The notes under the pieces: generated by a model | Databases searched by the model: none | What the model saw: the letters and a program-made list of their open reading frames with translations, nothing else | Told to the model about the DNA's origin: nothing | IMG/VR virus record: IMGVR_UViG_3300014720_000062 | Span: 1-42,015 of that record | Direction: 5' to 3' (one strand) | Length of the DNA: 42,015 bases | Source of the DNA: a virus | Part shown: positions 1-42,015 of the stretch, piece by piece | How the letters are laid out: each line of letters opens with the position of its first letter | Numbering within the stretch: position 1 is the first letter of the stretch | Translations under genes and position numbers: made by a program

Positions 1-91
1 TCACGTCCAAAGGGACGCCCAACCCAGCCGACAGGCGGATGAAGGCGCCGAGATTCTGGGGGATGTCGGGTTCGAACAGGGCCAGGCGCAT
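1..91 (-). CDS. trmL: tRNA (cytidine(34)-2'-O)-methyltransferase TrmL, N-terminal part
   Basis: Thirty codons are visible before the window edge; the 3' part lies outside. The start MRLALFEPDIPQN followed by GAFIRLSAGLGVPLDV matches the opening of the SPOUT-class TrmL/CspR family, which methylates the ribose of the wobble base in tRNA-Leu. This is host chromosome, not phage. The prophage begins 32 bp upstream of the ATG, so the gene has lost its original upstream region beyond that point. The family call rests on the well-conserved N-terminus only. Confidence 0.85.
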   Translation of the reverse strand, partial: MRLALFEPDIPQNLGAFIRLSAGLGVPLDV

Positions 92-118
92 GGTCTTTTC
101 TACCCCGGTCCGCGACGC

Positions 119-123
119 GGAAG
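119..123. repeat. Target site duplication GGAAG, left copy
   Basis: GGAAG sits directly outside the TGTAG terminus of the prophage and is repeated directly outside the other terminus at 41893..41897. Mu-type transposition makes 5-bp duplications. Confidence 0.9.
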
Positions 124-152
124 TGTAGGGAAACAGAGGGTTTGGCGGCACC
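124..152 (-). repeat. Left terminus with transposase-binding site L1
   Basis: The terminal 29 bp share the first 5 bp (TGTAG) and the last 13 bp (GTTTGGCGGCACC) with the inverted right terminus; the 11 bp between differ. The 16-mer at 137..152 matches the right-end consensus at 14 of 16 positions. It is the counterpart of the outermost MuA-binding site. Confidence 0.85.
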
Positions 153-456
153 GGGAGGCGGGACATGGCGGGCCGAAACCGGGACGAAAGCGGGATGAAA
201 ATGCGGCCAGCCGGGCTTTTCGGCGCCTCGATGCGGCCCGCGGGCAGCCGGCGGCCGACTCATTAAGTGTGGCGGCACCCGGCCGATCGGCGCCCAGGCG
301 GCACAGTTCGGCCCCGGAGGCCCTGATCGGCCCATTTCGCCGACAAGCCGTTCGAAACAAGGACTTAGCCGGCCGTCGCCGCCACGCCGACCGCCCCGAA
401 GTGCCGCCGTGGCCCGACACAGAAGCACAGTTGACACAGAAGCGGGCGCGAGAGCC
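153..456. other. Left-end non-coding region
   Basis: No convincing gene lies between L1 and the end of the nuclease gene. Apart from L2 and the weak third box, a TTGACA hexamer on the plus strand (431..436) is present but has no good -10 partner or downstream gene on that strand, so I do not call a promoter. The open frames here look like GC-rich noise. Confidence 0.6.
264..279 (-). repeat. Second left-end transposase-binding site L2
   Basis: TAAGTGTGGCGGCACC matches the right-end box (reverse complement AAAGTTTGGCGGCACC) at 14 of 16 positions, in the same orientation as L1 and 127 bp further in. A weaker partial copy (AGGCGGCAC, 296..304) follows and may be a third site. Wide spacing on the left and tight spacing on the right also occur in Mu. 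Confidence 0.75.
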
Positions 457-885
457 CTAAAGTGCCCGTCCCGCCGGCGATTTCCGCTCGCCGCACCAGT
501 CTGGCCGGTAGCCCAGCGGGTAGGCCTCGGCGAGCCCGTTCCAGCGCAGCAAATCACCCAAATCGACCCCGTCGATGGTGACCCGGGCGATCTGCCGCCG
601 GTAGTGGTCGCGCTGCCCGGTCGGGAACACGGCGACCTCCCGGCTGGCGACCTGGGCGCGCACCCAATCGGCCGCCTCGGCGCCCAGCTTCGCCTCCCGC
701 CGGCAGCGCGCCCGCGACCCGGTCTCGGGCGTGTCGGCGCGGTCCAGTCGAACGCGGGTCGAAACCCCTTCGAGGAGCACGTCGAACGTGTCGCCGTCGA
801 CCACCCGGACGAGCGGCCCGGCGTCCTGGGCGACGGCAGCGGCCGGCACCAAGGCGGCGACCAGGGCAAGGGCTGCGAGGCGCAT
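457..885 (-). CDS. Secreted staphylococcal-nuclease-like (SNase) protein
   Basis: A 142-residue protein with a typical Sec signal peptide (residues 1-20, cleavage after AVAQ), then an SNase/TNase OB-fold domain. Family motifs are present: VVDGDTF near 28-34, R46 in VRLDRADTPE with the Glu at 54, and an Arg pair at 96-97 in DHYRRQ, which fit the Arg/Glu/Arg catalytic set of thermonuclease. It should cleave DNA or RNA outside the cytoplasm. It is the last gene before the left end, separated from gpF by 163 bp with a possible hairpin, so it may be its own unit. It is not part of the standard Mu gene set and looks like cargo. Confidence 0.85.
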   Translation of the reverse strand: MRLAALALVAALVPAAAVAQDAGPLVRVVDGDTFDVLLEGVSTRVRLDRADTPETGSRARCRREAKLGAEAADWVRAQVASREVAVFPTGQRDHYRRQIARVTIDGVDLGDLLRWNGLAEAYPLGYRPDWCGERKSPAGRAL

Positions 886-1015
886 GCCGACACCCTGCCG
901 GCCGACCGTGGCGGTTGAAGGGCGGACTCGCCGGCCTTACATTCGGGGCGGCGGATGCGATACCGGCGACGAGCCCTGCATCCGGTAGGCTGGCCGGCAA
1001 CGGCTTGACCGATTT

Positions 1016-1038
1016 GTGGGGGGATCTGCAGGCCCCAC
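1016..1038 (-). terminator. Hairpin after gpF, possible terminator
   Basis: GTGGGG at 1016..1021 pairs with CCCCAC at 1033..1038, just past the end of the gpF gene in the direction of transcription. No U-run follows, so intrinsic termination is uncertain. The rest of 886..1048 holds only the leader of the nuclease gene; no clear promoter was found. Confidence 0.35.
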
Positions 1039-1048
1039 TGTCCGCCCC

Positions 1049-2269
1049 TCACTCCACCACCCCCGCGCGAACGACCGGCAGCTCCCGGGCCACCTCGAGC
1101 TGGCGTCCGCGGACGCGGTGGAACGTCGTCATGAACAGCGCCTCGCCCGAGCCCGTCCGCTTCACCGTCGCGCGATAGACGCGTGGCGTGCCGCGGGCAT
1201 CGCGCAGCAGCCCGAAGAGCTGGATCACGCCCGGCTCCTCGTCCTTCACCACCAGGCCGGCGCGGAACAGCTCGGGCAACTGCCGATACTCCTCGAGCGT
1301 GATCTCCGGGTGCCGCGCCGCCTGCTTCGCCATCGTGTCGCTCGACAGGTCGACCCGCCGCACCGTCACGTCCAGCGCTTCGGCGATCGCGTCGTCCACC
1401 CAGCCGACCGGCGCCGCGCCCTTGATGCGCGCCCCGACCAGGTCGTCGAAGTTCTGCGACTGCACGGCGAGCCGCGCCGCCTCCTCGCCGAACGCCGCGC
1501 CCTTGTATCGCGCGGGATCGGGGAAATAGGCGCCATCGCCGGGATTGTAGGCGAAGCTCGGATCGACGCCGGCCGGCACCTGGCTGCGCTCGCCGGTGCG
1601 CCGGTTGACGAAGATGCGCGGCGGCCCGTCGTCGGGCGGCTCGTCCCACACCTTCCAGCCGCGCCGCTTCAGCATGCCCTCGGTCATCTGAAGCACGTGG
1701 CAGCCGCAATTCCAGTCGGAGGGCGGGAAGTGCGTCTTCCACCACGGATGGTCGACCGGCAGGCACACCGGCAGTCCGCCGTCGAGGCCGCCCCACTTGC
1801 GATGCAGCGGCCGGTTCCGCTCGCCCTTGTCTGTTGCCCGATAGACCAGGTACGGCAGCGCCTCCTTGGTGCGCTGGATGCGCGTCCACTGCCCGGCGGC
1901 GTAAGCCGTCCGCATGTTGGTGTTGAAGATCGTTCGAAGCCGCTTCGACGTCGTGAGATCGACCGTCTTGACCTCGCCGGTGGCGTCGTCGCTGACCTCC
2001 TTCGGCTCCCACCACCCTTTGGCCGACAGCCGCCGCTTCATCTCCTTCCGGAAGTCGGCGAGCGTCGTGCCCTTCTCCAGGCCCTCGGCGACGGCCGCCC
2101 TGATGTCCTCCAGCACGTCGAGCCGAGCCACGCCCGCCACCGTGAATGCCTCGCTGTGGGCGCGGTGCATCATGTCGAGGTAGCTGAAGCTGGTGCGGTA
2201 GCCCTTCTGCCGGAAGAAGGCGATGGCCTCTTCCGGCGGCAGGGCCTTGAACTCGACGGCGACGGCCAT
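1049..2269 (-). CDS. Mu gpF-like head morphogenesis protein
   Basis: At 406 residues this is close to Mu gpF, a minor head protein needed for head assembly. The N-terminus (PPEEAIAFFRQKG) and the central FNTNMRTAYAAGQW block are typical of the phage Mu F/SPP1 gp7 family, as is the later PSDWNCGCHV segment. The ATG directly follows the TAG of the portal gene, so the two are probably co-translated. Order terminase-portal-gpF is as in Mu, but on the minus strand. Confidence 0.88.
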   Translation of the reverse strand: MAVAVEFKALPPEEAIAFFRQKGYRTSFSYLDMMHRAHSEAFTVAGVARLDVLEDIRAAVAEGLEKGTTLADFRKEMKRRLSAKGWWEPKEVSDDATGEVKTVDLTTSKRLRTIFNTNMRTAYAAGQWTRIQRTKEALPYLVYRATDKGERNRPLHRKWGGLDGGLPVCLPVDHPWWKTHFPPSDWNCGCHVLQMTEGMLKRRGWKVWDEPPDDGPPRIFVNRRTGERSQVPAGVDPSFAYNPGDGAYFPDPARYKGAAFGEEAARLAVQSQNFDDLVGARIKGAAPVGWVDDAIAEALDVTVRRVDLSSDTMAKQAARHPEITLEEYRQLPELFRAGLVVKDEEPGVIQLFGLLRDARGTPRVYRATVKRTGSGEALFMTTFHRVRGRQLEVARELPVVRAGVVE

Positions 2270-3910
2270 CTACCGGTCCCGCAGCGGCGCGCCCAGCTCG
2301 CCCGCCAGCCGCGCGTTGAACATCGCGCGCGCCAGCGTCTCCACCAGCTTCTGCCCGGCCGGCTGCCGGGCCATGCCCTCCAGCCGCGCCAGCAGCTCCT
2401 CCAGCGACGTGCTCTCGTCGATCGCCGCCTCGATCGCGCGCCGCATGTCCTCGATCAGCGCGACGTCGCCCAGCTCGTCGGCCAGCCTGTCGATCGCGTC
2501 GGGCGCCGCCGGAGGGGCCGGCTCGGCGCTGAGCTTCGCCCTTCGGCCAGGGGCGCGGGCGGATGGACCGCCGCCGCCGTCGTCAGGAGCGACAGCCCGA
2601 GGCTCCTCCTCCGGCGACGGCGGCCCGCCGGGTTCTTCGCCCGGCTCTGGACGCGCCGGCGGCTTCAGCAGCACGACGTCGCGACCCTTGGCGGGCTCGG
2701 TGAGCCCGAGCAGCGGATAGACCTGGCTGGCTTCGACCGGCAGGCCGAGCCGCACGAACTCCGGGATCGACTTCAGCAGCAGCTCGACGTTCTTCTGCTC
2801 GCCGAGCCCGATCTTGATCTGCGGATAGCCGTCCTGCGGGCCGTGATTGAGGTCGATCGCCGGCCGCACCAGGTCGCGGTTCAGCGTCATCGACAGCATC
2901 AGCCCGTCGTAGAGCGCGATCGCGTCGCGCACGCCCTCGTGCACGCGGCCGACCGCATAGCCGCCCTTGCTGGCGTCCGTCGTGCCGGTCTGGCCGAGCA
3001 CGAGCTTGGAAAGCTGCTCGTCGAAATAAATCGCGTTCTCCTTGAACGCCGCCCCGCCGCCCTGGCCGCCGTCGGCCGCGGTGAACTCGATCGTCATGCC
3101 CTCGGGCACGATCGCGGCCGCGTCGCGGCCGATGTTGCGCAACGCCGCCAGGAGCTGCGACTTCTCGGTCCGCGTGGCGCCCATCGGGAACTTGCCGACC
3201 CGGATCGGCAGCCCGTAGCGGTCGAGGAAGATCTGCCAGCTCTTGATCGAGAAGTTCTTGAACATCCACGCCCACACGGCGGCGCGGCCGAGCCCGTCGC
3301 GGATCGGGATGCCCGAATTGAGCCGCGCGCGGTGCACGATCCAGCCGAACGGCTTCAGCGGCTGCGGCTGGCCCTGCTCGTCGAGCAGCAACGGCGTCTC
3401 GAGGTCGCTGCGGTCGTAGCGGAAGAAGCCCGGCTCGCGGCGCTTGATCGCCTTCGGCATCCACTGGCTGGCGCTCGTGTCCCAGATCAGCTCGCCGAAC
3501 GCCATGCCCTTGTCGAGTGCGTCGCCCAGCTCGAAGCGGGCGTGCGTGAAGTCCGGCATCTGCACGATGCGGCGGATGAAGTCGGCCTGGTCGACGTGCG
3601 CCGCCTTGTCTGAATACGGGTCGACGGTGATCGGCAATTGCGCCAGCGCCGCCCGGCGCTGCGAGAGCACGCCGCGATAGTGCCACTCGCGCTCGGCGAC
3701 GTCGGCCAGCAGCGCGTAGTAGCGCGACGGGTCGGTGCCCTCGCTGTCGCGCAGGATGGCGGCCAGCCCGTCGGGCGACAGGCCCCACGACGGATGCTCC
3801 GGCATCGGTTGGCGCACGCCGGTGACGGTCGGCCCGCCCTCCTCCTCGGTGAGCCGCGCGAGATCGACCAGCTCGCCGCGATGGTCGCGATGGATGATCC
3901 TCGGAGCCAT
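2270..3910 (-). CDS. Portal protein, Mu gp29-like (DUF935)
   Basis: A 546-residue member of the DUF935/Mu gp29 family. It forms the dodecameric ring at the capsid vertex through which DNA enters and leaves. The DUF935 core extends to about residue 430 and includes the run LDRYGLPIRVGKFP. A Pro/Glu/Gly-rich linker (about 430-470) joins it to a C-terminal helical segment, so it is somewhat longer than Mu gp29. It lies between TerL (6 bp upstream) and gpF (immediately downstream). Confidence 0.9.
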   Translation of the reverse strand: MAPRIIHRDHRGELVDLARLTEEEGGPTVTGVRQPMPEHPSWGLSPDGLAAILRDSEGTDPSRYYALLADVAEREWHYRGVLSQRRAALAQLPITVDPYSDKAAHVDQADFIRRIVQMPDFTHARFELGDALDKGMAFGELIWDTSASQWMPKAIKRREPGFFRYDRSDLETPLLLDEQGQPQPLKPFGWIVHRARLNSGIPIRDGLGRAAVWAWMFKNFSIKSWQIFLDRYGLPIRVGKFPMGATRTEKSQLLAALRNIGRDAAAIVPEGMTIEFTAADGGQGGGAAFKENAIYFDEQLSKLVLGQTGTTDASKGGYAVGRVHEGVRDAIALYDGLMLSMTLNRDLVRPAIDLNHGPQDGYPQIKIGLGEQKNVELLLKSIPEFVRLGLPVEASQVYPLLGLTEPAKGRDVVLLKPPARPEPGEEPGGPPSPEEEPRAVAPDDGGGGPSARAPGRRAKLSAEPAPPAAPDAIDRLADELGDVALIEDMRRAIEAAIDESTSLEELLARLEGMARQPAGQKLVETLARAMFNARLAGELGAPLRDR

Positions 3911-3916
3911 GTCACC

Positions 3917-5650
3917 TCACCACGTCGCGCGCCGGTCGGCGGCGCGGTCTTCGTCGTCGTCGTCGAGATCGTCGGCGCGCATGCGCATCCGCGAGCGCCC
4001 GCCCTGCGCCGGCGGCTCGTAGACGTCGCCGGCGCTGCCGCGCACCGCCTCGTAGCCCTCGGTCGTGAACGGCTCGGCGCGCGAGGCGGCATAGGCCAGC
4101 ACGGCGGCGATGGCGCTGTCGCCGTGGCGCTGGCCGCGCTTCTCGCCGCGATCGGGATTGCGGTCGCCCTCGGGCACGCGCGGCACGCCGTTCACCAGCT
4201 TGACCAGGCGGAAGTCGCCCATGATGTCGCGATCGTTCGGCAGGTCGGCGGTGCGGTCGTCGATCGCCGCCTTGAGGCGCGGGAAGTTGTCGATGTACCA
4301 GTCGGCCGACAGCTTCACCGCCTCGACGCGCGCGACGCCGAACCGCTGTTGCATGCGCTCGGCGAGATAGGCGCCGTTGCCGGTGGCGTCGAGCTTCATC
4401 GCCTGGAAGCGCGGCACGCCTTGCGCCAGCGCCGCGGCCACCGTCTCCTGCTCGGTGAAGGGCACGTTGCGCAGCTCGACCACGAGGCCGGTGCGTCGCC
4501 GGTTGTTGCGCGCCGTCTGGAAGACCCACAGGACGGTCAGGTCGCCCGACCGCGCGAAGTCGACGCCGATCGCGCTCGGATCGTCCGGTGCCAGCGCCTT
4601 CAGCGCCAGCGAGAGGTCGACGGAGCTCCACAGCAGGGCCGCCGATCGGCGTGCCTCGTCCGACAGCCGAGCGAAGGCATCCTCCGCCCGCCAGCGCACG
4701 ATCGGCACGCCCTCACGGGCCGCCTGCTCGAGCGCCGCCAGCGTGAAGTAGGCGCCGCCGCCTTCCGACGGGATGCAGAACAGCTCCTCCGGGTCGTTCG
4801 GCGCATAGTTGGCGATCAGCGCCTCGCGCCACTTGGCCTGCCCGGCCTTCGTCCACGCCTCGCCCTTGGACGTGCAGATGCGCTTGAACAGGCCGTCCTT
4901 CAGCGCATCGTCGAGCGTGATCGTGTGCAGCGCGTAGGGCTTGCGGCCGCCCCTGATGTCCTGCACCAGCTCGTTGAAGGCGTTGGCTGTGCCGAAGTGC
5001 GTCGAGATGATGCGCACCTTGCCGCCCCACATCAGGAGCGCCATGGCCGCCTTTATCATCCCAGGCAGGTCGTCGTGGAACGCGGCCTCGTCCAGGATCA
5101 CGACGCCCTGCATGCCGCGCAGCGAGCGCGGACGGCTCGGCAGGGCGATGATGGAGTAGCCCGAGGCGAAGGTGATGCGGAACGCCTTGATCTCGCGCGT
5201 CTCGCCATCGAGGCCGATGTCGGGGAACAGGAACTCGCCCGAGGCGGCGGCCATGACGGCCTGCTGCAGGTGCTTCGCCCACATGGCGCAGGCGGCGATG
5301 AACTCGCGCGCCATCTCGAAATTGTAGCCGATGTAGAAGCAGTTCATGCCGCCGGCCGACTTCTCGGCGCCCGCGATCATCACGTCGTCGAACGCCTCGG
5401 CCCAGGTGAGGCCGATGCGGCGGCTCTTCTCCGCGACCTTCACGTCGGCCGTGTCGGCGACCCAGCGGCCCTGGTAGCCCAGCAGGATCGGCAAGCCGTC
5501 GTCCTGTGACGGCGCATCCGGGACATCGAACGGCATCACGGCCACGATCGGCGCTGCAATCATGTCGCGCTGGCGGGCAGCATCCTCCGGCGGCAGCGAG
5601 ATCGGCTGGACAGCGGTTCGAACCGCTTTCGAAGAGGGCCGCCGCGCCAT
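3917..5650 (-). CDS. Terminase large subunit, Mu gp28-like
   Basis: A 577-residue DNA-packaging motor. The ATPase part shows the Mu-type Walker A variant AEKSRRIGLTW (about 73-83) and Walker B VVILDEAA (183-190, acidic pair 187-188). The C-terminal RNase H-like nuclease has acidic motifs in IGVDFARSGD, LDATGNG and HGDSA. It should package by headful, cutting in flanking host DNA as Mu does. A perfect 16-bp palindrome AGCGGTTCGAACCGCT lies inside its 5' coding end at 5612..5627; I cannot assign it a role. Confidence 0.92.
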   Translation of the reverse strand: MARRPSSKAVRTAVQPISLPPEDAARQRDMIAAPIVAVMPFDVPDAPSQDDGLPILLGYQGRWVADTADVKVAEKSRRIGLTWAEAFDDVMIAGAEKSAGGMNCFYIGYNFEMAREFIAACAMWAKHLQQAVMAAASGEFLFPDIGLDGETREIKAFRITFASGYSIIALPSRPRSLRGMQGVVILDEAAFHDDLPGMIKAAMALLMWGGKVRIISTHFGTANAFNELVQDIRGGRKPYALHTITLDDALKDGLFKRICTSKGEAWTKAGQAKWREALIANYAPNDPEELFCIPSEGGGAYFTLAALEQAAREGVPIVRWRAEDAFARLSDEARRSAALLWSSVDLSLALKALAPDDPSAIGVDFARSGDLTVLWVFQTARNNRRRTGLVVELRNVPFTEQETVAAALAQGVPRFQAMKLDATGNGAYLAERMQQRFGVARVEAVKLSADWYIDNFPRLKAAIDDRTADLPNDRDIMGDFRLVKLVNGVPRVPEGDRNPDRGEKRGQRHGDSAIAAVLAYAASRAEPFTTEGYEAVRGSAGDVYEPPAQGGRSRMRMRADDLDDDDEDRAADRRATW

Positions 5651-5651
5651 G

Positions 5652-6191
5652 TCAGGCGGCCGTGCCGAGAACGGCGGCTCGCAGCTTCGCCACGGTGTCG
5701 GCCGTCATGCCGGCCGACTTCGCGACCTTCGCGGCCTCATCGGCCGCCTTGGTCGCCGTCTCCTTCCTGATCTTCAGCACGCGGTCGGCGTTGATCTTCT
5801 GCGCCGAGGCGATGTCCTTCAGGGCTCCCGCCAGGAACATGACCTCGCGTGGGCCGGGGCCTTCCTTGTCGGTCGGGTCGGCATCGGCCATCTGCTGCGC
5901 CTGCCAGAACGCGACCATGTGGAGCACTTGCGCGACAAGCTGGCCGACGTCGCCATCCGGCTCGTTCTCGAGCTTGTCGGCCCACACCTTGGCGATCTCG
6001 CGGGTTTCCTTGAGCTTCGCCATGTTCGCGCGCGTCTTGTAGGTGTAGCGGCCGACCGCCGATCGGGAGACATCGCCGCCGATCGCCTGCAGGGCCTCGA
6101 GGATTTCGTCGATCGTGCCGCCACGCCGGATCGCCTCGTCGGCCGCCTCCTTCAGGCGCGGATCCATCTCGATCGAGCTGCGTGGGGCCAT
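5652..6191 (-). CDS. Terminase small subunit, Mu gp27-like (DUF3486)
   Basis: A 179-residue DUF3486 protein. The N-terminus (MAPRSSIEMDPRLKEAADEAIRRGGTI in part) leads into a helix-turn-helix around GGDVSRSAVGRYTYK, typical of small terminases that recognise the packaging start. The rest is helical and probably makes the ring. It is followed directly by TerL. Confidence 0.87.
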   Translation of the reverse strand: MAPRSSIEMDPRLKEAADEAIRRGGTIDEILEALQAIGGDVSRSAVGRYTYKTRANMAKLKETREIAKVWADKLENEPDGDVGQLVAQVLHMVAFWQAQQMADADPTDKEGPGPREVMFLAGALKDIASAQKINADRVLKIRKETATKAADEAAKVAKSAGMTADTVAKLRAAVLGTAA

Positions 6192-6192
6192 G

Positions 6193-6492
6193 TCAGCCGC
6201 GCGGTGACGGCTTGGCGACGCCGGGATCGCTGCGACGGCCCGCCGCCACCTCGCCGCCGGCCTCGGTGAGCGTCACGACGGTCGCGCTGGACACCTGCTT
6301 CAGCTTCACGAAGCCCTGCTCGGCGAGCCACGCCAGCTCGCTCCGCACCTGGTCGCGCGTCGAGACCAGGCCGAACTCGTTCACCACCATGTGGAGGTAG
6401 CTGTCGTTCGAGGTGTAGGCCGCCGCCTCCGTGAGGGCGAGCAGGATGGAGAGCCGGCGGTGTCGGCTGTTGTGCTCCTGGTACGCGCTCAC
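6193..6492 (-). CDS. Mu gp26-position protein with winged-helix fold
   Basis: A 99-residue protein. Its start (QEHNSRHRRLSILLALTEA) and the segment LVSTRDQVRSELAWLAEQGFVKLKQ followed by a beta wing (ATVVTLTEAGGEVAAG) look like a winged-helix DNA-binding domain. It takes the position of Mu gp26, between the gp25 and gp27 homologues, and overlaps the preceding gene by 4 bp. Its role is unknown; it could help DNA recognition in packaging or regulation. Confidence 0.75.
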   Translation of the reverse strand: MSAYQEHNSRHRRLSILLALTEAAAYTSNDSYLHMVVNEFGLVSTRDQVRSELAWLAEQGFVKLKQVSSATVVTLTEAGGEVAAGRRSDPGVAKPSPRG

Positions 6493-6812
6493 TTGTGGTT
6501 CCTCAGGAAGTCGTCCATCCGCTGGACAGTCGCGCGCAGCATGCGGACCTCTGTCGCCACCTCGGTCTGCGACTTGTCGATATTGGCGAGGTCCTCGCGC
6601 AGATCGTTGGTGACGTCGTAGCCGGGGAAGCCCTTCAGCCGCTCGTCCAGCACGTCGAGCCGGTTGTGCGCCTTCTGGGCGTGGGAGTGAGCCGCGCCGG
6701 CGTCCTTCTTGCTGGCGAAGGTGCTGCGCATCACCAGCATCAGGACCAGGACGCCTACCTGGGCGACCATGAAGACGAGCTGGCCGAGCTTGACCGCCGT
6801 TTCGAGATCCAT
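6489..6812 (-). CDS. Mu gp25-like membrane protein (DUF2730)
   Basis: A 107-residue protein with one N-terminal membrane helix (about 10-28, LGQLVFMVAQVGVLVLMLVM) followed by a long coiled-coil region. Length and topology match the DUF2730 family found between lysis and terminase genes of Mu-like phages. The function is unknown; the position suggests a lysis accessory or spanin-like role, which is inference only. Confidence 0.75.
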   Translation of the reverse strand: MDLETAVKLGQLVFMVAQVGVLVLMLVMRSTFASKKDAGAAHSHAQKAHNRLDVLDERLKGFPGYDVTNDLREDLANIDKSQTEVATEVRMLRATVQRMDDFLRNHK

Positions 6813-6817
6813 CGCCG

Positions 6818-7369
6818 TCAGCGTCCCGCCTTCGAGCCGCCGAGCTGCTGGGCCAGCATCGCGTTCTTGGCGTCGGAGCCGCGCGAGCTGCCGACCCAGT
6901 ACGACACCACGGCCGAGGCCATGCCCGACAGCGAGCCGAGCAGCATGAAGGCGATGTCCTTCTGCTCGGGCGGCACGGTGCGCGTGAACAGGAGCGCCAG
7001 CATGATGCCGAAACCCGCCAGCACGAGCAGGCTCACCACCACGGCGCCGTAGGCGATCGGCGACTTCGCCTCGGCCAGGCGCACCGTCTGGTCGCGGGCG
7101 CTCTGCACGTCATGCAGCAGCGCCAGCGTCTCCTCGCGCTCGCCGCGCCTTGCATCGGCCTCGGCCTGCAGGATCGCGACCTTGAACTGCAGCGCCGCAT
7201 TGGGGTCGCGCGCGATGGCGGCCTCGATCTCGTTCGGGTCTTCGGTGCCCAGCACATCGCGCGCGATGCTCGTCACCTTGGCGACGGCGCCGCCGGACTT
7301 GTCGCCCATGATCCAGGAGACGACGCTGGGCGCGGTGGCAAGCAGCAGGGGGATCAGCGGCAAGGCCAT
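6818..7369 (-). CDS. Holin, GTA 3TM type
   Basis: A 183-residue protein with a short hydrophobic N-terminus (LIPLLLATAPSVVSWIMG), an amphipathic middle rich in Glu/Arg, and two C-terminal membrane helices (about 105-128 and 140-160). This arrangement is that of the 3TM holin family first described in alphaproteobacterial gene transfer agents. It should perforate the inner membrane to release the endolysin, whose gene lies 3 bp upstream in the same operon. Confidence 0.82.
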   Translation of the reverse strand: MALPLIPLLLATAPSVVSWIMGDKSGGAVAKVTSIARDVLGTEDPNEIEAAIARDPNAALQFKVAILQAEADARRGEREETLALLHDVQSARDQTVRLAEAKSPIAYGAVVVSLLVLAGFGIMLALLFTRTVPPEQKDIAFMLLGSLSGMASAVVSYWVGSSRGSDAKNAMLAQQLGGSKAGR

Positions 7370-7372
7370 CGG

Positions 7373-7891
7373 TCAGCTCCTGGTCAGCGTGTCGAGGCGG
7401 TGCGCCCAGCCGGTCGCGAAGACCGCCTGGCTGTGATCGCCGCCGATCTGGCGCATCAGCGCGATCGCGCGCTGGTATTTGAGGCGCCAGTGCAGCGCCT
7501 CGACGTTCGCCACGGCGGCGAGCGCCGCTTTGGTCGCCGGGCCCATGACGCCGTCCGCCGTCGCGCCGATCGCCGCCTGCAGGGCGCGCGTCGGCGCGCG
7601 CGGACCGGCATGCACGGCCCAATCGAACATGAACTCCAGAAGCGGCCCGTCCTCGATCGCGTCGAGGCCGGGGGCCGTGAAGTACACCTGCTCGTAGATC
7701 CGTGCCGCCTCCTCGCGGCTGAGCTGTGCCACGTCGTCCCGGCTCATGGCCATGCCCCGCCAGTCCGACAGCGTGCCGATGGTGATGCCGAAGTTGGTGG
7801 CGCCGCCGCGATCGGCTGGATGGTCGACGAAGCCGCCCTCGCGCTCGATCACGCGCTCGATCAGCATCGCCATGACGGCTCGGTTCGCCAA
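7373..7891 (-). CDS. Endolysin, GH108 N-acetylmuramidase family
   Basis: A 172-residue protein with the GH108 signature EREGGFVDHPADRGGATNFGI (residues 16-36 in overlapping pieces), where the Glu of EGG (residue 18) is the expected catalytic acid, followed by a C-terminal peptidoglycan-binding region (ATADGVMGPATKAAL). It cuts the glycan strands of peptidoglycan at lysis. The start is probably the TTG at 7891, because GGAGG stands 5 bases before it; the next ATG at 7873 has no ribosome binding site. No export signal is present, so it depends on the holin. Confidence 0.85.
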   Translation of the reverse strand: MANRAVMAMLIERVIEREGGFVDHPADRGGATNFGITIGTLSDWRGMAMSRDDVAQLSREEAARIYEQVYFTAPGLDAIEDGPLLEFMFDWAVHAGPRAPTRALQAAIGATADGVMGPATKAALAAVANVEALHWRLKYQRAIALMRQIGGDHSQAVFATGWAHRLDTLTRS

Positions 7892-7892
7892 G

Positions 7893-8147
7893 TCAGCCTC
7901 CGCTCGTCGGCTTGAAGACGCAGCGCACGACGCCCTCGGGCGCCTCGCGGAACTTGAACGCCTGGTCGCGGCGGCAATCGGTCTCGCCGCAGCAATGCGC
8001 GCCGTCGCGGTCGACGTAGCGCTTGTTCGTCTCGATCCAGTGGGCCTCGCCGTGGGCCTGCGCCACGCGCGCGGCGACGATCATGGCGAGCCCGGCGGCG
8101 ACCAGGCCGAGACAGAGGATGAGCGAGGGAAGGTGTCGTGCTTGCAT
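7893..8147 (-). CDS. Small exported Cys-rich protein, first gene of the left late operon
   Basis: An 84-residue protein with a hydrophobic N-terminal helix (about 8-30), then a soluble part with HCCGETDCRRDQAF and a C-terminal Cys. The paired cysteines suggest a periplasmic disulfide-bonded domain. It lies about 22 bases after the predicted late transcription start and just before the endolysin, with GAGG before its ATG. Similar small proteins occur in alphaproteobacterial phages, but I know no function; a lysis role (spanin-like) is possible from position only. Confidence 0.7.
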   Translation of the reverse strand: MQARHLPSLILCLGLVAAGLAMIVAARVAQAHGEAHWIETNKRYVDRDGAHCCGETDCRRDQAFKFREAPEGVVRCVFKPTSGG

Positions 8148-8175
8148 TCGGGCCTCTGCAAGGTGAGGCTCGAAA

Positions 8176-8218
8176 GCTAGGGCGCCGTCAGCCGGGCTTC
8201 ACGAGGGAAGCCCTTCCC
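8176..8218 (-). promoter_or_regulatory. Left late promoter with Mor/C-type operator
   Basis: Read on the minus strand: dyad GGGAAG-GG-CTTCCC (8218..8205), 23 bp, then CCTAGC (8181..8176). The same arrangement with the same spacing occurs before the rightward late operon (21544..21586), and the shared block extends on both sides (ACCGC before, TCGTGAA after). If CCTAGC is the -10 box, the dyad is at about -49 to -36, the place used by Mor and C at Mu promoters, which also lack a good -35. No other copy was found in the window. Confidence 0.8.
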
Positions 8219-8230
8219 CGGCGGTTTGCT

Positions 8231-8410
8231 TCACGTGGAACGGGCGGCGTTTCGCCGCCGCGGCGGTCCGGCACCCGGTTTCCAAGACCGGCGCGGCTCG
8301 CGTTCCGCGCGGCCAGAGAAGATGAACCACGCTCCCCACAGCAACGCACCGGGAAGCCCAACACAAAACAACAGGATGCCGAGGATCGTGAGGACGGTGT
8401 CGGGGTTCAT
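8231..8410 (-). CDS. Small membrane protein at the end of the early operon
   Basis: A 59-residue protein with one strong membrane helix (VLTILGILLFCVGLPGALLW) and a very basic, Arg/Pro-rich C-terminal tail. I chose the ATG at 8410; a TTG at 8428 would add six residues. It lies between the Mor-type gene and the left late promoter. Function unknown. Confidence 0.55.
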   Translation of the reverse strand: MNPDTVLTILGILLFCVGLPGALLWGAWFIFSGRAEREPRRSWKPGAGPPRRRNAARST

Positions 8411-8438
8411 CAAGCTCAAGCCTATCAAGTTTCGAAGC

Positions 8439-8849
8439 CTAGTCGAACAGCGGCCCGGGGCCTTGCCGCCGCGCCTTGCGCACCATCCTCACCCATCGCC
8501 GCGTGCACTGGAACTCGCGCGCGACCTGGTTGTGGCTGCCGGGATGCTCCTGGATGGCGCGCATGCGGGCGGCGGCTTCCATGCGCCGGCCGAGCGCCGT
8601 CGGCACCTCGATGTTGCTGCCGCCGTAGAGCCGGCTCAGCACGGCGGCGATCTCGCGGCCGAGCGCCAGCAGGAGCGGTGATCGCTTGCGCGGCCGCACC
8701 GGGACCGTGACCTGCAGGCCGCCGAAATGGTGCATCAGCTTCTCCGCCGCCTCGAAGCCCAGCTCCTCGGCCAGCGCCCGGGCGGCGCCGCGCAGCAGGG
8801 CCATGCGCGGATCGGGGCGGGGATCGGGTCGGGGATCGGGCGCCGTCAT
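8439..8849 (-). CDS. Mor/C-family late transcription activator
   Basis: A 136-residue protein with the two parts of Mor: an N-terminal dimerisation region (LAEELGFEAAEKLMHHFGGLQVTVP) and a C-terminal helix-turn-helix (GSHNQVAREFQCTRRWVRMV). Mor and C dimers bind dyads upstream of promoters lacking a -35 box and recruit RNA polymerase. This is the only member in the window and is near the end of the early operon, so it probably serves the role of both Mor and C and acts on the matching late promoters. It overlaps the preceding stop (ATGA). The N-terminus has three PDPR repeats. Confidence 0.85.
   Translation of the reverse strand: MTAPDPRPDPRPDPRMALLRGAARALAEELGFEAAEKLMHHFGGLQVTVPVRPRKRSPLLLALGREIAAVLSRLYGGSNIEVPTALGRRMEAAARMRAIQEHPGSHNQVAREFQCTRRWVRMVRKARRQGPGPLFD
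8809..8844. repeat. Three 12-bp tandem repeats at the 5' end of the Mor-type gene
   Basis: GGATCGGGNCGG occurs three times head to tail, the last copy with a diverged end. It encodes the PDPR repeats before the conserved Mor core. As 12 is a multiple of three, copy changes alter length but not frame. Confidence 0.8.
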
Positions 8850-9361
8850 GCTGGCCTCCCGAGCCGATGCAGGCGGTCGCGCAGCCGCACCTTGTGGACG
8901 ACCGGCAGCGAGCCGGCGAGCTCGTTGCAGCGGGCGTGGGCCAGCGCGCAGTTCTCCGCGCGCCGCGGGCCGTTCCAGGCGCGCGCCAGCAGCTCCTCGA
9001 TCGTGACGTCGTCGCCCAGCGGCCGGCCGCAGTAGAAGCAGTCGGGCCCGTCGCGCAGCCGCAGCTCCGCGCGCAGCCCGTCGAGCCCCTTGCCGGCGTG
9101 CCGCGACGCGCCGCCGAATGGCCGCCAGGCGCGCCCAGCCACGAAGGCCGCCGCCGCGGTGGCTACATCGGGCCCGCGGACACTGATGCCGCGCTTCTTC
9201 GATCGCGCGACCAGGTTCTTGCGGCCGTGCACGGCGAAGCGCAGCAGCTCGCCCGGCACCGGCGAGATCTCGTCGAGCAGCATGCAGCCGCTGTCGAGCA
9301 GGAACGCGCGGAACCGCTCAATCGCTGCCGGATCGTCGAACAGGGCATAGGCGCCGCTCAT
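8846..9361 (-). CDS. HNH-endonuclease-like protein, possibly without a catalytic His
   Basis: A 171-residue protein. The C-terminal part has a zinc knuckle (CFYCGRPL) and the second half of an HNH fold (ENCALAHARCNELAG). The segment VTIEELLARAW aligns with TIEHLL of related phage proteins as I recall them, so the first His of HNH appears to be Glu. The N-terminal half (about 1-90) is an unknown domain. The protein may be an inactive nuclease that binds DNA, or the family may use another residue. Confidence 0.65.
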   Translation of the reverse strand: MSGAYALFDDPAAIERFRAFLLDSGCMLLDEISPVPGELLRFAVHGRKNLVARSKKRGISVRGPDVATAAAAFVAGRAWRPFGGASRHAGKGLDGLRAELRLRDGPDCFYCGRPLGDDVTIEELLARAWNGPRRAENCALAHARCNELAGSLPVVHKVRLRDRLHRLGRPA

Positions 9362-9380
9362 GCCGCGCGCGGCTCGCCGG

Positions 9381-10022
9381 TCATCGCCGCCGAGCCTCCC
9401 GGCTCGCGTGCCGCAGCTTCGCCAGCGCGAGGATCGCCTCGCGCACCTCGGGCGCGGCCGCCGAGTAGTCGAAGCCGCGGTGGCCGTTGAGATACGGCAG
9501 CGCCGCGCGCGGCATGAGCGTCCAGTTCGACGGATCGGTGTTCTGCCTGTCGTTGTCGAGGCACTTCAGGAACATGCCGGGCGGCACGGGACCGTTGGCC
9601 TTCTCCCAAAGCCAGCGGTGCTTCAGCACGTAGCGCCGCTCGAAGCCCGTGTGCGGGTTGGTCTGGTCGACGCTGATCTCGACAAAGCCGTCCTGCGACA
9701 GTCGCTCGTGCCCGAGATACTTCGTGTTGTGCGGCAGGTTGCCCTTCCTGAACTGCGTCCTGCGGGAATTCGGATGCCGCCCGCCCCGGCCCGGCGCGCA
9801 CTTCACGCCCTTGTTCGCCGGCACGATGCCCTTCTCGAACCGCCCGGTCTGCCCGGTCTTCCAGCCCTTGCGCTTGCGCAGCGAATGGAGGTGCACTGCC
9901 GTCACGTCGCCCCGCCGGAAGCGCGCGCGAAAGGCGCGGAGATAGTCGGCGATCGGCAAGGTCCGGTTGTCCTCCAGCCACGCCAGCTCGGCAGCGCTGT
10001 AGGCGATGCGCCTGCTCTTCAC
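9381..10022 (-). CDS. HNH-type DNA-binding/endonuclease protein
   Basis: A 213-residue protein starting at a GTG that overlaps the preceding TGA. The N-terminus (SAAELAWLEDNRTLPIADYL) is a Myb/SANT-like helix-turn-helix, the middle is basic (RKGWKTGQTGRFEKGIVPANKG), and the C-terminal part has the HNH_3 layout HRWLWEKANGPVP...CLDND...TDPSNW. The usual HH pair of this motif reads KC here. Proteins of this type are common in early regions of Mu-like phages. The role is unproven. Confidence 0.7.
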   Translation of the reverse strand: MKSRRIAYSAAELAWLEDNRTLPIADYLRAFRARFRRGDVTAVHLHSLRKRKGWKTGQTGRFEKGIVPANKGVKCAPGRGGRHPNSRRTQFRKGNLPHNTKYLGHERLSQDGFVEISVDQTNPHTGFERRYVLKHRWLWEKANGPVPPGMFLKCLDNDRQNTDPSNWTLMPRAALPYLNGHRGFDYSAAAPEVREAILALAKLRHASREARRR

Positions 10023-10297
10023 CTGGCGCCTCCATCCTCGGCGTCCTGGGACGGCAACGCCGGCGCCTGCTTGAACACCTGCGACAGCATCGGCTTGATC
10101 TTGTCGCCGTGGTTGGCGACCAGCGTCGCCGCCTTCAACGCCGTGTCGGCGTTGCGGATGATCTGCTCGCTGACCGCCACGACGGCGTCGGCGCGCTTGA
10201 CCTCCCGCTCGATCTGCTCGGCCGACAGGCCTTCCTCGGTGAGCCTTTCGAGCTCGGCGAACAGGTGGTTGTTGAGATCGATCAATCTGTTCTTCAT
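10019..10297 (-). CDS. Conserved early protein with long helices
   Basis: A 92-residue, mostly helical protein (MKNRLIDLNNHLFAELERLTEEGL, in part). It resembles a small protein often found next to the HNH gene in Mu-like phages; no function is known to me. It is translationally coupled to the HNH gene by a 4-bp overlap. Confidence 0.7.
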   Translation of the reverse strand: MKNRLIDLNNHLFAELERLTEEGLSAEQIEREVKRADAVVAVSEQIIRNADTALKAATLVANHGDKIKPMLSQVFKQAPALPSQDAEDGGAR

Positions 10298-10330
10298 TTC
10301 GGACTCCGTCGTGGGTGAATGCCCGGCCGA

Positions 10331-10642
10331 TCAGACGGCCATCGCGGCCACGCGCGCGATGCGCTTGGCCGCCGTGAAGTGCTCCTCGATCTCCTGGGCG
10401 GTGAAGCCGCCGCCCTTGAGATCGTCGATGGTGATGCAGCCGGTCGCCGCCACGGTGCGGGCGATCAGCTCGGCCATGCGCGCCCGCACCAGCGTGCGCG
10501 GCTCGGGATCGGGCAGCTTCATGAAGGGCGCGAGGCCTGCCGGCACGATCGGCCGCACGACGCTGCCGGTGACCTGGTCGAGCAGGTGGCCGTCGATTGG
10601 CGTCGAGGGTGGCTTCGGCGGCGGCTTCAGGTAGACGACCAT
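10331..10642 (-). CDS. Early hypothetical protein with helix-turn-helix-like C-terminus
   Basis: A 103-residue protein with a Pro-rich start (MVVYLKPPPKPPSTP). The C-terminal half (TGCITIDDLKGGGFTAQEIEEHFTAAKRIA) has the spacing of a helix-turn-helix. The ATG overlaps the preceding stop as ATGA, which fixes the start. Not otherwise recognised. Confidence 0.65.
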   Translation of the reverse strand: MVVYLKPPPKPPSTPIDGHLLDQVTGSVVRPIVPAGLAPFMKLPDPEPRTLVRARMAELIARTVAATGCITIDDLKGGGFTAQEIEEHFTAAKRIARVAAMAV

Positions 10643-10989
10643 CAGGCGGCCTCCCCGAGCGGCAGCGTGCAGGGGCTCCGCCGCCGGCGCCGCGCCGACG
10701 GCTTGCCGTCGATCGGCCATCGATGGCCACGCGCGAAGATCTCGACGCCGGCGGTCGGGTGCCTTCGCAGCCACCTGATGAAGGCCTCCAGGGCGTCGAG
10801 GCCCCGCGCCTGGTCGGGCGCTTCGGGCACGCCCGGCACGAGCAGCGTCGTGCCGTCGTAGGCATGACGCGAAGTGCCATCGATGAGGTCCCGAAGGCGC
10901 TTCGACCGGCCGCGCGCGATCGGCAGCGCGCCCTTCGGGACCGAGCGGCCGAAGCCGATGCGGCCGGTGGCCCAGCAGTAGGCGTACAT
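10642..10989 (-). CDS. Early hypothetical protein
   Basis: A 115-residue protein (MYAYCWATGRIGFGRSVPKGALPIARG) similar in type to small phage host-takeover proteins of Mu-like phages. It keeps ATGA overlaps with both neighbours. The C-terminus is Arg-rich (SARRRRRSPC), suggesting nucleic acid contact. Function unknown. Confidence 0.65.
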   Translation of the reverse strand: MYAYCWATGRIGFGRSVPKGALPIARGRSKRLRDLIDGTSRHAYDGTTLLVPGVPEAPDQARGLDALEAFIRWLRRHPTAGVEIFARGHRWPIDGKPSARRRRRSPCTLPLGEAA

Positions 10990-11228
10990 CACGCCACCTC
11001 CGTGAAGGTGCCGTCTTCGTGCGCGCGATAGCCGCCGCAGGTGTTCACGCCGACCAGCAGCATGGAGCTGAGGCGATGCGCGTCCTCGTAGGAGATGTCG
11101 TCGCCTAGGTCGCAAACGAGATTTCCGTTGGCGTCGACGATCTTCCAGGGGAAGTCGCCCTCGATGTTCCAGGGCAACGGCCGGCCGGGGCACATGGCGG
11201 CGAACCGGCGCTGTGCTTCGGTTGCCAT
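10989..11228 (-). CDS. Early hypothetical protein
   Basis: A 79-residue protein containing GRPLPWNIEGDFPWKIVDANG and a repeated acidic/aromatic pattern. The ATG overlaps the stop of the GapR-like gene (TGATG); a GTG one codon earlier is possible. No family recognised. Confidence 0.6.
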   Translation of the reverse strand: MATEAQRRFAAMCPGRPLPWNIEGDFPWKIVDANGNLVCDLGDDISYEDAHRLSSMLLVGVNTCGGYRAHEDGTFTEVA

Positions 11229-11494
11229 CACACCATCCCCAGCGCGTGCTTGTAGGTGTCGAGCAGCGTCTCGGCTTCCGACCGATCGGCCGCATCCATC
11301 GACCGGAGCGACACGATCTTGCGCATGGTCTTGACGTCGTAGCCGACGCCCTTGGCCTCGCTGTAGACGTCCTTGATGTCGCCGCCGAGCGCCTTGCGCT
11401 CTTCCTCGAGCTTCTCGATCCGCTCGATGAACGACTTGAGGCGATCGGCCGAGATCGGGCCGGCCTTGGTCTTCTTGCTCACTGCTTCGGGCAT
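11228..11494 (-). CDS. GapR-like DUF2312 protein
   Basis: An 88-residue protein that is a clear DUF2312 member: the helices RLKSFIERIEKLEEERKALGGDIKDVYSEAKGVGYDVKTMRKIV (seen in successive pieces) match the family signature. GapR of Caulobacter is a tetrameric clamp that binds AT-rich, overtwisted DNA and aids replication elongation. A phage copy beside GemA suggests a role in DNA topology or takeover of host replication during replicative transposition; that link is inference. Confidence 0.88.
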   Translation of the reverse strand: MPEAVSKKTKAGPISADRLKSFIERIEKLEEERKALGGDIKDVYSEAKGVGYDVKTMRKIVSLRSMDAADRSEAETLLDTYKHALGMV

Positions 11495-11495
11495 T

Positions 11496-12125
11496 TCATG
11501 CTCCTTCGGTTTGAGAGGGTGACTTGTGGCGATGGCCGAGTTTCAGCCTGCGCAGTGCGCTGCCCGCGAGATTGGCCACGTCTCGCTGGCGGGCTTCGGT
11601 TTCCCTGCCGCAGTTGGACAGGGTGGAGATGTAGCCATCGACCGAGCCGCAGCCCTGGTCGCGGCATGCGAGCAGCCGGCGAAGCTGCTCGGCGATGACG
11701 GCACGCACGCCGTTGCCCTCGGCGCCGACGCGCTGGCACCACGCCTTGAGCGCCTCGACCACCTTCCCGGCCTCGCCGTTCGTGCAGAAGCGCAGCGTGT
11801 CCTTGCCGGTCGTGCGCCTGGTGAAGGCGTCGAGCGCCTTGTCGCGGCGGTCGGCGACCTCGTCGAGCTGCCACAGCGAGATCCACAGCGCCCGCGCCTT
11901 CTGGACGATCGGCCGACGATCGCCGGCCGTGCCCTTCGCCTTGTCGGTCCGCGTGAAGCCGTGGTTGTCGAACCACAGCATGACGCGCCGCGCGCCGGCC
12001 TCGTCGAGGTCGCGCGCGCTCGCCACGCCCGCCTCGCGCTTCAGCATCGCGCGATAGTCGTCGTCGTCGAGATCGAGCTGCTTCTTGGCGACGTGGATGG
12101 CGGCCAGGGTCCGGCGGTCGAGCAT
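11496..12125 (-). CDS. gemA: GemA regulatory protein, Mu gp16-like (DUF1018)
   Basis: A 209-residue DUF1018 protein. The start RRTLAAIHVAKKQLDLDDDDYRAML is the family signature, followed by the paired WISLWQLDEVADRRDKALDAF block. In Mu, GemA alters host gene expression through DNA supercoiling and cell-division genes. Its place between early genes fits. The ATG overlaps the preceding stop by one base. Confidence 0.85.
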   Translation of the reverse strand: MLDRRTLAAIHVAKKQLDLDDDDYRAMLKREAGVASARDLDEAGARRVMLWFDNHGFTRTDKAKGTAGDRRPIVQKARALWISLWQLDEVADRRDKALDAFTRRTTGKDTLRFCTNGEAGKVVEALKAWCQRVGAEGNGVRAVIAEQLRRLLACRDQGCGSVDGYISTLSNCGRETEARQRDVANLAGSALRRLKLGHRHKSPSQTEGA

Positions 12126-12400
12126 CAGCCGCCCTCCCGCACGTCGTTGAAGGCCTCGACCATCGCCGGCCAGTCGAGGCCGATCTCGCGGAAGTGCCGC
12201 ACGATCGCCTTGAACGTGTCGGCGTCGACGCGAACCGCGCCGGCGGCCGCGTCGACCGCGATCACCTCCAGGACGGCGGCGCGCAGCTCGGCGACCGCGT
12301 CGCGGAGCTGCTCGCGCTGGCGGTTGTTGCCGGCGAAGCGCATCAGCTCGCGGCTCTTGCAGTCGACCTCGAGGAAGGCGCCTAGGAGAGGGTGCGTCAT
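12125..12400 (-). CDS. Early hypothetical protein, helical
   Basis: A 91-residue protein with a central helix (NNRQREQLRDAVAELRAAVLEVIAVD) and a C-terminal segment ending in WPAMVEAFNDVREGG. The start is set by an ATGA overlap with the upstream gene. No family recognised. Confidence 0.6.
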   Translation of the reverse strand: MTHPLLGAFLEVDCKSRELMRFAGNNRQREQLRDAVAELRAAVLEVIAVDAAAGAVRVDADTFKAIVRHFREIGLDWPAMVEAFNDVREGG

Positions 12401-12681
12401 TGCACGGGCCTCACTTCGTCGGTGGCGAAGGCGCGTGTGCCGAGCGCGTAGTGAAGCCTCGTCGAGACGAGCATGCCGACCGTGTTGCAGATGTCTTCCT
12501 CGGTCTGGCCGGGCGCAGCGCCGGCGACGATCATGCCGACCGCCAGTGCCGCCAGGACGTTGATGCGGGTCGAGAGCGCGGCGTCGACCGGCTCCATGGC
12601 GCGCAGCACTGCGACGGCGAAGGCGCGATGCTCCTCGTTCCACTCGGCGGGCAGCGGCACCTGCATGTGGCGGTAGGTCAT
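12397..12681 (-). CDS. Early hypothetical protein with hydrophobic middle
   Basis: A 94-residue protein. The middle (INVLAALAVGMIVAGAAPGQTEEDIC) is hydrophobic enough for a weak membrane segment but may be a buried helix. It overlaps both neighbours by 4 bp. Function unknown. Confidence 0.6.
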   Translation of the reverse strand: MTYRHMQVPLPAEWNEEHRAFAVAVLRAMEPVDAALSTRINVLAALAVGMIVAGAAPGQTEEDICNTVGMLVSTRLHYALGTRAFATDEVRPVQ

Positions 12682-12929
12682 GGCCGGCTCGCTTCGGCGG
12701 CATCCACCGCCGCCTGGCTGGCATCGAGATAGGCCTTGCGGGCCTCCAGCCGCGCGTGCGGCAGGGCCCGCGCGGCGAGCTTCGTGCGGTAGGCGCGCCA
12801 GCTCCGCACGACATGGGCCTGCAGTTGCCGTGGGACGCGGCTCCAGCAGCTCCGGCACATCAGGTGGCCGCGCTTCGCCGTGCCGCCGCAGAGGGGCACG
12901 GGGCATGGCGTGCTGACCGGCCGGCTCAT
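12678..12929 (-). CDS. Zinc-knuckle protein, copy A of a tandem pair
   Basis: An 83-residue protein with four cysteines in the pattern CPVPLCGG...MCRSCW, followed by a helical basic tail. The upstream neighbour has the same pattern (CPVLTCSG...MCMACW) at the same place, so the two look like a diverged tandem duplication. Probably a nucleic acid or protein binding module; function unknown. ATG overlaps the upstream stop (ATGA). Confidence 0.65.
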   Translation of the reverse strand: MSRPVSTPCPVPLCGGTAKRGHLMCRSCWSRVPRQLQAHVVRSWRAYRTKLAARALPHARLEARKAYLDASQAAVDAAEASRP

Positions 12930-13165
12930 GACCGCACCGTCGCGGCCGCGCGGCGCGCATTCGCGATCGCCGTCTCCAGCCGCTTCTTGTTGCGCGCGGT
13001 CGGCTGGCGTCGAACCGCCTTCATGCAGGTTTCGACGGCGACGCGCTGGTAGGTCGGCAGCGCCGCCCAGCAGGCCATGCACATGAAGCCGTTGATGCCG
13101 TCGGCCGACATCTCGCCGCTGCAGGTCAGGACCGGGCAGACGATGCGGGGTGCCGTCGGGTTCAC
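12926..13165 (-). CDS. Zinc-knuckle protein, copy B of a tandem pair
   Basis: A 79-residue protein starting at a GTG that overlaps the preceding TGA. It shares with copy A the order CPV-x2-C-x-G, an MC-x2-CW knuckle, then a Leu/Val-Pro and a basic helical tail rich in Arg/Lys. The spacing between the cysteine pairs is longer than in copy A. Confidence 0.65.
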   Translation of the reverse strand: MNPTAPRIVCPVLTCSGEMSADGINGFMCMACWAALPTYQRVAVETCMKAVRRQPTARNKKRLETAIANARRAAATVRS

Positions 13166-13566
13166 GACCGGCCCTCCAGGCGCTTGCGCAGATCGTTCGC
13201 GAGGTTCTGTCGGCCGAGGCTGGGGGTCGCCAGCTCGAGCGCGATGTCGGACACCAGCGCCTGCATGTCGGGCGTCAGCGACTTCATCGCCGTCACGGTC
13301 GCGTTGAGGCTCGGCTCCTGGAGGAGCTGCAGGCTCTTGATCGCCTGCCCGAGCGTGCGGAGCTGGTCGCCGGCGCTGCCCTGCTTCAGGCGCCCGCCGG
13401 CGATCCAGCCGGGATAGAGCCGCTCGCGCATCGCCAGCTCGCGCTGCAGCTCGCGGACCTGGCTGGCCAGCGCGCCGGGGGCCAGCAGCTTGGCGGCCGG
13501 CGTGCGGCCGGGCGCCGGCGTGGTGCTGCCGTCCTGATGGACGAAGGGCTTCTGGTCTTCGGGCAT
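13162..13566 (-). CDS. Early hypothetical protein
   Basis: A 134-residue protein with a polar N-terminus (MPEDQKPFVHQDGSTTPAPG) and a helical remainder (ALASQVRELQRELAMRERLY). No family recognised. It is separated from the next upstream gene by 57 bp, one of the few gaps in this operon, and no promoter was found there. Confidence 0.55.
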   Translation of the reverse strand: MPEDQKPFVHQDGSTTPAPGRTPAAKLLAPGALASQVRELQRELAMRERLYPGWIAGGRLKQGSAGDQLRTLGQAIKSLQLLQEPSLNATVTAMKSLTPDMQALVSDIALELATPSLGRQNLANDLRKRLEGRS

Positions 13567-13623
13567 GGTTGCCTCGTTTGTGAGAGGGGGACGCGGTACG
13601 CGGACGCGACGAACTGCCGGCGG

Positions 13624-13824
13624 TCACTCCGCCGGCAGGAACTGGTCGAAGAATTTCGGGACGAGCTCGCTGTCGATCGCGGCGCGCAGCGCGGCGGCCG
13701 ACATGGGCGTGGCGACGGCATAGGCGAAGCCGTCGCGCACGCCATCGTTGCGATGGGGCACCTTGATCGAGATCTGCACGATCGTGCCGGCGGGGACGGT
13801 GCCCAGGAGCGGGGCGAGCGCCAT
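13624..13824 (-). CDS. Small early hypothetical protein
   Basis: A 66-residue protein (MALAPLLGTVPAGTIVQISIKVPHRNDGV in part). The beta-rich start and helical end FFDQFLPAE give no family. Its ATG shares one base with the preceding stop. Confidence 0.5.
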   Translation of the reverse strand: MALAPLLGTVPAGTIVQISIKVPHRNDGVRDGFAYAVATPMSAAALRAAIDSELVPKFFDQFLPAE

Positions 13825-14231
13825 CAGTGCACCGCCCGAGGCGCGGCCACCTCGCCCAGCATGCCGAGCGCCTTGTCGACCAGGCGCATCGTGGAGCCGA
13901 CGATGTGGGGCATGTCGCGCGACCAGGCAGAGATCATCTCGTCGCGCTGGGCGGCGCGATGGAGGATGGCGCTGGCGGCATGAGCGAGCAGCTCGCCGTC
14001 GGGCAACATGACCTGCAGCAGCATCGTGAGCGGCGGGCCCGGCAGCAGGAGGTCGGGCAGCGCGGCTTGCTTAAACAGCGCCGGTAGCCGCTGCGCGATC
14101 TGCTCGGCAAGGAACCGCTCTCCCAGCGGGGACATGGCGACCAGGCGCGCAATCCCGATCCCGGTCGACGACGGCGCCGGCCGCATGACGGTGACGAACA
14201 GCGTGGAGCCCTGCGGCAAGGGGCGGCTCAT
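13824..14231 (-). CDS. Early hypothetical protein
   Basis: A 135-residue protein starting MSRPLPQGSTLFVTVMRPAP. The middle (LLLPGPPLTMLLQVMLPDGELLAHAASA) is hydrophobic but broken by prolines. It overlaps the TetR-like gene by 4 bp. No family recognised. Confidence 0.55.
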   Translation of the reverse strand: MSRPLPQGSTLFVTVMRPAPSSTGIGIARLVAMSPLGERFLAEQIAQRLPALFKQAALPDLLLPGPPLTMLLQVMLPDGELLAHAASAILHRAAQRDEMISAWSRDMPHIVGSTMRLVDKALGMLGEVAAPRAVH

Positions 14232-14569
14232 GTGCTGAGCCTCCCGAACACGGCGGCGCGCACGATGCGGCTGCAATCCTCGGCGCAGGGCCACGGGCCG
14301 TTCGGCATGATGCGGGCGAGGATCATCGCCTGCGTCGTGTCGTCGAGCGCCAGCTCCCAGGCGTGCGCGGTGCTCTCGAAGTGATTGTAGAACGAGCGGC
14401 AGGTGACGCCGGCGAGGCCGGCGATCTTCTCGGCGCGCGGCTGGAACTCGCCGCGGGCCATCAGGGACCGGACGGCCTGCAGGATCGCGGCGTGGCTGCG
14501 ATCGTAGGCGAGGTTGTGGCGCCGTGTCGGCGCGGCGTCGTCGATCGACGCGAGGGCGATGCTGGTCAC
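14228..14569 (-). CDS. Short TetR-type DNA-binding protein
   Basis: A 113-residue protein consisting almost only of a TetR N-terminal domain: YDRSHAAILQAVRSLMARGEF, then the helix-turn-helix AEKIAGLAGVTCRSFYNHF (about 46-64). Full TetR regulators have about 200 residues with a ligand-binding domain, which is missing. It may regulate phage or host promoters without an effector. Confidence 0.7.
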   Translation of the reverse strand: MTSIALASIDDAAPTRRHNLAYDRSHAAILQAVRSLMARGEFQPRAEKIAGLAGVTCRSFYNHFESTAHAWELALDDTTQAMILARIMPNGPWPCAEDCSRIVRAAVFGRLST

Positions 14570-14581
14570 GGGTCGGGCCTC

Positions 14582-14728
14582 CTAGTGCTTGATGAAGTCG
14601 AGGGGAGCGCCGCGGCCGGCCGCGGCCGTGCTGACGGCGATGTGGACGCCCAGCCGCTCGGCGTGCGCGAGCGGCAGGCGGCGTGGGCGCGCGAACAGCC
14701 GCGCGACCAGGTCGAGGAGGCGTCTCAC
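14582..14728 (-). CDS. Possible 48-residue early protein
   Basis: An open frame starting at a GTG that overlaps the upstream TGA, the same coupling used by other genes here. The product (VRRLLDLVARLFARPRRLPLA, in part) begins with an amphipathic basic helix. Coding is plausible from the overlap and tight packing but unproven. Confidence 0.4.
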   Translation of the reverse strand: MRRLLDLVARLFARPRRLPLAHAERLGVHIAVSTAAAGRGAPLDFIKH

Positions 14729-15009
14729 GGCCGCCTCCCGCGCCAGCGGCCGATGTGGACCACGACGCGGCCGGCCGCCGGCTCCTCGGCCTCGAGCTGC
14801 TGGTAGAGGATCGCGGCCGCGGTGGCGGCGCCGTACATCGGCACGATCTCGGGCCGGCGCCGGCGCGCGTCCTCCATCGCCTCGGCGAAGTCGCGCGTGC
14901 GTTCGAGCAGCTCGCGATGCGAGGACAGCACCTCGAGGAGCTGCTCGTAGGTCGGTTCGGGATGGGCATCGAGCGCCGCGAGCGCGGCGCTGCACTGAGC
15001 TGACAACAT
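14725..15009 (-). CDS. Early hypothetical protein
   Basis: A 94-residue protein with a long helix (YEQLLEVLSSHRELLERTRDFAEAM) and a C-terminal basic end. No family recognised. Confidence 0.55.
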   Translation of the reverse strand: MLSAQCSAALAALDAHPEPTYEQLLEVLSSHRELLERTRDFAEAMEDARRRRPEIVPMYGAATAAAILYQQLEAEEPAAGRVVVHIGRWRGRRP

Positions 15010-15015
15010 GACGGG

Positions 15016-15429
15016 TCACTCCCTCGGGCTGGAGGTGTCGGGTTTCGGATGCGGCGACGAGGACGGGGACGGCCGCGTGCGCTTGTGGGGACAGGTCGGG
15101 CAGCTCCGGTGGAGCTGCACGCGGACGGGATTGGCGGCCGAGAACGGCCGCTTCTGGTTCTCGAGGCAGAGATCCACGCCGATCTCGCCCAGCACCGGGC
15201 AGACGACGGTGGTGCCCATCAGGGCGCCGCGCACCTTCTGCTCGACGTTGCCGAGCCGCGCCTTGTATCTGCGCCGCACGACTTCGTTGATCGTGGTCTT
15301 GGAGACGCCGATGCGGCGCGCCGTGGCGCCCTGGCCGCCGCGGTCGCATTCGTCGGCCAGCGCGACGATCCAGTCCGGGATCGCCTCGCCCCACGCCTTG
15401 TGGGCCTCGTCGAGAGTGTGGCGGCTCAT
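15016..15429 (-). CDS. HTH protein with C-terminal cysteine motif
   Basis: A 137-residue protein. Residues about 30-55 (GGQGATARRIGVSKTTINEVVRRRYK) form a helix-turn-helix; the C-terminal part has CPVLGEIGVDLCLENQKRPF and a CPTCPHK knuckle. This combination recurs in early regions of Mu-like phages. A regulator is likely, target unknown. ATG overlaps the upstream stop. Confidence 0.65.
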   Translation of the reverse strand: MSRHTLDEAHKAWGEAIPDWIVALADECDRGGQGATARRIGVSKTTINEVVRRRYKARLGNVEQKVRGALMGTTVVCPVLGEIGVDLCLENQKRPFSAANPVRVQLHRSCPTCPHKRTRPSPSSSPHPKPDTSSPRE

Positions 15430-15827
15430 CGCGCCGCCTTTCGCGCCGGCGGCGCGAGCTGCAGCTTGTTCAGCCAGTTGGCGCGGCGGCCGATCGGCGG
15501 CGGCGCGCCGCCGTCGACGCCCACCACCTGGCGCAGGTTGCGGTCGACCGCGGCCGTCAGGCGCTTGCCCTTCATGATGAAGAGCGGCGGCTTCGGGCCG
15601 CTGTCGCGGATCAGGCGCCACGTGCACTCGTGGTAGCCGACGCGCTCGTCGTCGGCACGCACGTAGCCAGTGCGGCTTAGGAACCGCAGCTCGCGCTGCA
15701 CCGTGTTCTTCGGCCGGCCGGTGACGGCGACCAGGTGCTGCGTCGTGGCGCTGCGCAGGATCCTGAGGGTCTGCCACAGGATCTCGCGCTGGCGCGGCAC
15801 GCGCGGCGGCTTCAGGGGTCCGCTCAT
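15426..15827 (-). CDS. Winged-helix early protein
   Basis: A 133-residue protein. Residues about 13-70 read as a winged helix: REILWQTLRILRSATTQHLVA, recognition region GRPKNTVQRELRFLSRTGYV, then a wing. It is encoded directly after MuB. Related proteins next to MuB occur in other transposable phages; function unknown. Confidence 0.62.
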   Translation of the reverse strand: MSGPLKPPRVPRQREILWQTLRILRSATTQHLVAVTGRPKNTVQRELRFLSRTGYVRADDERVGYHECTWRLIRDSGPKPPLFIMKGKRLTAAVDRNLRQVVGVDGGAPPPIGRRANWLNKLQLAPPARKAAR

Positions 15828-15837
15828 GGTGCGGGCC

Positions 15838-16623
15838 TCAGGAGCCCAGCGCGTGGCTGGCGAGCTTGTTGGCGCGGGCGATGCCCGCCTCCATCATGTG
15901 CAGCGGCTGCTTGCCCCACTCGGCCTCGCCGACCTTCTTCAGGTTGCGCTTCAGCGCAAACTGCTCGATGCGGGCGAGGCCGACCCGGACCAGGCGCGCG
16001 CTGCCCTCCGAGGCCTCGTGCAGGCGCTTCAGCAGCGCGTCGTCGATCTCGGGGAGCATCGCCTGCGGCTTGCGGTCGTCGGCCAGCAGGTGCTTCGCCA
16101 GGAGGTGCGTGTCGTCGAGGTCGAGCGGCTTGAACTCCAGCTCGAAGGCGACGCGGCCGCTGAACTGGCGCTGGTCGATGCGGGTGCGCAGCTTCTTCAC
16201 GAAGTCGGCCATGCCGACCAGGATCACCGGCATGGTGCTGAGGTCGTGCAAGTCGCGCAGCGTGTTCAGGAGCCGCTTGCTGTCGACCACGTAGTCGGCC
16301 TCGTCGACGATCAGGATGCGGTTCTGCCGCACCAGCTCGCCGACGATGCGGGTCAGCGTCTTGGCCAGCGAGCGGTCGGGCTGCACGTCCAGCTCGCCGG
16401 CGATCGTCTCCAGCATGGTGAGCGGCGACCAGAGCTGCAGGGCGCGGACGTAGACGGCGCGCTCCTGGCGCACGCCGTACCAGGCGAGCCCGGTGGTCTT
16501 GCCGTAGCCGGTCTCGCCGAACACCACGCCGATGCCGGGCGTCGACAGGCTACGATCTTTCAGCGACTCGCCGAGCTCGGCGAGGCGCAGCAGGTTCTTG
16601 ACGGGGGCGATGACGTCTTTCAT
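15838..16623 (-). CDS. MuB-like transposition ATPase
   Basis: A 261-residue AAA+ ATPase. Walker A is GETGYGKT (36-43), Walker B is ILIVDEAD (103-110), with sensor-type residues in VILVGMAD. MuB coats target DNA, delivers it to the transpososome and gives target immunity. It is shorter than Mu MuB (312) and lacks the N-terminal helix-turn-helix domain, closer to the TniB/ExeA-like form. An 85-bp gap separates it from MuA with no gene inside. Confidence 0.9.
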   Translation of the reverse strand: MKDVIAPVKNLLRLAELGESLKDRSLSTPGIGVVFGETGYGKTTGLAWYGVRQERAVYVRALQLWSPLTMLETIAGELDVQPDRSLAKTLTRIVGELVRQNRILIVDEADYVVDSKRLLNTLRDLHDLSTMPVILVGMADFVKKLRTRIDQRQFSGRVAFELEFKPLDLDDTHLLAKHLLADDRKPQAMLPEIDDALLKRLHEASEGSARLVRVGLARIEQFALKRNLKKVGEAEWGKQPLHMMEAGIARANKLASHALGS

Positions 16624-16708
16624 TTTGGTATCTCACTCTTCGTTGCGAGTTGCCGGAGCCGGTCGGTGTTGCAAGCGCCGCCGGCTCTTCTCGTGTTTGG
16701 CGCGGCCT

Positions 16709-19021
16709 TCAGCCCGCGCTGTCCTCCTCGACCATGCGATGGGCTTTCCATTCGCCGGTGGTCGGGTAGATCTGCAGCCAGTGGCGGTCGTCGGCGGCGA
16801 TCTCCGCGCCGGCGTCGGCCTCTTCCTTCAAGAGCTTCCAGCGCGCGTAGCGCTCGTGCGGCTGTTCCTCAGGCAGCGCCGGCGCGTCGAACGCGGCGAC
16901 GAAGGCGGCGTGACGTTCCTGCTCCTCGGGCGTGGCCTCCGGGATCTCGCGGCGGCCCTGCGAGCGGACGGCGCGCGCCGCCTCCTCGAGGGCGGGCGTC
17001 AGCCAGGTCACGTTCGAGCTGGGGGCGGCGGGCGGCGGCGCTTCGCCGATCATGCGGGCCGCCACGGCGTGGACGTCGGCCTGGCGCGCGAAGCGGCGCA
17101 GCTCGGCCTTCCCGGCCTTCACGATCGCGTCCTGCTCGGCGCGCACCCGCATCGCCATCTCGGCGCGGTCGAGGCCCTTCAGCTCGGCGTTGACGGCGAT
17201 GCCGACGAAGGCCCAGGGATCGCTGTCGGTGTAGACCCAGACCTGGCCGAGATCGTCGGGATCGAGCCGGACCTGCACGCGCTCGCCGACATCCATGCCG
17301 GCGCAGACATAGTCGATGCCCTCGACCGAGACGCCCTTGCGCGTGATCGTGCGGACGTGGTCGCGCGCCGGCGGCATCAGCAGCATGCCGATCGCCGCCG
17401 GGTCGGCGAATTTCTGCGGATGGGCCGCCACGCCCTCGACCCACACGTCGTGCGGCGTGCGGCCGTCGAGCCCGGCATGCGGCGAGACGTCGTAGTCGTT
17501 GGCGATCCAGCCGGCCAGGCGGGCCTGCAGCTCCTCGCCGGTAAGGTCGACGGCGAACACCTTCTCGTCGCTCTCGCCCAGGCGCTGGGCGAAGGAACGC
17601 CGCGCCTCGATCTCCTTGCGGGCCGCCACGTCGGGCCCGACGTAGCCCGGCTGGTAGGGCATGAAGCCGTGCTGCACGGTGCCGATGGCGCGCTCGACGA
17701 ACGGCTTCTTCTCCGGCGAGTAGGGCGGCGTCGGCTGCAGCACGATCTCGAGCTGCGTCATGGCGAGGACGAAGTGCTTCGACGTGAAGTCGGAGCCGTT
17801 GTCGGTGACCAGCACCTCGGGCACGCCCCACGTGGCGATCGCGCGGGCGACCAGGAGCAGCGAGGCCGCGGTGCGCGGCGTGCGCGAGACCAGCGCCATC
17901 ATGCGGCGCGAGAAGACGTCGACGACGACGTAGATCGAATGGCGGCCGTCGAGACAGAGCACGTCGGCCGGCGAGGCGTCGATCTGCCAGCGCTGGTTCG
18001 GCCGCTCGATGCCGCCCGAGGCGTTGCCGAGCGCGAACCGGAACTTGGAGCGGTAGCCGTCGGGATCGTTGAGCGCCGACAGCACGGCGGCGTTCTGCGC
18101 GTCGGCCTTCCACTTCGCGAGGAAGCGCGCGATCGCGCCCTGCGACGGCAGCGCCATCATGAGCCCGAGGCGGTCCGGCGCGCCCTGGGGGAACTTGTGC
18201 GCGACCAGCTTGGCGAGGCCCTGGGCGCTGATCGCCGGCTGGCGGACGTGGCAGCCCAGCACGAACTCGGCCAGCTCGGCCGACTGGTCGAACACGGACT
18301 TTCGACCGCAGTTCGAATATCGGTCGACCAGCTCGTGGGCGCGGCCGGCGGCGCGCGCGGCGAGCCAGCGCTGAAGCGTGCGGCGGCTGAGCCTGGCGAG
18401 CAGCGGCCGCGCCCACTCCGGCAGCACGACGTGCCCGGCCTTCACCGCCTGCACGAAGGGATCGAGCGACGCGCGATCGGAGCGTCCGCCCCGGAAGCGG
18501 TCGAACTCGGCGAGCAGAACCTGACGGGCGCTCAGCCGCTCGGCCTGCCGCGCCTTGAGAGTGGAAGCGACGGTGGCGGGGATGGGGGCGGGCACGGCCG
18601 CGCGATTGGCGGGGCTGGCGGCAGAACGATCGGCGGGACGGTGCGTCGCCGCGATGACGCGCCGGCGCAGGATCTCGCCGCGCACGTCGGCCGGCAGGGC
18701 GGAGAGGGCGAACTCGCGGCCGCCGCCGCGGCCCTGCCGCTCGCGGCTCGACCAGCGCTGCCGCGTCGCCAGCTTGGAGATCTGTTCGCGCCGCTGCGGC
18801 AGCCCGTCGAGCCTGAGCGCGGCCAGCTCGGCCGCCGAAAAAAAGTCGGCCCCGACATCGACCATCTCGCCTCGGTGATCGCCGGGGGCGGGTACGCGGT
18901 CGGTGTCGGGGCCAGTCGATCCGATCGCCGAGGGGATGGCTGGCGATCGGGAGGCTGCGTCGCCGGAGAGGGAGGTCTTCGGCGCGGGCTGCAGCGAACG
19001 GGTTGAAAGTCGGCGGGCCAT
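16709..19021 (-). CDS. MuA-like DDE transposase
   Basis: A 770-residue transposase. The N-terminal winged-helix enhancer-binding domain spans about 58-115 (FSAAELAALRLDGLPQRREQ). End-binding helical domains follow (about 160-310). The RNase H catalytic core shows D348 (WQIDAS), D407 (VTDNGSDF) and E443 (KPFVERAIG), a DD35E set. The C-terminal part (from about 560) fits the MuB/ClpX-contact region. It cuts and joins the phage ends. I start at the ATG at 19021, which overlaps the ner stop (TGATG). About 100 residues longer than Mu MuA. Confidence 0.95.
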   Translation of the reverse strand: MARRLSTRSLQPAPKTSLSGDAASRSPAIPSAIGSTGPDTDRVPAPGDHRGEMVDVGADFFSAAELAALRLDGLPQRREQISKLATRQRWSSRERQGRGGGREFALSALPADVRGEILRRRVIAATHRPADRSAASPANRAAVPAPIPATVASTLKARQAERLSARQVLLAEFDRFRGGRSDRASLDPFVQAVKAGHVVLPEWARPLLARLSRRTLQRWLAARAAGRAHELVDRYSNCGRKSVFDQSAELAEFVLGCHVRQPAISAQGLAKLVAHKFPQGAPDRLGLMMALPSQGAIARFLAKWKADAQNAAVLSALNDPDGYRSKFRFALGNASGGIERPNQRWQIDASPADVLCLDGRHSIYVVVDVFSRRMMALVSRTPRTAASLLLVARAIATWGVPEVLVTDNGSDFTSKHFVLAMTQLEIVLQPTPPYSPEKKPFVERAIGTVQHGFMPYQPGYVGPDVAARKEIEARRSFAQRLGESDEKVFAVDLTGEELQARLAGWIANDYDVSPHAGLDGRTPHDVWVEGVAAHPQKFADPAAIGMLLMPPARDHVRTITRKGVSVEGIDYVCAGMDVGERVQVRLDPDDLGQVWVYTDSDPWAFVGIAVNAELKGLDRAEMAMRVRAEQDAIVKAGKAELRRFARQADVHAVAARMIGEAPPPAAPSSNVTWLTPALEEAARAVRSQGRREIPEATPEEQERHAAFVAAFDAPALPEEQPHERYARWKLLKEEADAGAEIAADDRHWLQIYPTTGEWKAHRMVEEDSAG

Positions 19022-19353
19022 CACGCGGCCCGCTCGTGGGGATTGGTGCGGGAAGCGGGGATAGTCTCAGAGGGGCCGCAATCGTTCCTTCTGGACTCCT
19101 TCTTGCCGCCGCGTTTAATCGGCACGTCTTGGCGGTCGTAGCGGGGGGGCCAGATCACATGGGCCGGAACGCCGATCGTGCGGGCGATGATCCGTTCGAC
19201 CTTGGGCCAACGCTTCACCAGGCAGACGCTCACGGCCGACGGCGAGAGATTGTGGCGTATCGACAGCCCTCGTTGCGTGAAGCCCTTGCGCTTCAACGCG
19301 GCGACGATGTCGGCCTTGTGCATTCCCTTCGGAGGTTTGGACCCGCTTTGCAT
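19021..19353 (-). CDS. ner: Ner-like transcriptional repressor
   Basis: A 110-residue protein with the Ner/Nlp signature: MHKADIVAALKRKGFTQRGL, then LSPSAVSVCLVKRWPKVERIIARTIGV and PPRYDR. In Mu, Ner turns down the early and repressor promoters. It is longer than Mu Ner (75) because of a basic C-terminal tail. It is the first gene of the leftward early operon. A start at Met11 is possible. Confidence 0.88.
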   Translation of the reverse strand: MQSGSKPPKGMHKADIVAALKRKGFTQRGLSIRHNLSPSAVSVCLVKRWPKVERIIARTIGVPAHVIWPPRYDRQDVPIKRGGKKESRRNDCGPSETIPASRTNPHERAA

Positions 19354-19369
19354 TCCAGCTCGGCTCGCT

Positions 19370-19405
19370 CCCGCATATCTGCGTTAGTGAACGCTAATCT
19401 GCGGG
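19370..19405. promoter_or_regulatory. Candidate operator: 36-bp imperfect dyad
   Basis: The sequence begins CCCGCATATCTGCGTT and ends AACGCTAATCTGCGGG. Outer arms CCCGCA/TGCGGG and inner arms GCGTT/AACGC are symmetric. It overlaps the probable early promoter -10, between ner and the repressor. Partial copies follow to the right (ATATGCGG at 19426..19433, and AAGCGGGG near 19471). It should be the Ner and/or repressor site, and in Mu the same element also serves as the transposition enhancer. Confidence 0.7.
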
Positions 19406-19420
19406 TGTCGGCCTTGTCAA
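19391..19420 (-). promoter_or_regulatory. Early promoter (leftward)
   Basis: On the minus strand a perfect TTGACA (19420..19415) is followed after 18 bp by TAGCGT (19396..19391). The -10 box lies inside the 36-bp dyad, so a bound repressor would block it. It would drive ner, A, B and the rest of the early operon down to the Mor-type gene. Confidence 0.65.
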
Positions 19421-19484
19421 CTCATATATGCGGTTTCAACCCGCTCAAGAGCGGTCCCGCGGATCAAATAAGCGGGGCGTCCTG

Positions 19485-20237
19485 ATGGCTCCACGCCCCA
19501 AGGATGTCGACCTGCGCCTCGCGCCATTGGCTGAGGGTTTCGGCAACAGGGTGAATGTTGCAGCGTTGCGCATTGGCACGCGGCCCGAGGCGGCGGCGGC
19601 GATGGGCCTGTCCGACGATCAGCTCGGTCGCATCATCAAGGAGAAGGCCGTGCCGACGCTGCCGGCGATCGCGGGCCTCGCCAAGGCAAGCGGCTGCACG
19701 CTGGAGTGGCTGGCGTTCGACCAGGGCTCGCAGTTTGCCGAGACGTCGTTCGCCGTGCCGATCGTCGCCAAGGTCGCAGCGAAGGTGATGGCGACCACCA
19801 ACTACGACAGCGTGCTCGCCGACACCGTGCTTGTGCCGCGCTACGACGTGCGGTTCTCGGCCGGGCCCGGCGCGTCGGGCGGCGACGACCGGATCGTGGC
19901 GACGCTGCCCTTCTCGCGGCGCTATCTCGAAGGCGTGCTGCGCTGCGCGCTCGACGACGTGGCGATCGGCGAGGCCGACGGCGACTCGATGGAACCGACG
20001 ATCGGCGACGGCGACCTGCTCATGGTGCACCTGAAGCGCAAGCGGATCTCGGACGGGCACATCTTCGTGCTGCGGCTCGCCGACGAGCTGGTGGTGAAGC
20101 GCGTGCAGCGCGAGCTCGACGGCTCGCTGATCCTGATGAGCGACAACAAGGCCTATGCCGATCGGCGGCTGACCCAGGCCGAGGCCGACCAGGTCGACGT
20201 CATCGGCCGGCTGATCTGGAGCGGCGGGCCGGTCTAG
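19485..20237 (+). CDS. Lysogeny repressor, HTH plus S24 (LexA/CI-like) peptidase
   Basis: A 250-residue protein from the ATG at 19485 (an in-frame ATG at 19428 would add 19 residues but lies in the promoter region). The N-terminal helix-turn-helix spans about 20-60 (PEAAAAMGLSDDQLGRIIKEK). The C-terminal S24 domain has the nucleophile S168 in GDSMEPT and the general base K205 in ELVVKRV. A possible self-cleavage pair is A126-G127. This predicts SOS-linked induction, unlike the Clp-degraded Mu repressor. It is divergent from ner, and its stop shares a CTAG with the converging gene. Confidence 0.88.
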   Translation: MAPRPKDVDLRLAPLAEGFGNRVNVAALRIGTRPEAAAAMGLSDDQLGRIIKEKAVPTLPAIAGLAKASGCTLEWLAFDQGSQFAETSFAVPIVAKVAAKVMATTNYDSVLADTVLVPRYDVRFSAGPGASGGDDRIVATLPFSRRYLEGVLRCALDDVAIGEADGDSMEPTIGDGDLLMVHLKRKRISDGHIFVLRLADELVVKRVQRELDGSLILMSDNKAYADRRLTQAEADQVDVIGRLIWSGGPV

Positions 20238-20833
20238 CGCGCGCGTGCCCGCGCCGCGGCATCCTTCAGCCACCCGGGCTGCGTCATGTCGCTGAAGCGC
20301 GCGCCGAATGTCGGGACGTTGAACTCGGCGCCCGGCGAGGAGACACCTTCGGCATAGCCTCGCCGCTCGTCGATCATGAGCGAGCCGCTCGCGACCACGG
20401 CATCGTCGAACCGCATCGTGCGCAGGAGGTCGACGACGGCGCCGGGCTCCGGGGGGATGGCCGTATCGGCGATGTTCGTGAAGAGCGGCTTCGCGCCGTT
20501 GGCCACGGCGGCGAGCAACGTGTAGACGCGCCGGCGATCGTCGGACGGCCGCGCGAGCTGCACGACGAACACCCATCTCGAGAAGATCCCGGACGGACCC
20601 AGCACGCGTCGCAGCTCACGGCCGCGCTCGACCACCAGGCGATCGAGCGTCGCCTGGTCGGCGTGCTTGAAGGCGAGGGCGGCGTAGCGCTCGATCACGT
20701 CCGTGAACTCGCGTTGCGCGACGGGGATGGCCTCGGGCGGCGGCGCCAGCCGCGCCCATGACCTGGTCGAGACGGCCATGGGCAGGGAGGCGAGGGCGCC
20801 GACCAGGGCACAGCGGCGGGATAGGGCGGCCAT
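20234..20833 (-). CDS. Exported protein of unknown function, probable lysogenic conversion gene
   Basis: A 199-residue protein with a signal peptide-like start (SRRCALVGALASLPMAVSTRSWA; the Arg pair could also suit Tat). The mature part has no domain I recognise. Its stop overlaps the repressor stop in a shared CTAG. With the lipoprotein gene 33 bp upstream it forms a leftward pair outside both late operons. Position beside the repressor suggests expression in the lysogen, which is inference. Confidence 0.6.
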   Translation of the reverse strand: MAALSRRCALVGALASLPMAVSTRSWARLAPPPEAIPVAQREFTDVIERYAALAFKHADQATLDRLVVERGRELRRVLGPSGIFSRWVFVVQLARPSDDRRRVYTLLAAVANGAKPLFTNIADTAIPPEPGAVVDLLRTMRFDDAVVASGSLMIDERRGYAEGVSSPGAEFNVPTFGARFSDMTQPGWLKDAAARARAR

Positions 20834-20866
20834 GGCGGCGAGTGTCGCGGGCCGCCGCGCCGGCGT

Positions 20867-21307
20867 CTAGCTCCCGGCGGCGCAGCGGTCGACGATCCCC
20901 TTCGCACCGGCATCGACGCCGCCCAGGTCGGCGACCAGCTTGCGCCGGCGCCACTCCACGATGCTGCCCGCGCCGTCGGCGCGCACCGTGTAGATGGCCA
21001 TGACGTCGGGCGTCGCCTTCGAGGCGATGACGATGGTCGCCGTCGACCTCTCCCGATCGAAGGTCGGGGTGGCGGCCCATTCCTGCGCCGAGCGCCGCGC
21101 GATGCAATTCGCCATCGGCTCCCAGGGAACGGCCTGGCGCTGGGTGAGCCGGACGGGTTGGGCCTCGACGTCGTCGATCGAGGTGCAGGCGCCGCTCGTC
21201 ACCGCGAGCGCGAGGGCGGCAAGGATCGCCGCGCGGCGGGACAGCCGGGGGGACAGCCAGGGGGACAGCCGGCAGGGCCGCCGGCAGGGCAGATGGGGAA
21301 GGCGCAT
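20867..21307 (-). CDS. Putative lipoprotein, probable lysogenic conversion gene
   Basis: A 146-residue protein. Basic N-terminus with repeats (PCRRPCRLSPWLSPRLSRR), hydrophobic stretch AAILAALALAV and a lipobox-like SGAC at about 38-41; the position -3 residue is Ser, not the usual Leu, so lipidation is likely but not certain. The mature part contains TIVIASKATPDVMAIYTV. The 5' coding DNA has short GGGGGACAGCC repeats. No family recognised. Confidence 0.6.
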   Translation of the reverse strand: MRLPHLPCRRPCRLSPWLSPRLSRRAAILAALALAVTSGACTSIDDVEAQPVRLTQRQAVPWEPMANCIARRSAQEWAATPTFDRERSTATIVIASKATPDVMAIYTVRADGAGSIVEWRRRKLVADLGGVDAGAKGIVDRCAAGS

Positions 21308-21333
21308 TCGGGCTCCTTTATTGCCGCCCGGTT

Positions 21334-21364
21334 GGGGCCGGGGCCGGGGCCGGGCGGGTGGGGG
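21334..21364 (+). other. G-rich tract, G-quadruplex candidate
   Basis: Several runs of three or four G (GGGGCCGGGGCCGGGGCC followed by GGGCGGG) with 1-2 base gaps, between the lipoprotein start and the rightward late promoter. The rest of 21308..21596 holds the late promoter and a direct repeat of TTCGAACGC (21483 and 21495) but no gene. Confidence 0.5.
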
Positions 21365-21543
21365 AAGCCTGAGTTTCGGGCCGCCCGGGCCGGCCGGTCC
21401 AGCCCGCCGCCTGGGGGTATCGGCCGATTTGGCCGTGGGGCGCCTGCAGGGGGGAAGACGGGCCGGGACTACCGGGAAATTCTTCGAACGCGTTTTCGAA
21501 CGCCCGCAGGGCCGGGGAAGGGCGGTTCGGGGGCGGACCGCAG

Positions 21544-21586
21544 GGGAAGCCCTTCCCTCGTGAACCGTTTCCGGCGCCGACCTAGC
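21544..21586 (+). promoter_or_regulatory. Right late promoter with Mor/C-type operator
   Basis: Dyad GGGAAG-CC-CTTCCC (21544..21557), 23 bp, then CCTAGC (21581..21586), matching the left late promoter in spacing and flanks. It should fire the capsid-tail operon when the Mor-type activator appears. The predicted transcription start falls almost on the ATG at 21597. Confidence 0.8.
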
Positions 21587-21596
21587 GTCCCCCGGC

Positions 21597-22805
21597 ATGC
21601 TGAACCGCGTCAAGCATCTCCTGAGCGGCCTTTCCCGGAGGCTCGTATGTGACCCACGCCAAGTGGCCCTGCTCGACGCCTCGGGCGGCGGGCTGACCGC
21701 ACCGCTGTCGATCGAGCTGCTGTCGTCCGGCGCGAACGATCCGCCGGAGTGGGTGCGGTTCCTGGCGCCGGGCGTGAACAAGGGACGGTCCGGCCGCGAG
21801 TACACGGTCCTCAGCGTCGACCAGGTCACGCGAGCCTCGAATGCCTGGAAGGGCGCGATCGATCTCATCTGCTGCTTCGAGCACCAGTTCGACCGCGCGC
21901 GCCAGAACGGCCAGCCGGCGCCGGCCGCCGCCTGGATCAAGGAGCTGTCGGCGACCGGCCCCGACGGTTCGCCCGGTCTGTGGGCGCGCGTCGAGTGGCT
22001 GCCGGAGACCGCGCAGCTCATCCGCGCCCGCAAGTATCGCTACCTCTCCGCCGTCATCGAGCACGACGCCGCCGGCAACGTGCTGCGCGTGCTGCGCGCG
22101 ACGCTGACGAACCAGCCGGAGATGGACACCGCCACCGCGCTTTTTTCTGCACTGCCAACCAAGGAGCCCACCGTGAACCTGCTGCAGAAGCTGCTGGCCG
22201 CCTTCGGCCTCGCCGCCACCACGAACGAGGACGCCGCCGTCGCGCACGCCTCGGCGCTCGCCACCCTCTGCGCCGCGCTCGCCAAGCAGGTGGGCGTCGA
22301 GATCGCCGCGCTGTCGGCGATGACCGCCGACCAGGTCACGACGGCGCTGCAGAAGCCGCTGGCCGAGCGGATCGCCACGCTGTCGGTCCTCGCCAAGGTC
22401 ACGGGCGAGGCGACGCCCGAGGCGATCGCCGCCGGCATCCGCGCCCAGGGCGTCGATCCGGCACAGCATGTCGCGCGCTCCGTCTACGACGACGTCGCCG
22501 CCCGCCTCGCCACGCTGACCGCCGAGACCCGCGCGCGCACGATCGACGAGGCGACGAAGGCCGGCAAGCTCACGCCCGCGATGAAGGGCTGGGCCGAGAG
22601 CATGACGCTCGAGCAGCTCACCGCGTTCCTGTCGACGGCGCCCGTGATCGTCAATCCGAACGGCGGCGCGCCCGCTGGACAGACGCAGGTCGCGATCCTG
22701 TCGGCCGAGGAGAAGGCGCAGGCCCGGCAGATGGGTGTCACAGACGAGGACTTCCTGGCGGCCAAGAAGGCCCAGGCGGCCTTCGAAGCCCGCTTCACCG
22801 CCTGA
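21597..22805 (+). CDS. Head maturation protease, Mu gpI-like
   Basis: A 402-residue Mu I-type protease/scaffold fusion. The conserved protease part begins about residue 23 (LDASGGGLTAPLSIELLSSG) and includes APAAAWIKELSATG and ARKYRYLSAVI. The C-terminal half, rich in Ala and helical, is the scaffold. It processes the scaffold during head maturation. The ATG has no ribosome binding site and lies at the predicted transcription start, so the mRNA may be leaderless; the alternative is GTG at 21663. It is the first gene of the right late operon. Confidence 0.85.
   Translation: MLNRVKHLLSGLSRRLVCDPRQVALLDASGGGLTAPLSIELLSSGANDPPEWVRFLAPGVNKGRSGREYTVLSVDQVTRASNAWKGAIDLICCFEHQFDRARQNGQPAPAAAWIKELSATGPDGSPGLWARVEWLPETAQLIRARKYRYLSAVIEHDAAGNVLRVLRATLTNQPEMDTATALFSALPTKEPTVNLLQKLLAAFGLAATTNEDAAVAHASALATLCAALAKQVGVEIAALSAMTADQVTTALQKPLAERIATLSVLAKVTGEATPEAIAAGIRAQGVDPAQHVARSVYDDVAARLATLTAETRARTIDEATKAGKLTPAMKGWAESMTLEQLTAFLSTAPVIVNPNGGAPAGQTQVAILSAEEKAQARQMGVTDEDFLAAKKAQAAFEARFTA
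22173..22805 (+). CDS. Scaffold protein from an in-frame internal start, Mu gpZ-like
   Basis: Inside the protease gene, AAGGAG (22161..22166) stands six bases before an in-frame GTG (codon 193), giving a 210-residue protein VNLLQKLLAAFGLAATTNED... with only the scaffold part. Mu produces its scaffold Z in the same way from gene I. The site follows six T residues (22141..22146), unusual in this GC-rich gene. Evidence is the ideal ribosome site at the domain border; expression is not proven. Confidence 0.7.
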   Translation: MNLLQKLLAAFGLAATTNEDAAVAHASALATLCAALAKQVGVEIAALSAMTADQVTTALQKPLAERIATLSVLAKVTGEATPEAIAAGIRAQGVDPAQHVARSVYDDVAARLATLTAETRARTIDEATKAGKLTPAMKGWAESMTLEQLTAFLSTAPVIVNPNGGAPAGQTQVAILSAEEKAQARQMGVTDEDFLAAKKAQAAFEARFTA

Positions 22806-22837
22806 TCCCGTTCACGAACCCTCACTAAGGAGCTGAC

Positions 22838-23251
22838 ATGGCTGCAACTGCTTCGGACCGCGTCACCCAGACGCGCTCCGGCGAGATCGTCTCCCTGCCC
22901 GTGGCTGCGGCGACCAAGATCCCCGCCGGCGTCATGGTGCAGAACGATGCCACCGGCTGGGCCGTGAACGGCTCGGCCACGATCGCCAACCGCACGATCG
23001 GCATCAGCGTCGCCCAGGCCGACAACTCGGGCGGCGCGAACGGCGCGATCAAGGTCGACGTGCGGCGCAAGATCGTCGCCATCTTCGGCAACTCGGCCGC
23101 CGGCGACCTGATCGCCGCCGCCGACATCGGCAACGACTGCTACGTAGTCGACAACCAGACCGTGGCCAAGACGAACAACGGCGGCGCGCGTCCCGTGGCC
23201 GGCCAGATCGTCGACGTCGACAGCCGCGGCGTCCACGTCGAGTTCGCGTAG
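22838..23251 (+). CDS. Putative capsid decoration protein
   Basis: A 137-residue protein beginning MAATASDRVTQTRSGEIVSLPVAAATKIPAGV, beta-rich, between protease/scaffold and capsid. Small proteins of this type (DUF2190-like) at this location are head decoration or fibre proteins. Good ribosome site (AAGGAG). The exact family is not certain. Confidence 0.65.
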   Translation: MAATASDRVTQTRSGEIVSLPVAAATKIPAGVMVQNDATGWAVNGSATIANRTIGISVAQADNSGGANGAIKVDVRRKIVAIFGNSAAGDLIAAADIGNDCYVVDNQTVAKTNNGGARPVAGQIVDVDSRGVHVEFA

Positions 23252-23300
23252 ACGGACCGGCGCCCCCTCCCCCCACGACTGACCACCAGGAGCACCACGC

Positions 23301-24203
23301 ATGATCCGCGTTTCGAGCGGCCGGCTTGCCACCATCAACATCGGCTTCCGCGCCAACTTCCAGCAGGGCCGCATCGCGGCCATGGCCGACAACCACTACC
23401 AGCGCATCGTCACGCCGGTTCCCTCGACCACGCGCGAGGAGGAGTACGGCTGGCTGAAGGACATCCCGCAGATCCGCGAGATGGGCGGCGAGCGCATCAT
23501 CAACGCGCTGGCCGAGGACGGCTACAAGATCAAGAACAAGAAGTTCGAGCTGACGATCGGCGTCAAGGGCGACGACATCAACGACGACCGGGTCGGGATC
23601 TACGCGCCGCGCTTCACGATGATGGGCGACGAGGTCGCACGCTTCCCAAACCGCCTGGTGTTCGACCTGCTGAAGGCCGGCTTCGCCGCCGAGTGCTACG
23701 ACCAGCAGTACTTCTTCGACACCGATCACCCCTACATCAAGGCCGACGGCTCGATGGGCACGCAGAGCAACTACCAGGCCGGCGCCGGCACGCCCTGGTA
23801 TCTCCTCTGCACCAAGCGCCCCCTGAAGCCGATCATCCATCAGACGCGTGAGGAGTTCGAGTTCGTCGCGCTCGATCGTCCGACCGACCAGAACGTGTTC
23901 ATGAAGGACGAGCTGCTCTACGGCGTCGATGGCCGCTGCAACGTCGGCTACGGCTTCTGGCAGATGGCGCTGGGCTCCAAGGCCGACCTGACGGACGCGA
24001 ACGTGAAGGCGCTGCGCACGATCGGCGAGAGCCTGCTGGGCGACCACGGCAAGGCGCTGGGCCTCACCTACGACCTGTTCGCCGGCCCGCCGGCGCATCG
24101 CGACAAGGCGGACGAGCTGTTCAACACGCCGACCCTCGCGGCCGGCGGCGGCAACCCCCTCTACAAGGCGTTCGACACCCTCATCACGCCGTACCTCATC
24201 TAG
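23301..24203 (+). CDS. Major capsid protein, Mu gpT-like
   Basis: A 300-residue protein that matches Mu gpT in length and motifs: RLATINIGFRANFQQG at the N-terminus, LAEDGYKIKNKKFELTIGV and FFDTDHPYI. It builds the icosahedral shell. AGGAG precedes the ATG. It is followed by a hairpin block that may adjust the output of downstream genes. Confidence 0.93.
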   Translation: MIRVSSGRLATINIGFRANFQQGRIAAMADNHYQRIVTPVPSTTREEEYGWLKDIPQIREMGGERIINALAEDGYKIKNKKFELTIGVKGDDINDDRVGIYAPRFTMMGDEVARFPNRLVFDLLKAGFAAECYDQQYFFDTDHPYIKADGSMGTQSNYQAGAGTPWYLLCTKRPLKPIIHQTREEFEFVALDRPTDQNVFMKDELLYGVDGRCNVGYGFWQMALGSKADLTDANVKALRTIGESLLGDHGKALGLTYDLFAGPPAHRDKADELFNTPTLAAGGGNPLYKAFDTLITPYLI

Positions 24204-24332
24204 CGACAACCCCTGCGGACAGGGCGGCGGCCCGCGGCACCGGCGACACGGTGCAGCCGCCGCCCGCTTCGCAAGCCACCGGGCCGGTGCCGTCCGCGGC
24301 ACGTCTCCCGGTGGCTTCCGTGGCGACAACCC
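24203..24332 (+). repeat. Two nested hairpins bounded by 10-bp direct repeats
   Basis: GCGACAACCC occurs at 24203..24212 and 24323..24332. Between them are two hairpins: GGGCGGCGGC/GCCGCCGCCC (24222..24265) with an inner GCACCG/CGGTGC pair, and GCCACCGGG/CCCGGTGGC (24275..24315) with an inner GTGCCG/CGGCAC pair. There is no U-run. Possible roles are an attenuator or a 3' stabiliser for the capsid mRNA. Confidence 0.75.
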
Positions 24333-24344
24333 GAGGAGAAGACG

Positions 24345-24605
24345 ATGGCGCGCCCCAAGGTGCAGGTTTCGAGGTTCCTAGTCGACGGCAGGGTTCCGCC
24401 GTTCGGCGTGATCGTGAAGAAGGCGATGTGGCGCGGCGGCCGGCAGTGGTCGGCCGGCGTCCACATCTTCGACACGCCGGAGAAGATCGACGAGCTGGGC
24501 GAGCCGGAGGCGGTCGCCGCGATGCTCGACACGCTCGCGCTCTATCCCGACGACTTCGAGATCAAGACGGCGGCCGCGGCCGAGAAGGAGCCGCCGAACG
24601 CGTAG
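24345..24605 (+). CDS. Mu gp35-position protein
   Basis: An 86-residue protein (MARPKVQVSRFLVDGRVPPFG) similar to the small gene after the capsid in Mu-like phages (gp35/HI1506 type). Preceded by GAGGAG. It is framed by hairpin clusters on both sides. Function unknown. Confidence 0.65.
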   Translation: MARPKVQVSRFLVDGRVPPFGVIVKKAMWRGGRQWSAGVHIFDTPEKIDELGEPEAVAAMLDTLALYPDDFEIKTAAAAEKEPPNA

Positions 24606-24616
24606 GCATTCCCGGA

Positions 24617-24700
24617 GGGGAGCGCGCGTACCAACGCTCCCCTGGCCGCCGGCGCGGATGCCGGCGGCCGCGTTTCAAGCCCCGCCTCGAGGCGAGGCTT
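24617..24700 (+). repeat. Cluster of three hairpins
   Basis: GGGGAGCG/CGCTCCCC (24617..24642), GGCCGCCGGC/GCCGGCGGCC (24644..24669), and AAGCC/GGCTT enclosing the palindrome CGCCTCGAGGCG (24677..24700). They fill most of the 118-bp gap between two small genes. No U-run follows, so complete termination is unlikely. Confidence 0.7.
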
Positions 24701-24723
24701 CAGTCGCGGACACCGGAGCCACC

Positions 24724-25002
24724 ATGAAGCCCACGATCGGTCGCATCGTCCATTTCTTCGACGCCGCTTTGCGTGCCGACGCCAACAACCACGTCGGCCC
24801 CGGCCCCTATGCGGCCGTCGTCACACAGGTGTTCGACGGCGCTTGCGTCAACCTCAAGGTGATCGTGCCCTTCGGCGACGACCGGCACGAGGGCAGCGTG
24901 CCGGAGAAGAAGGCGGGCGACTACAGTGCCCGCTACTGGACCTGGCCGCCGCTCACGCCGCCGGCCGCGCCGATCGGCGTCGGCTACGGCGATCGCATCT
25001 GA
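24724..25002 (+). CDS. Conserved phage hypothetical protein
   Basis: A 92-residue beta-rich protein (MKPTIGRIVHFFDAALRADAN) of a type found in many phages. CCGGAG is close upstream. Its TGA overlaps the ATG of the gp36-like gene. Function unknown. Confidence 0.65.
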   Translation: MKPTIGRIVHFFDAALRADANNHVGPGPYAAVVTQVFDGACVNLKVIVPFGDDRHEGSVPEKKAGDYSARYWTWPPLTPPAAPIGVGYGDRI

Positions 25003-25430
25003 TGGCCTATACGAACACCGCAGGCATGACGGCGCGCTTCGGCGAGGCGCTGCTGAAGCTCGTCGCCGATCGGGACAACGACGGTACGATCGATGAGGCG
25101 GTGGTCGCGCAGGCGATCGCCGACGCCGACGCGCTGGTGGATCTGCACTGCCGCGGCCGCTACGCCGTGCCGCTGGCGCCGGTGCCCGCCGAGATCGAGC
25201 GCGCAGTGTGCGATCTCGCGCACCGCTTCCTCTACGGCAACAGCGCGGACGTTCCCGATCCGGTCGTGTCGGCCGACAAGGTGGCGCGCGATCTGCTGAA
25301 GTCGATCGCCGACGGCAAGGTGCAGCTCGACGCCGCGCCGGCGCCGGCCGCGAGCGACAGCGCAGCGCTCGAGATCGAGGTCGCGGGCGAGGCGCCGTTC
25401 TTCACCGGCGACGGGCTGAAGGGCTTCTGA
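25002..25430 (+). CDS. Head-tail connector, Mu gp36-like (DUF1320)
   Basis: A 142-residue DUF1320 protein: YTNTAGMTARFGEALLKLVADRDND, helical core, and YGNSADVPDPVVSADKVARDLLKSIADGKVQL (in pieces). These proteins sit below the portal as adaptors. The C-terminal tail (about 112-142) is less conserved. Confidence 0.85.
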   Translation: MAYTNTAGMTARFGEALLKLVADRDNDGTIDEAVVAQAIADADALVDLHCRGRYAVPLAPVPAEIERAVCDLAHRFLYGNSADVPDPVVSADKVARDLLKSIADGKVQLDAAPAPAASDSAALEIEVAGEAPFFTGDGLKGF

Positions 25431-25492
25431 TGGTCGGGCGCCTCGTCCTCCTGGCAGGCGTGCCGGCGCTCACGCCGCGGAGCGCGTCGTGA
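25430..25492 (+). CDS. Possible 20-codon coupling ORF
   Basis: The ATG overlaps the gp36 stop (TGATG) and the TGA overlaps the GTG start of the gpG gene, so this small frame (MVGRLVLLAGVPALTPRSAS) exactly bridges the two. It may keep ribosomes on the message between them. It could also be chance. Confidence 0.35.
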   Translation: MVGRLVLLAGVPALTPRSAS

Positions 25493-25998
25493 GCGCCACC
25501 GCGATCCTCACCATCGATGGCGCCGGTCTCCGCGAGCTCGCGCGCCAGCTCGACGACGTCGACGGCGACAAGGCCGAAGCGCTCGAGGCGATCGGCGGCG
25601 GCTGGGAGACGCTGACCAAGGAGCACTTCGACACCGGCATCGGGCCCGACGGCGTTCCCTGGAAGCCGAGCCAGCGCGTGCTCGCCGGCAAGAAGCGCGG
25701 CGGCGGCACCCTCGTGCTCGAGGGCGACCTGCGCGACGCCAACAGATCCGAGGTGGTCGGCAGCGACGCGGTCGAGCTGGGCAACAACAGGATCTATGCC
25801 GCCGCGCATCAGTTCGGCGCCACCATCCAGCGCGCCGGCGCCCATGCCGTGCCGCTCGTGCTGCCGGCCGGTGCGGTCGGCGGCACGGTGATCACACTGC
25901 CGGCGCGGCCCTTCATCGGCTGGAACGCCGAGCACGACGCCATGGCCGCCGAGATCCTGGAAAGCTTCATCGCCAGGAAGACGGGAGCGCAGGCATGA
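25489..25998 (+). CDS. Virion morphogenesis protein, Mu gpG-like
   Basis: A 169-residue protein of the phage virion morphogenesis family. The signature run GPDGVPWKPSQRVLAGKK leads to LVLEGDLRDANR and a conserved C-terminal RPFIGW. In Mu gpG is a tail completion/head-tail joining factor. Start is a GTG coupled to the preceding small frame; the end overlaps the next ATG. Confidence 0.85.
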   Translation: MSATAILTIDGAGLRELARQLDDVDGDKAEALEAIGGGWETLTKEHFDTGIGPDGVPWKPSQRVLAGKKRGGGTLVLEGDLRDANRSEVVGSDAVELGNNRIYAAAHQFGATIQRAGAHAVPLVLPAGAVGGTVITLPARPFIGWNAEHDAMAAEILESFIARKTGAQA

Positions 25999-26423
25999 GC
26001 GACCTGCCGTCCCTGGTGATCGCGCAACTGGCCGGCACCGCGCCCTTCGTGTGGGTGAAGGGCGCGCGCGAGTTCGGCGCGGCGCTGCAGGCGCCGCCGG
26101 TCGACAAGATGCCGGCGGCGTTCGTGCTGCCCTACGCCGAGAGCTACCGGCCAAACGCGCGGCTCAATCGGCTGAGCCAAGCCGGCAAGGAGCAGGTGAC
26201 CATCGCCGTCATGGTCGCGGTGAAGCCCGCGATCGGCGCCGACGTGCACAACCCGCTGGCGGCGCCCCGCGATGCCCTGGTCGCCCGCCTGCTCGGCTGG
26301 CAGCCGGAGAGCGAGCACGGCGAGCTCGAGATCGTGAGCGGCGCGCTCACCGAGGCCAAGCCGACGCACCTCACCTACCAGTTCGTCTTCCAGCGCGACC
26401 ACACGGTCGCCGTCACCGCCTGA
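25995..26423 (+). CDS. Mu gp37-like protein (DUF1834)
   Basis: A 142-residue DUF1834 protein (VIAQLAGTAPFVWVKGAREFGAALQ). It probably completes the tail end that docks to the head (tail terminator type). Order gp36-gpG-gp37 is as in Mu-like phages. Confidence 0.8.
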   Translation: MSDLPSLVIAQLAGTAPFVWVKGAREFGAALQAPPVDKMPAAFVLPYAESYRPNARLNRLSQAGKEQVTIAVMVAVKPAIGADVHNPLAAPRDALVARLLGWQPESEHGELEIVSGALTEAKPTHLTYQFVFQRDHTVAVTA

Positions 26424-26434
26424 AGGAGCACGCG

Positions 26435-26641
26435 ATGGCCAAGAGCAGCACAACCGCCTTTCCGACCGCAGGCGGCAGCTATGTCGTGAAGCCCGACGGC
26501 AAGGTCGACCAGGTCGAGGCGACCAAGCCGCTGCCCGCCGTTCATGTCCACGACGATCACAAGCCGGCGCCGATGCCGGCCGGCCCGCAGGCGGCCCCGC
26601 AGCCGGCGGCGACGCCGCCCGCACCGAAGGCGAAGGAGTAG
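26435..26641 (+). CDS. Small Pro/Ala-rich protein in the Mu gp38 position
   Basis: A 68-residue protein. The first half (GGSYVVKPDGKVDQVEATKP) is folded-looking; the rest is a Pro/Ala linker ending KAKE. AAGGAG precedes its ATG. It occupies the place of Mu gp38, but I cannot show homology. Confidence 0.6.
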   Translation: MAKSSTTAFPTAGGSYVVKPDGKVDQVEATKPLPAVHVHDDHKPAPMPAGPQAAPQPAATPPAPKAKE

Positions 26642-26647
26642 CGATCC

Positions 26648-27568
26648 ATGTCCATCCGTTTCGAGCGCAAGGCCGCGCTGCTCAAGACCGAGGCCGTCTA
26701 CGCGACCGATCCCGTTCCGACCGGCGCCGCCAATGCCGTGCTGCTGAAGCGCGGCTCGTTCAACCCGCTGGAGGGCGAGCACCTGCCGCGCGAGCTGCTG
26801 CGCACCGGCTTCGGCAGTCATCCCGGCACCTTCGTCGGCCGGCACGTCTCGTTCGAGCTGGCGGTGGATCTCGCGGGCTCCGGCGCCGCCGGCACGGCGC
26901 CGGCCTACGGCGCGATGCTGCGCGCGGCCGGCCTCGCCGAGACGATCGCCGCCGGCGTCAGCGTCACCTACACGCCGGTCGACACCGGCTTCGAAAGCCT
27001 CGGCGCCTACTTCAACCACGAGGACACGCGCCACATCGCGACCGGCGCGCGCGGCAACGGCCGGCTGCTGTTCCAGAGGCAGCGCAATCCGGAACTCGTC
27101 CTGAACGGCCTCGGCCTGTGGCAGTCCGACACCGCCGTCGCGTTCCCCGCGCTGACCACGGCGGCCTGGAGGGATCCGCTGCCGTCGACCAAGGCCAACA
27201 CGCCCACCTTCACGATCGACGGCGTGCCGGTCGTCGCGTCGAGCTTCGAGCTCGATCTCGGCCTGTCGGTCGCCTACCGCGAGCGCATCAACCAGCAGGA
27301 CGTCCCGGTCCGCGATCGCCGGCCGAAGATCAAGGCGCTGATCGAGGAGCTGCCGATCGGCACCAAGGACTTCTTCGCCATGGTCGGCGGCGCGCCGGTG
27401 CCGCTCCAGTACGTGCACGGCGTCGGCGCCGGCAACGTCATCACCATCGCCATCGGCCTGGTGCAGCTCAAGCAGGTGCCGCGCCAGGAGGAGGAGACCG
27501 ACACGATGCTGAACGTCGAAGGCGAGGTCACGCTGGGATCGCCCGAATTCTCCATCGCCTTCACCTGA
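26648..27568 (+). CDS. Major tail tube protein
   Basis: A 306-residue tail tube-like protein (MSIRFERKAALLKTEAVYATDP), with a beta-rich core and the C-terminal LNVEGEVTLGSPEFSIAF. It is the size expected for a siphovirus tube and stands directly before the chaperone and tape measure genes. No sheath gene is present, which makes the tail non-contractile. Confidence 0.8.
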   Translation: MSIRFERKAALLKTEAVYATDPVPTGAANAVLLKRGSFNPLEGEHLPRELLRTGFGSHPGTFVGRHVSFELAVDLAGSGAAGTAPAYGAMLRAAGLAETIAAGVSVTYTPVDTGFESLGAYFNHEDTRHIATGARGNGRLLFQRQRNPELVLNGLGLWQSDTAVAFPALTTAAWRDPLPSTKANTPTFTIDGVPVVASSFELDLGLSVAYRERINQQDVPVRDRRPKIKALIEELPIGTKDFFAMVGGAPVPLQYVHGVGAGNVITIAIGLVQLKQVPRQEEETDTMLNVEGEVTLGSPEFSIAFT

Positions 27569-27598
27569 TCTCGTTAAGCCACGAAAGGACGACAGCCC

Positions 27599-27931
27599 GT
27601 GTTCGATTTTCAGCAAGCGTATCGCTTCAAGTGGCCGGTGAAGGTGCTCGTGCCCACGCTGGAGGGGCAGCAGGAGAAGACGTTCACCGGCATCTTCCGC
27701 CTGATCGGCAAGGAAGAGCGCGAGGAGATCGACAGGGACTTCGGCACGCTCGGCGCCACCGAGCTGGTGCGGCGGGCCTGGGAGGGTTGGGACCAGCTCA
27801 CCGAACGGGGCGAGCCGCTCGCCTACAGCGACGCCCGGCGCGACGAGCTCTACCAGGTGCCGTTCATCGCGTCGGGCGTCGCGCGCGCCTACTGGACGGC
27901 GATCACCGGGGCGCTGCTCGAAAAAAACTGA
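27599..27931 (+). CDS. Tail assembly chaperone, short form (G-like)
   Basis: A 110-residue protein from a GTG preceded by AAAGGA. Located between tail tube and tape measure, the place of lambda G. The gene ends GAA AAA AAC TGA, so the stop follows straight after a slippery heptamer. Lambda G-type proteins coat the tape measure during tail assembly. No sequence motif beyond position and the shift site supports the call. Confidence 0.78.
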   Translation: MFDFQQAYRFKWPVKVLVPTLEGQQEKTFTGIFRLIGKEEREEIDRDFGTLGATELVRRAWEGWDQLTERGEPLAYSDARRDELYQVPFIASGVARAYWTAITGALLEKN

Positions 27932-28365
27932 AGCGCGCGGCGCGGCAGTGGGTCGACTGGCGATCCGCCGCCGCCCCGCGCCGGACCACGGACGACGAGC
28001 GCGGCGAGATCGCGGCACAGCTCGCGGAACTCGGGGCCGACCCAGCGGAGACGATGTCGGAATGGACCGGCGGCACGATTGCAGAGACCACGGACGGGGC
28101 GGGACCGCTCGCGCTGCCGGTCGAGCTGGAGCCGGCGGTGAGCGCGTTCCTGCTCGCCGCGACGCAATGGCGCTGGGCGACCGCCGGCCGCTCGATCGTC
28201 GTGCAGGGCTTCCCGATCGTCGAGATGGAGTCGCGCCGCGTCGGCCTGGACTATGGCGGCCTGCGCGCGGCGCTGGCCTTCGCCGGCCGCCGGCTCACGC
28301 CGGAGGACTTCGCCTCGGTGCGCGTCATGGAGGCGCACGCGCTGAAGCTGTTGGCGCGATCGTGA
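27599..28365 (+). CDS. Tail assembly chaperone, -1 frameshift product (GT-like)
   Basis: If ribosomes slip back one base on A-AAA-AAC (27922..27928), reading continues as AAA CTG AAG CGC for 145 more codons (27928..28365), giving about 255 residues. The extension (KLKRAARQWVDWRSAAAP...VMEAHALKLLARS) has no start codon of its own near the junction and ends 10 bp before the tape measure gene. This is the usual G/GT architecture of long-tailed phages. Confidence 0.78.
27922..27928 (+). promoter_or_regulatory. Slippery heptamer A-AAA-AAC for -1 frameshifting
   Basis: Seven A residues (27921..27927) then C in a very GC-rich region, with the phase X-XXY-YYZ in the zero frame and a TGA immediately after. 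A-AAA-AAC is one of the strongest bacterial -1 sites. The following GCGCGCGGCGCGG stretch may form a stimulatory structure. Confidence 0.82.
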
Positions 28366-28375
28366 GGGCGCGCGC

Positions 28376-31300
28376 ATGACCGAAGTCAAGGCACGCCTCA
28401 CCCTCGACACGTCGGACTTCGAACGGGGTTCCGCCAAGGTCGACCAGACCCGCGAGCAGTTCCAGCAGAAGACCGACCGGCGCAACGCCGAGGCCGAGGC
28501 CAAGGAGGCGGCGCGCAGCAAGGCCGCCGCCGATCGCGAGGCGCGTCGCCTGGCCGACAGGGAGGCGAAGGAGCAGGCCGCGACCGAGCGTGACGCCAAG
28601 CGCGCCGCCGCGACCGTCGAGCGGGAGGCCAGGCGCCAGGCCGACGCCGAGGCGCGCGAGCAGTCGACGGCCAAGCGGCGCGAGGAGCGCGCCCAGGCCG
28701 AGGCGGCGAAGGCCGCCGAGCGCGCGGCCCGCCAGGCGGCCACTGCGCAACGTACGGCCGAGCAGCAGGTCGCCAACGAGAACCGGCGGGTGGCCCAGCG
28801 CGCCGGCCAGCTCCAGCTCCAGCTCAACGACATCTTCACGTCGATCGGCAGCGGGCAGAACCCGCTCACCGTGGCGATCCAGCAGGGGCCGCAGATCACC
28901 CAGATCTACGGCGGCCTCGGCGCGACGATAGCCGCCATCCCGAAGGGCCTGCTGCTGGCCGGCGCGGCGGCGGCGGCCTTCTTCGGCATCCTCGCCGCCG
29001 GCGTGTCGGCCGCGGCCGAGACGGCGCAGCGGCAGCGCCAGTTCAACATCGAGCTGCAGGCGACCGGCAACATCGCGGCCGTCACGGCGCAGCGCCTCGA
29101 CGAGCTGGTGCAGATCGAGGCGCAGCGGCCCGGCGCCAACCGGGCCGACACGGCGTCGTCGCTCGGCGTCTTCGCCCGCAACCCGGCGATCTCGGCCGAG
29201 GAGACCCTGGCCCGGGCGCTCGGCGTCGCGCGCGACCTCGCGCGGGTCAACCAGGTCGAGCTGCCGGCCTCGGCGCAGGAGCTCAACCAGTCGCTCGACG
29301 GCACCGCCGCCGGCGCGCGCAAGCTCGACGCCGCCTACAACATCCTGACGGCGGCGGAGTACGAGCAGATTCGGCTGCTCGACGAGCAGGGCCGTAAGGT
29401 CGAGATCGTCAACATCGTCCTGGCCGCGGCCGAGCGCCGGTTCAAGGGCCTGAACGAGCAGGGCATCTCGCCGACCTCGAAGTACCTCAACGAGCTGGGC
29501 AACGCCTGGACGAATTTCGTCGACAAGGTCGGCCAGTCGAAGCTCGCCCGGGGCACGATGTGGGCCGGCGCCCAGGCGCTGAAGGGCGGCGCGATGCTGT
29601 TCGGCGGCCCGCCGCAGCAATCGCCGAACGCCGGCGTGCCCGACGCCAAGGACGTCGCCGACGCCCAGGAGTCGCTGCGCGTCGCCGAGGCGCGGCTCGC
29701 ACAGCTCCGCGAGCAGCACGGCGCGGCGCGCCCCGAGGCGAAGCCGTGGATCCAGGCCGAGATCGACAAGGCCAACGCGCTGGTCAAGGACCTGCAGGCG
29801 AACGTCGCCAACCTGCGCGCCCAGACGGCCGGCGCCACCGAGCAGCAGGCGGCGGCGCAGGCGCAGTCGGTGCAGGCCGAGACGGAGCGCGTCAAGAAGG
29901 CGGCGCAGGACACCGTCGCGGCGCTCAACACCGTCGAGCTGCAGCGGCGCAAGCTGCTCGCCGATCGGGAGAAGCTTTCGGGCTACCTGCAGAACGGCCT
30001 GGTGTCGCCGGAGGATGCCAAGGCGGCACGCGAGGCGATCCAGACGATCGACGGCCAGCTCGCCGCGCTGAACACGACGGCCGAGAAGCTGCACATCGAC
30101 CAGGTGATCGAGGAGAAGATCGCCAAGCTGCCGCCGCACCTGCAGCCGCTGGAGCGCGCCTTCCAGGCGGCGTTGAAGCAGGGCGAGGCGGCGGGCCTCA
30201 AGGGCGCGGCGCTGATCGAGTTCGCCGAGAAGGCGCGGGCCAATGTCGCCCAGCAGCTCGCCTCGCAGACGCAGGAACAGATCGCGCTGCTGGGCGAGGA
30301 GGCGCAGGCCGCCCTTCGCGTCGCCGACGCCTACGGCAGGAGCCGGGCCGAGGGCCTGCGCGCCGCGGCGATCGGCGCGGCGGGCGTCGCCGAAAGCCAG
30401 GGCCAGATCGCACCGGGCACCGCCGGCGCCGTCGCCCGGCAGCAGCTCGAGAAGCAGGCGGCGGCCACGGTCGCCGCCGCCGCCGAGAAGAACCGCGCCT
30501 ACGGCGAGGAGATCGCGGCGCTCGAACGGTTGACGGCGGCCGAAGCCCAGTCGGTCGAGGCGGCGCGCGAGGCCGAGCGCGTCAACCGCGTGGCCGCCTT
30601 CGCGGCCGAGCTGCGCGCCCAGGCCGAGGCGTCGGGCAGCGTGGCGATCGTCGCCGCGGCCGAACGGCAGATCGCGAAGTACGACGAGCTCTCCCGCAAG
30701 CAGCTCGAGCTGGACCGCCGGCGGGCGGCCAACCAGCTCAACGCGCAGTTCGATCCCGACACGGCCTACGCGCAACAGATGGCCCAGCTCGCCGAGCTGG
30801 AGCGGACCGGCGTCCTCACCCCGCGCGCCGTGGCCGAAGCGACCCGGCAGTACGAGCAGCAACGGCTGGAAAGCAGCCGCGATGCGACGGATGGGATGAT
30901 CGCCGGGCTGCGTCGCTATGCCGACGAGGCGACGAACGCCGGCCGGGCGGCGGGCGAGGGCATCGCGTCGGGCATGCGCACGGCGGAGGACGCCGTCGTG
31001 CAGTTCGCCATGACGGGATCGTTCAACTTCAACCAGTTCGCCAACTCGGTGATCGCCGACCTGGTGCGGGTGGCGACGCGGCAGGCGATCACCGGGCCGC
31101 TGGCGAAGGCGGCGGGCTCGGCGCTGTCGGGGATCGGCGACTGGCTCGGCGGGATGTTCGGCGGCGGGAGCAGCGGCTTCAACGTGCCGGGCATCGGCAC
31201 CGGCACCGGCTACACCTATCACGCCGGCGGCGTCGCCGGCGACGGGGGCGTGCCGACGCGCGTCCTGCCCCTCTCGGCCTGGCAGGGCGCGCCGCGCCTG

Positions 31301-31648
31301 CACGGCGGCGGCATCTCCGGCGGAATTCCGGGGCTGGGCGCCAACGAGGTGCCGACCGTCCTCGAGCGCGGCGAGGAGGTGCTGACCGCCGACGATCCGC
31401 GCCACCGCGGCAATCTCGGCCGCGGCGGCATGCCGGTGCTCAAGCTCGACGTCCGGCTGATCGACAAGACCGACAAGGGCACGACGATCCGCGCCGAGCA
31501 GGGCGTCGGGCCCGATGGCGCGCCGCGGCTCGACGTCATCGTCGAGATGGCGGAGCGGCGGATGGCCGAGAACGTGGCGCGCGATCGCGGCGCGCTCTCC
31601 AGCGCCCTCAAGGGCACGTTCGGCCTGCAGACGGTGGGGCGCTCGTGA
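28376..31648 (+). CDS. Tail tape measure protein
   Basis: A 1,090-residue protein. Residues 25-140 are a charged Ala/Glu/Arg coiled coil; LQLQLNDIFTSIGSGQNPLTV (about 146-166) is the TMP N-terminal family motif; a membrane helix lies at about 191-215; long helical repeats follow; the C-terminal block VVQFAMTGSFNFNQFANSVIA is the lambda-type TMP end. It sets tail length (about 150-165 nm by the usual 1.5 angstrom per residue, an estimate) and passes through the host membrane at injection. Confidence 0.93.
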   Translation: MTEVKARLTLDTSDFERGSAKVDQTREQFQQKTDRRNAEAEAKEAARSKAAADREARRLADREAKEQAATERDAKRAAATVEREARRQADAEAREQSTAKRREERAQAEAAKAAERAARQAATAQRTAEQQVANENRRVAQRAGQLQLQLNDIFTSIGSGQNPLTVAIQQGPQITQIYGGLGATIAAIPKGLLLAGAAAAAFFGILAAGVSAAAETAQRQRQFNIELQATGNIAAVTAQRLDELVQIEAQRPGANRADTASSLGVFARNPAISAEETLARALGVARDLARVNQVELPASAQELNQSLDGTAAGARKLDAAYNILTAAEYEQIRLLDEQGRKVEIVNIVLAAAERRFKGLNEQGISPTSKYLNELGNAWTNFVDKVGQSKLARGTMWAGAQALKGGAMLFGGPPQQSPNAGVPDAKDVADAQESLRVAEARLAQLREQHGAARPEAKPWIQAEIDKANALVKDLQANVANLRAQTAGATEQQAAAQAQSVQAETERVKKAAQDTVAALNTVELQRRKLLADREKLSGYLQNGLVSPEDAKAAREAIQTIDGQLAALNTTAEKLHIDQVIEEKIAKLPPHLQPLERAFQAALKQGEAAGLKGAALIEFAEKARANVAQQLASQTQEQIALLGEEAQAALRVADAYGRSRAEGLRAAAIGAAGVAESQGQIAPGTAGAVARQQLEKQAAATVAAAAEKNRAYGEEIAALERLTAAEAQSVEAAREAERVNRVAAFAAELRAQAEASGSVAIVAAAERQIAKYDELSRKQLELDRRRAANQLNAQFDPDTAYAQQMAQLAELERTGVLTPRAVAEATRQYEQQRLESSRDATDGMIAGLRRYADEATNAGRAAGEGIASGMRTAEDAVVQFAMTGSFNFNQFANSVIADLVRVATRQAITGPLAKAAGSALSGIGDWLGGMFGGGSSGFNVPGIGTGTGYTYHAGGVAGDGGVPTRVLPLSAWQGAPRLHGGGISGGIPGLGANEVPTVLERGEEVLTADDPRHRGNLGRGGMPVLKLDVRLIDKTDKGTTIRAEQGVGPDGAPRLDVIVEMAERRMAENVARDRGALSSALKGTFGLQTVGRS

Positions 31649-32124
31649 CGACCGCCATCGACTATCCGCGCACGCTGCCGTTGCCGCTGGTGCCGGGCTA
31701 CGGCCTGCGCCGCCGGCCGAACATCCTGCGCACCGAGAAGGAAGACGGCCACGCCCGCCAGCGCCGGCGCACGATCGATAGCCCGTCCGACTATCCCGTC
31801 GTCTTCGAGTTCACGGCCGCCGAATACATGGTGTTCGACAGCTGGTTCCACTACGACGCGGCGGACGGCGCGGCCTGGTTCAACATCGAGCTGCTGGCCG
31901 CGATCGGCCTCGCGAACCATGAGGCGCGGGTCAAGGAGGGCAAGCTCGACGACGACCTGTTGCCGGGCGGCAACTGGCGCGTGGCCTGCGTGCTCGAAAC
32001 GCGCCAGCGGCCGATGCTCGACCCGGGCGTCATGGCACTCCTGGCGAACGATACGGCCGACGCGCTGCTCGCGGCGATGGCCGCCTTCCACACGCTCGTC
32101 GAAACCCAGCTCTGGCCCGATTGA
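31645..32124 (+). CDS. Tail tip-associated protein
   Basis: A 159-residue protein starting at a GTG that overlaps the tape measure stop. It contains YPRTLPLPLVPGYGLRRRPN and FEFTAAEYMVFDSWFHYDA, matching small minor tail proteins next to the tape measure in B3/D3112-like transposable phages and lambda-like tails (M/L region). Probably part of the distal tail ring. Confidence 0.7.
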   Translation: MTTAIDYPRTLPLPLVPGYGLRRRPNILRTEKEDGHARQRRRTIDSPSDYPVVFEFTAAEYMVFDSWFHYDAADGAAWFNIELLAAIGLANHEARVKEGKLDDDLLPGGNWRVACVLETRQRPMLDPGVMALLANDTADALLAAMAAFHTLVETQLWPD

Positions 32125-32136
32125 GGACACGCGCCC

Positions 32137-33405
32137 ATGCCCACCATTGCCGAAGATCTCGCCGCCGCCGTCGCCCTGGCGCAGGCCGACGCCGCCAAGC
32201 TCGACGCCGTCGTGCACGGCCCGGCCGCCGGCCCGACCTCGCTGGTCGCGACCGATGCCGGCGACGCGAAGACGCTGGCCCGCATCACCGCCGAGGCCGC
32301 CGCTGCGGCGGCGGCCGGCGTCGTGCCTTTCACGCCGCCGGTGCCGTGGGTGTCCGGGCTCAATGCGGTCGTCGGGCCGCCGGCGACGGCGGTGATCTAC
32401 CTGGGCGAGAGCTACTTCTGCAACACCGGCCACGTGACGGCCGCCACCTTCGCCCCTGACGCCGGCAAGTGGACGAAGCTCGCCGCCAAGGGCGTCGATG
32501 CGACGACGCCGGTGAGCGCCAAGGGCGATCTATACGGGCATGACGGATCGGCCGCCGAGCGCGTGCCGGTCGGCACAGATGGCTCGGTGCTCATGGCGCG
32601 AGCGGTCGCGGTGCTGGGTCTCCAATACGTCTCGCCCTTCACGGGCACGATCTTCGGCCTCACCTACGCCAACAACGCCACCGATCCGACGAATGACATC
32701 GACATCGTCGCGGGCGGCGGCATGTCGGACGACGGCACCGAGTGGATCGCGATCGCGGCCACCACCAAGCAGCTCGACGTCGCCGCCGAGGCCGACAACG
32801 GCGCGACGCCCACTGGCATGCTCGGCCCGGCCGCCGCGATCGGCAACTACGACTATGCGCTGTGGGCGATCAAGAACCCGACGACGGGGGAAAGCCGCGT
32901 CTTCGCCGAGAAGCAGGATACGGCGCCGACCTTGCCGGACGGCTTCACCAAGAAGCGGCAGTTCGGCTTCATCCAGCGCGTCGCCGGCGCGATCGCGCCC
33001 TTCACGACTTACGAGACGGCCGGTGGCGGACTGGAGTTCTGGTGGAATTCGCCAACCTCGGATTTCTTTCATAGCAATCTGTTGACCAACGCCAGGCGGA
33101 CCGACGCGATCCGCGTGCCGAAGACTTTTTCCGTGCTCGCGAAGGTCACGATCCAGATCTACGACAGCACCACCGGCACGAATATTCGCATCGCGCGAGT
33201 GGGAGAGACCGACGTCGCGGTCACGGCGGATGGCTCGAATGGTGGCGCGGCCAACATGGGATATGCCGTCGGCGTGGTGGTCGCCATGGCCCATATGGAC
33301 CTGCGGACCAGCGCCGACGGCAAGATCGCCGCGCGCTGCCAGACGGCAATGACCATCGATCAATACAATTGCGTCACAAACGGCTTCACCTGGTCGCGGA
33401 GGTAG
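32137..33405 (+). CDS. Fibre-like tail protein, probable receptor-binding
   Basis: A 422-residue protein. The N-terminus is an Ala-rich helix that could attach to the tail; VSAKGDLYGHDGSAAERVPVGTDGSVL (about 126-153) is a repeat type found in phage fibres. The remaining part is beta-rich. Codons in the last third include more A/T (for instance near 33060..33075 and 33180..33190) than surrounding genes, suggesting a recently acquired tip. A host-binding role is likely but not shown. Confidence 0.65.
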   Translation: MPTIAEDLAAAVALAQADAAKLDAVVHGPAAGPTSLVATDAGDAKTLARITAEAAAAAAAGVVPFTPPVPWVSGLNAVVGPPATAVIYLGESYFCNTGHVTAATFAPDAGKWTKLAAKGVDATTPVSAKGDLYGHDGSAAERVPVGTDGSVLMARAVAVLGLQYVSPFTGTIFGLTYANNATDPTNDIDIVAGGGMSDDGTEWIAIAATTKQLDVAAEADNGATPTGMLGPAAAIGNYDYALWAIKNPTTGESRVFAEKQDTAPTLPDGFTKKRQFGFIQRVAGAIAPFTTYETAGGGLEFWWNSPTSDFFHSNLLTNARRTDAIRVPKTFSVLAKVTIQIYDSTTGTNIRIARVGETDVAVTADGSNGGAANMGYAVGVVVAMAHMDLRTSADGKIAARCQTAMTIDQYNCVTNGFTWSRR

Positions 33406-33407
33406 CC

Positions 33408-33833
33408 ATGCTCACCGAACAAGAAATCATCGCCGCCACCAGGCCCGTCCTCTTCGTCGTCAAGAACGCTGACGGGTCGATCCGCAGCCACGGCAGCACG
33501 CGGCCGGCCGGGCCGTGCGAGGCCTACTACGCCGACGATCCGGCAATCGTCGCCGAGCTGACGAAGCCCCGCGTGCCACCCTCGATCGCCAACTGGAAGG
33601 CGCACGCCATCCTGAAGGTCGACAACAAGCACCAGGCAGTGCTCGACGTCATCGCGGCGATCGCCGACCCGGCGACCCGGGAGCTGGTGCAGATCGCGTT
33701 CGAGCGGCTCGACCCGATCCCGCGCGCCAGCACGACGCTCGTCTCGCTGCTGACGCACCCCACGGTGGGCTACGACGAGGCCGGCGTCGACGACCTGTTC
33801 GTCCGCGGCAACGCGCTGCAGATCGATCCGTGA
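33408..33833 (+). CDS. Hypothetical protein after the fibre gene
   Basis: A 141-residue protein from the ATG at 33408, with GGAGGT overlapping the fibre stop. The start LTEQEIIAATRPVLFVVKNADGSI and a helical C-terminus are not recognised. Its position directly after a fibre gene would suit a fibre assembly factor. Confidence 0.6.
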   Translation: MLTEQEIIAATRPVLFVVKNADGSIRSHGSTRPAGPCEAYYADDPAIVAELTKPRVPPSIANWKAHAILKVDNKHQAVLDVIAAIADPATRELVQIAFERLDPIPRASTTLVSLLTHPTVGYDEAGVDDLFVRGNALQIDP

Positions 33834-34375
33834 CCGATCCCGTCTACTCCGAGGCGATCCGGGAAGCCTACGCGCTGGCGCCGGTGAACGACGCCGTCGT
33901 GCACACGCTGGAGATCCGGCACCCCTCGTTCGTCGGCGACGACGGCCTGCCCGACTCGGCGTGGGTCGTGCTGAACGGCAAGGACCTGGTCGCGACCATC
34001 GAGGCGAGCGCGCCGGTGCGCGGCGGCGAGGCCGTGACCTTCATCGGCGTCTATTTCGAGCTGACCTTCCCGCCGATCGAGAACGCACCGTCGCCCGAGA
34101 TGGAGCTGGCGATCGACGCGGTGACGCGGGAGATTTTCCAGAACCTCGACCGGGCCGTGAAGTCGCGGACCAAGATCGTCGCCTGCTATAGGGTCTACCT
34201 GGCGAGCGACCTCACCGTGCCGCAGCGCCTGCCGCCCGACGAGTTCACGCTGTCGAACGCCGAGGGCGACGCCCATGCGCTGCGCGCCCGGGCGCGGGTG
34301 CCGGTCGACCTGCGCGCCACGTTTCCGCGCGGGCTCTATACCGCGTCGGAATTCCCCGGGCTGCTCGGCCGATGA
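33830..34375 (+). CDS. DUF1833 minor tail protein
   Basis: A 181-residue protein starting at GTG overlapping the previous TGA. It contains YSEAIREAYALAPVNDAVVHTLEIRHP and ARVPVDLRATFPRGLYTASEFPGL, the DUF1833 pattern seen before NlpC/P60 genes in lambdoid-like tails (lambda L position). Likely links the tail tip hub. Confidence 0.8.
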   Translation: MTDPVYSEAIREAYALAPVNDAVVHTLEIRHPSFVGDDGLPDSAWVVLNGKDLVATIEASAPVRGGEAVTFIGVYFELTFPPIENAPSPEMELAIDAVTREIFQNLDRAVKSRTKIVACYRVYLASDLTVPQRLPPDEFTLSNAEGDAHALRARARVPVDLRATFPRGLYTASEFPGLLGR

Positions 34376-34788
34376 ACGGGCAACACTGGTCGCTGCCCTT
34401 CATCGGCCTGCCCTATGCCCACGACGGCGAGGGGCCGCGCGCCTTCAACTGCTGGTTCTTCCTGCGCCACGTCCAGCGGGTCCGGTTCGGGCGCGACCTG
34501 CCGTCCTGGTCCTCGCCGCCGACGCGGCTCGGCCAGGCGCGCGCCCTGACGAGCTGGGCCGGCGCGTTCGGCTGGGTCGCGGTCGATCGGCCGATCTCGG
34601 GCGACGCCGTCTATCTCTCCCAGCTCCGCCACCCCAGCCATGTCGGCGTCTGGGTCGCCGACGTCGCGCGCGGCTCGGTGCTGCACTGCCTGCAGGGGGC
34701 GGGGTCGGTGTGCAGCCCGTCGAGCGTGCTGAAGGATCACGGCTGGAAGATCCTCGGCTGCTACCGCCCGGCCGGGGAGGTGCGCTGA
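34372..34788 (+). CDS. NlpC/P60-type tail tip peptidase
   Basis: A 138-residue protein with the cysteine nucleophile in FNCWFFLRHVQ (Cys about 27) and the His in HPSHVGVWV (about 82-90), the order of NlpC/P60 enzymes such as lambda K C-terminal domain. It probably cuts peptide cross-links during DNA entry. Short overlaps join it to DUF1833 and the tip protein. Confidence 0.82.
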   Translation: MNGQHWSLPFIGLPYAHDGEGPRAFNCWFFLRHVQRVRFGRDLPSWSSPPTRLGQARALTSWAGAFGWVAVDRPISGDAVYLSQLRHPSHVGVWVADVARGSVLHCLQGAGSVCSPSSVLKDHGWKILGCYRPAGEVR

Positions 34789-37700
34789 TGGGTGCCGCCG
34801 TCATCTTCCCGAACGCCTTCGATCCGATGCAGCACGAGGTCGTGAAGCTGAAGCGGGTCCAGTCGATCGGCCGCTTCGTGCGCCGCACCCAGCGCCGCCG
34901 CACCGTGGTGCGGGAGGTCGGCGGCCGCCGCCTGCGCGTGTTCGTCCAGCCGACGCTGGTGCAGCTCAACGGCCGGCCGGTGCTGCGCCGCGACTGGTCG
35001 ACGACGATGATCGGCCCGCTCGACGTCGTCTACTTCCGCGCGTTGCCGGCCGGCGGCCAGGGCGGCTCCAATCCGCTGGGCGCGATCCTGGCGATCGCCG
35101 TCGCCATCGCGGTGCCGGTCGTCGGGCCGATGCTGGGCGCCGCCCTCGGCTTCGCCGCCGGCAGCCTCGGCGCGGCGCTCGTCACGGCGGGCGTGGGCCT
35201 GGCGCTCAGCGCAATCGCCTACGGCATCACGTCGCTGTTCGTGCAGCCGCCGCCGGCGGCGACGCCGATGATGCAGCAGAGCTACGGCGGCGTCGCCTCG
35301 ACGCCGACCTCGCCCACCTATTCGGCGCAGGCGCAGGGCAACGTCGCGCGGCTCGGCCAGCCGATCCCGGAGCTGATCGGCCGCCATCAGATCTACCCCG
35401 ACTTCGTCATGGAGCCGTATTCGCGGTTCGTCGGGAACTACCAGTACCTGCACATGCATCTCGGCCTGTCGATGGGCGAGCTCGAGATCGAGGAGCAGCG
35501 GCTGGGCGACACGCCGTTCAGCTCCTTCTCGTCGATCGAATGGGAGAAGATCGAGCCCGGGGCCGACCCCGACATCGCCATCTGCGACCCGCGCCTGCTG
35601 CTCTGCCGCGACCTCGCCCAGGTCGAGCTGCCGGACAGCGCCGCCGGCTCGCCCTGGAAGGGGCCGTTCGCCGCCAACCCGTCCGGCACCACGATCGACC
35701 ACATCGAGATCGACCTCGCCGCCGTGCGCGGGCTGTGGAAGTTCAACACGGCCACCGGCGGCCTCAACGCGATGACCATCACCGTCGAGGTCGAGGCGCA
35801 GCAGATCGACGACGACGGCGCCACGGTCGGCGCCGCCTTCACGCTCGGCGCCATCGTCAAGACGGCGACGTCGCGCGAGCTGCTGCGCTGGACCGACGGC
35901 TTCGACGTGGCCGCGGGCCGCTGGCAGATCCGGCTCCGTCGCACCGACCTCAAGGACAACGACATCCAGGCGGGGCACCAGGCCGACTGGATCGGCATGC
36001 GCGGCCGGCTCACGACGCTCCGCCGCTATCACGGCATGACGGTGGTCGGCGTGAAGATGAAGGTCGACGGCGACATCAACGGCCAGACCAGCCGCCGCGT
36101 GAACTTCATCGCCACGCGCAAGCTGCCGACGTGGGACGACGTGGCGGGCCGGATGGGCACCGTGCTGGCGGCGACGCGCAATCCCTGCGACGCCTTCGCC
36201 CACATCGCGCGCACGGCGAACGGCGGGCGCCTCGCCGACGACCGCATCGCCCTCGCCGAGCTGTACGCCCACAGAGACCAATTCGCGGCCGACAACTGGA
36301 CGTTCGACTTCGTCTTCGACCAGCCGCAAACGACGTTCGAAGCCCTGTCGAAGGTCGGCCGTGCCGTGATCGGCCAGGTGGTCCCGCAGGCCGGCAGGGT
36401 CCACCTGGTGCGCGACGTGCCGCACGACGGCGTGCCGGTCCAGATGTTCTCGATGCAGAACATCCGCAAGGGCTCGTTCAAGTGCGAATGGAAGATGGTC
36501 GATGAGCAGACGGCGGACGCGCTGGTCGGCACCTACATGGACACCAAGTCGTGGAAGCAGGTCACCGCGACCGTCGCCTACGACGACAGCCCGCAGGACA
36601 ATCCGTCGAACCTGCAGCTCCACGGCGTCACCTATAGGCCGCAGGGGCGGGCGGTGCTGTGGAACTGGATGCGCGGCAACTATCTGCGCCGCCGGGTGCT
36701 GACCTGGGAGACCGAGATGGAAGGGCTGATGACGCGCTTCGGTGCGCCGATCAGCCTGACGCACGACGTGCCGCGCTACGGCCAGTCGGCCGAGATCGTG
36801 GCCTTCGGCGGCAACTCGCGCATCGCCACGCTCAACGAGCCGATGGCGTTCACCGAGGGCGTGCAGCACTACGTCGCGATCCGCAACCGCTTCGGCGACA
36901 AGAGCGGCGCCTTCGAGGCGTTCCCCGTCGACGGCGAGCCGATGCAGATCCGGATCGGCGAGGGCGAGCTGCCGCAGATCTTCACCGGCGGCGACCGCGA
37001 GCGGACCTTCATCCAGTTCGGCCCCGGCGAGGACTATGCCGCCAACCTGCTCGTCATGTCGGTGCGGCCGATCGGCGACAGCCACGCGCGGATCGAGGCG
37101 ATGGACGACGATCCCGCCATGCACGATCCGATCCCCGACGAGGTGCTGCCCGGCGAGGGCGGCGAGGGCGGCGTCGGCGCGCCGGCCGGGCCGCTGGAGA
37201 TCCACGTCGCGGCCAACACGGCGAACCTCAACCTTCGGGCGCTCGCCGACGCCAACGGCTACACCGGCACGGCGGGCCAGCAGGTCACGATCGTGATCGA
37301 TCCGGGCGTGCACGTGTACGCCACCGGCACGGGGCTGCCGGCGCTGATCCGCGGCACCTGGCCCGGCGGCTACCAGCCCATCCTGGTCAACCAGGGCACC
37401 ATCTCGGGCGCGGGCGGCGCCGGCGGCAACTTCTCGGCCGGCGGCGGCAACGGCGGCACGGCGCTCGATGCGTCGAGCGGTCCGCTCAGGATCGACAACA
37501 CCGGCGGCACGATCCGCGGCGGCGGCGGCGCCGGCGGCGGCGGCGGCAATTCGGGGCACTCGGCCGCCGGCGGCGGCGGCGGCGGCGCGGGCTTCAACAA
37601 TGCGCCGGGCGGCCTGGGCTACACGGGCACCGGCGCGCCGGGCAGCAACGGCGGCAACGGCAGCTCGGGCGGGCCCGGCGGCGGTGGCGCCGGGGTGACG

Positions 37701-37943
37701 CAGGACGTCTACGAGACGGTCGGCAACGACGAGAACGGGCCGATCCTCGTCTTCGACCACACCTGCAGCGGCGGCAACGGCGGCGACGGCGGCGGCTACG
37801 GCCAGCCGGGCCAGCCGGGCACGAACGGCAACCCCGACTTCGGGGCGGGCAACGGCGGCGGCGGTGCTGCAGGCCACGCGGTGACCGGCAACGCCAACAT
37901 CGTGTGGGACAATGTCGGCACGCGCACGGGGCCGATCGCATGA
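34788..37943 (+). CDS. Central tail tip (J-like) protein with polyglycine adhesin domain
   Basis: A 1,051-residue host-specificity protein. Residues about 95-150 are hydrophobic (LAIAVAIAVPVVGPMLGAALG), as in lambda I/J-like tips; then the J-type hub from about 170 (VARLGQPIPELIGRHQIYPD) through about 800. From about 868 to the end the protein turns into glycine-rich repeats (GAGGAGGNFSAGGGNGG, GGGGAGGGGGNSG, GGNGGDGGGYG), like polyglycine sandwich tips of T-even gp38 adhesins. This end probably contacts the receptor. Confidence 0.87.
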   Translation: MGAAVIFPNAFDPMQHEVVKLKRVQSIGRFVRRTQRRRTVVREVGGRRLRVFVQPTLVQLNGRPVLRRDWSTTMIGPLDVVYFRALPAGGQGGSNPLGAILAIAVAIAVPVVGPMLGAALGFAAGSLGAALVTAGVGLALSAIAYGITSLFVQPPPAATPMMQQSYGGVASTPTSPTYSAQAQGNVARLGQPIPELIGRHQIYPDFVMEPYSRFVGNYQYLHMHLGLSMGELEIEEQRLGDTPFSSFSSIEWEKIEPGADPDIAICDPRLLLCRDLAQVELPDSAAGSPWKGPFAANPSGTTIDHIEIDLAAVRGLWKFNTATGGLNAMTITVEVEAQQIDDDGATVGAAFTLGAIVKTATSRELLRWTDGFDVAAGRWQIRLRRTDLKDNDIQAGHQADWIGMRGRLTTLRRYHGMTVVGVKMKVDGDINGQTSRRVNFIATRKLPTWDDVAGRMGTVLAATRNPCDAFAHIARTANGGRLADDRIALAELYAHRDQFAADNWTFDFVFDQPQTTFEALSKVGRAVIGQVVPQAGRVHLVRDVPHDGVPVQMFSMQNIRKGSFKCEWKMVDEQTADALVGTYMDTKSWKQVTATVAYDDSPQDNPSNLQLHGVTYRPQGRAVLWNWMRGNYLRRRVLTWETEMEGLMTRFGAPISLTHDVPRYGQSAEIVAFGGNSRIATLNEPMAFTEGVQHYVAIRNRFGDKSGAFEAFPVDGEPMQIRIGEGELPQIFTGGDRERTFIQFGPGEDYAANLLVMSVRPIGDSHARIEAMDDDPAMHDPIPDEVLPGEGGEGGVGAPAGPLEIHVAANTANLNLRALADANGYTGTAGQQVTIVIDPGVHVYATGTGLPALIRGTWPGGYQPILVNQGTISGAGGAGGNFSAGGGNGGTALDASSGPLRIDNTGGTIRGGGGAGGGGGNSGHSAAGGGGGGAGFNNAPGGLGYTGTGAPGSNGGNGSSGGPGGGGAGVTQDVYETVGNDENGPILVFDHTCSGGNGGDGGGYGQPGQPGTNGNPDFGAGNGGGGAAGHAVTGNANIVWDNVGTRTGPIA

Positions 37944-38197
37944 GCTTCGTCGATCCCGCGACCCGGCTGAGCGAGCCCGAGCTCGACCATGAGAAGGCGT
38001 GCGCCCTGCAGCGCATGGCCGGCGTGCGCGACGCCTTCATCTGGAGCGCCGACATGGCGGCGAGCCGGGCCTACAACACGGCGCACGTGGCGCTGCTGAT
38101 GTGCCGCACCGAGGCGGAACTCGCCGGCGTCGAGGAGGGCTTCAAGGGCGCGGTGAAGGTCCTGCGGGAGAGGCTCGATGGCCAGCAAGCCGGTTGA
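37940..38197 (+). CDS. Hypothetical protein after the tip gene
   Basis: An 85-residue helical protein (LSEPELDHEKACALQRMAGVRDAF). Coupled to the tip gene by ATGA overlap. Function unknown. Confidence 0.6.
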   Translation: MSFVDPATRLSEPELDHEKACALQRMAGVRDAFIWSADMAASRAYNTAHVALLMCRTEAELAGVEEGFKGAVKVLRERLDGQQAG

Positions 38198-38537
38198 GCG
38201 CTTCGATCTCACGGAGACCGACCGTCTCCTGATCGGGCACCTGCGGCGCTGCAGCTTCCCGATCGCCTCGTTCGCCAGGCGCTTCGCCCGCAACATGGGC
38301 AACCTGCTCGACATGGCGTCGGGCAGGATCTCGGCCAGGGAGCGCGCCTGCGTCTGTTCGCTCGTCTATCTGTTCCGCCGGCAGATCCCGAACCCGATCG
38401 TCGCCAAGGCCGCGCTCTATCTCGCAGAGCTGCAGGCGGCCTACCAGCTCGACGCCGTCGCTCACCCCTTGCCGACGCCCGTTTCGAACGATGCTCGAAG
38501 GGCGGCCGACGATCTGTTCGCGAAGGCCGCGCCGTGA
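38178..38537 (+). CDS. Hypothetical protein
   Basis: A 119-residue basic protein (RFDLTETDRLLIGHLRRCSFP) that overlaps the previous gene by 20 bp and the next by 4 bp. The middle RNMGNLLDMASGRISARERACV could be a DNA-binding helix pair. Not recognised. Confidence 0.55.
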   Translation: MASKPVERFDLTETDRLLIGHLRRCSFPIASFARRFARNMGNLLDMASGRISARERACVCSLVYLFRRQIPNPIVAKAALYLAELQAAYQLDAVAHPLPTPVSNDARRAADDLFAKAAP

Positions 38538-38854
38538 CCGCCCTCGATGATCTCGAGCGCGGCACCTACGTCGCTCATCGCGACTTTCGCAACGGTGGGG
38601 ACTGCGATGGCCGGGCGCAGCGGCGCTGCCGGCGATGTGGCGGCGTCCAGTACGATTGGGGTTGCAACTTCACGCGCCGCGGGAAGCGCGTCGTCTGGTT
38701 CGTGAGCTGGTACTGCAACGGCCGCGGCGCTTGCGGGTTGATGGAGACCGAGTACCTGAGCGAGGCTGCCCTCGATCGCCTGCGAGCCGAGCCGCCGAGG
38801 GTCAAGCGTGCGCCTGGCGCGCCGTGGCAGCGATGGCGGCGGATGCGGCGATGA
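38534..38854 (+). CDS. Zinc-ribbon-like protein
   Basis: A 106-residue protein starting at GTG. It has CRRCGGVQYDWGC and a second Cys pair in WYCNGRGACG, suggesting a zinc ribbon. Coupled to the previous gene (GTGA). Function unknown. The 84 bp that follow contain no clear promoter. Confidence 0.55.
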   Translation: MTALDDLERGTYVAHRDFRNGGDCDGRAQRRCRRCGGVQYDWGCNFTRRGKRVVWFVSWYCNGRGACGLMETEYLSEAALDRLRAEPPRVKRAPGAPWQRWRRMRR

Positions 38855-38938
38855 CCAGATGTGGTGCGAAAAATCGGTCGGTGCTTGCATGTGCAGGCTC
38901 TGGCGCGCAGCCGCCGGCCGACGATATGACTCGGCATC

Positions 38939-39415
38939 ATGCGGCGCAAAGGCGAGACGAGGATTTCGACGAAGCAACGGGCCTATCCCTTTGGCGCGGA
39001 GCTGCAGGTGCGCTTCCATCGGCGACCGGGCGAATGCGAGCGCGAGCACGCCGCCGCGGCGGCGATCTCGGCCGGCGACTACCTCACCGCCCAGGCGAAG
39101 CTCGACAGTGCGGTGCGCTACCTCTTCCGATCGGGCGAGCAGGCGCATGCCATGCAGATCTGGCTGGAGGCGCATGCGACGCCCTACGATCCGTGGGAGG
39201 AGCGGCGGCAGAGCGCGGAGGCGTCGCGCCGGCATCTCAAGGAGTGCGCCGACATGGTGACGGCGGCGGTCGCGACGGGGCTGCCCGCCCGGCTGCGGCG
39301 GGCCGAGCAGCTCGGCTTCGACATGGTCGAGGCGCTGCGGATGCTGGAGCCGAGGTTCGACACGCCGCGGGCGCAATGGTGCATCGGCATGCTGAACCAC
39401 TATGGCGCGTTCTAG
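38939..39415 (+). CDS. Hypothetical protein
   Basis: A 158-residue helical protein (AAISAGDYLTAQAKLDSAVRYLF). The ATG at 38939 lacks a clear ribosome site. It meets the SRAP gene tail to tail with both stops in the same CTAG. No family recognised. Confidence 0.5.
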   Translation: MRRKGETRISTKQRAYPFGAELQVRFHRRPGECEREHAAAAAISAGDYLTAQAKLDSAVRYLFRSGEQAHAMQIWLEAHATPYDPWEERRQSAEASRRHLKECADMVTAAVATGLPARLRRAEQLGFDMVEALRMLEPRFDTPRAQWCIGMLNHYGAF

Positions 39416-40074
39416 GCCGCCTTCTTCTCCTTCGGCAGCAACACGATCGCCTGGTCGTCGGCCGGCTTCTGCAGCTCCAGCGCCTCCTCGAGCGTGCCCG
39501 TGAGCCAGCGGTCGACGTCCGCCGGCGTCATCAGCAGGACGGGCATCGCCTTGTTGTGGATCGGCTCGACGATGCCGTTCGGCTCGGTGGTCAGGAACGA
39601 GAAGAGCTTGTGCCGGCCGACGTTCGGCTTGGCCTTGGTGCCGCGGTCGCCCTCCCACTCGCGCCAGATGCCAGCGAAGAAGAAGGGCTCGCCGTCGGCG
39701 CGCTTGAACCAGCGGAACTGCACGGGCTTCGCCGTATGGCGGTCGGGCTCGGAGAAGGCGGTCGCCGGCACGATGCAGCGCTGCTCGGGCTTCTTGAGCC
39801 AGGGCTTCCAGTAGCTCGACGCGGTGTTGCGGATGTTGGTCACGGGCGCCTTGCCGCCCACGAAGGGCGGCGGCGGGAAGCCCCAGCGCATCGTCTCGAC
39901 GACGCGCTTGCCGTCCCGCACCACGACGACGGCCGCCGGGTAGTTCGGGTAGATGTTGGTGGCGTCGTTCTGGCCGCCGACCACCTCGGCCCATTCCTTC
40001 CCGACCAGCTTGTAGTGCCGCATCAGGCCGGCGACCTCATCGCGAGAGAGGCGCATGGTGTAGAGGTTGCACAT
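39412..40074 (-). CDS. SRAP family protein (YedK/HMCES-like)
   Basis: A 220-residue SOS response-associated peptidase. Cys2 (MCNLY) is the residue that forms a covalent thiazolidine with abasic sites. Other family residues are present: Asn in RNTAS, Glu in PATAFSEPD, and His in EPIHNKAMPVLL. It protects abasic sites in single-stranded DNA, which could occur during phage replication. It faces against the late operon, in a two-gene minus-strand unit. Confidence 0.9.
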   Translation of the reverse strand: MCNLYTMRLSRDEVAGLMRHYKLVGKEWAEVVGGQNDATNIYPNYPAAVVVVRDGKRVVETMRWGFPPPPFVGGKAPVTNIRNTASSYWKPWLKKPEQRCIVPATAFSEPDRHTAKPVQFRWFKRADGEPFFFAGIWREWEGDRGTKAKPNVGRHKLFSFLTTEPNGIVEPIHNKAMPVLLMTPADVDRWLTGTLEEALELQKPADDQAIVLLPKEKKAA

Positions 40075-40077
40075 GGG

Positions 40078-40383
40078 CTATGTGCCGCTCGCACTCTGCA
40101 GGGCACGTCGCAGGTTGTTCAGAGCGACGATGAGCTGGTCGACCATCGCTCTATAGGCCATGGGCGACGCGGCCAGGCCGCCACGCAGCATTTGCGCTGC
40201 TCCTCGGGCGTCCTCGATGCGCGGGCCATGGGCGCCGTCCACTCCCTTCGTGACTTGGAACGGCCAAGCATCGGTGTCCAAGGACAGTATGAGTACCGTT
40301 CGCAACGTGTCATCCGAAGGGCTTTCTCTCGCCACTTCGCATCGCGCCTTGATGTCGTCGATTGCCGCCAACAGCGTCTGCAT
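40078..40383 (-). CDS. Hypothetical protein upstream of SRAP
   Basis: A 101-residue protein from the ATG at 40383, chosen because GGAGG precedes it (an in-frame upstream start would add 11 residues). It contains LLAAIDDIKARCEVARESPSD and two helical segments. It ends 3 bp before the SRAP gene, so the two share a message. Function unknown. Confidence 0.6.
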   Translation of the reverse strand: MQTLLAAIDDIKARCEVARESPSDDTLRTVLILSLDTDAWPFQVTKGVDGAHGPRIEDARGAAQMLRGGLAASPMAYRAMVDQLIVALNNLRRALQSASGT

Positions 40384-40528
40384 GGAAACCTCCTCCGCAA
40401 TCGGCGGGGGCCGCACCGCGCCAACGGTGCGAACCGCGCGGTCGGACCGCGCATGACCGCAACCGGCCTAGTTACGGCCATCCCGCCACCGGCGATCACC
40501 GGAACGCGGAGTCAGCACGAGTACGGTC
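40384..40528. promoter_or_regulatory. Divergent control region between the SRAP unit and com
   Basis: The region holds the palindrome ACCGCGCGGT (40433..40442) and, further on, CCTAGT (40467..40472). The distance resembles the late promoters, but the dyad sequence is different, so Mor control is unproven. Two GANTC sites flank the com start (40509..40513 and 40537..40541). Confidence 0.35.
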
Positions 40529-40723
40529 ATGCTGTCGACTCTGGAGGAGCGGCGCTGCAGATGCCGCCGTTTGTTGTTTCGAGGCATCGCCTCCGATATA
40601 GAGATCAAGTGCCCCCGCTGCGGGGCGCTCAACCGCTTCAGGGACCCGATCCCCGAACAGGAACGCCGGCGAGCGTCGAAGGAGACTTCGGATGCTCAGC
40701 CGATCGACCGATCAGACCGTTGA
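40529..40723 (+). CDS. com: Com-like zinc finger translational regulator
   Basis: A 64-residue protein with the Com signature RRCRCRRLLFRG...IEIKCPRCGALN. In Mu, Com binds the mom message and opens a hairpin that hides the ribosome site. Here the first knuckle has C-x-C, the second C-x2-C. The next gene, 17 bp downstream, is a cytosine-5 DNA methyltransferase, not mom. Confidence 0.85.
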   Translation: MLSTLEERRCRCRRLLFRGIASDIEIKCPRCGALNRFRDPIPEQERRRASKETSDAQPIDRSDR

Positions 40724-40740
40724 ACCGAGGGCGTCGTGAG

Positions 40741-41640
40741 ATGCCGGCGTCCTTCCGTGGGCTGGCGCTCTGCGCCGGCGCCGGCGGCCTCGAGCTCGGG
40801 CTCGCGATCGCCCGGCCGGACTACCGCACCGTCGCCTATGTCGAACGCGCGCCGGCGGCGATCGCCGTCCTCAGGGCGCGCATGCGCGATCGCTGCCTGC
40901 ACCGCGCGCCGGTGTTCGACGATCTCCGCACCTTCGATGGCCGTCGCTGGCGCGGCCGCGTCGACGTCCTCACGGCGGGCTACCCCTGCCAGCCGTTCTC
41001 GACGAACGGCAGCCGGCGCGGCTTCGACGATCCGCGCAACCTCTGGCCTCACGTCGCGCGGATCGTCGGCCAGGCGCGGCCGGCCGAGCTGCTCCTCGAG
41101 AACGTCGCGGCGCACCTCACCTTCGGCTTTCCCTTGGTCGCCCGGGACCTTCGCCGGCTGGGCTACCGATTTGCAGCGGGGGTCTTTTCGGCGGGCGAGG
41201 TGGGCGCTGCACACGAGCGCAAGCGGCTCTTCGTTCTGGCCCACGCCGACCGTCTACGGCCACGCCGGCCGCATCCACACGCTGCGCGCGAGAGGGCGTC
41301 ACGTCTGGCGGCCGGCCGCGCGGATGGGCACGCAGGTCACCCTGCCGATGGCGGCGGCGATCTGGTCGTACCGGATTTCGCGCCGGGACCTCGGGACTTC
41401 CAGGCCTGGCGCCGGCTGCTCGCTGCTCGCCCGGAGCTTGAACCCACGCTTGGGCGAGATGCTCCAGGGATGGCCGGGTGGATGGACCGACAGCGGCTCG
41501 CCGGTAACGGGGTTTGCAGCCTGGCGGCGGCGTATGCGTACACGTCTCTCAGCGCTGTGCTCGACGGCACCCCCGCCCCGTGGCTGGCGGGCCATCCCCT
41601 CGGTCGCGCCGTGGCCCGACCTGGTCAGGGGCCGGCATGA
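40741..41640 (+). CDS. Cytosine-5 DNA methyltransferase
   Basis: A 299-residue C5 methyltransferase. Motif I FRGLALCAGAGGLELG (5-20), motif IV YPCQPFS with Cys83, motif VI LENV (119-122), motif VIII in AAHERKR (156-162) and motif X RLAGNGV (252-258). The target recognition part between VIII and X is short (about 90 residues). It probably protects phage DNA from host restriction. From about 41234 the +1 frame also looks coding, and third-base GC falls, see the next entry and findings. Placed under Com control by position. Confidence 0.85.
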   Translation: MPASFRGLALCAGAGGLELGLAIARPDYRTVAYVERAPAAIAVLRARMRDRCLHRAPVFDDLRTFDGRRWRGRVDVLTAGYPCQPFSTNGSRRGFDDPRNLWPHVARIVGQARPAELLLENVAAHLTFGFPLVARDLRRLGYRFAAGVFSAGEVGAAHERKRLFVLAHADRLRPRRPHPHAARERASRLAAGRADGHAGHPADGGGDLVVPDFAPGPRDFQAWRRLLAARPELEPTLGRDAPGMAGWMDRQRLAGNGVCSLAAAYAYTSLSAVLDGTPAPWLAGHPLGRAVARPGQGPA

Positions 41641-41677
41641 CCGCGAGCTGGCCCAGATGCCTGTCGATCGGCGTTGA
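41234..41677 (+). other. Second reading frame over the methyltransferase 3' half
   Basis: In the +1 frame the DNA encodes SSFWPTPTVYG, LPMAAAIWSYRISRRD and SLNPRLGEMLQGWPGGWTD then SPVTGFAAWRRRMRTRLSAL, closely resembling the WPTPT...LNP.F.E.LMGWP.GWTD proteins I know next to or fused with phage C5 methyltransferases. There is no start codon before the WPTP segment; ATGs at 41324 and 41348 exist. It may be a true overlapping gene, a frameshift product, or the remains of a frame change. Confidence 0.5.
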
Positions 41678-41834
41678 CGCGAGGGGATGCGGTTCGGGTA
41701 CGAACCTCGTTCGAAGAGCTGTCGAGGGGCGGTCGGCCGAGGCGGTTTCGGACGCCCGGAGCGGGCTCAGCCGCCGTCTCGCCCTGCGGTCCCCGGCGGC
41801 TGTCAGGACGGTGCGGGACCGCAGGAGCCTCTGA
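41637..41834 (+). CDS. Possible small protein at the right end
   Basis: A 65-residue open frame whose ATG overlaps the methyltransferase stop (ATGA). The product (MTASWPRCLSIGVDARGCGSG) is Arg/Ser-rich and resembles random GC-rich translation. Weak call. Confidence 0.3.
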   Translation: MTASWPRCLSIGVDARGCGSGTNLVRRAVEGRSAEAVSDARSGLSRRLALRSPAAVRTVRDRRSL

Positions 41835-41841
41835 AATGCAG

Positions 41842-41879
41842 GGTGCCGCCAAACTTTCCGGCAGGTGCCGCCAAACTTT
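41842..41879 (+). repeat. Right-end transposase-binding sites R2 and R1
   Basis: GGTGCCGCCAAACTTT occurs twice, at 41842..41857 (R2) and 41864..41879 (R1), 22 bp apart. R1 lies 16 bases (counted after the shared CAAAC) from the CTACA tip at 41892. The close pair matches the adjacent R1-R2 arrangement of Mu. Confidence 0.88.
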
Positions 41880-41892
41880 TTGCGCCGCTACA

Positions 41893-42015
41893 GGAAGCGC
41901 CCTCCGTGCGGCACGCTGTCACAGAATGCCGCTCATCGGGCCTGCGACCAACAGAGCCTTGAAACAAAAGGGGCTTTCCCGGCTATAAAGGCCGCCATCT
42001 CCTCGGGGGGACGGA
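41893..42015 (+). other. Right host flank with a likely rightward promoter
   Basis: Begins with the right GGAAG duplication. TTGAAA (41959..41964) and TATAAA (41984..41989) on the plus strand, 19 bp apart, look like a promoter for a host gene starting beyond the window. In some alphaproteobacteria trmL lies beside petABC, which is a possible identity from memory only. Confidence 0.45.

What the first reader, a model, noticed from the sequence alone, without database searches (positions are those of the whole stretch)
8176..21586. Twin Mor-type operators drive two divergent late operons
A dyad GGGAAG-N2-CTTCCC, 23 bp, CCTAGC occurs twice and only twice by eye: at 8218..8176 (minus) and 21544..21586 (plus). 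Flanks also agree (ACCGCnG before, TCGTGAA after). Each copy is directly before the first gene of a late operon. With CCTAGC as -10 the dyad is at -49 to -36, which is where Mor and C bind in Mu. A single Mor/C-type protein is encoded at 8439..8849. This gives a one-activator late switch acting on two arms.
Basis: partly seen in the sequence, partly recalled or inferred. Interest (0 to 1): 0.8.

Follow-up and report, generated by a model that had tools for sequence, protein, structure and literature searches.

The report
Twin late-gene switches in Mu-like phage
A bacterial virus carries two matching DNA switches, one before its lysis genes and one before its head-and-tail genes, most likely thrown by one viral activator protein; in relatives the switch sequence and the activator's DNA-reading helix change together while the switch geometry stays fixed, and the lysis switch also carries a look-alike of the host's chromosome-segregation site.

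Summary
GGGAAG-N2-CTTCCC-N23-CCTAGC occurs exactly twice in the window, before the lysis/terminase/portal operon (minus) and before the gene-I-type protease/capsid/tail operon (plus). In 6 protease arms and 8 lysis arms (window included) a palindrome is centred 29.5-31 bp upstream of a CNTA(G/T)C hexamer, about -42.5, where Mu Mor/C bind. It comes in three sequence classes. The two arms of one phage match (3 of 3 one-Mor phages seen on both arms). The class follows the Mor recognition helix rather than the neighbouring genes; a phage with two Mor genes has one arm of each class; one phage found blind to the operator (L062) agreed. So Mor is very probably the common late activator. The divergent layout resembles B3-type phages, and the two sites correspond to Mu Plys and PI. 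Unexpected: 8 of 8 lysis arms and 0 of 6 protease arms also carry a parS-like palindrome (1-3 mismatches to the chromosomal parS of the Reyranella order) centred 23 bp upstream of the Mor dyad. Its function is unknown; host ParB gating of lysis is the boldest reading. No binding or transcript data exist.

The parts
8205..8218 (-). Lysis-arm Mor-type operator, class I dyad GGGAAG-GG-CTTCCC
   Evidence: a class I, II or III dyad at the same place in all 8 lysis arms seen
8176..8181 (-). CCTAGC, presumed -10 of the lysis/terminase/portal operon, 23 bp after the dyad
   Evidence: start site not measured
8228..8241 (-). parS-like palindrome GTTCCACGTGAAGC (2 mismatches to GTTTCACGTGAAAC), centre 23 bp upstream of the dyad centre
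   Evidence: only site with 3 or fewer mismatches in the window
21544..21557 (+). Protease-arm Mor-type operator, class I dyad GGGAAG-CC-CTTCCC
   Evidence: a class I, II or III dyad in all 6 protease arms seen
21581..21586 (+). CCTAGC, presumed -10 of the protease/capsid/tail operon; ATG follows after 10 bases (near-leaderless mRNA expected)
   Evidence: N10 to ATG in 5 of 6 protease arms, N13 in G007 (sequences)
8439..8849 (-). Mor-family late activator, only Mor/C protein found in this phage
   Evidence: Pfam Mor 3.3e-11, 43.6 bits vs cut-off 24.9; PHROG 836 late transcriptional activator 9.9e-21; single copy
7893..8147 (-). First gene of the lysis arm (84 aa; signal-peptide-like by eye; no PHROG at 1e-3)
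7373..7891 (-). Lysozyme, glycosyl hydrolase 108
   Evidence: 4.9e-25
1049..6191 (-). Rest of the lysis arm: terminase small (5652) and large (3917), Mu portal (2270), Mu F-like (1049)
21597..22805 (+). Mu gene-I-type protease, first gene of the structural arm
   Evidence: Pfam Mu-like_Pro 8.4e-52
22838..37943 (+). Rest of the structural arm: virion structural protein (22838), Mu T-like major head protein (23301), virion morphogenesis (25489), minor tail (26648), tape measure (28376) and further conserved ORFs of the tail region
   Evidence: conservation in G001 and G002
19428..20237 (+). S24-peptidase/HTH repressor (c)
11496..19353 (-). Early operon: Ner-like (19021), MuA transposase (16709), MuB-like (15838) ... 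GemA (11496); mor is its last recognised gene

Best explanation
The two elements are the operators and cores of two late promoters of a Mu-like transposable phage. Early transcription from the ner side runs leftward and ends with mor. Mor, as a dimer, then binds the palindrome centred about -42.5 at both promoters, stands in for a -35 element, and helps host RNA polymerase start at the CCTAGC -10. That switches on the leftward lysis/packaging arm and the rightward protease/capsid/tail arm. No second (C-type) activator is needed. Shown here: sequence, position, conservation, fixed geometry, within-genome matching, co-variation with the Mor recognition helix. Inferred: binding by Mor, activation rather than repression, start sites, timing. 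A parS-like site adds an unknown input to the lysis arm only.
For: Two exact copies, none in shuffles. Dyad centre to hexamer 30 bp in 11 of 14 promoters, 29.5 in two with odd-length dyads, 31 in one. Scan of viral contigs with the dyad but without the hexamer: 8 contigs, 7 in this phage group, 1 unrelated (L021); of the 5 that are not window sisters all 5 have NNTAGC at +23. Near relatives without this dyad have another palindrome at the same place. Reyranella prophage G007: its two arms share GGGYGGCGCRCGCCACCCTGATTAG; class III dyad plus hexamer occurs at these 2 places only in its 5.6-Mb genome, control 0; the two contigs share a 19-base end inside MuA. Six Mor-bearing phages: helix type and operator class agree in 6 of 6 (1 of 180 arrangements); L062 was found blind to the operator. 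Operator class does not follow neighbours: protease G001(I)-L037(II) 80% but G001(I)-G000(I) 62%; G002(I)-G007(III) 82%. Mu Mor site is centred at -43.5 and replaces the -35 (PMC4390567 abstract and passages); Mu C serves the lys and I promoters (PMC4461284 abstract and introduction).
Against: No transcript or binding data. Six phages are few and related, so 1 in 180 overstates independence; classes I-III were named after seeing five of the six. Structure comparison is weak: Foldseek's first hit is Mu C but E 0.54; Z 6.1-6.3 to Mu Mor/C is tied with unrelated HTH proteins such as DeoR, 6.4; PDB sequence match to Mu Mor E 0.81, below haemoglobin hits at 0.05. The G002 lysis arm has spacing 24 and an imperfect dyad (GGGAACGCCTTCCC). 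The G001 lysis dyad also has a CCTAGG at the same distance on its other side. CCTAGC is a poor -10 by the usual consensus. In B3 and L040 the pair scan gives one weak pair each, in L030, L056 and L057 none, so the twin dyad is not a general feature of Mor phages by this test.
Confidence: 0.86

Rival explanations
1. The dyads are operators of a repressor (the S24 repressor at 19428..20237 or Ner) that keeps both late arms silent in the lysogen; Mor acts elsewhere.
For: A repressor would also use twin palindromes at promoters; sites near -42 can be repressive in some promoters (general knowledge).
Against: No copy with up to 2 mismatches lies in the repressor/ner control region, where a repressor operator is expected. 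Operator class follows the Mor helix in 6 of 6 phages. A centre near -42.5 is the Mor/C activator position.
Confidence: 0.06
2. The dyads are transcription terminators or RNA hairpins ending the upstream unit.
For: Inverted repeats between operons; RcapMu has an identical terminator-like hairpin with a T run before both its endolysin and its protease gene.
Against: No T run directly after any of the 14 dyads (by eye; the G007 protease arm has TTTT 8 bases on); a fixed distance of 29.5-31 bp to a hexamer is not a terminator feature; sequence changes are shared between arms.
Confidence: 0.03
3. Another helix-turn-helix protein binds the dyads and the agreement with Mor is only shared ancestry.
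For: Few phages; Mor and the lysis operator lie close together and can be inherited together.
Against: In the window the protease site lies 13 kb away and matches too (twins match in 3 of 3); G001 with two Mors has two classes; pairs of phages with similar proteases differ in class.
Confidence: 0.05

Closest known systems
Phage Mu C-dependent late promoters Plys and PI (and Mor-dependent Pm)
   Same: Dyad about -43 in place of a -35, weak -10, Mor/C-family dimer; C-dependent promoters before lys and before gene I, the same two genes as here (PMC4390567, PMC4461284, PMC4287176: abstracts, passages, one introduction).
   Different: Mu uses a Mor-then-C cascade and four late promoters (lys, I, P, mom); here one Mor, two sites found, on opposite strands, and no further site of comparable strength. 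Longer, mostly perfect palindromes of 14, 17 or 18 bp.
B3-type transposable phages (B3, Fc02) and Leptospira transposable prophages
   Same: Two arms transcribed apart from a central repressor; in B3 and Fc02 a single annotated Mor at the end of the early arm (PMC9936078 section 3.2, PMC8705779 section 2.5).
   Different: In B3/Fc02 lysis, packaging and virion genes are on the right arm; here lysis, terminase, portal and MuF follow mor on the left arm. Leptospira TG1 also splits off TerS-TerL-portal, but the Leptospira prophages lack Mor/C. None of the three dyad classes is in B3 within 1 mismatch.
Rhodobacter phage RcapMu and Rhodovulum phage RS1
   Same: One annotated late activator directly before the endolysin gene.
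   Different: Late genes on one strand (two hypothetical genes apart in RS1); no parS-like site with 2 or fewer mismatches (one with 3 in RS1).
Chromosomal parS of the Reyranella order
   Same: The lysis-arm palindrome differs from GTTTCACGTGAAAC by 1-3 bases.
   Different: Not an exact copy in any of the 8; at fixed phase to the Mor dyad, not near parAB; no ParB binding shown.

Membership tests
Mor/C activator family (protein 8439..8849) | Pfam Mor model above its curated cut-off | tested here: met
   43.6 bits vs 24.9; G001-Mor2 27.8, L055 32, L062 25.9 and G007 50.3 also above it
Mor/C activator family (protein 8439..8849) | Fold of Mu Mor/C | tested here: inconclusive
   First Foldseek hit is Mu C, E 0.54; HTH part only, Z 6.1-6.3, tied with other HTH proteins
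Mor/C activator family (protein 8439..8849) | Binds the dyad as a dimer and activates host sigma-70 polymerase | not testable with these tools
   Needs protein
Mor/C-type promoter | Dyad centred near -43 with a -10 downstream | tested here: met
   Centre 29.5-31 bp before the hexamer in 14 of 14 promoters; about -42.5 if the hexamer is at -12 to -7 (assumed)
Mor/C-type promoter | No functional -35 | tested here: inconclusive
   17 bp before CCTAGC both window copies read TCGTGA, 3 of 6 to TTGACA (by eye)
Mor/C-type promoter | Transcription start just after the -10 and dependence on Mor | not testable with these tools
   No RNA data
Mu-like transposable phage | MuA, GemA, Mu portal, Mu F, Mu I and Mu T homologues | tested here: met
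   (the MuB-like ATPase matches AAA_22 and TniB)
Mu-like transposable phage | TG...CA ends with short target duplication | not tested
   Ends not located
B3-type genome organisation | Early arm and late arm divergent from central repressor | tested here: met
B3-type genome organisation | All late genes on the right arm | tested here: not met
   Lysis-to-MuF block follows mor on the other arm in window, G001, G002, G007
ParB-parS | Exact chromosomal parS core GTTTCACGTGAAAC | tested here: not met
   1-3 mismatches in 8 of 8 lysis arms
ParB-parS | Bound by host ParB | not testable with these tools
   Host ParB exists beside two exact sites in G007

The most novel reading that the evidence does not exclude
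The lysis arm is a two-input gate. Mor turns on both late arms, but at the lysis promoter host chromosome-segregation protein ParB, loaded at the parS-like site 23 bp upstream, holds the promoter back. As transposition multiplies phage genomes, each with one such site, ParB is titrated and lysis is released after virion genes are already on. Phage lysis timing would thus be read from copy number through the host's segregation machinery.
Probability: 0.12. Interest if true: 0.88.

Novelty: new variant of a known kind. Interest (0 to 1): 0.62.

Why it matters
It gives a compact, testable late switch: one activator, two matched operators, two strands. It also gives a natural series in which operator sequence and activator helix change together at constant geometry, including a phage with both versions, so Mor-DNA specificity could be read from sequence. 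The parS-like site at all 8 lysis promoters seen raises the question whether phages tap host ParB to time lysis.

Tried and rejected
MuA alignment in genome contigs found nothing. Protease search in 76 genomes of the Reyranella order at E 1e-40: only G007. No match of the Mor protein in the phages collection at E 0.01. Distant relatives (L030, L039, L040, L041, L056, L057, L058; protease or terminase 27-49% identical) have no parS-like site with 3 or fewer mismatches and none of the dyads where these were scanned (class I in L030, L039, L040, L041; all classes in L030, L040, L057); they were left out of the 14-promoter table. Also left out: sister contigs of the window (L003, L004, L006, L007), L034 and L035 (no protease start on the contig), L021 (no match to the 30 window proteins tested), and the second L055 dyad (GGGAGACTGTGTCTCCC +21 CTTATT, just after mor). 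An early dyad search in L005 found nothing because that locus stops just short of the G001 protease site; corrected. In one search L055 shows 9 mismatches at an offset of -23 because its odd-length dyad puts the centre at 22.5; at its own place it has 2. G001 has one further parS-like place with 3 mismatches (30121), and the reversed-sequence control gives 0 or 1 place with 3 or fewer mismatches per contig. An earlier count gave wrong coordinates for the window's parS-like site; 8228..8241 is right. Terminase identities of L055 are unreliable (stop in frame). Terminator, repressor and other-protein explanations: see rivals. Papers: searches listed, in titles and abstract starts, nothing on parS-like sites at phage lysis promoters or on a Reyranella Mu-like phage; two searches found no paper, the other lists were capped (for instance 12 of 168 and 12 of 2,094), so this is no claim of absence from print.
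Full report
Setting. The window is an IMG/VR virus record of 42,015 bases, a Mu-like transposable phage: MuA, a MuB-like ATPase, a Ner-like protein (HTH_35), GemA, Mu portal, Mu F, Mu I protease and Mu T capsid are recognised by Pfam. The early genes run leftward from ner (19353) through MuA, MuB and GemA to mor (8849..8439). The repressor (19428..20237) faces the other way. Lysis, terminase, portal and MuF genes continue leftward (8147 to 1049); protease, capsid and tail genes run rightward from 21597.

Observation. The element occurs exactly twice. A palindrome-pair scan not told the motif puts it joint first in the window and first in G002. A weight-matrix scan shows no third site of comparable strength.

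Relatives by protein. Mor, protease, MuA, MCP and terminase searches brought in G001 (3300007013_000009), G002 (3300002461_000856), G003 (3300024514_000083), L037, L055 and a Reyranella sp. MAG contig, L029. G001 and G002 have the same divided layout. In the Reyranella MAG (G007) the two halves lie on contigs C526 and C534, which share a 19-base end inside MuA (residues 1-72 on one, 68-768 on the other), so they very probably are one prophage.

Relatives by DNA. A scan of viral contigs with GGGAAGNNCTTCCCTCNTGA, leaving out the -10-like hexamer, gave 8 contigs: two window sisters, G001, G002, G003, L017, L022 and one unrelated contig (L021). In all five non-sister members NNTAGC follows at 23 bp: CCTAGC 3, CTTAGC 1, CATAGC 1.

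Three operator classes, one geometry. Class I, GGGAAG-N2-CTTCCC: window (both arms), G002 (both; lysis copy GGGAACGCCTTCCC with 24 bp), G001 protease, G003 protease, L017 and L022 lysis. Class II, GGGRGAC-N3/4-GTCTCCC with 21 bp: G001 lysis, L037 protease, L055 lysis, L062 lysis. Class III, GGGYGGC-N4-GCCACCC with 21 bp: G007 both arms. In 14 promoters (6 protease, 8 lysis) the centre-to-hexamer distance is 30 in 11, 29.5 in two (odd-length dyads) and 31 in one. The hexamer is CCTAGC in 10 of 14; the others are CTTAGC, CATAGC, CCTATC and CGTAGC. In G007 the class III dyad plus hexamer has 2 matches in 5.6 Mb, both in the prophage, control 0; the dyad alone with one mismatch or less has 7 places there.

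Who binds. Mor helices: window, G001-Mor1 and G002 read TRRWVRMVR; G001-Mor2, L055 and L062 read RRTVQR; G007 reads RRTIQR. Which helix reads DNA is inferred from the alignment and the HTH fold. Operator class agrees in 6 of 6 phages, 1 of 180 arrangements, with the caveat that the phages are related and the classes were named after five were seen. L062 was found by its lysis leader alone and then fitted. G001, with tandem mor1 and mor2, has class I at the protease and class II at lysis, and no other copies within one mismatch, so its arms may have separate activators. Class does not follow neighbouring genes. [quoted passage not shown]

Position. With the hexamer at -12 to -7 the dyad is centred at about -42.5. 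The Mor site in Mu is centred at -43.5 and replaces the -35 (PMC4390567 abstract and passages). Mu C serves lys, I, P and mom (PMC4461284 abstract and introduction). The window's sites thus stand before the same genes as Plys and PI, and the late genes are divided between MuF and the gene-I-type protease. The protease ATG follows CCTAGC by 10 bases in 5 of 6 arms (13 in G007), so a near-leaderless mRNA is expected.

A second palindrome. Every lysis arm seen (8 of 8) has a GTTTCACGTGAAAC-like palindrome with 1, 1, 1, 2, 2, 2, 2 and 3 mismatches, its centre 23 bp (22.5 in L055) upstream of the dyad centre. None of 6 protease arms has one within 60 bp upstream (best 7 or more mismatches; only 45 bp are held for L037). 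Per-position chance is 8e-7 for 2 or fewer mismatches and 1.3e-5 for 3 or fewer. In G007 the sequence with 0-1 mismatch occurs three times: two perfect copies in gidA/gidB beside parA and parB (Pfam) and the phage lysis promoter. Exact copies are present in 68 of 76 genomes of that order, mostly two each (one genome has 25), reversed control 0 in all 76. That this is parS is recalled knowledge backed by the parAB neighbourhood. None of 36 window stretches scanned (30 with Pfam; 10 with PHROGs, 6 of them new; not all ORFs) matched ParB. P. aeruginosa ParB represses promoters beside parS3 and parS4 (PMC5521831 abstract and one results section), so a regulatory role is possible. Against it: no phage copy is an exact parS, several copies differ in the central bases, and an A/T-rich upstream contact for the polymerase alpha subunit (as in Pm) is a simpler use, though it would not explain the palindrome.

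Verdict. A real, conserved pair of Mor-type late operators; a new variant of the Mu/B3 late switch. Structure comparison neither helps nor hurts.

Noticed in passing
window 8228..8241 (-); L013:21338-21351; L017:108-121; L022:569-582; L005:12573-12586; L055:6019-6032; L062:7328-7341; L051:8602-8615 (-): parS-like palindrome at fixed distance upstream of the Mor dyad in all 8 lysis arms seen and in none of 6 protease arms.
   Followed up: partly
L005:10001-10372 and 10402-10809 (G001): Two tandem Mor paralogues (80% and 45% identical to the window's) with a different operator class on each late arm.
   Followed up: partly
L055:5948-5964: Extra perfect class II dyad just after the mor stop, 21 bp before CTTATT; possible autoregulatory or extra promoter.
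   Followed up: no
window 21587..21596 and protease arms of relatives: Ten bases between CCTAGC and the protease ATG in 5 of 6 phages, so the protease mRNA would be almost leaderless; the window's lysis arm has a 28-base gap with an AGAGG.
   Followed up: partly
window 11228..11494 (-): GapR-type DNA-binding protein (Pfam 2.8e-33) in the early operon, a nucleoid protein family of Alphaproteobacteria (recalled).
   Followed up: no
L069 (RcapMu) about 13946-13973 and 22367-22394: Identical terminator-like hairpin CCCCCGGACCTGTGTCCGGGGGTTTTGC before both the endolysin and the protease gene.
   Followed up: no
window 1 and L003:9365: Window and sister contig end at the same base; the first bases look like a TrmL-type tRNA methyltransferase (by reading, no search), so this may be a prophage-host boundary cut.
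   Followed up: no
window 40394..40477 (-): tRNA-Arg (CCG) near the right end; host or phage not settled.
   Followed up: no

Follow-up and report, generated by a model that had tools for sequence, protein, structure and literature searches.

Evidence for a second conserved gene overlapping the C5 cytosine methyltransferase gene of a Mu-like phage and its relatives

Introduction

Can a single stretch of phage DNA encode two proteins of nearly equal length in different frames of the same strand? The question is raised by the virus record analysed here (IMG/VR record IMGVR_UViG_3300014720_000062), a 42,015-base sequence of a Mu-like transposable phage that we refer to as the window. Its gene for a C5 cytosine methyltransferase (MTase) can also be read in the +1 frame, and the initial annotation had proposed dual coding in the 3′ half of the gene, reached by ribosomal shifting or through an earlier change of frame. 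To our knowledge, nearly full-length overlapping genes on the same strand have rarely been documented outside tiny viruses. The overlap of open frames described here is concealed in an enzyme gene that is among the most common in phages, and recurs in many hosts, at hundreds of loci of phages and prophages. Neither overlapping genes nor ambiguous starts are new as such; for this MTase/+1 pair we found no description in the open-access papers searched, although prior notice in subscription journals is possible. The name 'Mte8-like' occurs in open-access papers as a gene label only.

Results and discussion

The methyltransferase and its neighbours

The window contains a transposase gene on the minus strand (16712..19024) together with genes for a CI-like repressor, terminase, portal, head and tail proteins. 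Near the right end of the Mu-like genome are a Com-like zinc-ribbon gene (40529..40723, plus strand) and, directly downstream, the MTase gene (40741..41640, plus strand). The product of the former matched the Com zinc-ribbon profile PF10122 above cutoff (E=6e-12) and also phrog_6417 (E=3e-11). A minus-strand ORF at 39412-40074, whose product starts MCNLYTMRLSRDEV, matched phrog_1599, a family with the function label 'unknown'; we take this ORF to resemble SRAP/YedK proteins.

Frame 0 of the MTase gene specifies 299 amino acids from an ATG start to a TGA stop. The translation matched PF00145 (E=5.8e-31), phrog_363 (E=1.6e-52 over residues 4-269) and, in the PDB, M.HhaI (E=6e-12). It carries the motifs CAGAGG (I), GYPCQPF (IV), LENV (VI), ERKRLFVLA (VIII) and GNGVCSLAAAYA (X), and thus includes the catalytic PCQ and ENV motifs of C5 MTases. 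The motif X segment aligned to phrog_363 up to residue 269, and the GN at residues 255-256 is kept in 57/57 sequences. A canonical motif IX (RLQGFPD-like) was sought in the frame-0 translation and not found, and the Pfam match stops at residue 174; canonical examples (L197-L200) carry motif IX in frame. Little sequence separates motifs VIII and X in the frame-0 chain. With motifs I, IV, VI, VIII and X, frame 0 is an ordinary member of the phage C5 methyltransferases (phrog_363, PF00145), but it differs from them in being compact, in having no recognisable canonical motif IX and in being overlaid by a second conserved frame.

A +1 frame open across the whole gene

Between 40724 and 41674, across the whole MTase gene, the +1 frame has no stop. 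Within it, an ORF of 313 amino acids (40736..41677, plus strand) starts at a GTG, ends at a TGA (41675..41677) and includes WPTPT and LNPRLGEMLQGWPGGWTDSGSPVTGFAAWRRRMRTRLSAL. A distance of 5 nt separates its GTG at 40736 from the MTase ATG downstream at 40741; the two form an overlapping start pair GTGAGATG (40736..40743, plus strand), preceded by the SD-like sequence CGAGGG and written GUGAGAUG in our survey of paired starts.

The region to which dual coding had been confined (41234..41677) is the 3′ part of this full-gene ORF. The initial annotation had also held that the WPTP segment of the +1 frame lacks a start, so that a shift or an old frame change is needed; this was wrong, as the full-length ORF has its own start beside that of the MTase. 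No frameshift is needed, because relatives have paired starts and one group of them has an internal +1 start. Both translations given earlier were reproduced exactly. The third-base GC counts made by hand also agreed with ours: 71% in frame 0 and 82% in +1 over 41341..41640, and 95% in the first 20 codons. The corresponding value for the phage structural genes of the window is 91-96%.

Both frames are open in relatives

For the window gene alone, synonymous shuffling predicts 2.1 stops in the +1 frame, with P(0) = 0.05, and the lack of stops is only slightly unusual. A single GC-rich gene of this kind means little, and relatives were therefore collected. They were grouped by best-matching reference as W-type (like the window, and mostly alphaproteobacterial), S-type (like Salmonella phage ABTNLsp11242, L088), K-type (like E. 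coli phage fKuEco01, L092) and X-type (like Xanthomonas phage PhiXhv-28, L093).

Set (a) consisted of 80 IMG/VR loci picked by the MTase protein alone, with 57 non-redundant W-type members including the window; the +1 core was stop-free in 56 of these 57. Set (b) consisted of 80 loci from bacterial genomes, again picked by the MTase protein alone, mostly alphaproteobacterial and with a few genomes also present in IMG/VR; the +1 core was open in 78. In the reverse direction, set (c) comprised 99 loci picked by the +1 protein of S-type or K-type phages. The MTase frame was open in 98 of them, and no orphan +1 gene without an MTase was found among the 99. Both frames are open and jointly conserved in phages and prophages of Alphaproteobacteria, Gammaproteobacteria, Cyanobacteria and others. 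Database searches with the two translations thus returned homologues for each frame, and neither frame is regularly broken by stops in homologous genes.

The GC content of the dual-coded genes ranges from 0.46 to 0.74. Synonymous shuffling of each gene gave a mean expectation of 2.4 stops (GC >= 0.65) to 4.7 stops (GC < 0.52), and none was observed, although this comparison is biased for sets selected on the +1 protein and for segments delimited by the open run; sets (a) and (b) therefore carry the argument. The 202 neighbouring ORFs, each 150 codons or longer, were picked mechanically and some may be in the wrong frame; none was open in +1, and stops occurred at 8.8 per 300 codons. In S and K group genes, 9-31 stops interrupt the +2 frame. 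Four canonical phage C5 MTases (GC 0.39-0.44) had 14-21 stops in +1, and dual coding is therefore a property of a subset of the MTase family.

Selection on both frames

In this arrangement the third base of each frame-0 codon is the second base of a +1 codon, and frame-0 codon position 1 is the wobble (silent) position of +1. We compared codon choice at conserved MTase residues with that expected from codon usage. The same codon was used in 56.5% of cases against 34.8% expected; the corresponding figures for controls were 53.2% and 43.4%. The excess peaked at MTase residues 31-75, 166-180 and 226-255, and at residues 166-180 same-codon identity was 2.34 times that expected. Individual codons were close to invariant, as at Val45 (GTG in 49/49), Ala151 (GCG in 53/54) and Ala167 (GCC in 50/54). 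MTase codons 242-245 read MGWP in +1, and in the W set Asp242 was GAT in 46/46, Gly243 was GGG in 56/56 (a codon with 17% usage in the gene) and Ala245 was GCC in 56/56. In the window, two segments stand out as doubly constrained. One is the junction at 41234..41254 (plus strand), FVLAHAD in frame 0 and FWPTPT in +1, marked by same-codon identity and codon invariance; the other is a 3′ segment at 41433..41517 (plus strand), LEPTLGRDAPGMAGWMDRQRLAGNGV in frame 0 and LNPRLGEMLQGWPGGWTDSGSPVTGF in +1, with a same-codon ratio of 2.2-2.3.

Mean residue identity of the +1 translations was 0.422, compared with 0.260 in shuffles. Each third of the gene lay at least 40 SD above the null, in Z-scores that ignore shared ancestry, for which the neighbouring genes served as the control. 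Conservation beyond the synonymous null was equally strong at +1 residues 1-75 and at the 3′ end, contrary to any confinement to the 3′ half. Between close pairs, substitutions fell at codon positions 1, 2 and 3 in proportions of 40/15/45%, against 21/13/66% in neighbouring genes. This shift to position 1 is expected because position 1 is silent in +1.

The +1 frame is thus open beyond the expectation from codon bias, and shows synonymous constraint, located where +1 residues are conserved, and a shifted substitution spectrum. Judged by these comparisons, the MTase protein alone does not account for the conservation of +1 residues, and purifying selection keeps the +1 family. The dual coding first proposed for the window is strongly supported, by homologues of both frames as well as by synonymous constraint, and the locus is very probably a true and widespread overlapping gene pair in which two protein-coding frames are selected.

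Paired starts and a possible role of Com

The start codons of the two frames were compared across the groups. In W-type genes both frames start at NUGUG in 42 of 61 loci, the +1 NUG being followed 2 nt later by the MTase GUG. S-type genes have the opposite order, with NUGAAUG in 29 of 34 loci, where the MTase NUG is followed 4 nt later by the +1 AUG. At MTase starts of the GTGGCnCT type, the two preceding bases were [AGT]T in 31/34 phage and 25/38 genome loci, compared with about 19% at random, and an SD-like site was present in most of these loci. Two start codons within a few nucleotides behind one SD site were therefore found in most W and S loci and in the window, but not in K-type genes, in which paired starts are absent and +1 starts internally, some 73-88 nt in.

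Reporter and toeprinting experiments in E. coli have shown that AUGUG and GUGUG can initiate both frames (Kohl et al. 2022, PMC9841429), and the same authors cite the AUGGAUG overlap of Thermus rnpA-rpmH. Our loci resemble these cases in having one Shine-Dalgarno site and starts 2 or 4 nt apart that open two frames (PMC9841429). They differ in that both products are full-length and overlap over 230-460 codons, that the arrangement occurs at hundreds of phage and prophage loci with an enzyme as one partner, and that initiation is deduced from sequence. Ribosomes initiating ambiguously at the paired starts are likely to make both proteins from a single mRNA, possibly under the control of Com in the Com-linked group.

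Of 162 W-type loci, 80 had a Com-like ORF in the 600 nt upstream, as against none of 104 S and K loci (redundant counts). Com of phage Mu activates the modification gene mom by binding mom mRNA and exposing the mom translation start (PMC6483171). The window resembles the Mu com-mom operon in that a Com-like zinc-ribbon gene immediately precedes a DNA-modification gene close to a Mu-like right end; in place of mom, however, it has a C5 methyltransferase gene and the partner that overlaps it (PMC6483171). Given this shared layout, control of the paired start by the Com-like protein is plausible from its position.

The +1 protein family

Searches of eight +1 proteins against Pfam and NCBIfam profiles gave no match above chance, and neither a PF00145 match nor the PCQ and ENV catalytic motifs of a C5 MTase were present in +1. 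The +1 proteins did match phrog_1008, phrog_27243, phrog_26627 and phrog_31772, the first two being matched by the window protein. These families are labelled 'DNA methyltransferase', as is phrog_1008, or unknown function, although the matching +1 proteins have no C5 MTase profile match. By sequence, the label of phrog_1008 is probably a mislabel that stems from the overlapping gene.

Annotation of the pair in GenBank varies. Both frames are annotated in Paenibacillus phage Lily (gp62/63, 'internal gene'), E. coli phage fKuEco01 (KE1_032/033) and Xanthomonas phage PhiXhv-28; only the +1 frame in Synechococcus JY39, Vibrio 1.236.O and Pseudomonas phPA-G; and only the MTase in Salmonella ABTNLsp11242. 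In PP438429, MG592600 and PP083311 (L086, L089 and L094), the +1 frame alone is kept, as a hypothetical protein, and the real MTase is missed. An overlap of two genes would explain both a 'DNA methyltransferase' database family without methylase motifs and the flipping of annotation between frames, and gene-finder rules that forbid overlapping calls would keep missing one of the two proteins.

The conserved features of the +1 proteins are WPTPT and LNPxFxExLMGWPxGWT. AlphaFold2 models of two +1 families had mean pLDDT values of 47.5 and 56.3, with residues 231-290 of the window protein reaching 71-85. Foldseek comparison of these models with the PDB gave no fold match, and sequence searches of the PDB with +1 profiles gave chance-like matches only. 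One of these, a weak match of the MS2 coat protein (E=4e-4) to profile positions 66-95 of alignment A2, is most likely due to chance because the matched stretch is dictated by MTase motif residues.

Relation to actinophage methyltransferases

A 17-residue segment, LNPxFxEWMMGWPxGW, lies inside the MTase chain of actinophages (L204-L228), about 24 aa before motif X and at the place of motif IX in C5 MTases. In other actinophages (L229-L256) and in Kampy gp78/gp77 (L091), this segment and motif X are in a second ORF, in +1. Catalytic and recognition motifs are thus distributed in actinophages in a way that fits two chains. Across L204-L256, L091 and L095, the PTP...GWP segment is found in the MTase frame or in a split +1 ORF, and the loci can be arranged as a series from single-chain through split to dual-coded.

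As the segment occupies the motif IX place in actinophage MTase chains, and the dual-coded frame 0 is without a canonical motif IX, we tentatively suggest that the +1 protein may work with the MTase, as a recognition or stabilising partner. The suggestion comes from one short motif, and the AlphaFold2 and Foldseek results gave it no support. A further reading, which we regard as rather doubtful, is that one segment with one ribosome-binding site and two starts would yield the catalytic and the recognition or partner subunits of the same DNA-modifying enzyme, in a fixed ratio and inseparable by recombination.

M.AquI is a two-subunit methyltransferase. In M.AquI and Kampy gp78/gp77, catalytic motifs and a C-terminal recognition segment lie in different overlapping frames, a layout that our loci may share; here, however, the frames overlap almost entirely, and the catalytic one retains motif X. 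Hidden HNH endonucleases of the ShiLan type are also out-of-frame proteins within a phage methylase gene, but those are inserted homing elements, whereas here there is no insertion and no HNH family match, and the methylase itself is overlapped (PMC11855218).

Explanation of the locus

We propose that two genes, almost the same in length, overlap on one strand of this stretch of DNA, frame 0 encoding a compact phage C5 cytosine methyltransferase and +1 a second conserved protein family. The two start codons, which overlap or lie a few nucleotides apart and mostly behind a common SD-like site, would allow both proteins to be made from one mRNA by ambiguous initiation, and in the Com-linked group the upstream zinc-ribbon protein might control their output as Mu Com does that of mom. 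The +1 chain carries the PTP...LNPxFxEWMMGWPxGW segment, which in actinophage MTases is placed between these two motifs, VIII and X, either within the single chain or on another ORF that overlaps the first.

The strongest challenge to two coding frames would be a shadow or relic, in which +1 stays open through GC-rich codon usage and its conservation mirrors the MTase protein. Much +1 sequence does follow MTase residues, for example LAHAD to WPTPT, and the probability of 0.05 for the window gene alone would suit such a reading. Yet the open +1 frame persists at GC 0.46-0.55 while neighbouring genes are never open, synonymous third positions are fixed to rare codons, and substitutions are shifted to position 1. 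A GC-rich codon shadow is ruled out by the low-GC members, the neighbouring-gene controls and the canonical methyltransferases with their 14-21 +1 stops at GC 0.39-0.44, and we consider a shadow or relic of any kind extremely improbable. An RNA element was also considered as the cause; an Rfam search gave no match, and such an element would not account for frame-specific stop avoidance. Alternatively, the +1 part might be expressed solely at the end of a ribosomal frameshift product that joins MTase motifs I-VIII to the WPTP...GWP segment. Actinophage MTases join these parts (L204-L228) or split them between two ORFs, of which the second is in +1 (L229-L256, Kampy), and the FVLAHAD/WPTPT junction is among the most constrained sites. 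A product of this kind needs neither starts of its own nor a conserved 5′ half, but the 5′ half of +1 is open and conserved, and its starts are kept beside the MTase start or internally (K-type). It is therefore rejected as the sole explanation, and appears improbable.

A further alternative shares the dual coding and differs on function only: the +1 protein could be an independent accessory, for instance in anti-restriction or host takeover, overprinted on the MTase. Its lack of detectable homology to enzymes, and the low predicted structure with a mostly unstructured N-terminal half that is typical of overprinted proteins, are in keeping with such a role, whereas the occurrence of the C-terminal motif inside actinophage MTase chains, and the fact that the two frames were never found apart, point away from it. 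We regard an independent accessory as a distinct possibility that falls somewhat short of even. With two overlapping genes as the preferred reading, phage epigenetics would gain an uncharacterised protein family, and ambiguous translation initiation and overprinting could be studied at this locus in a natural setting.

Loss and variation of the two frames

A few relatives carried a stop in one frame. In L344 and L361, both derived from genomes, there is one stop inside +1 while the MTase is intact, indicating that loss of +1 occurs, if rarely. In the S-type locus L100 (1497-2228), a single nonsense codon at MTase codon 92 accompanies an intact +1 frame, and represents a real loss or a sequence error. 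In the alignment of S-type +1 proteins (A1), the region between WPTP and LNP is hypervariable; cassettes resembling WPTPxAS vary in number there, altering both frames together.
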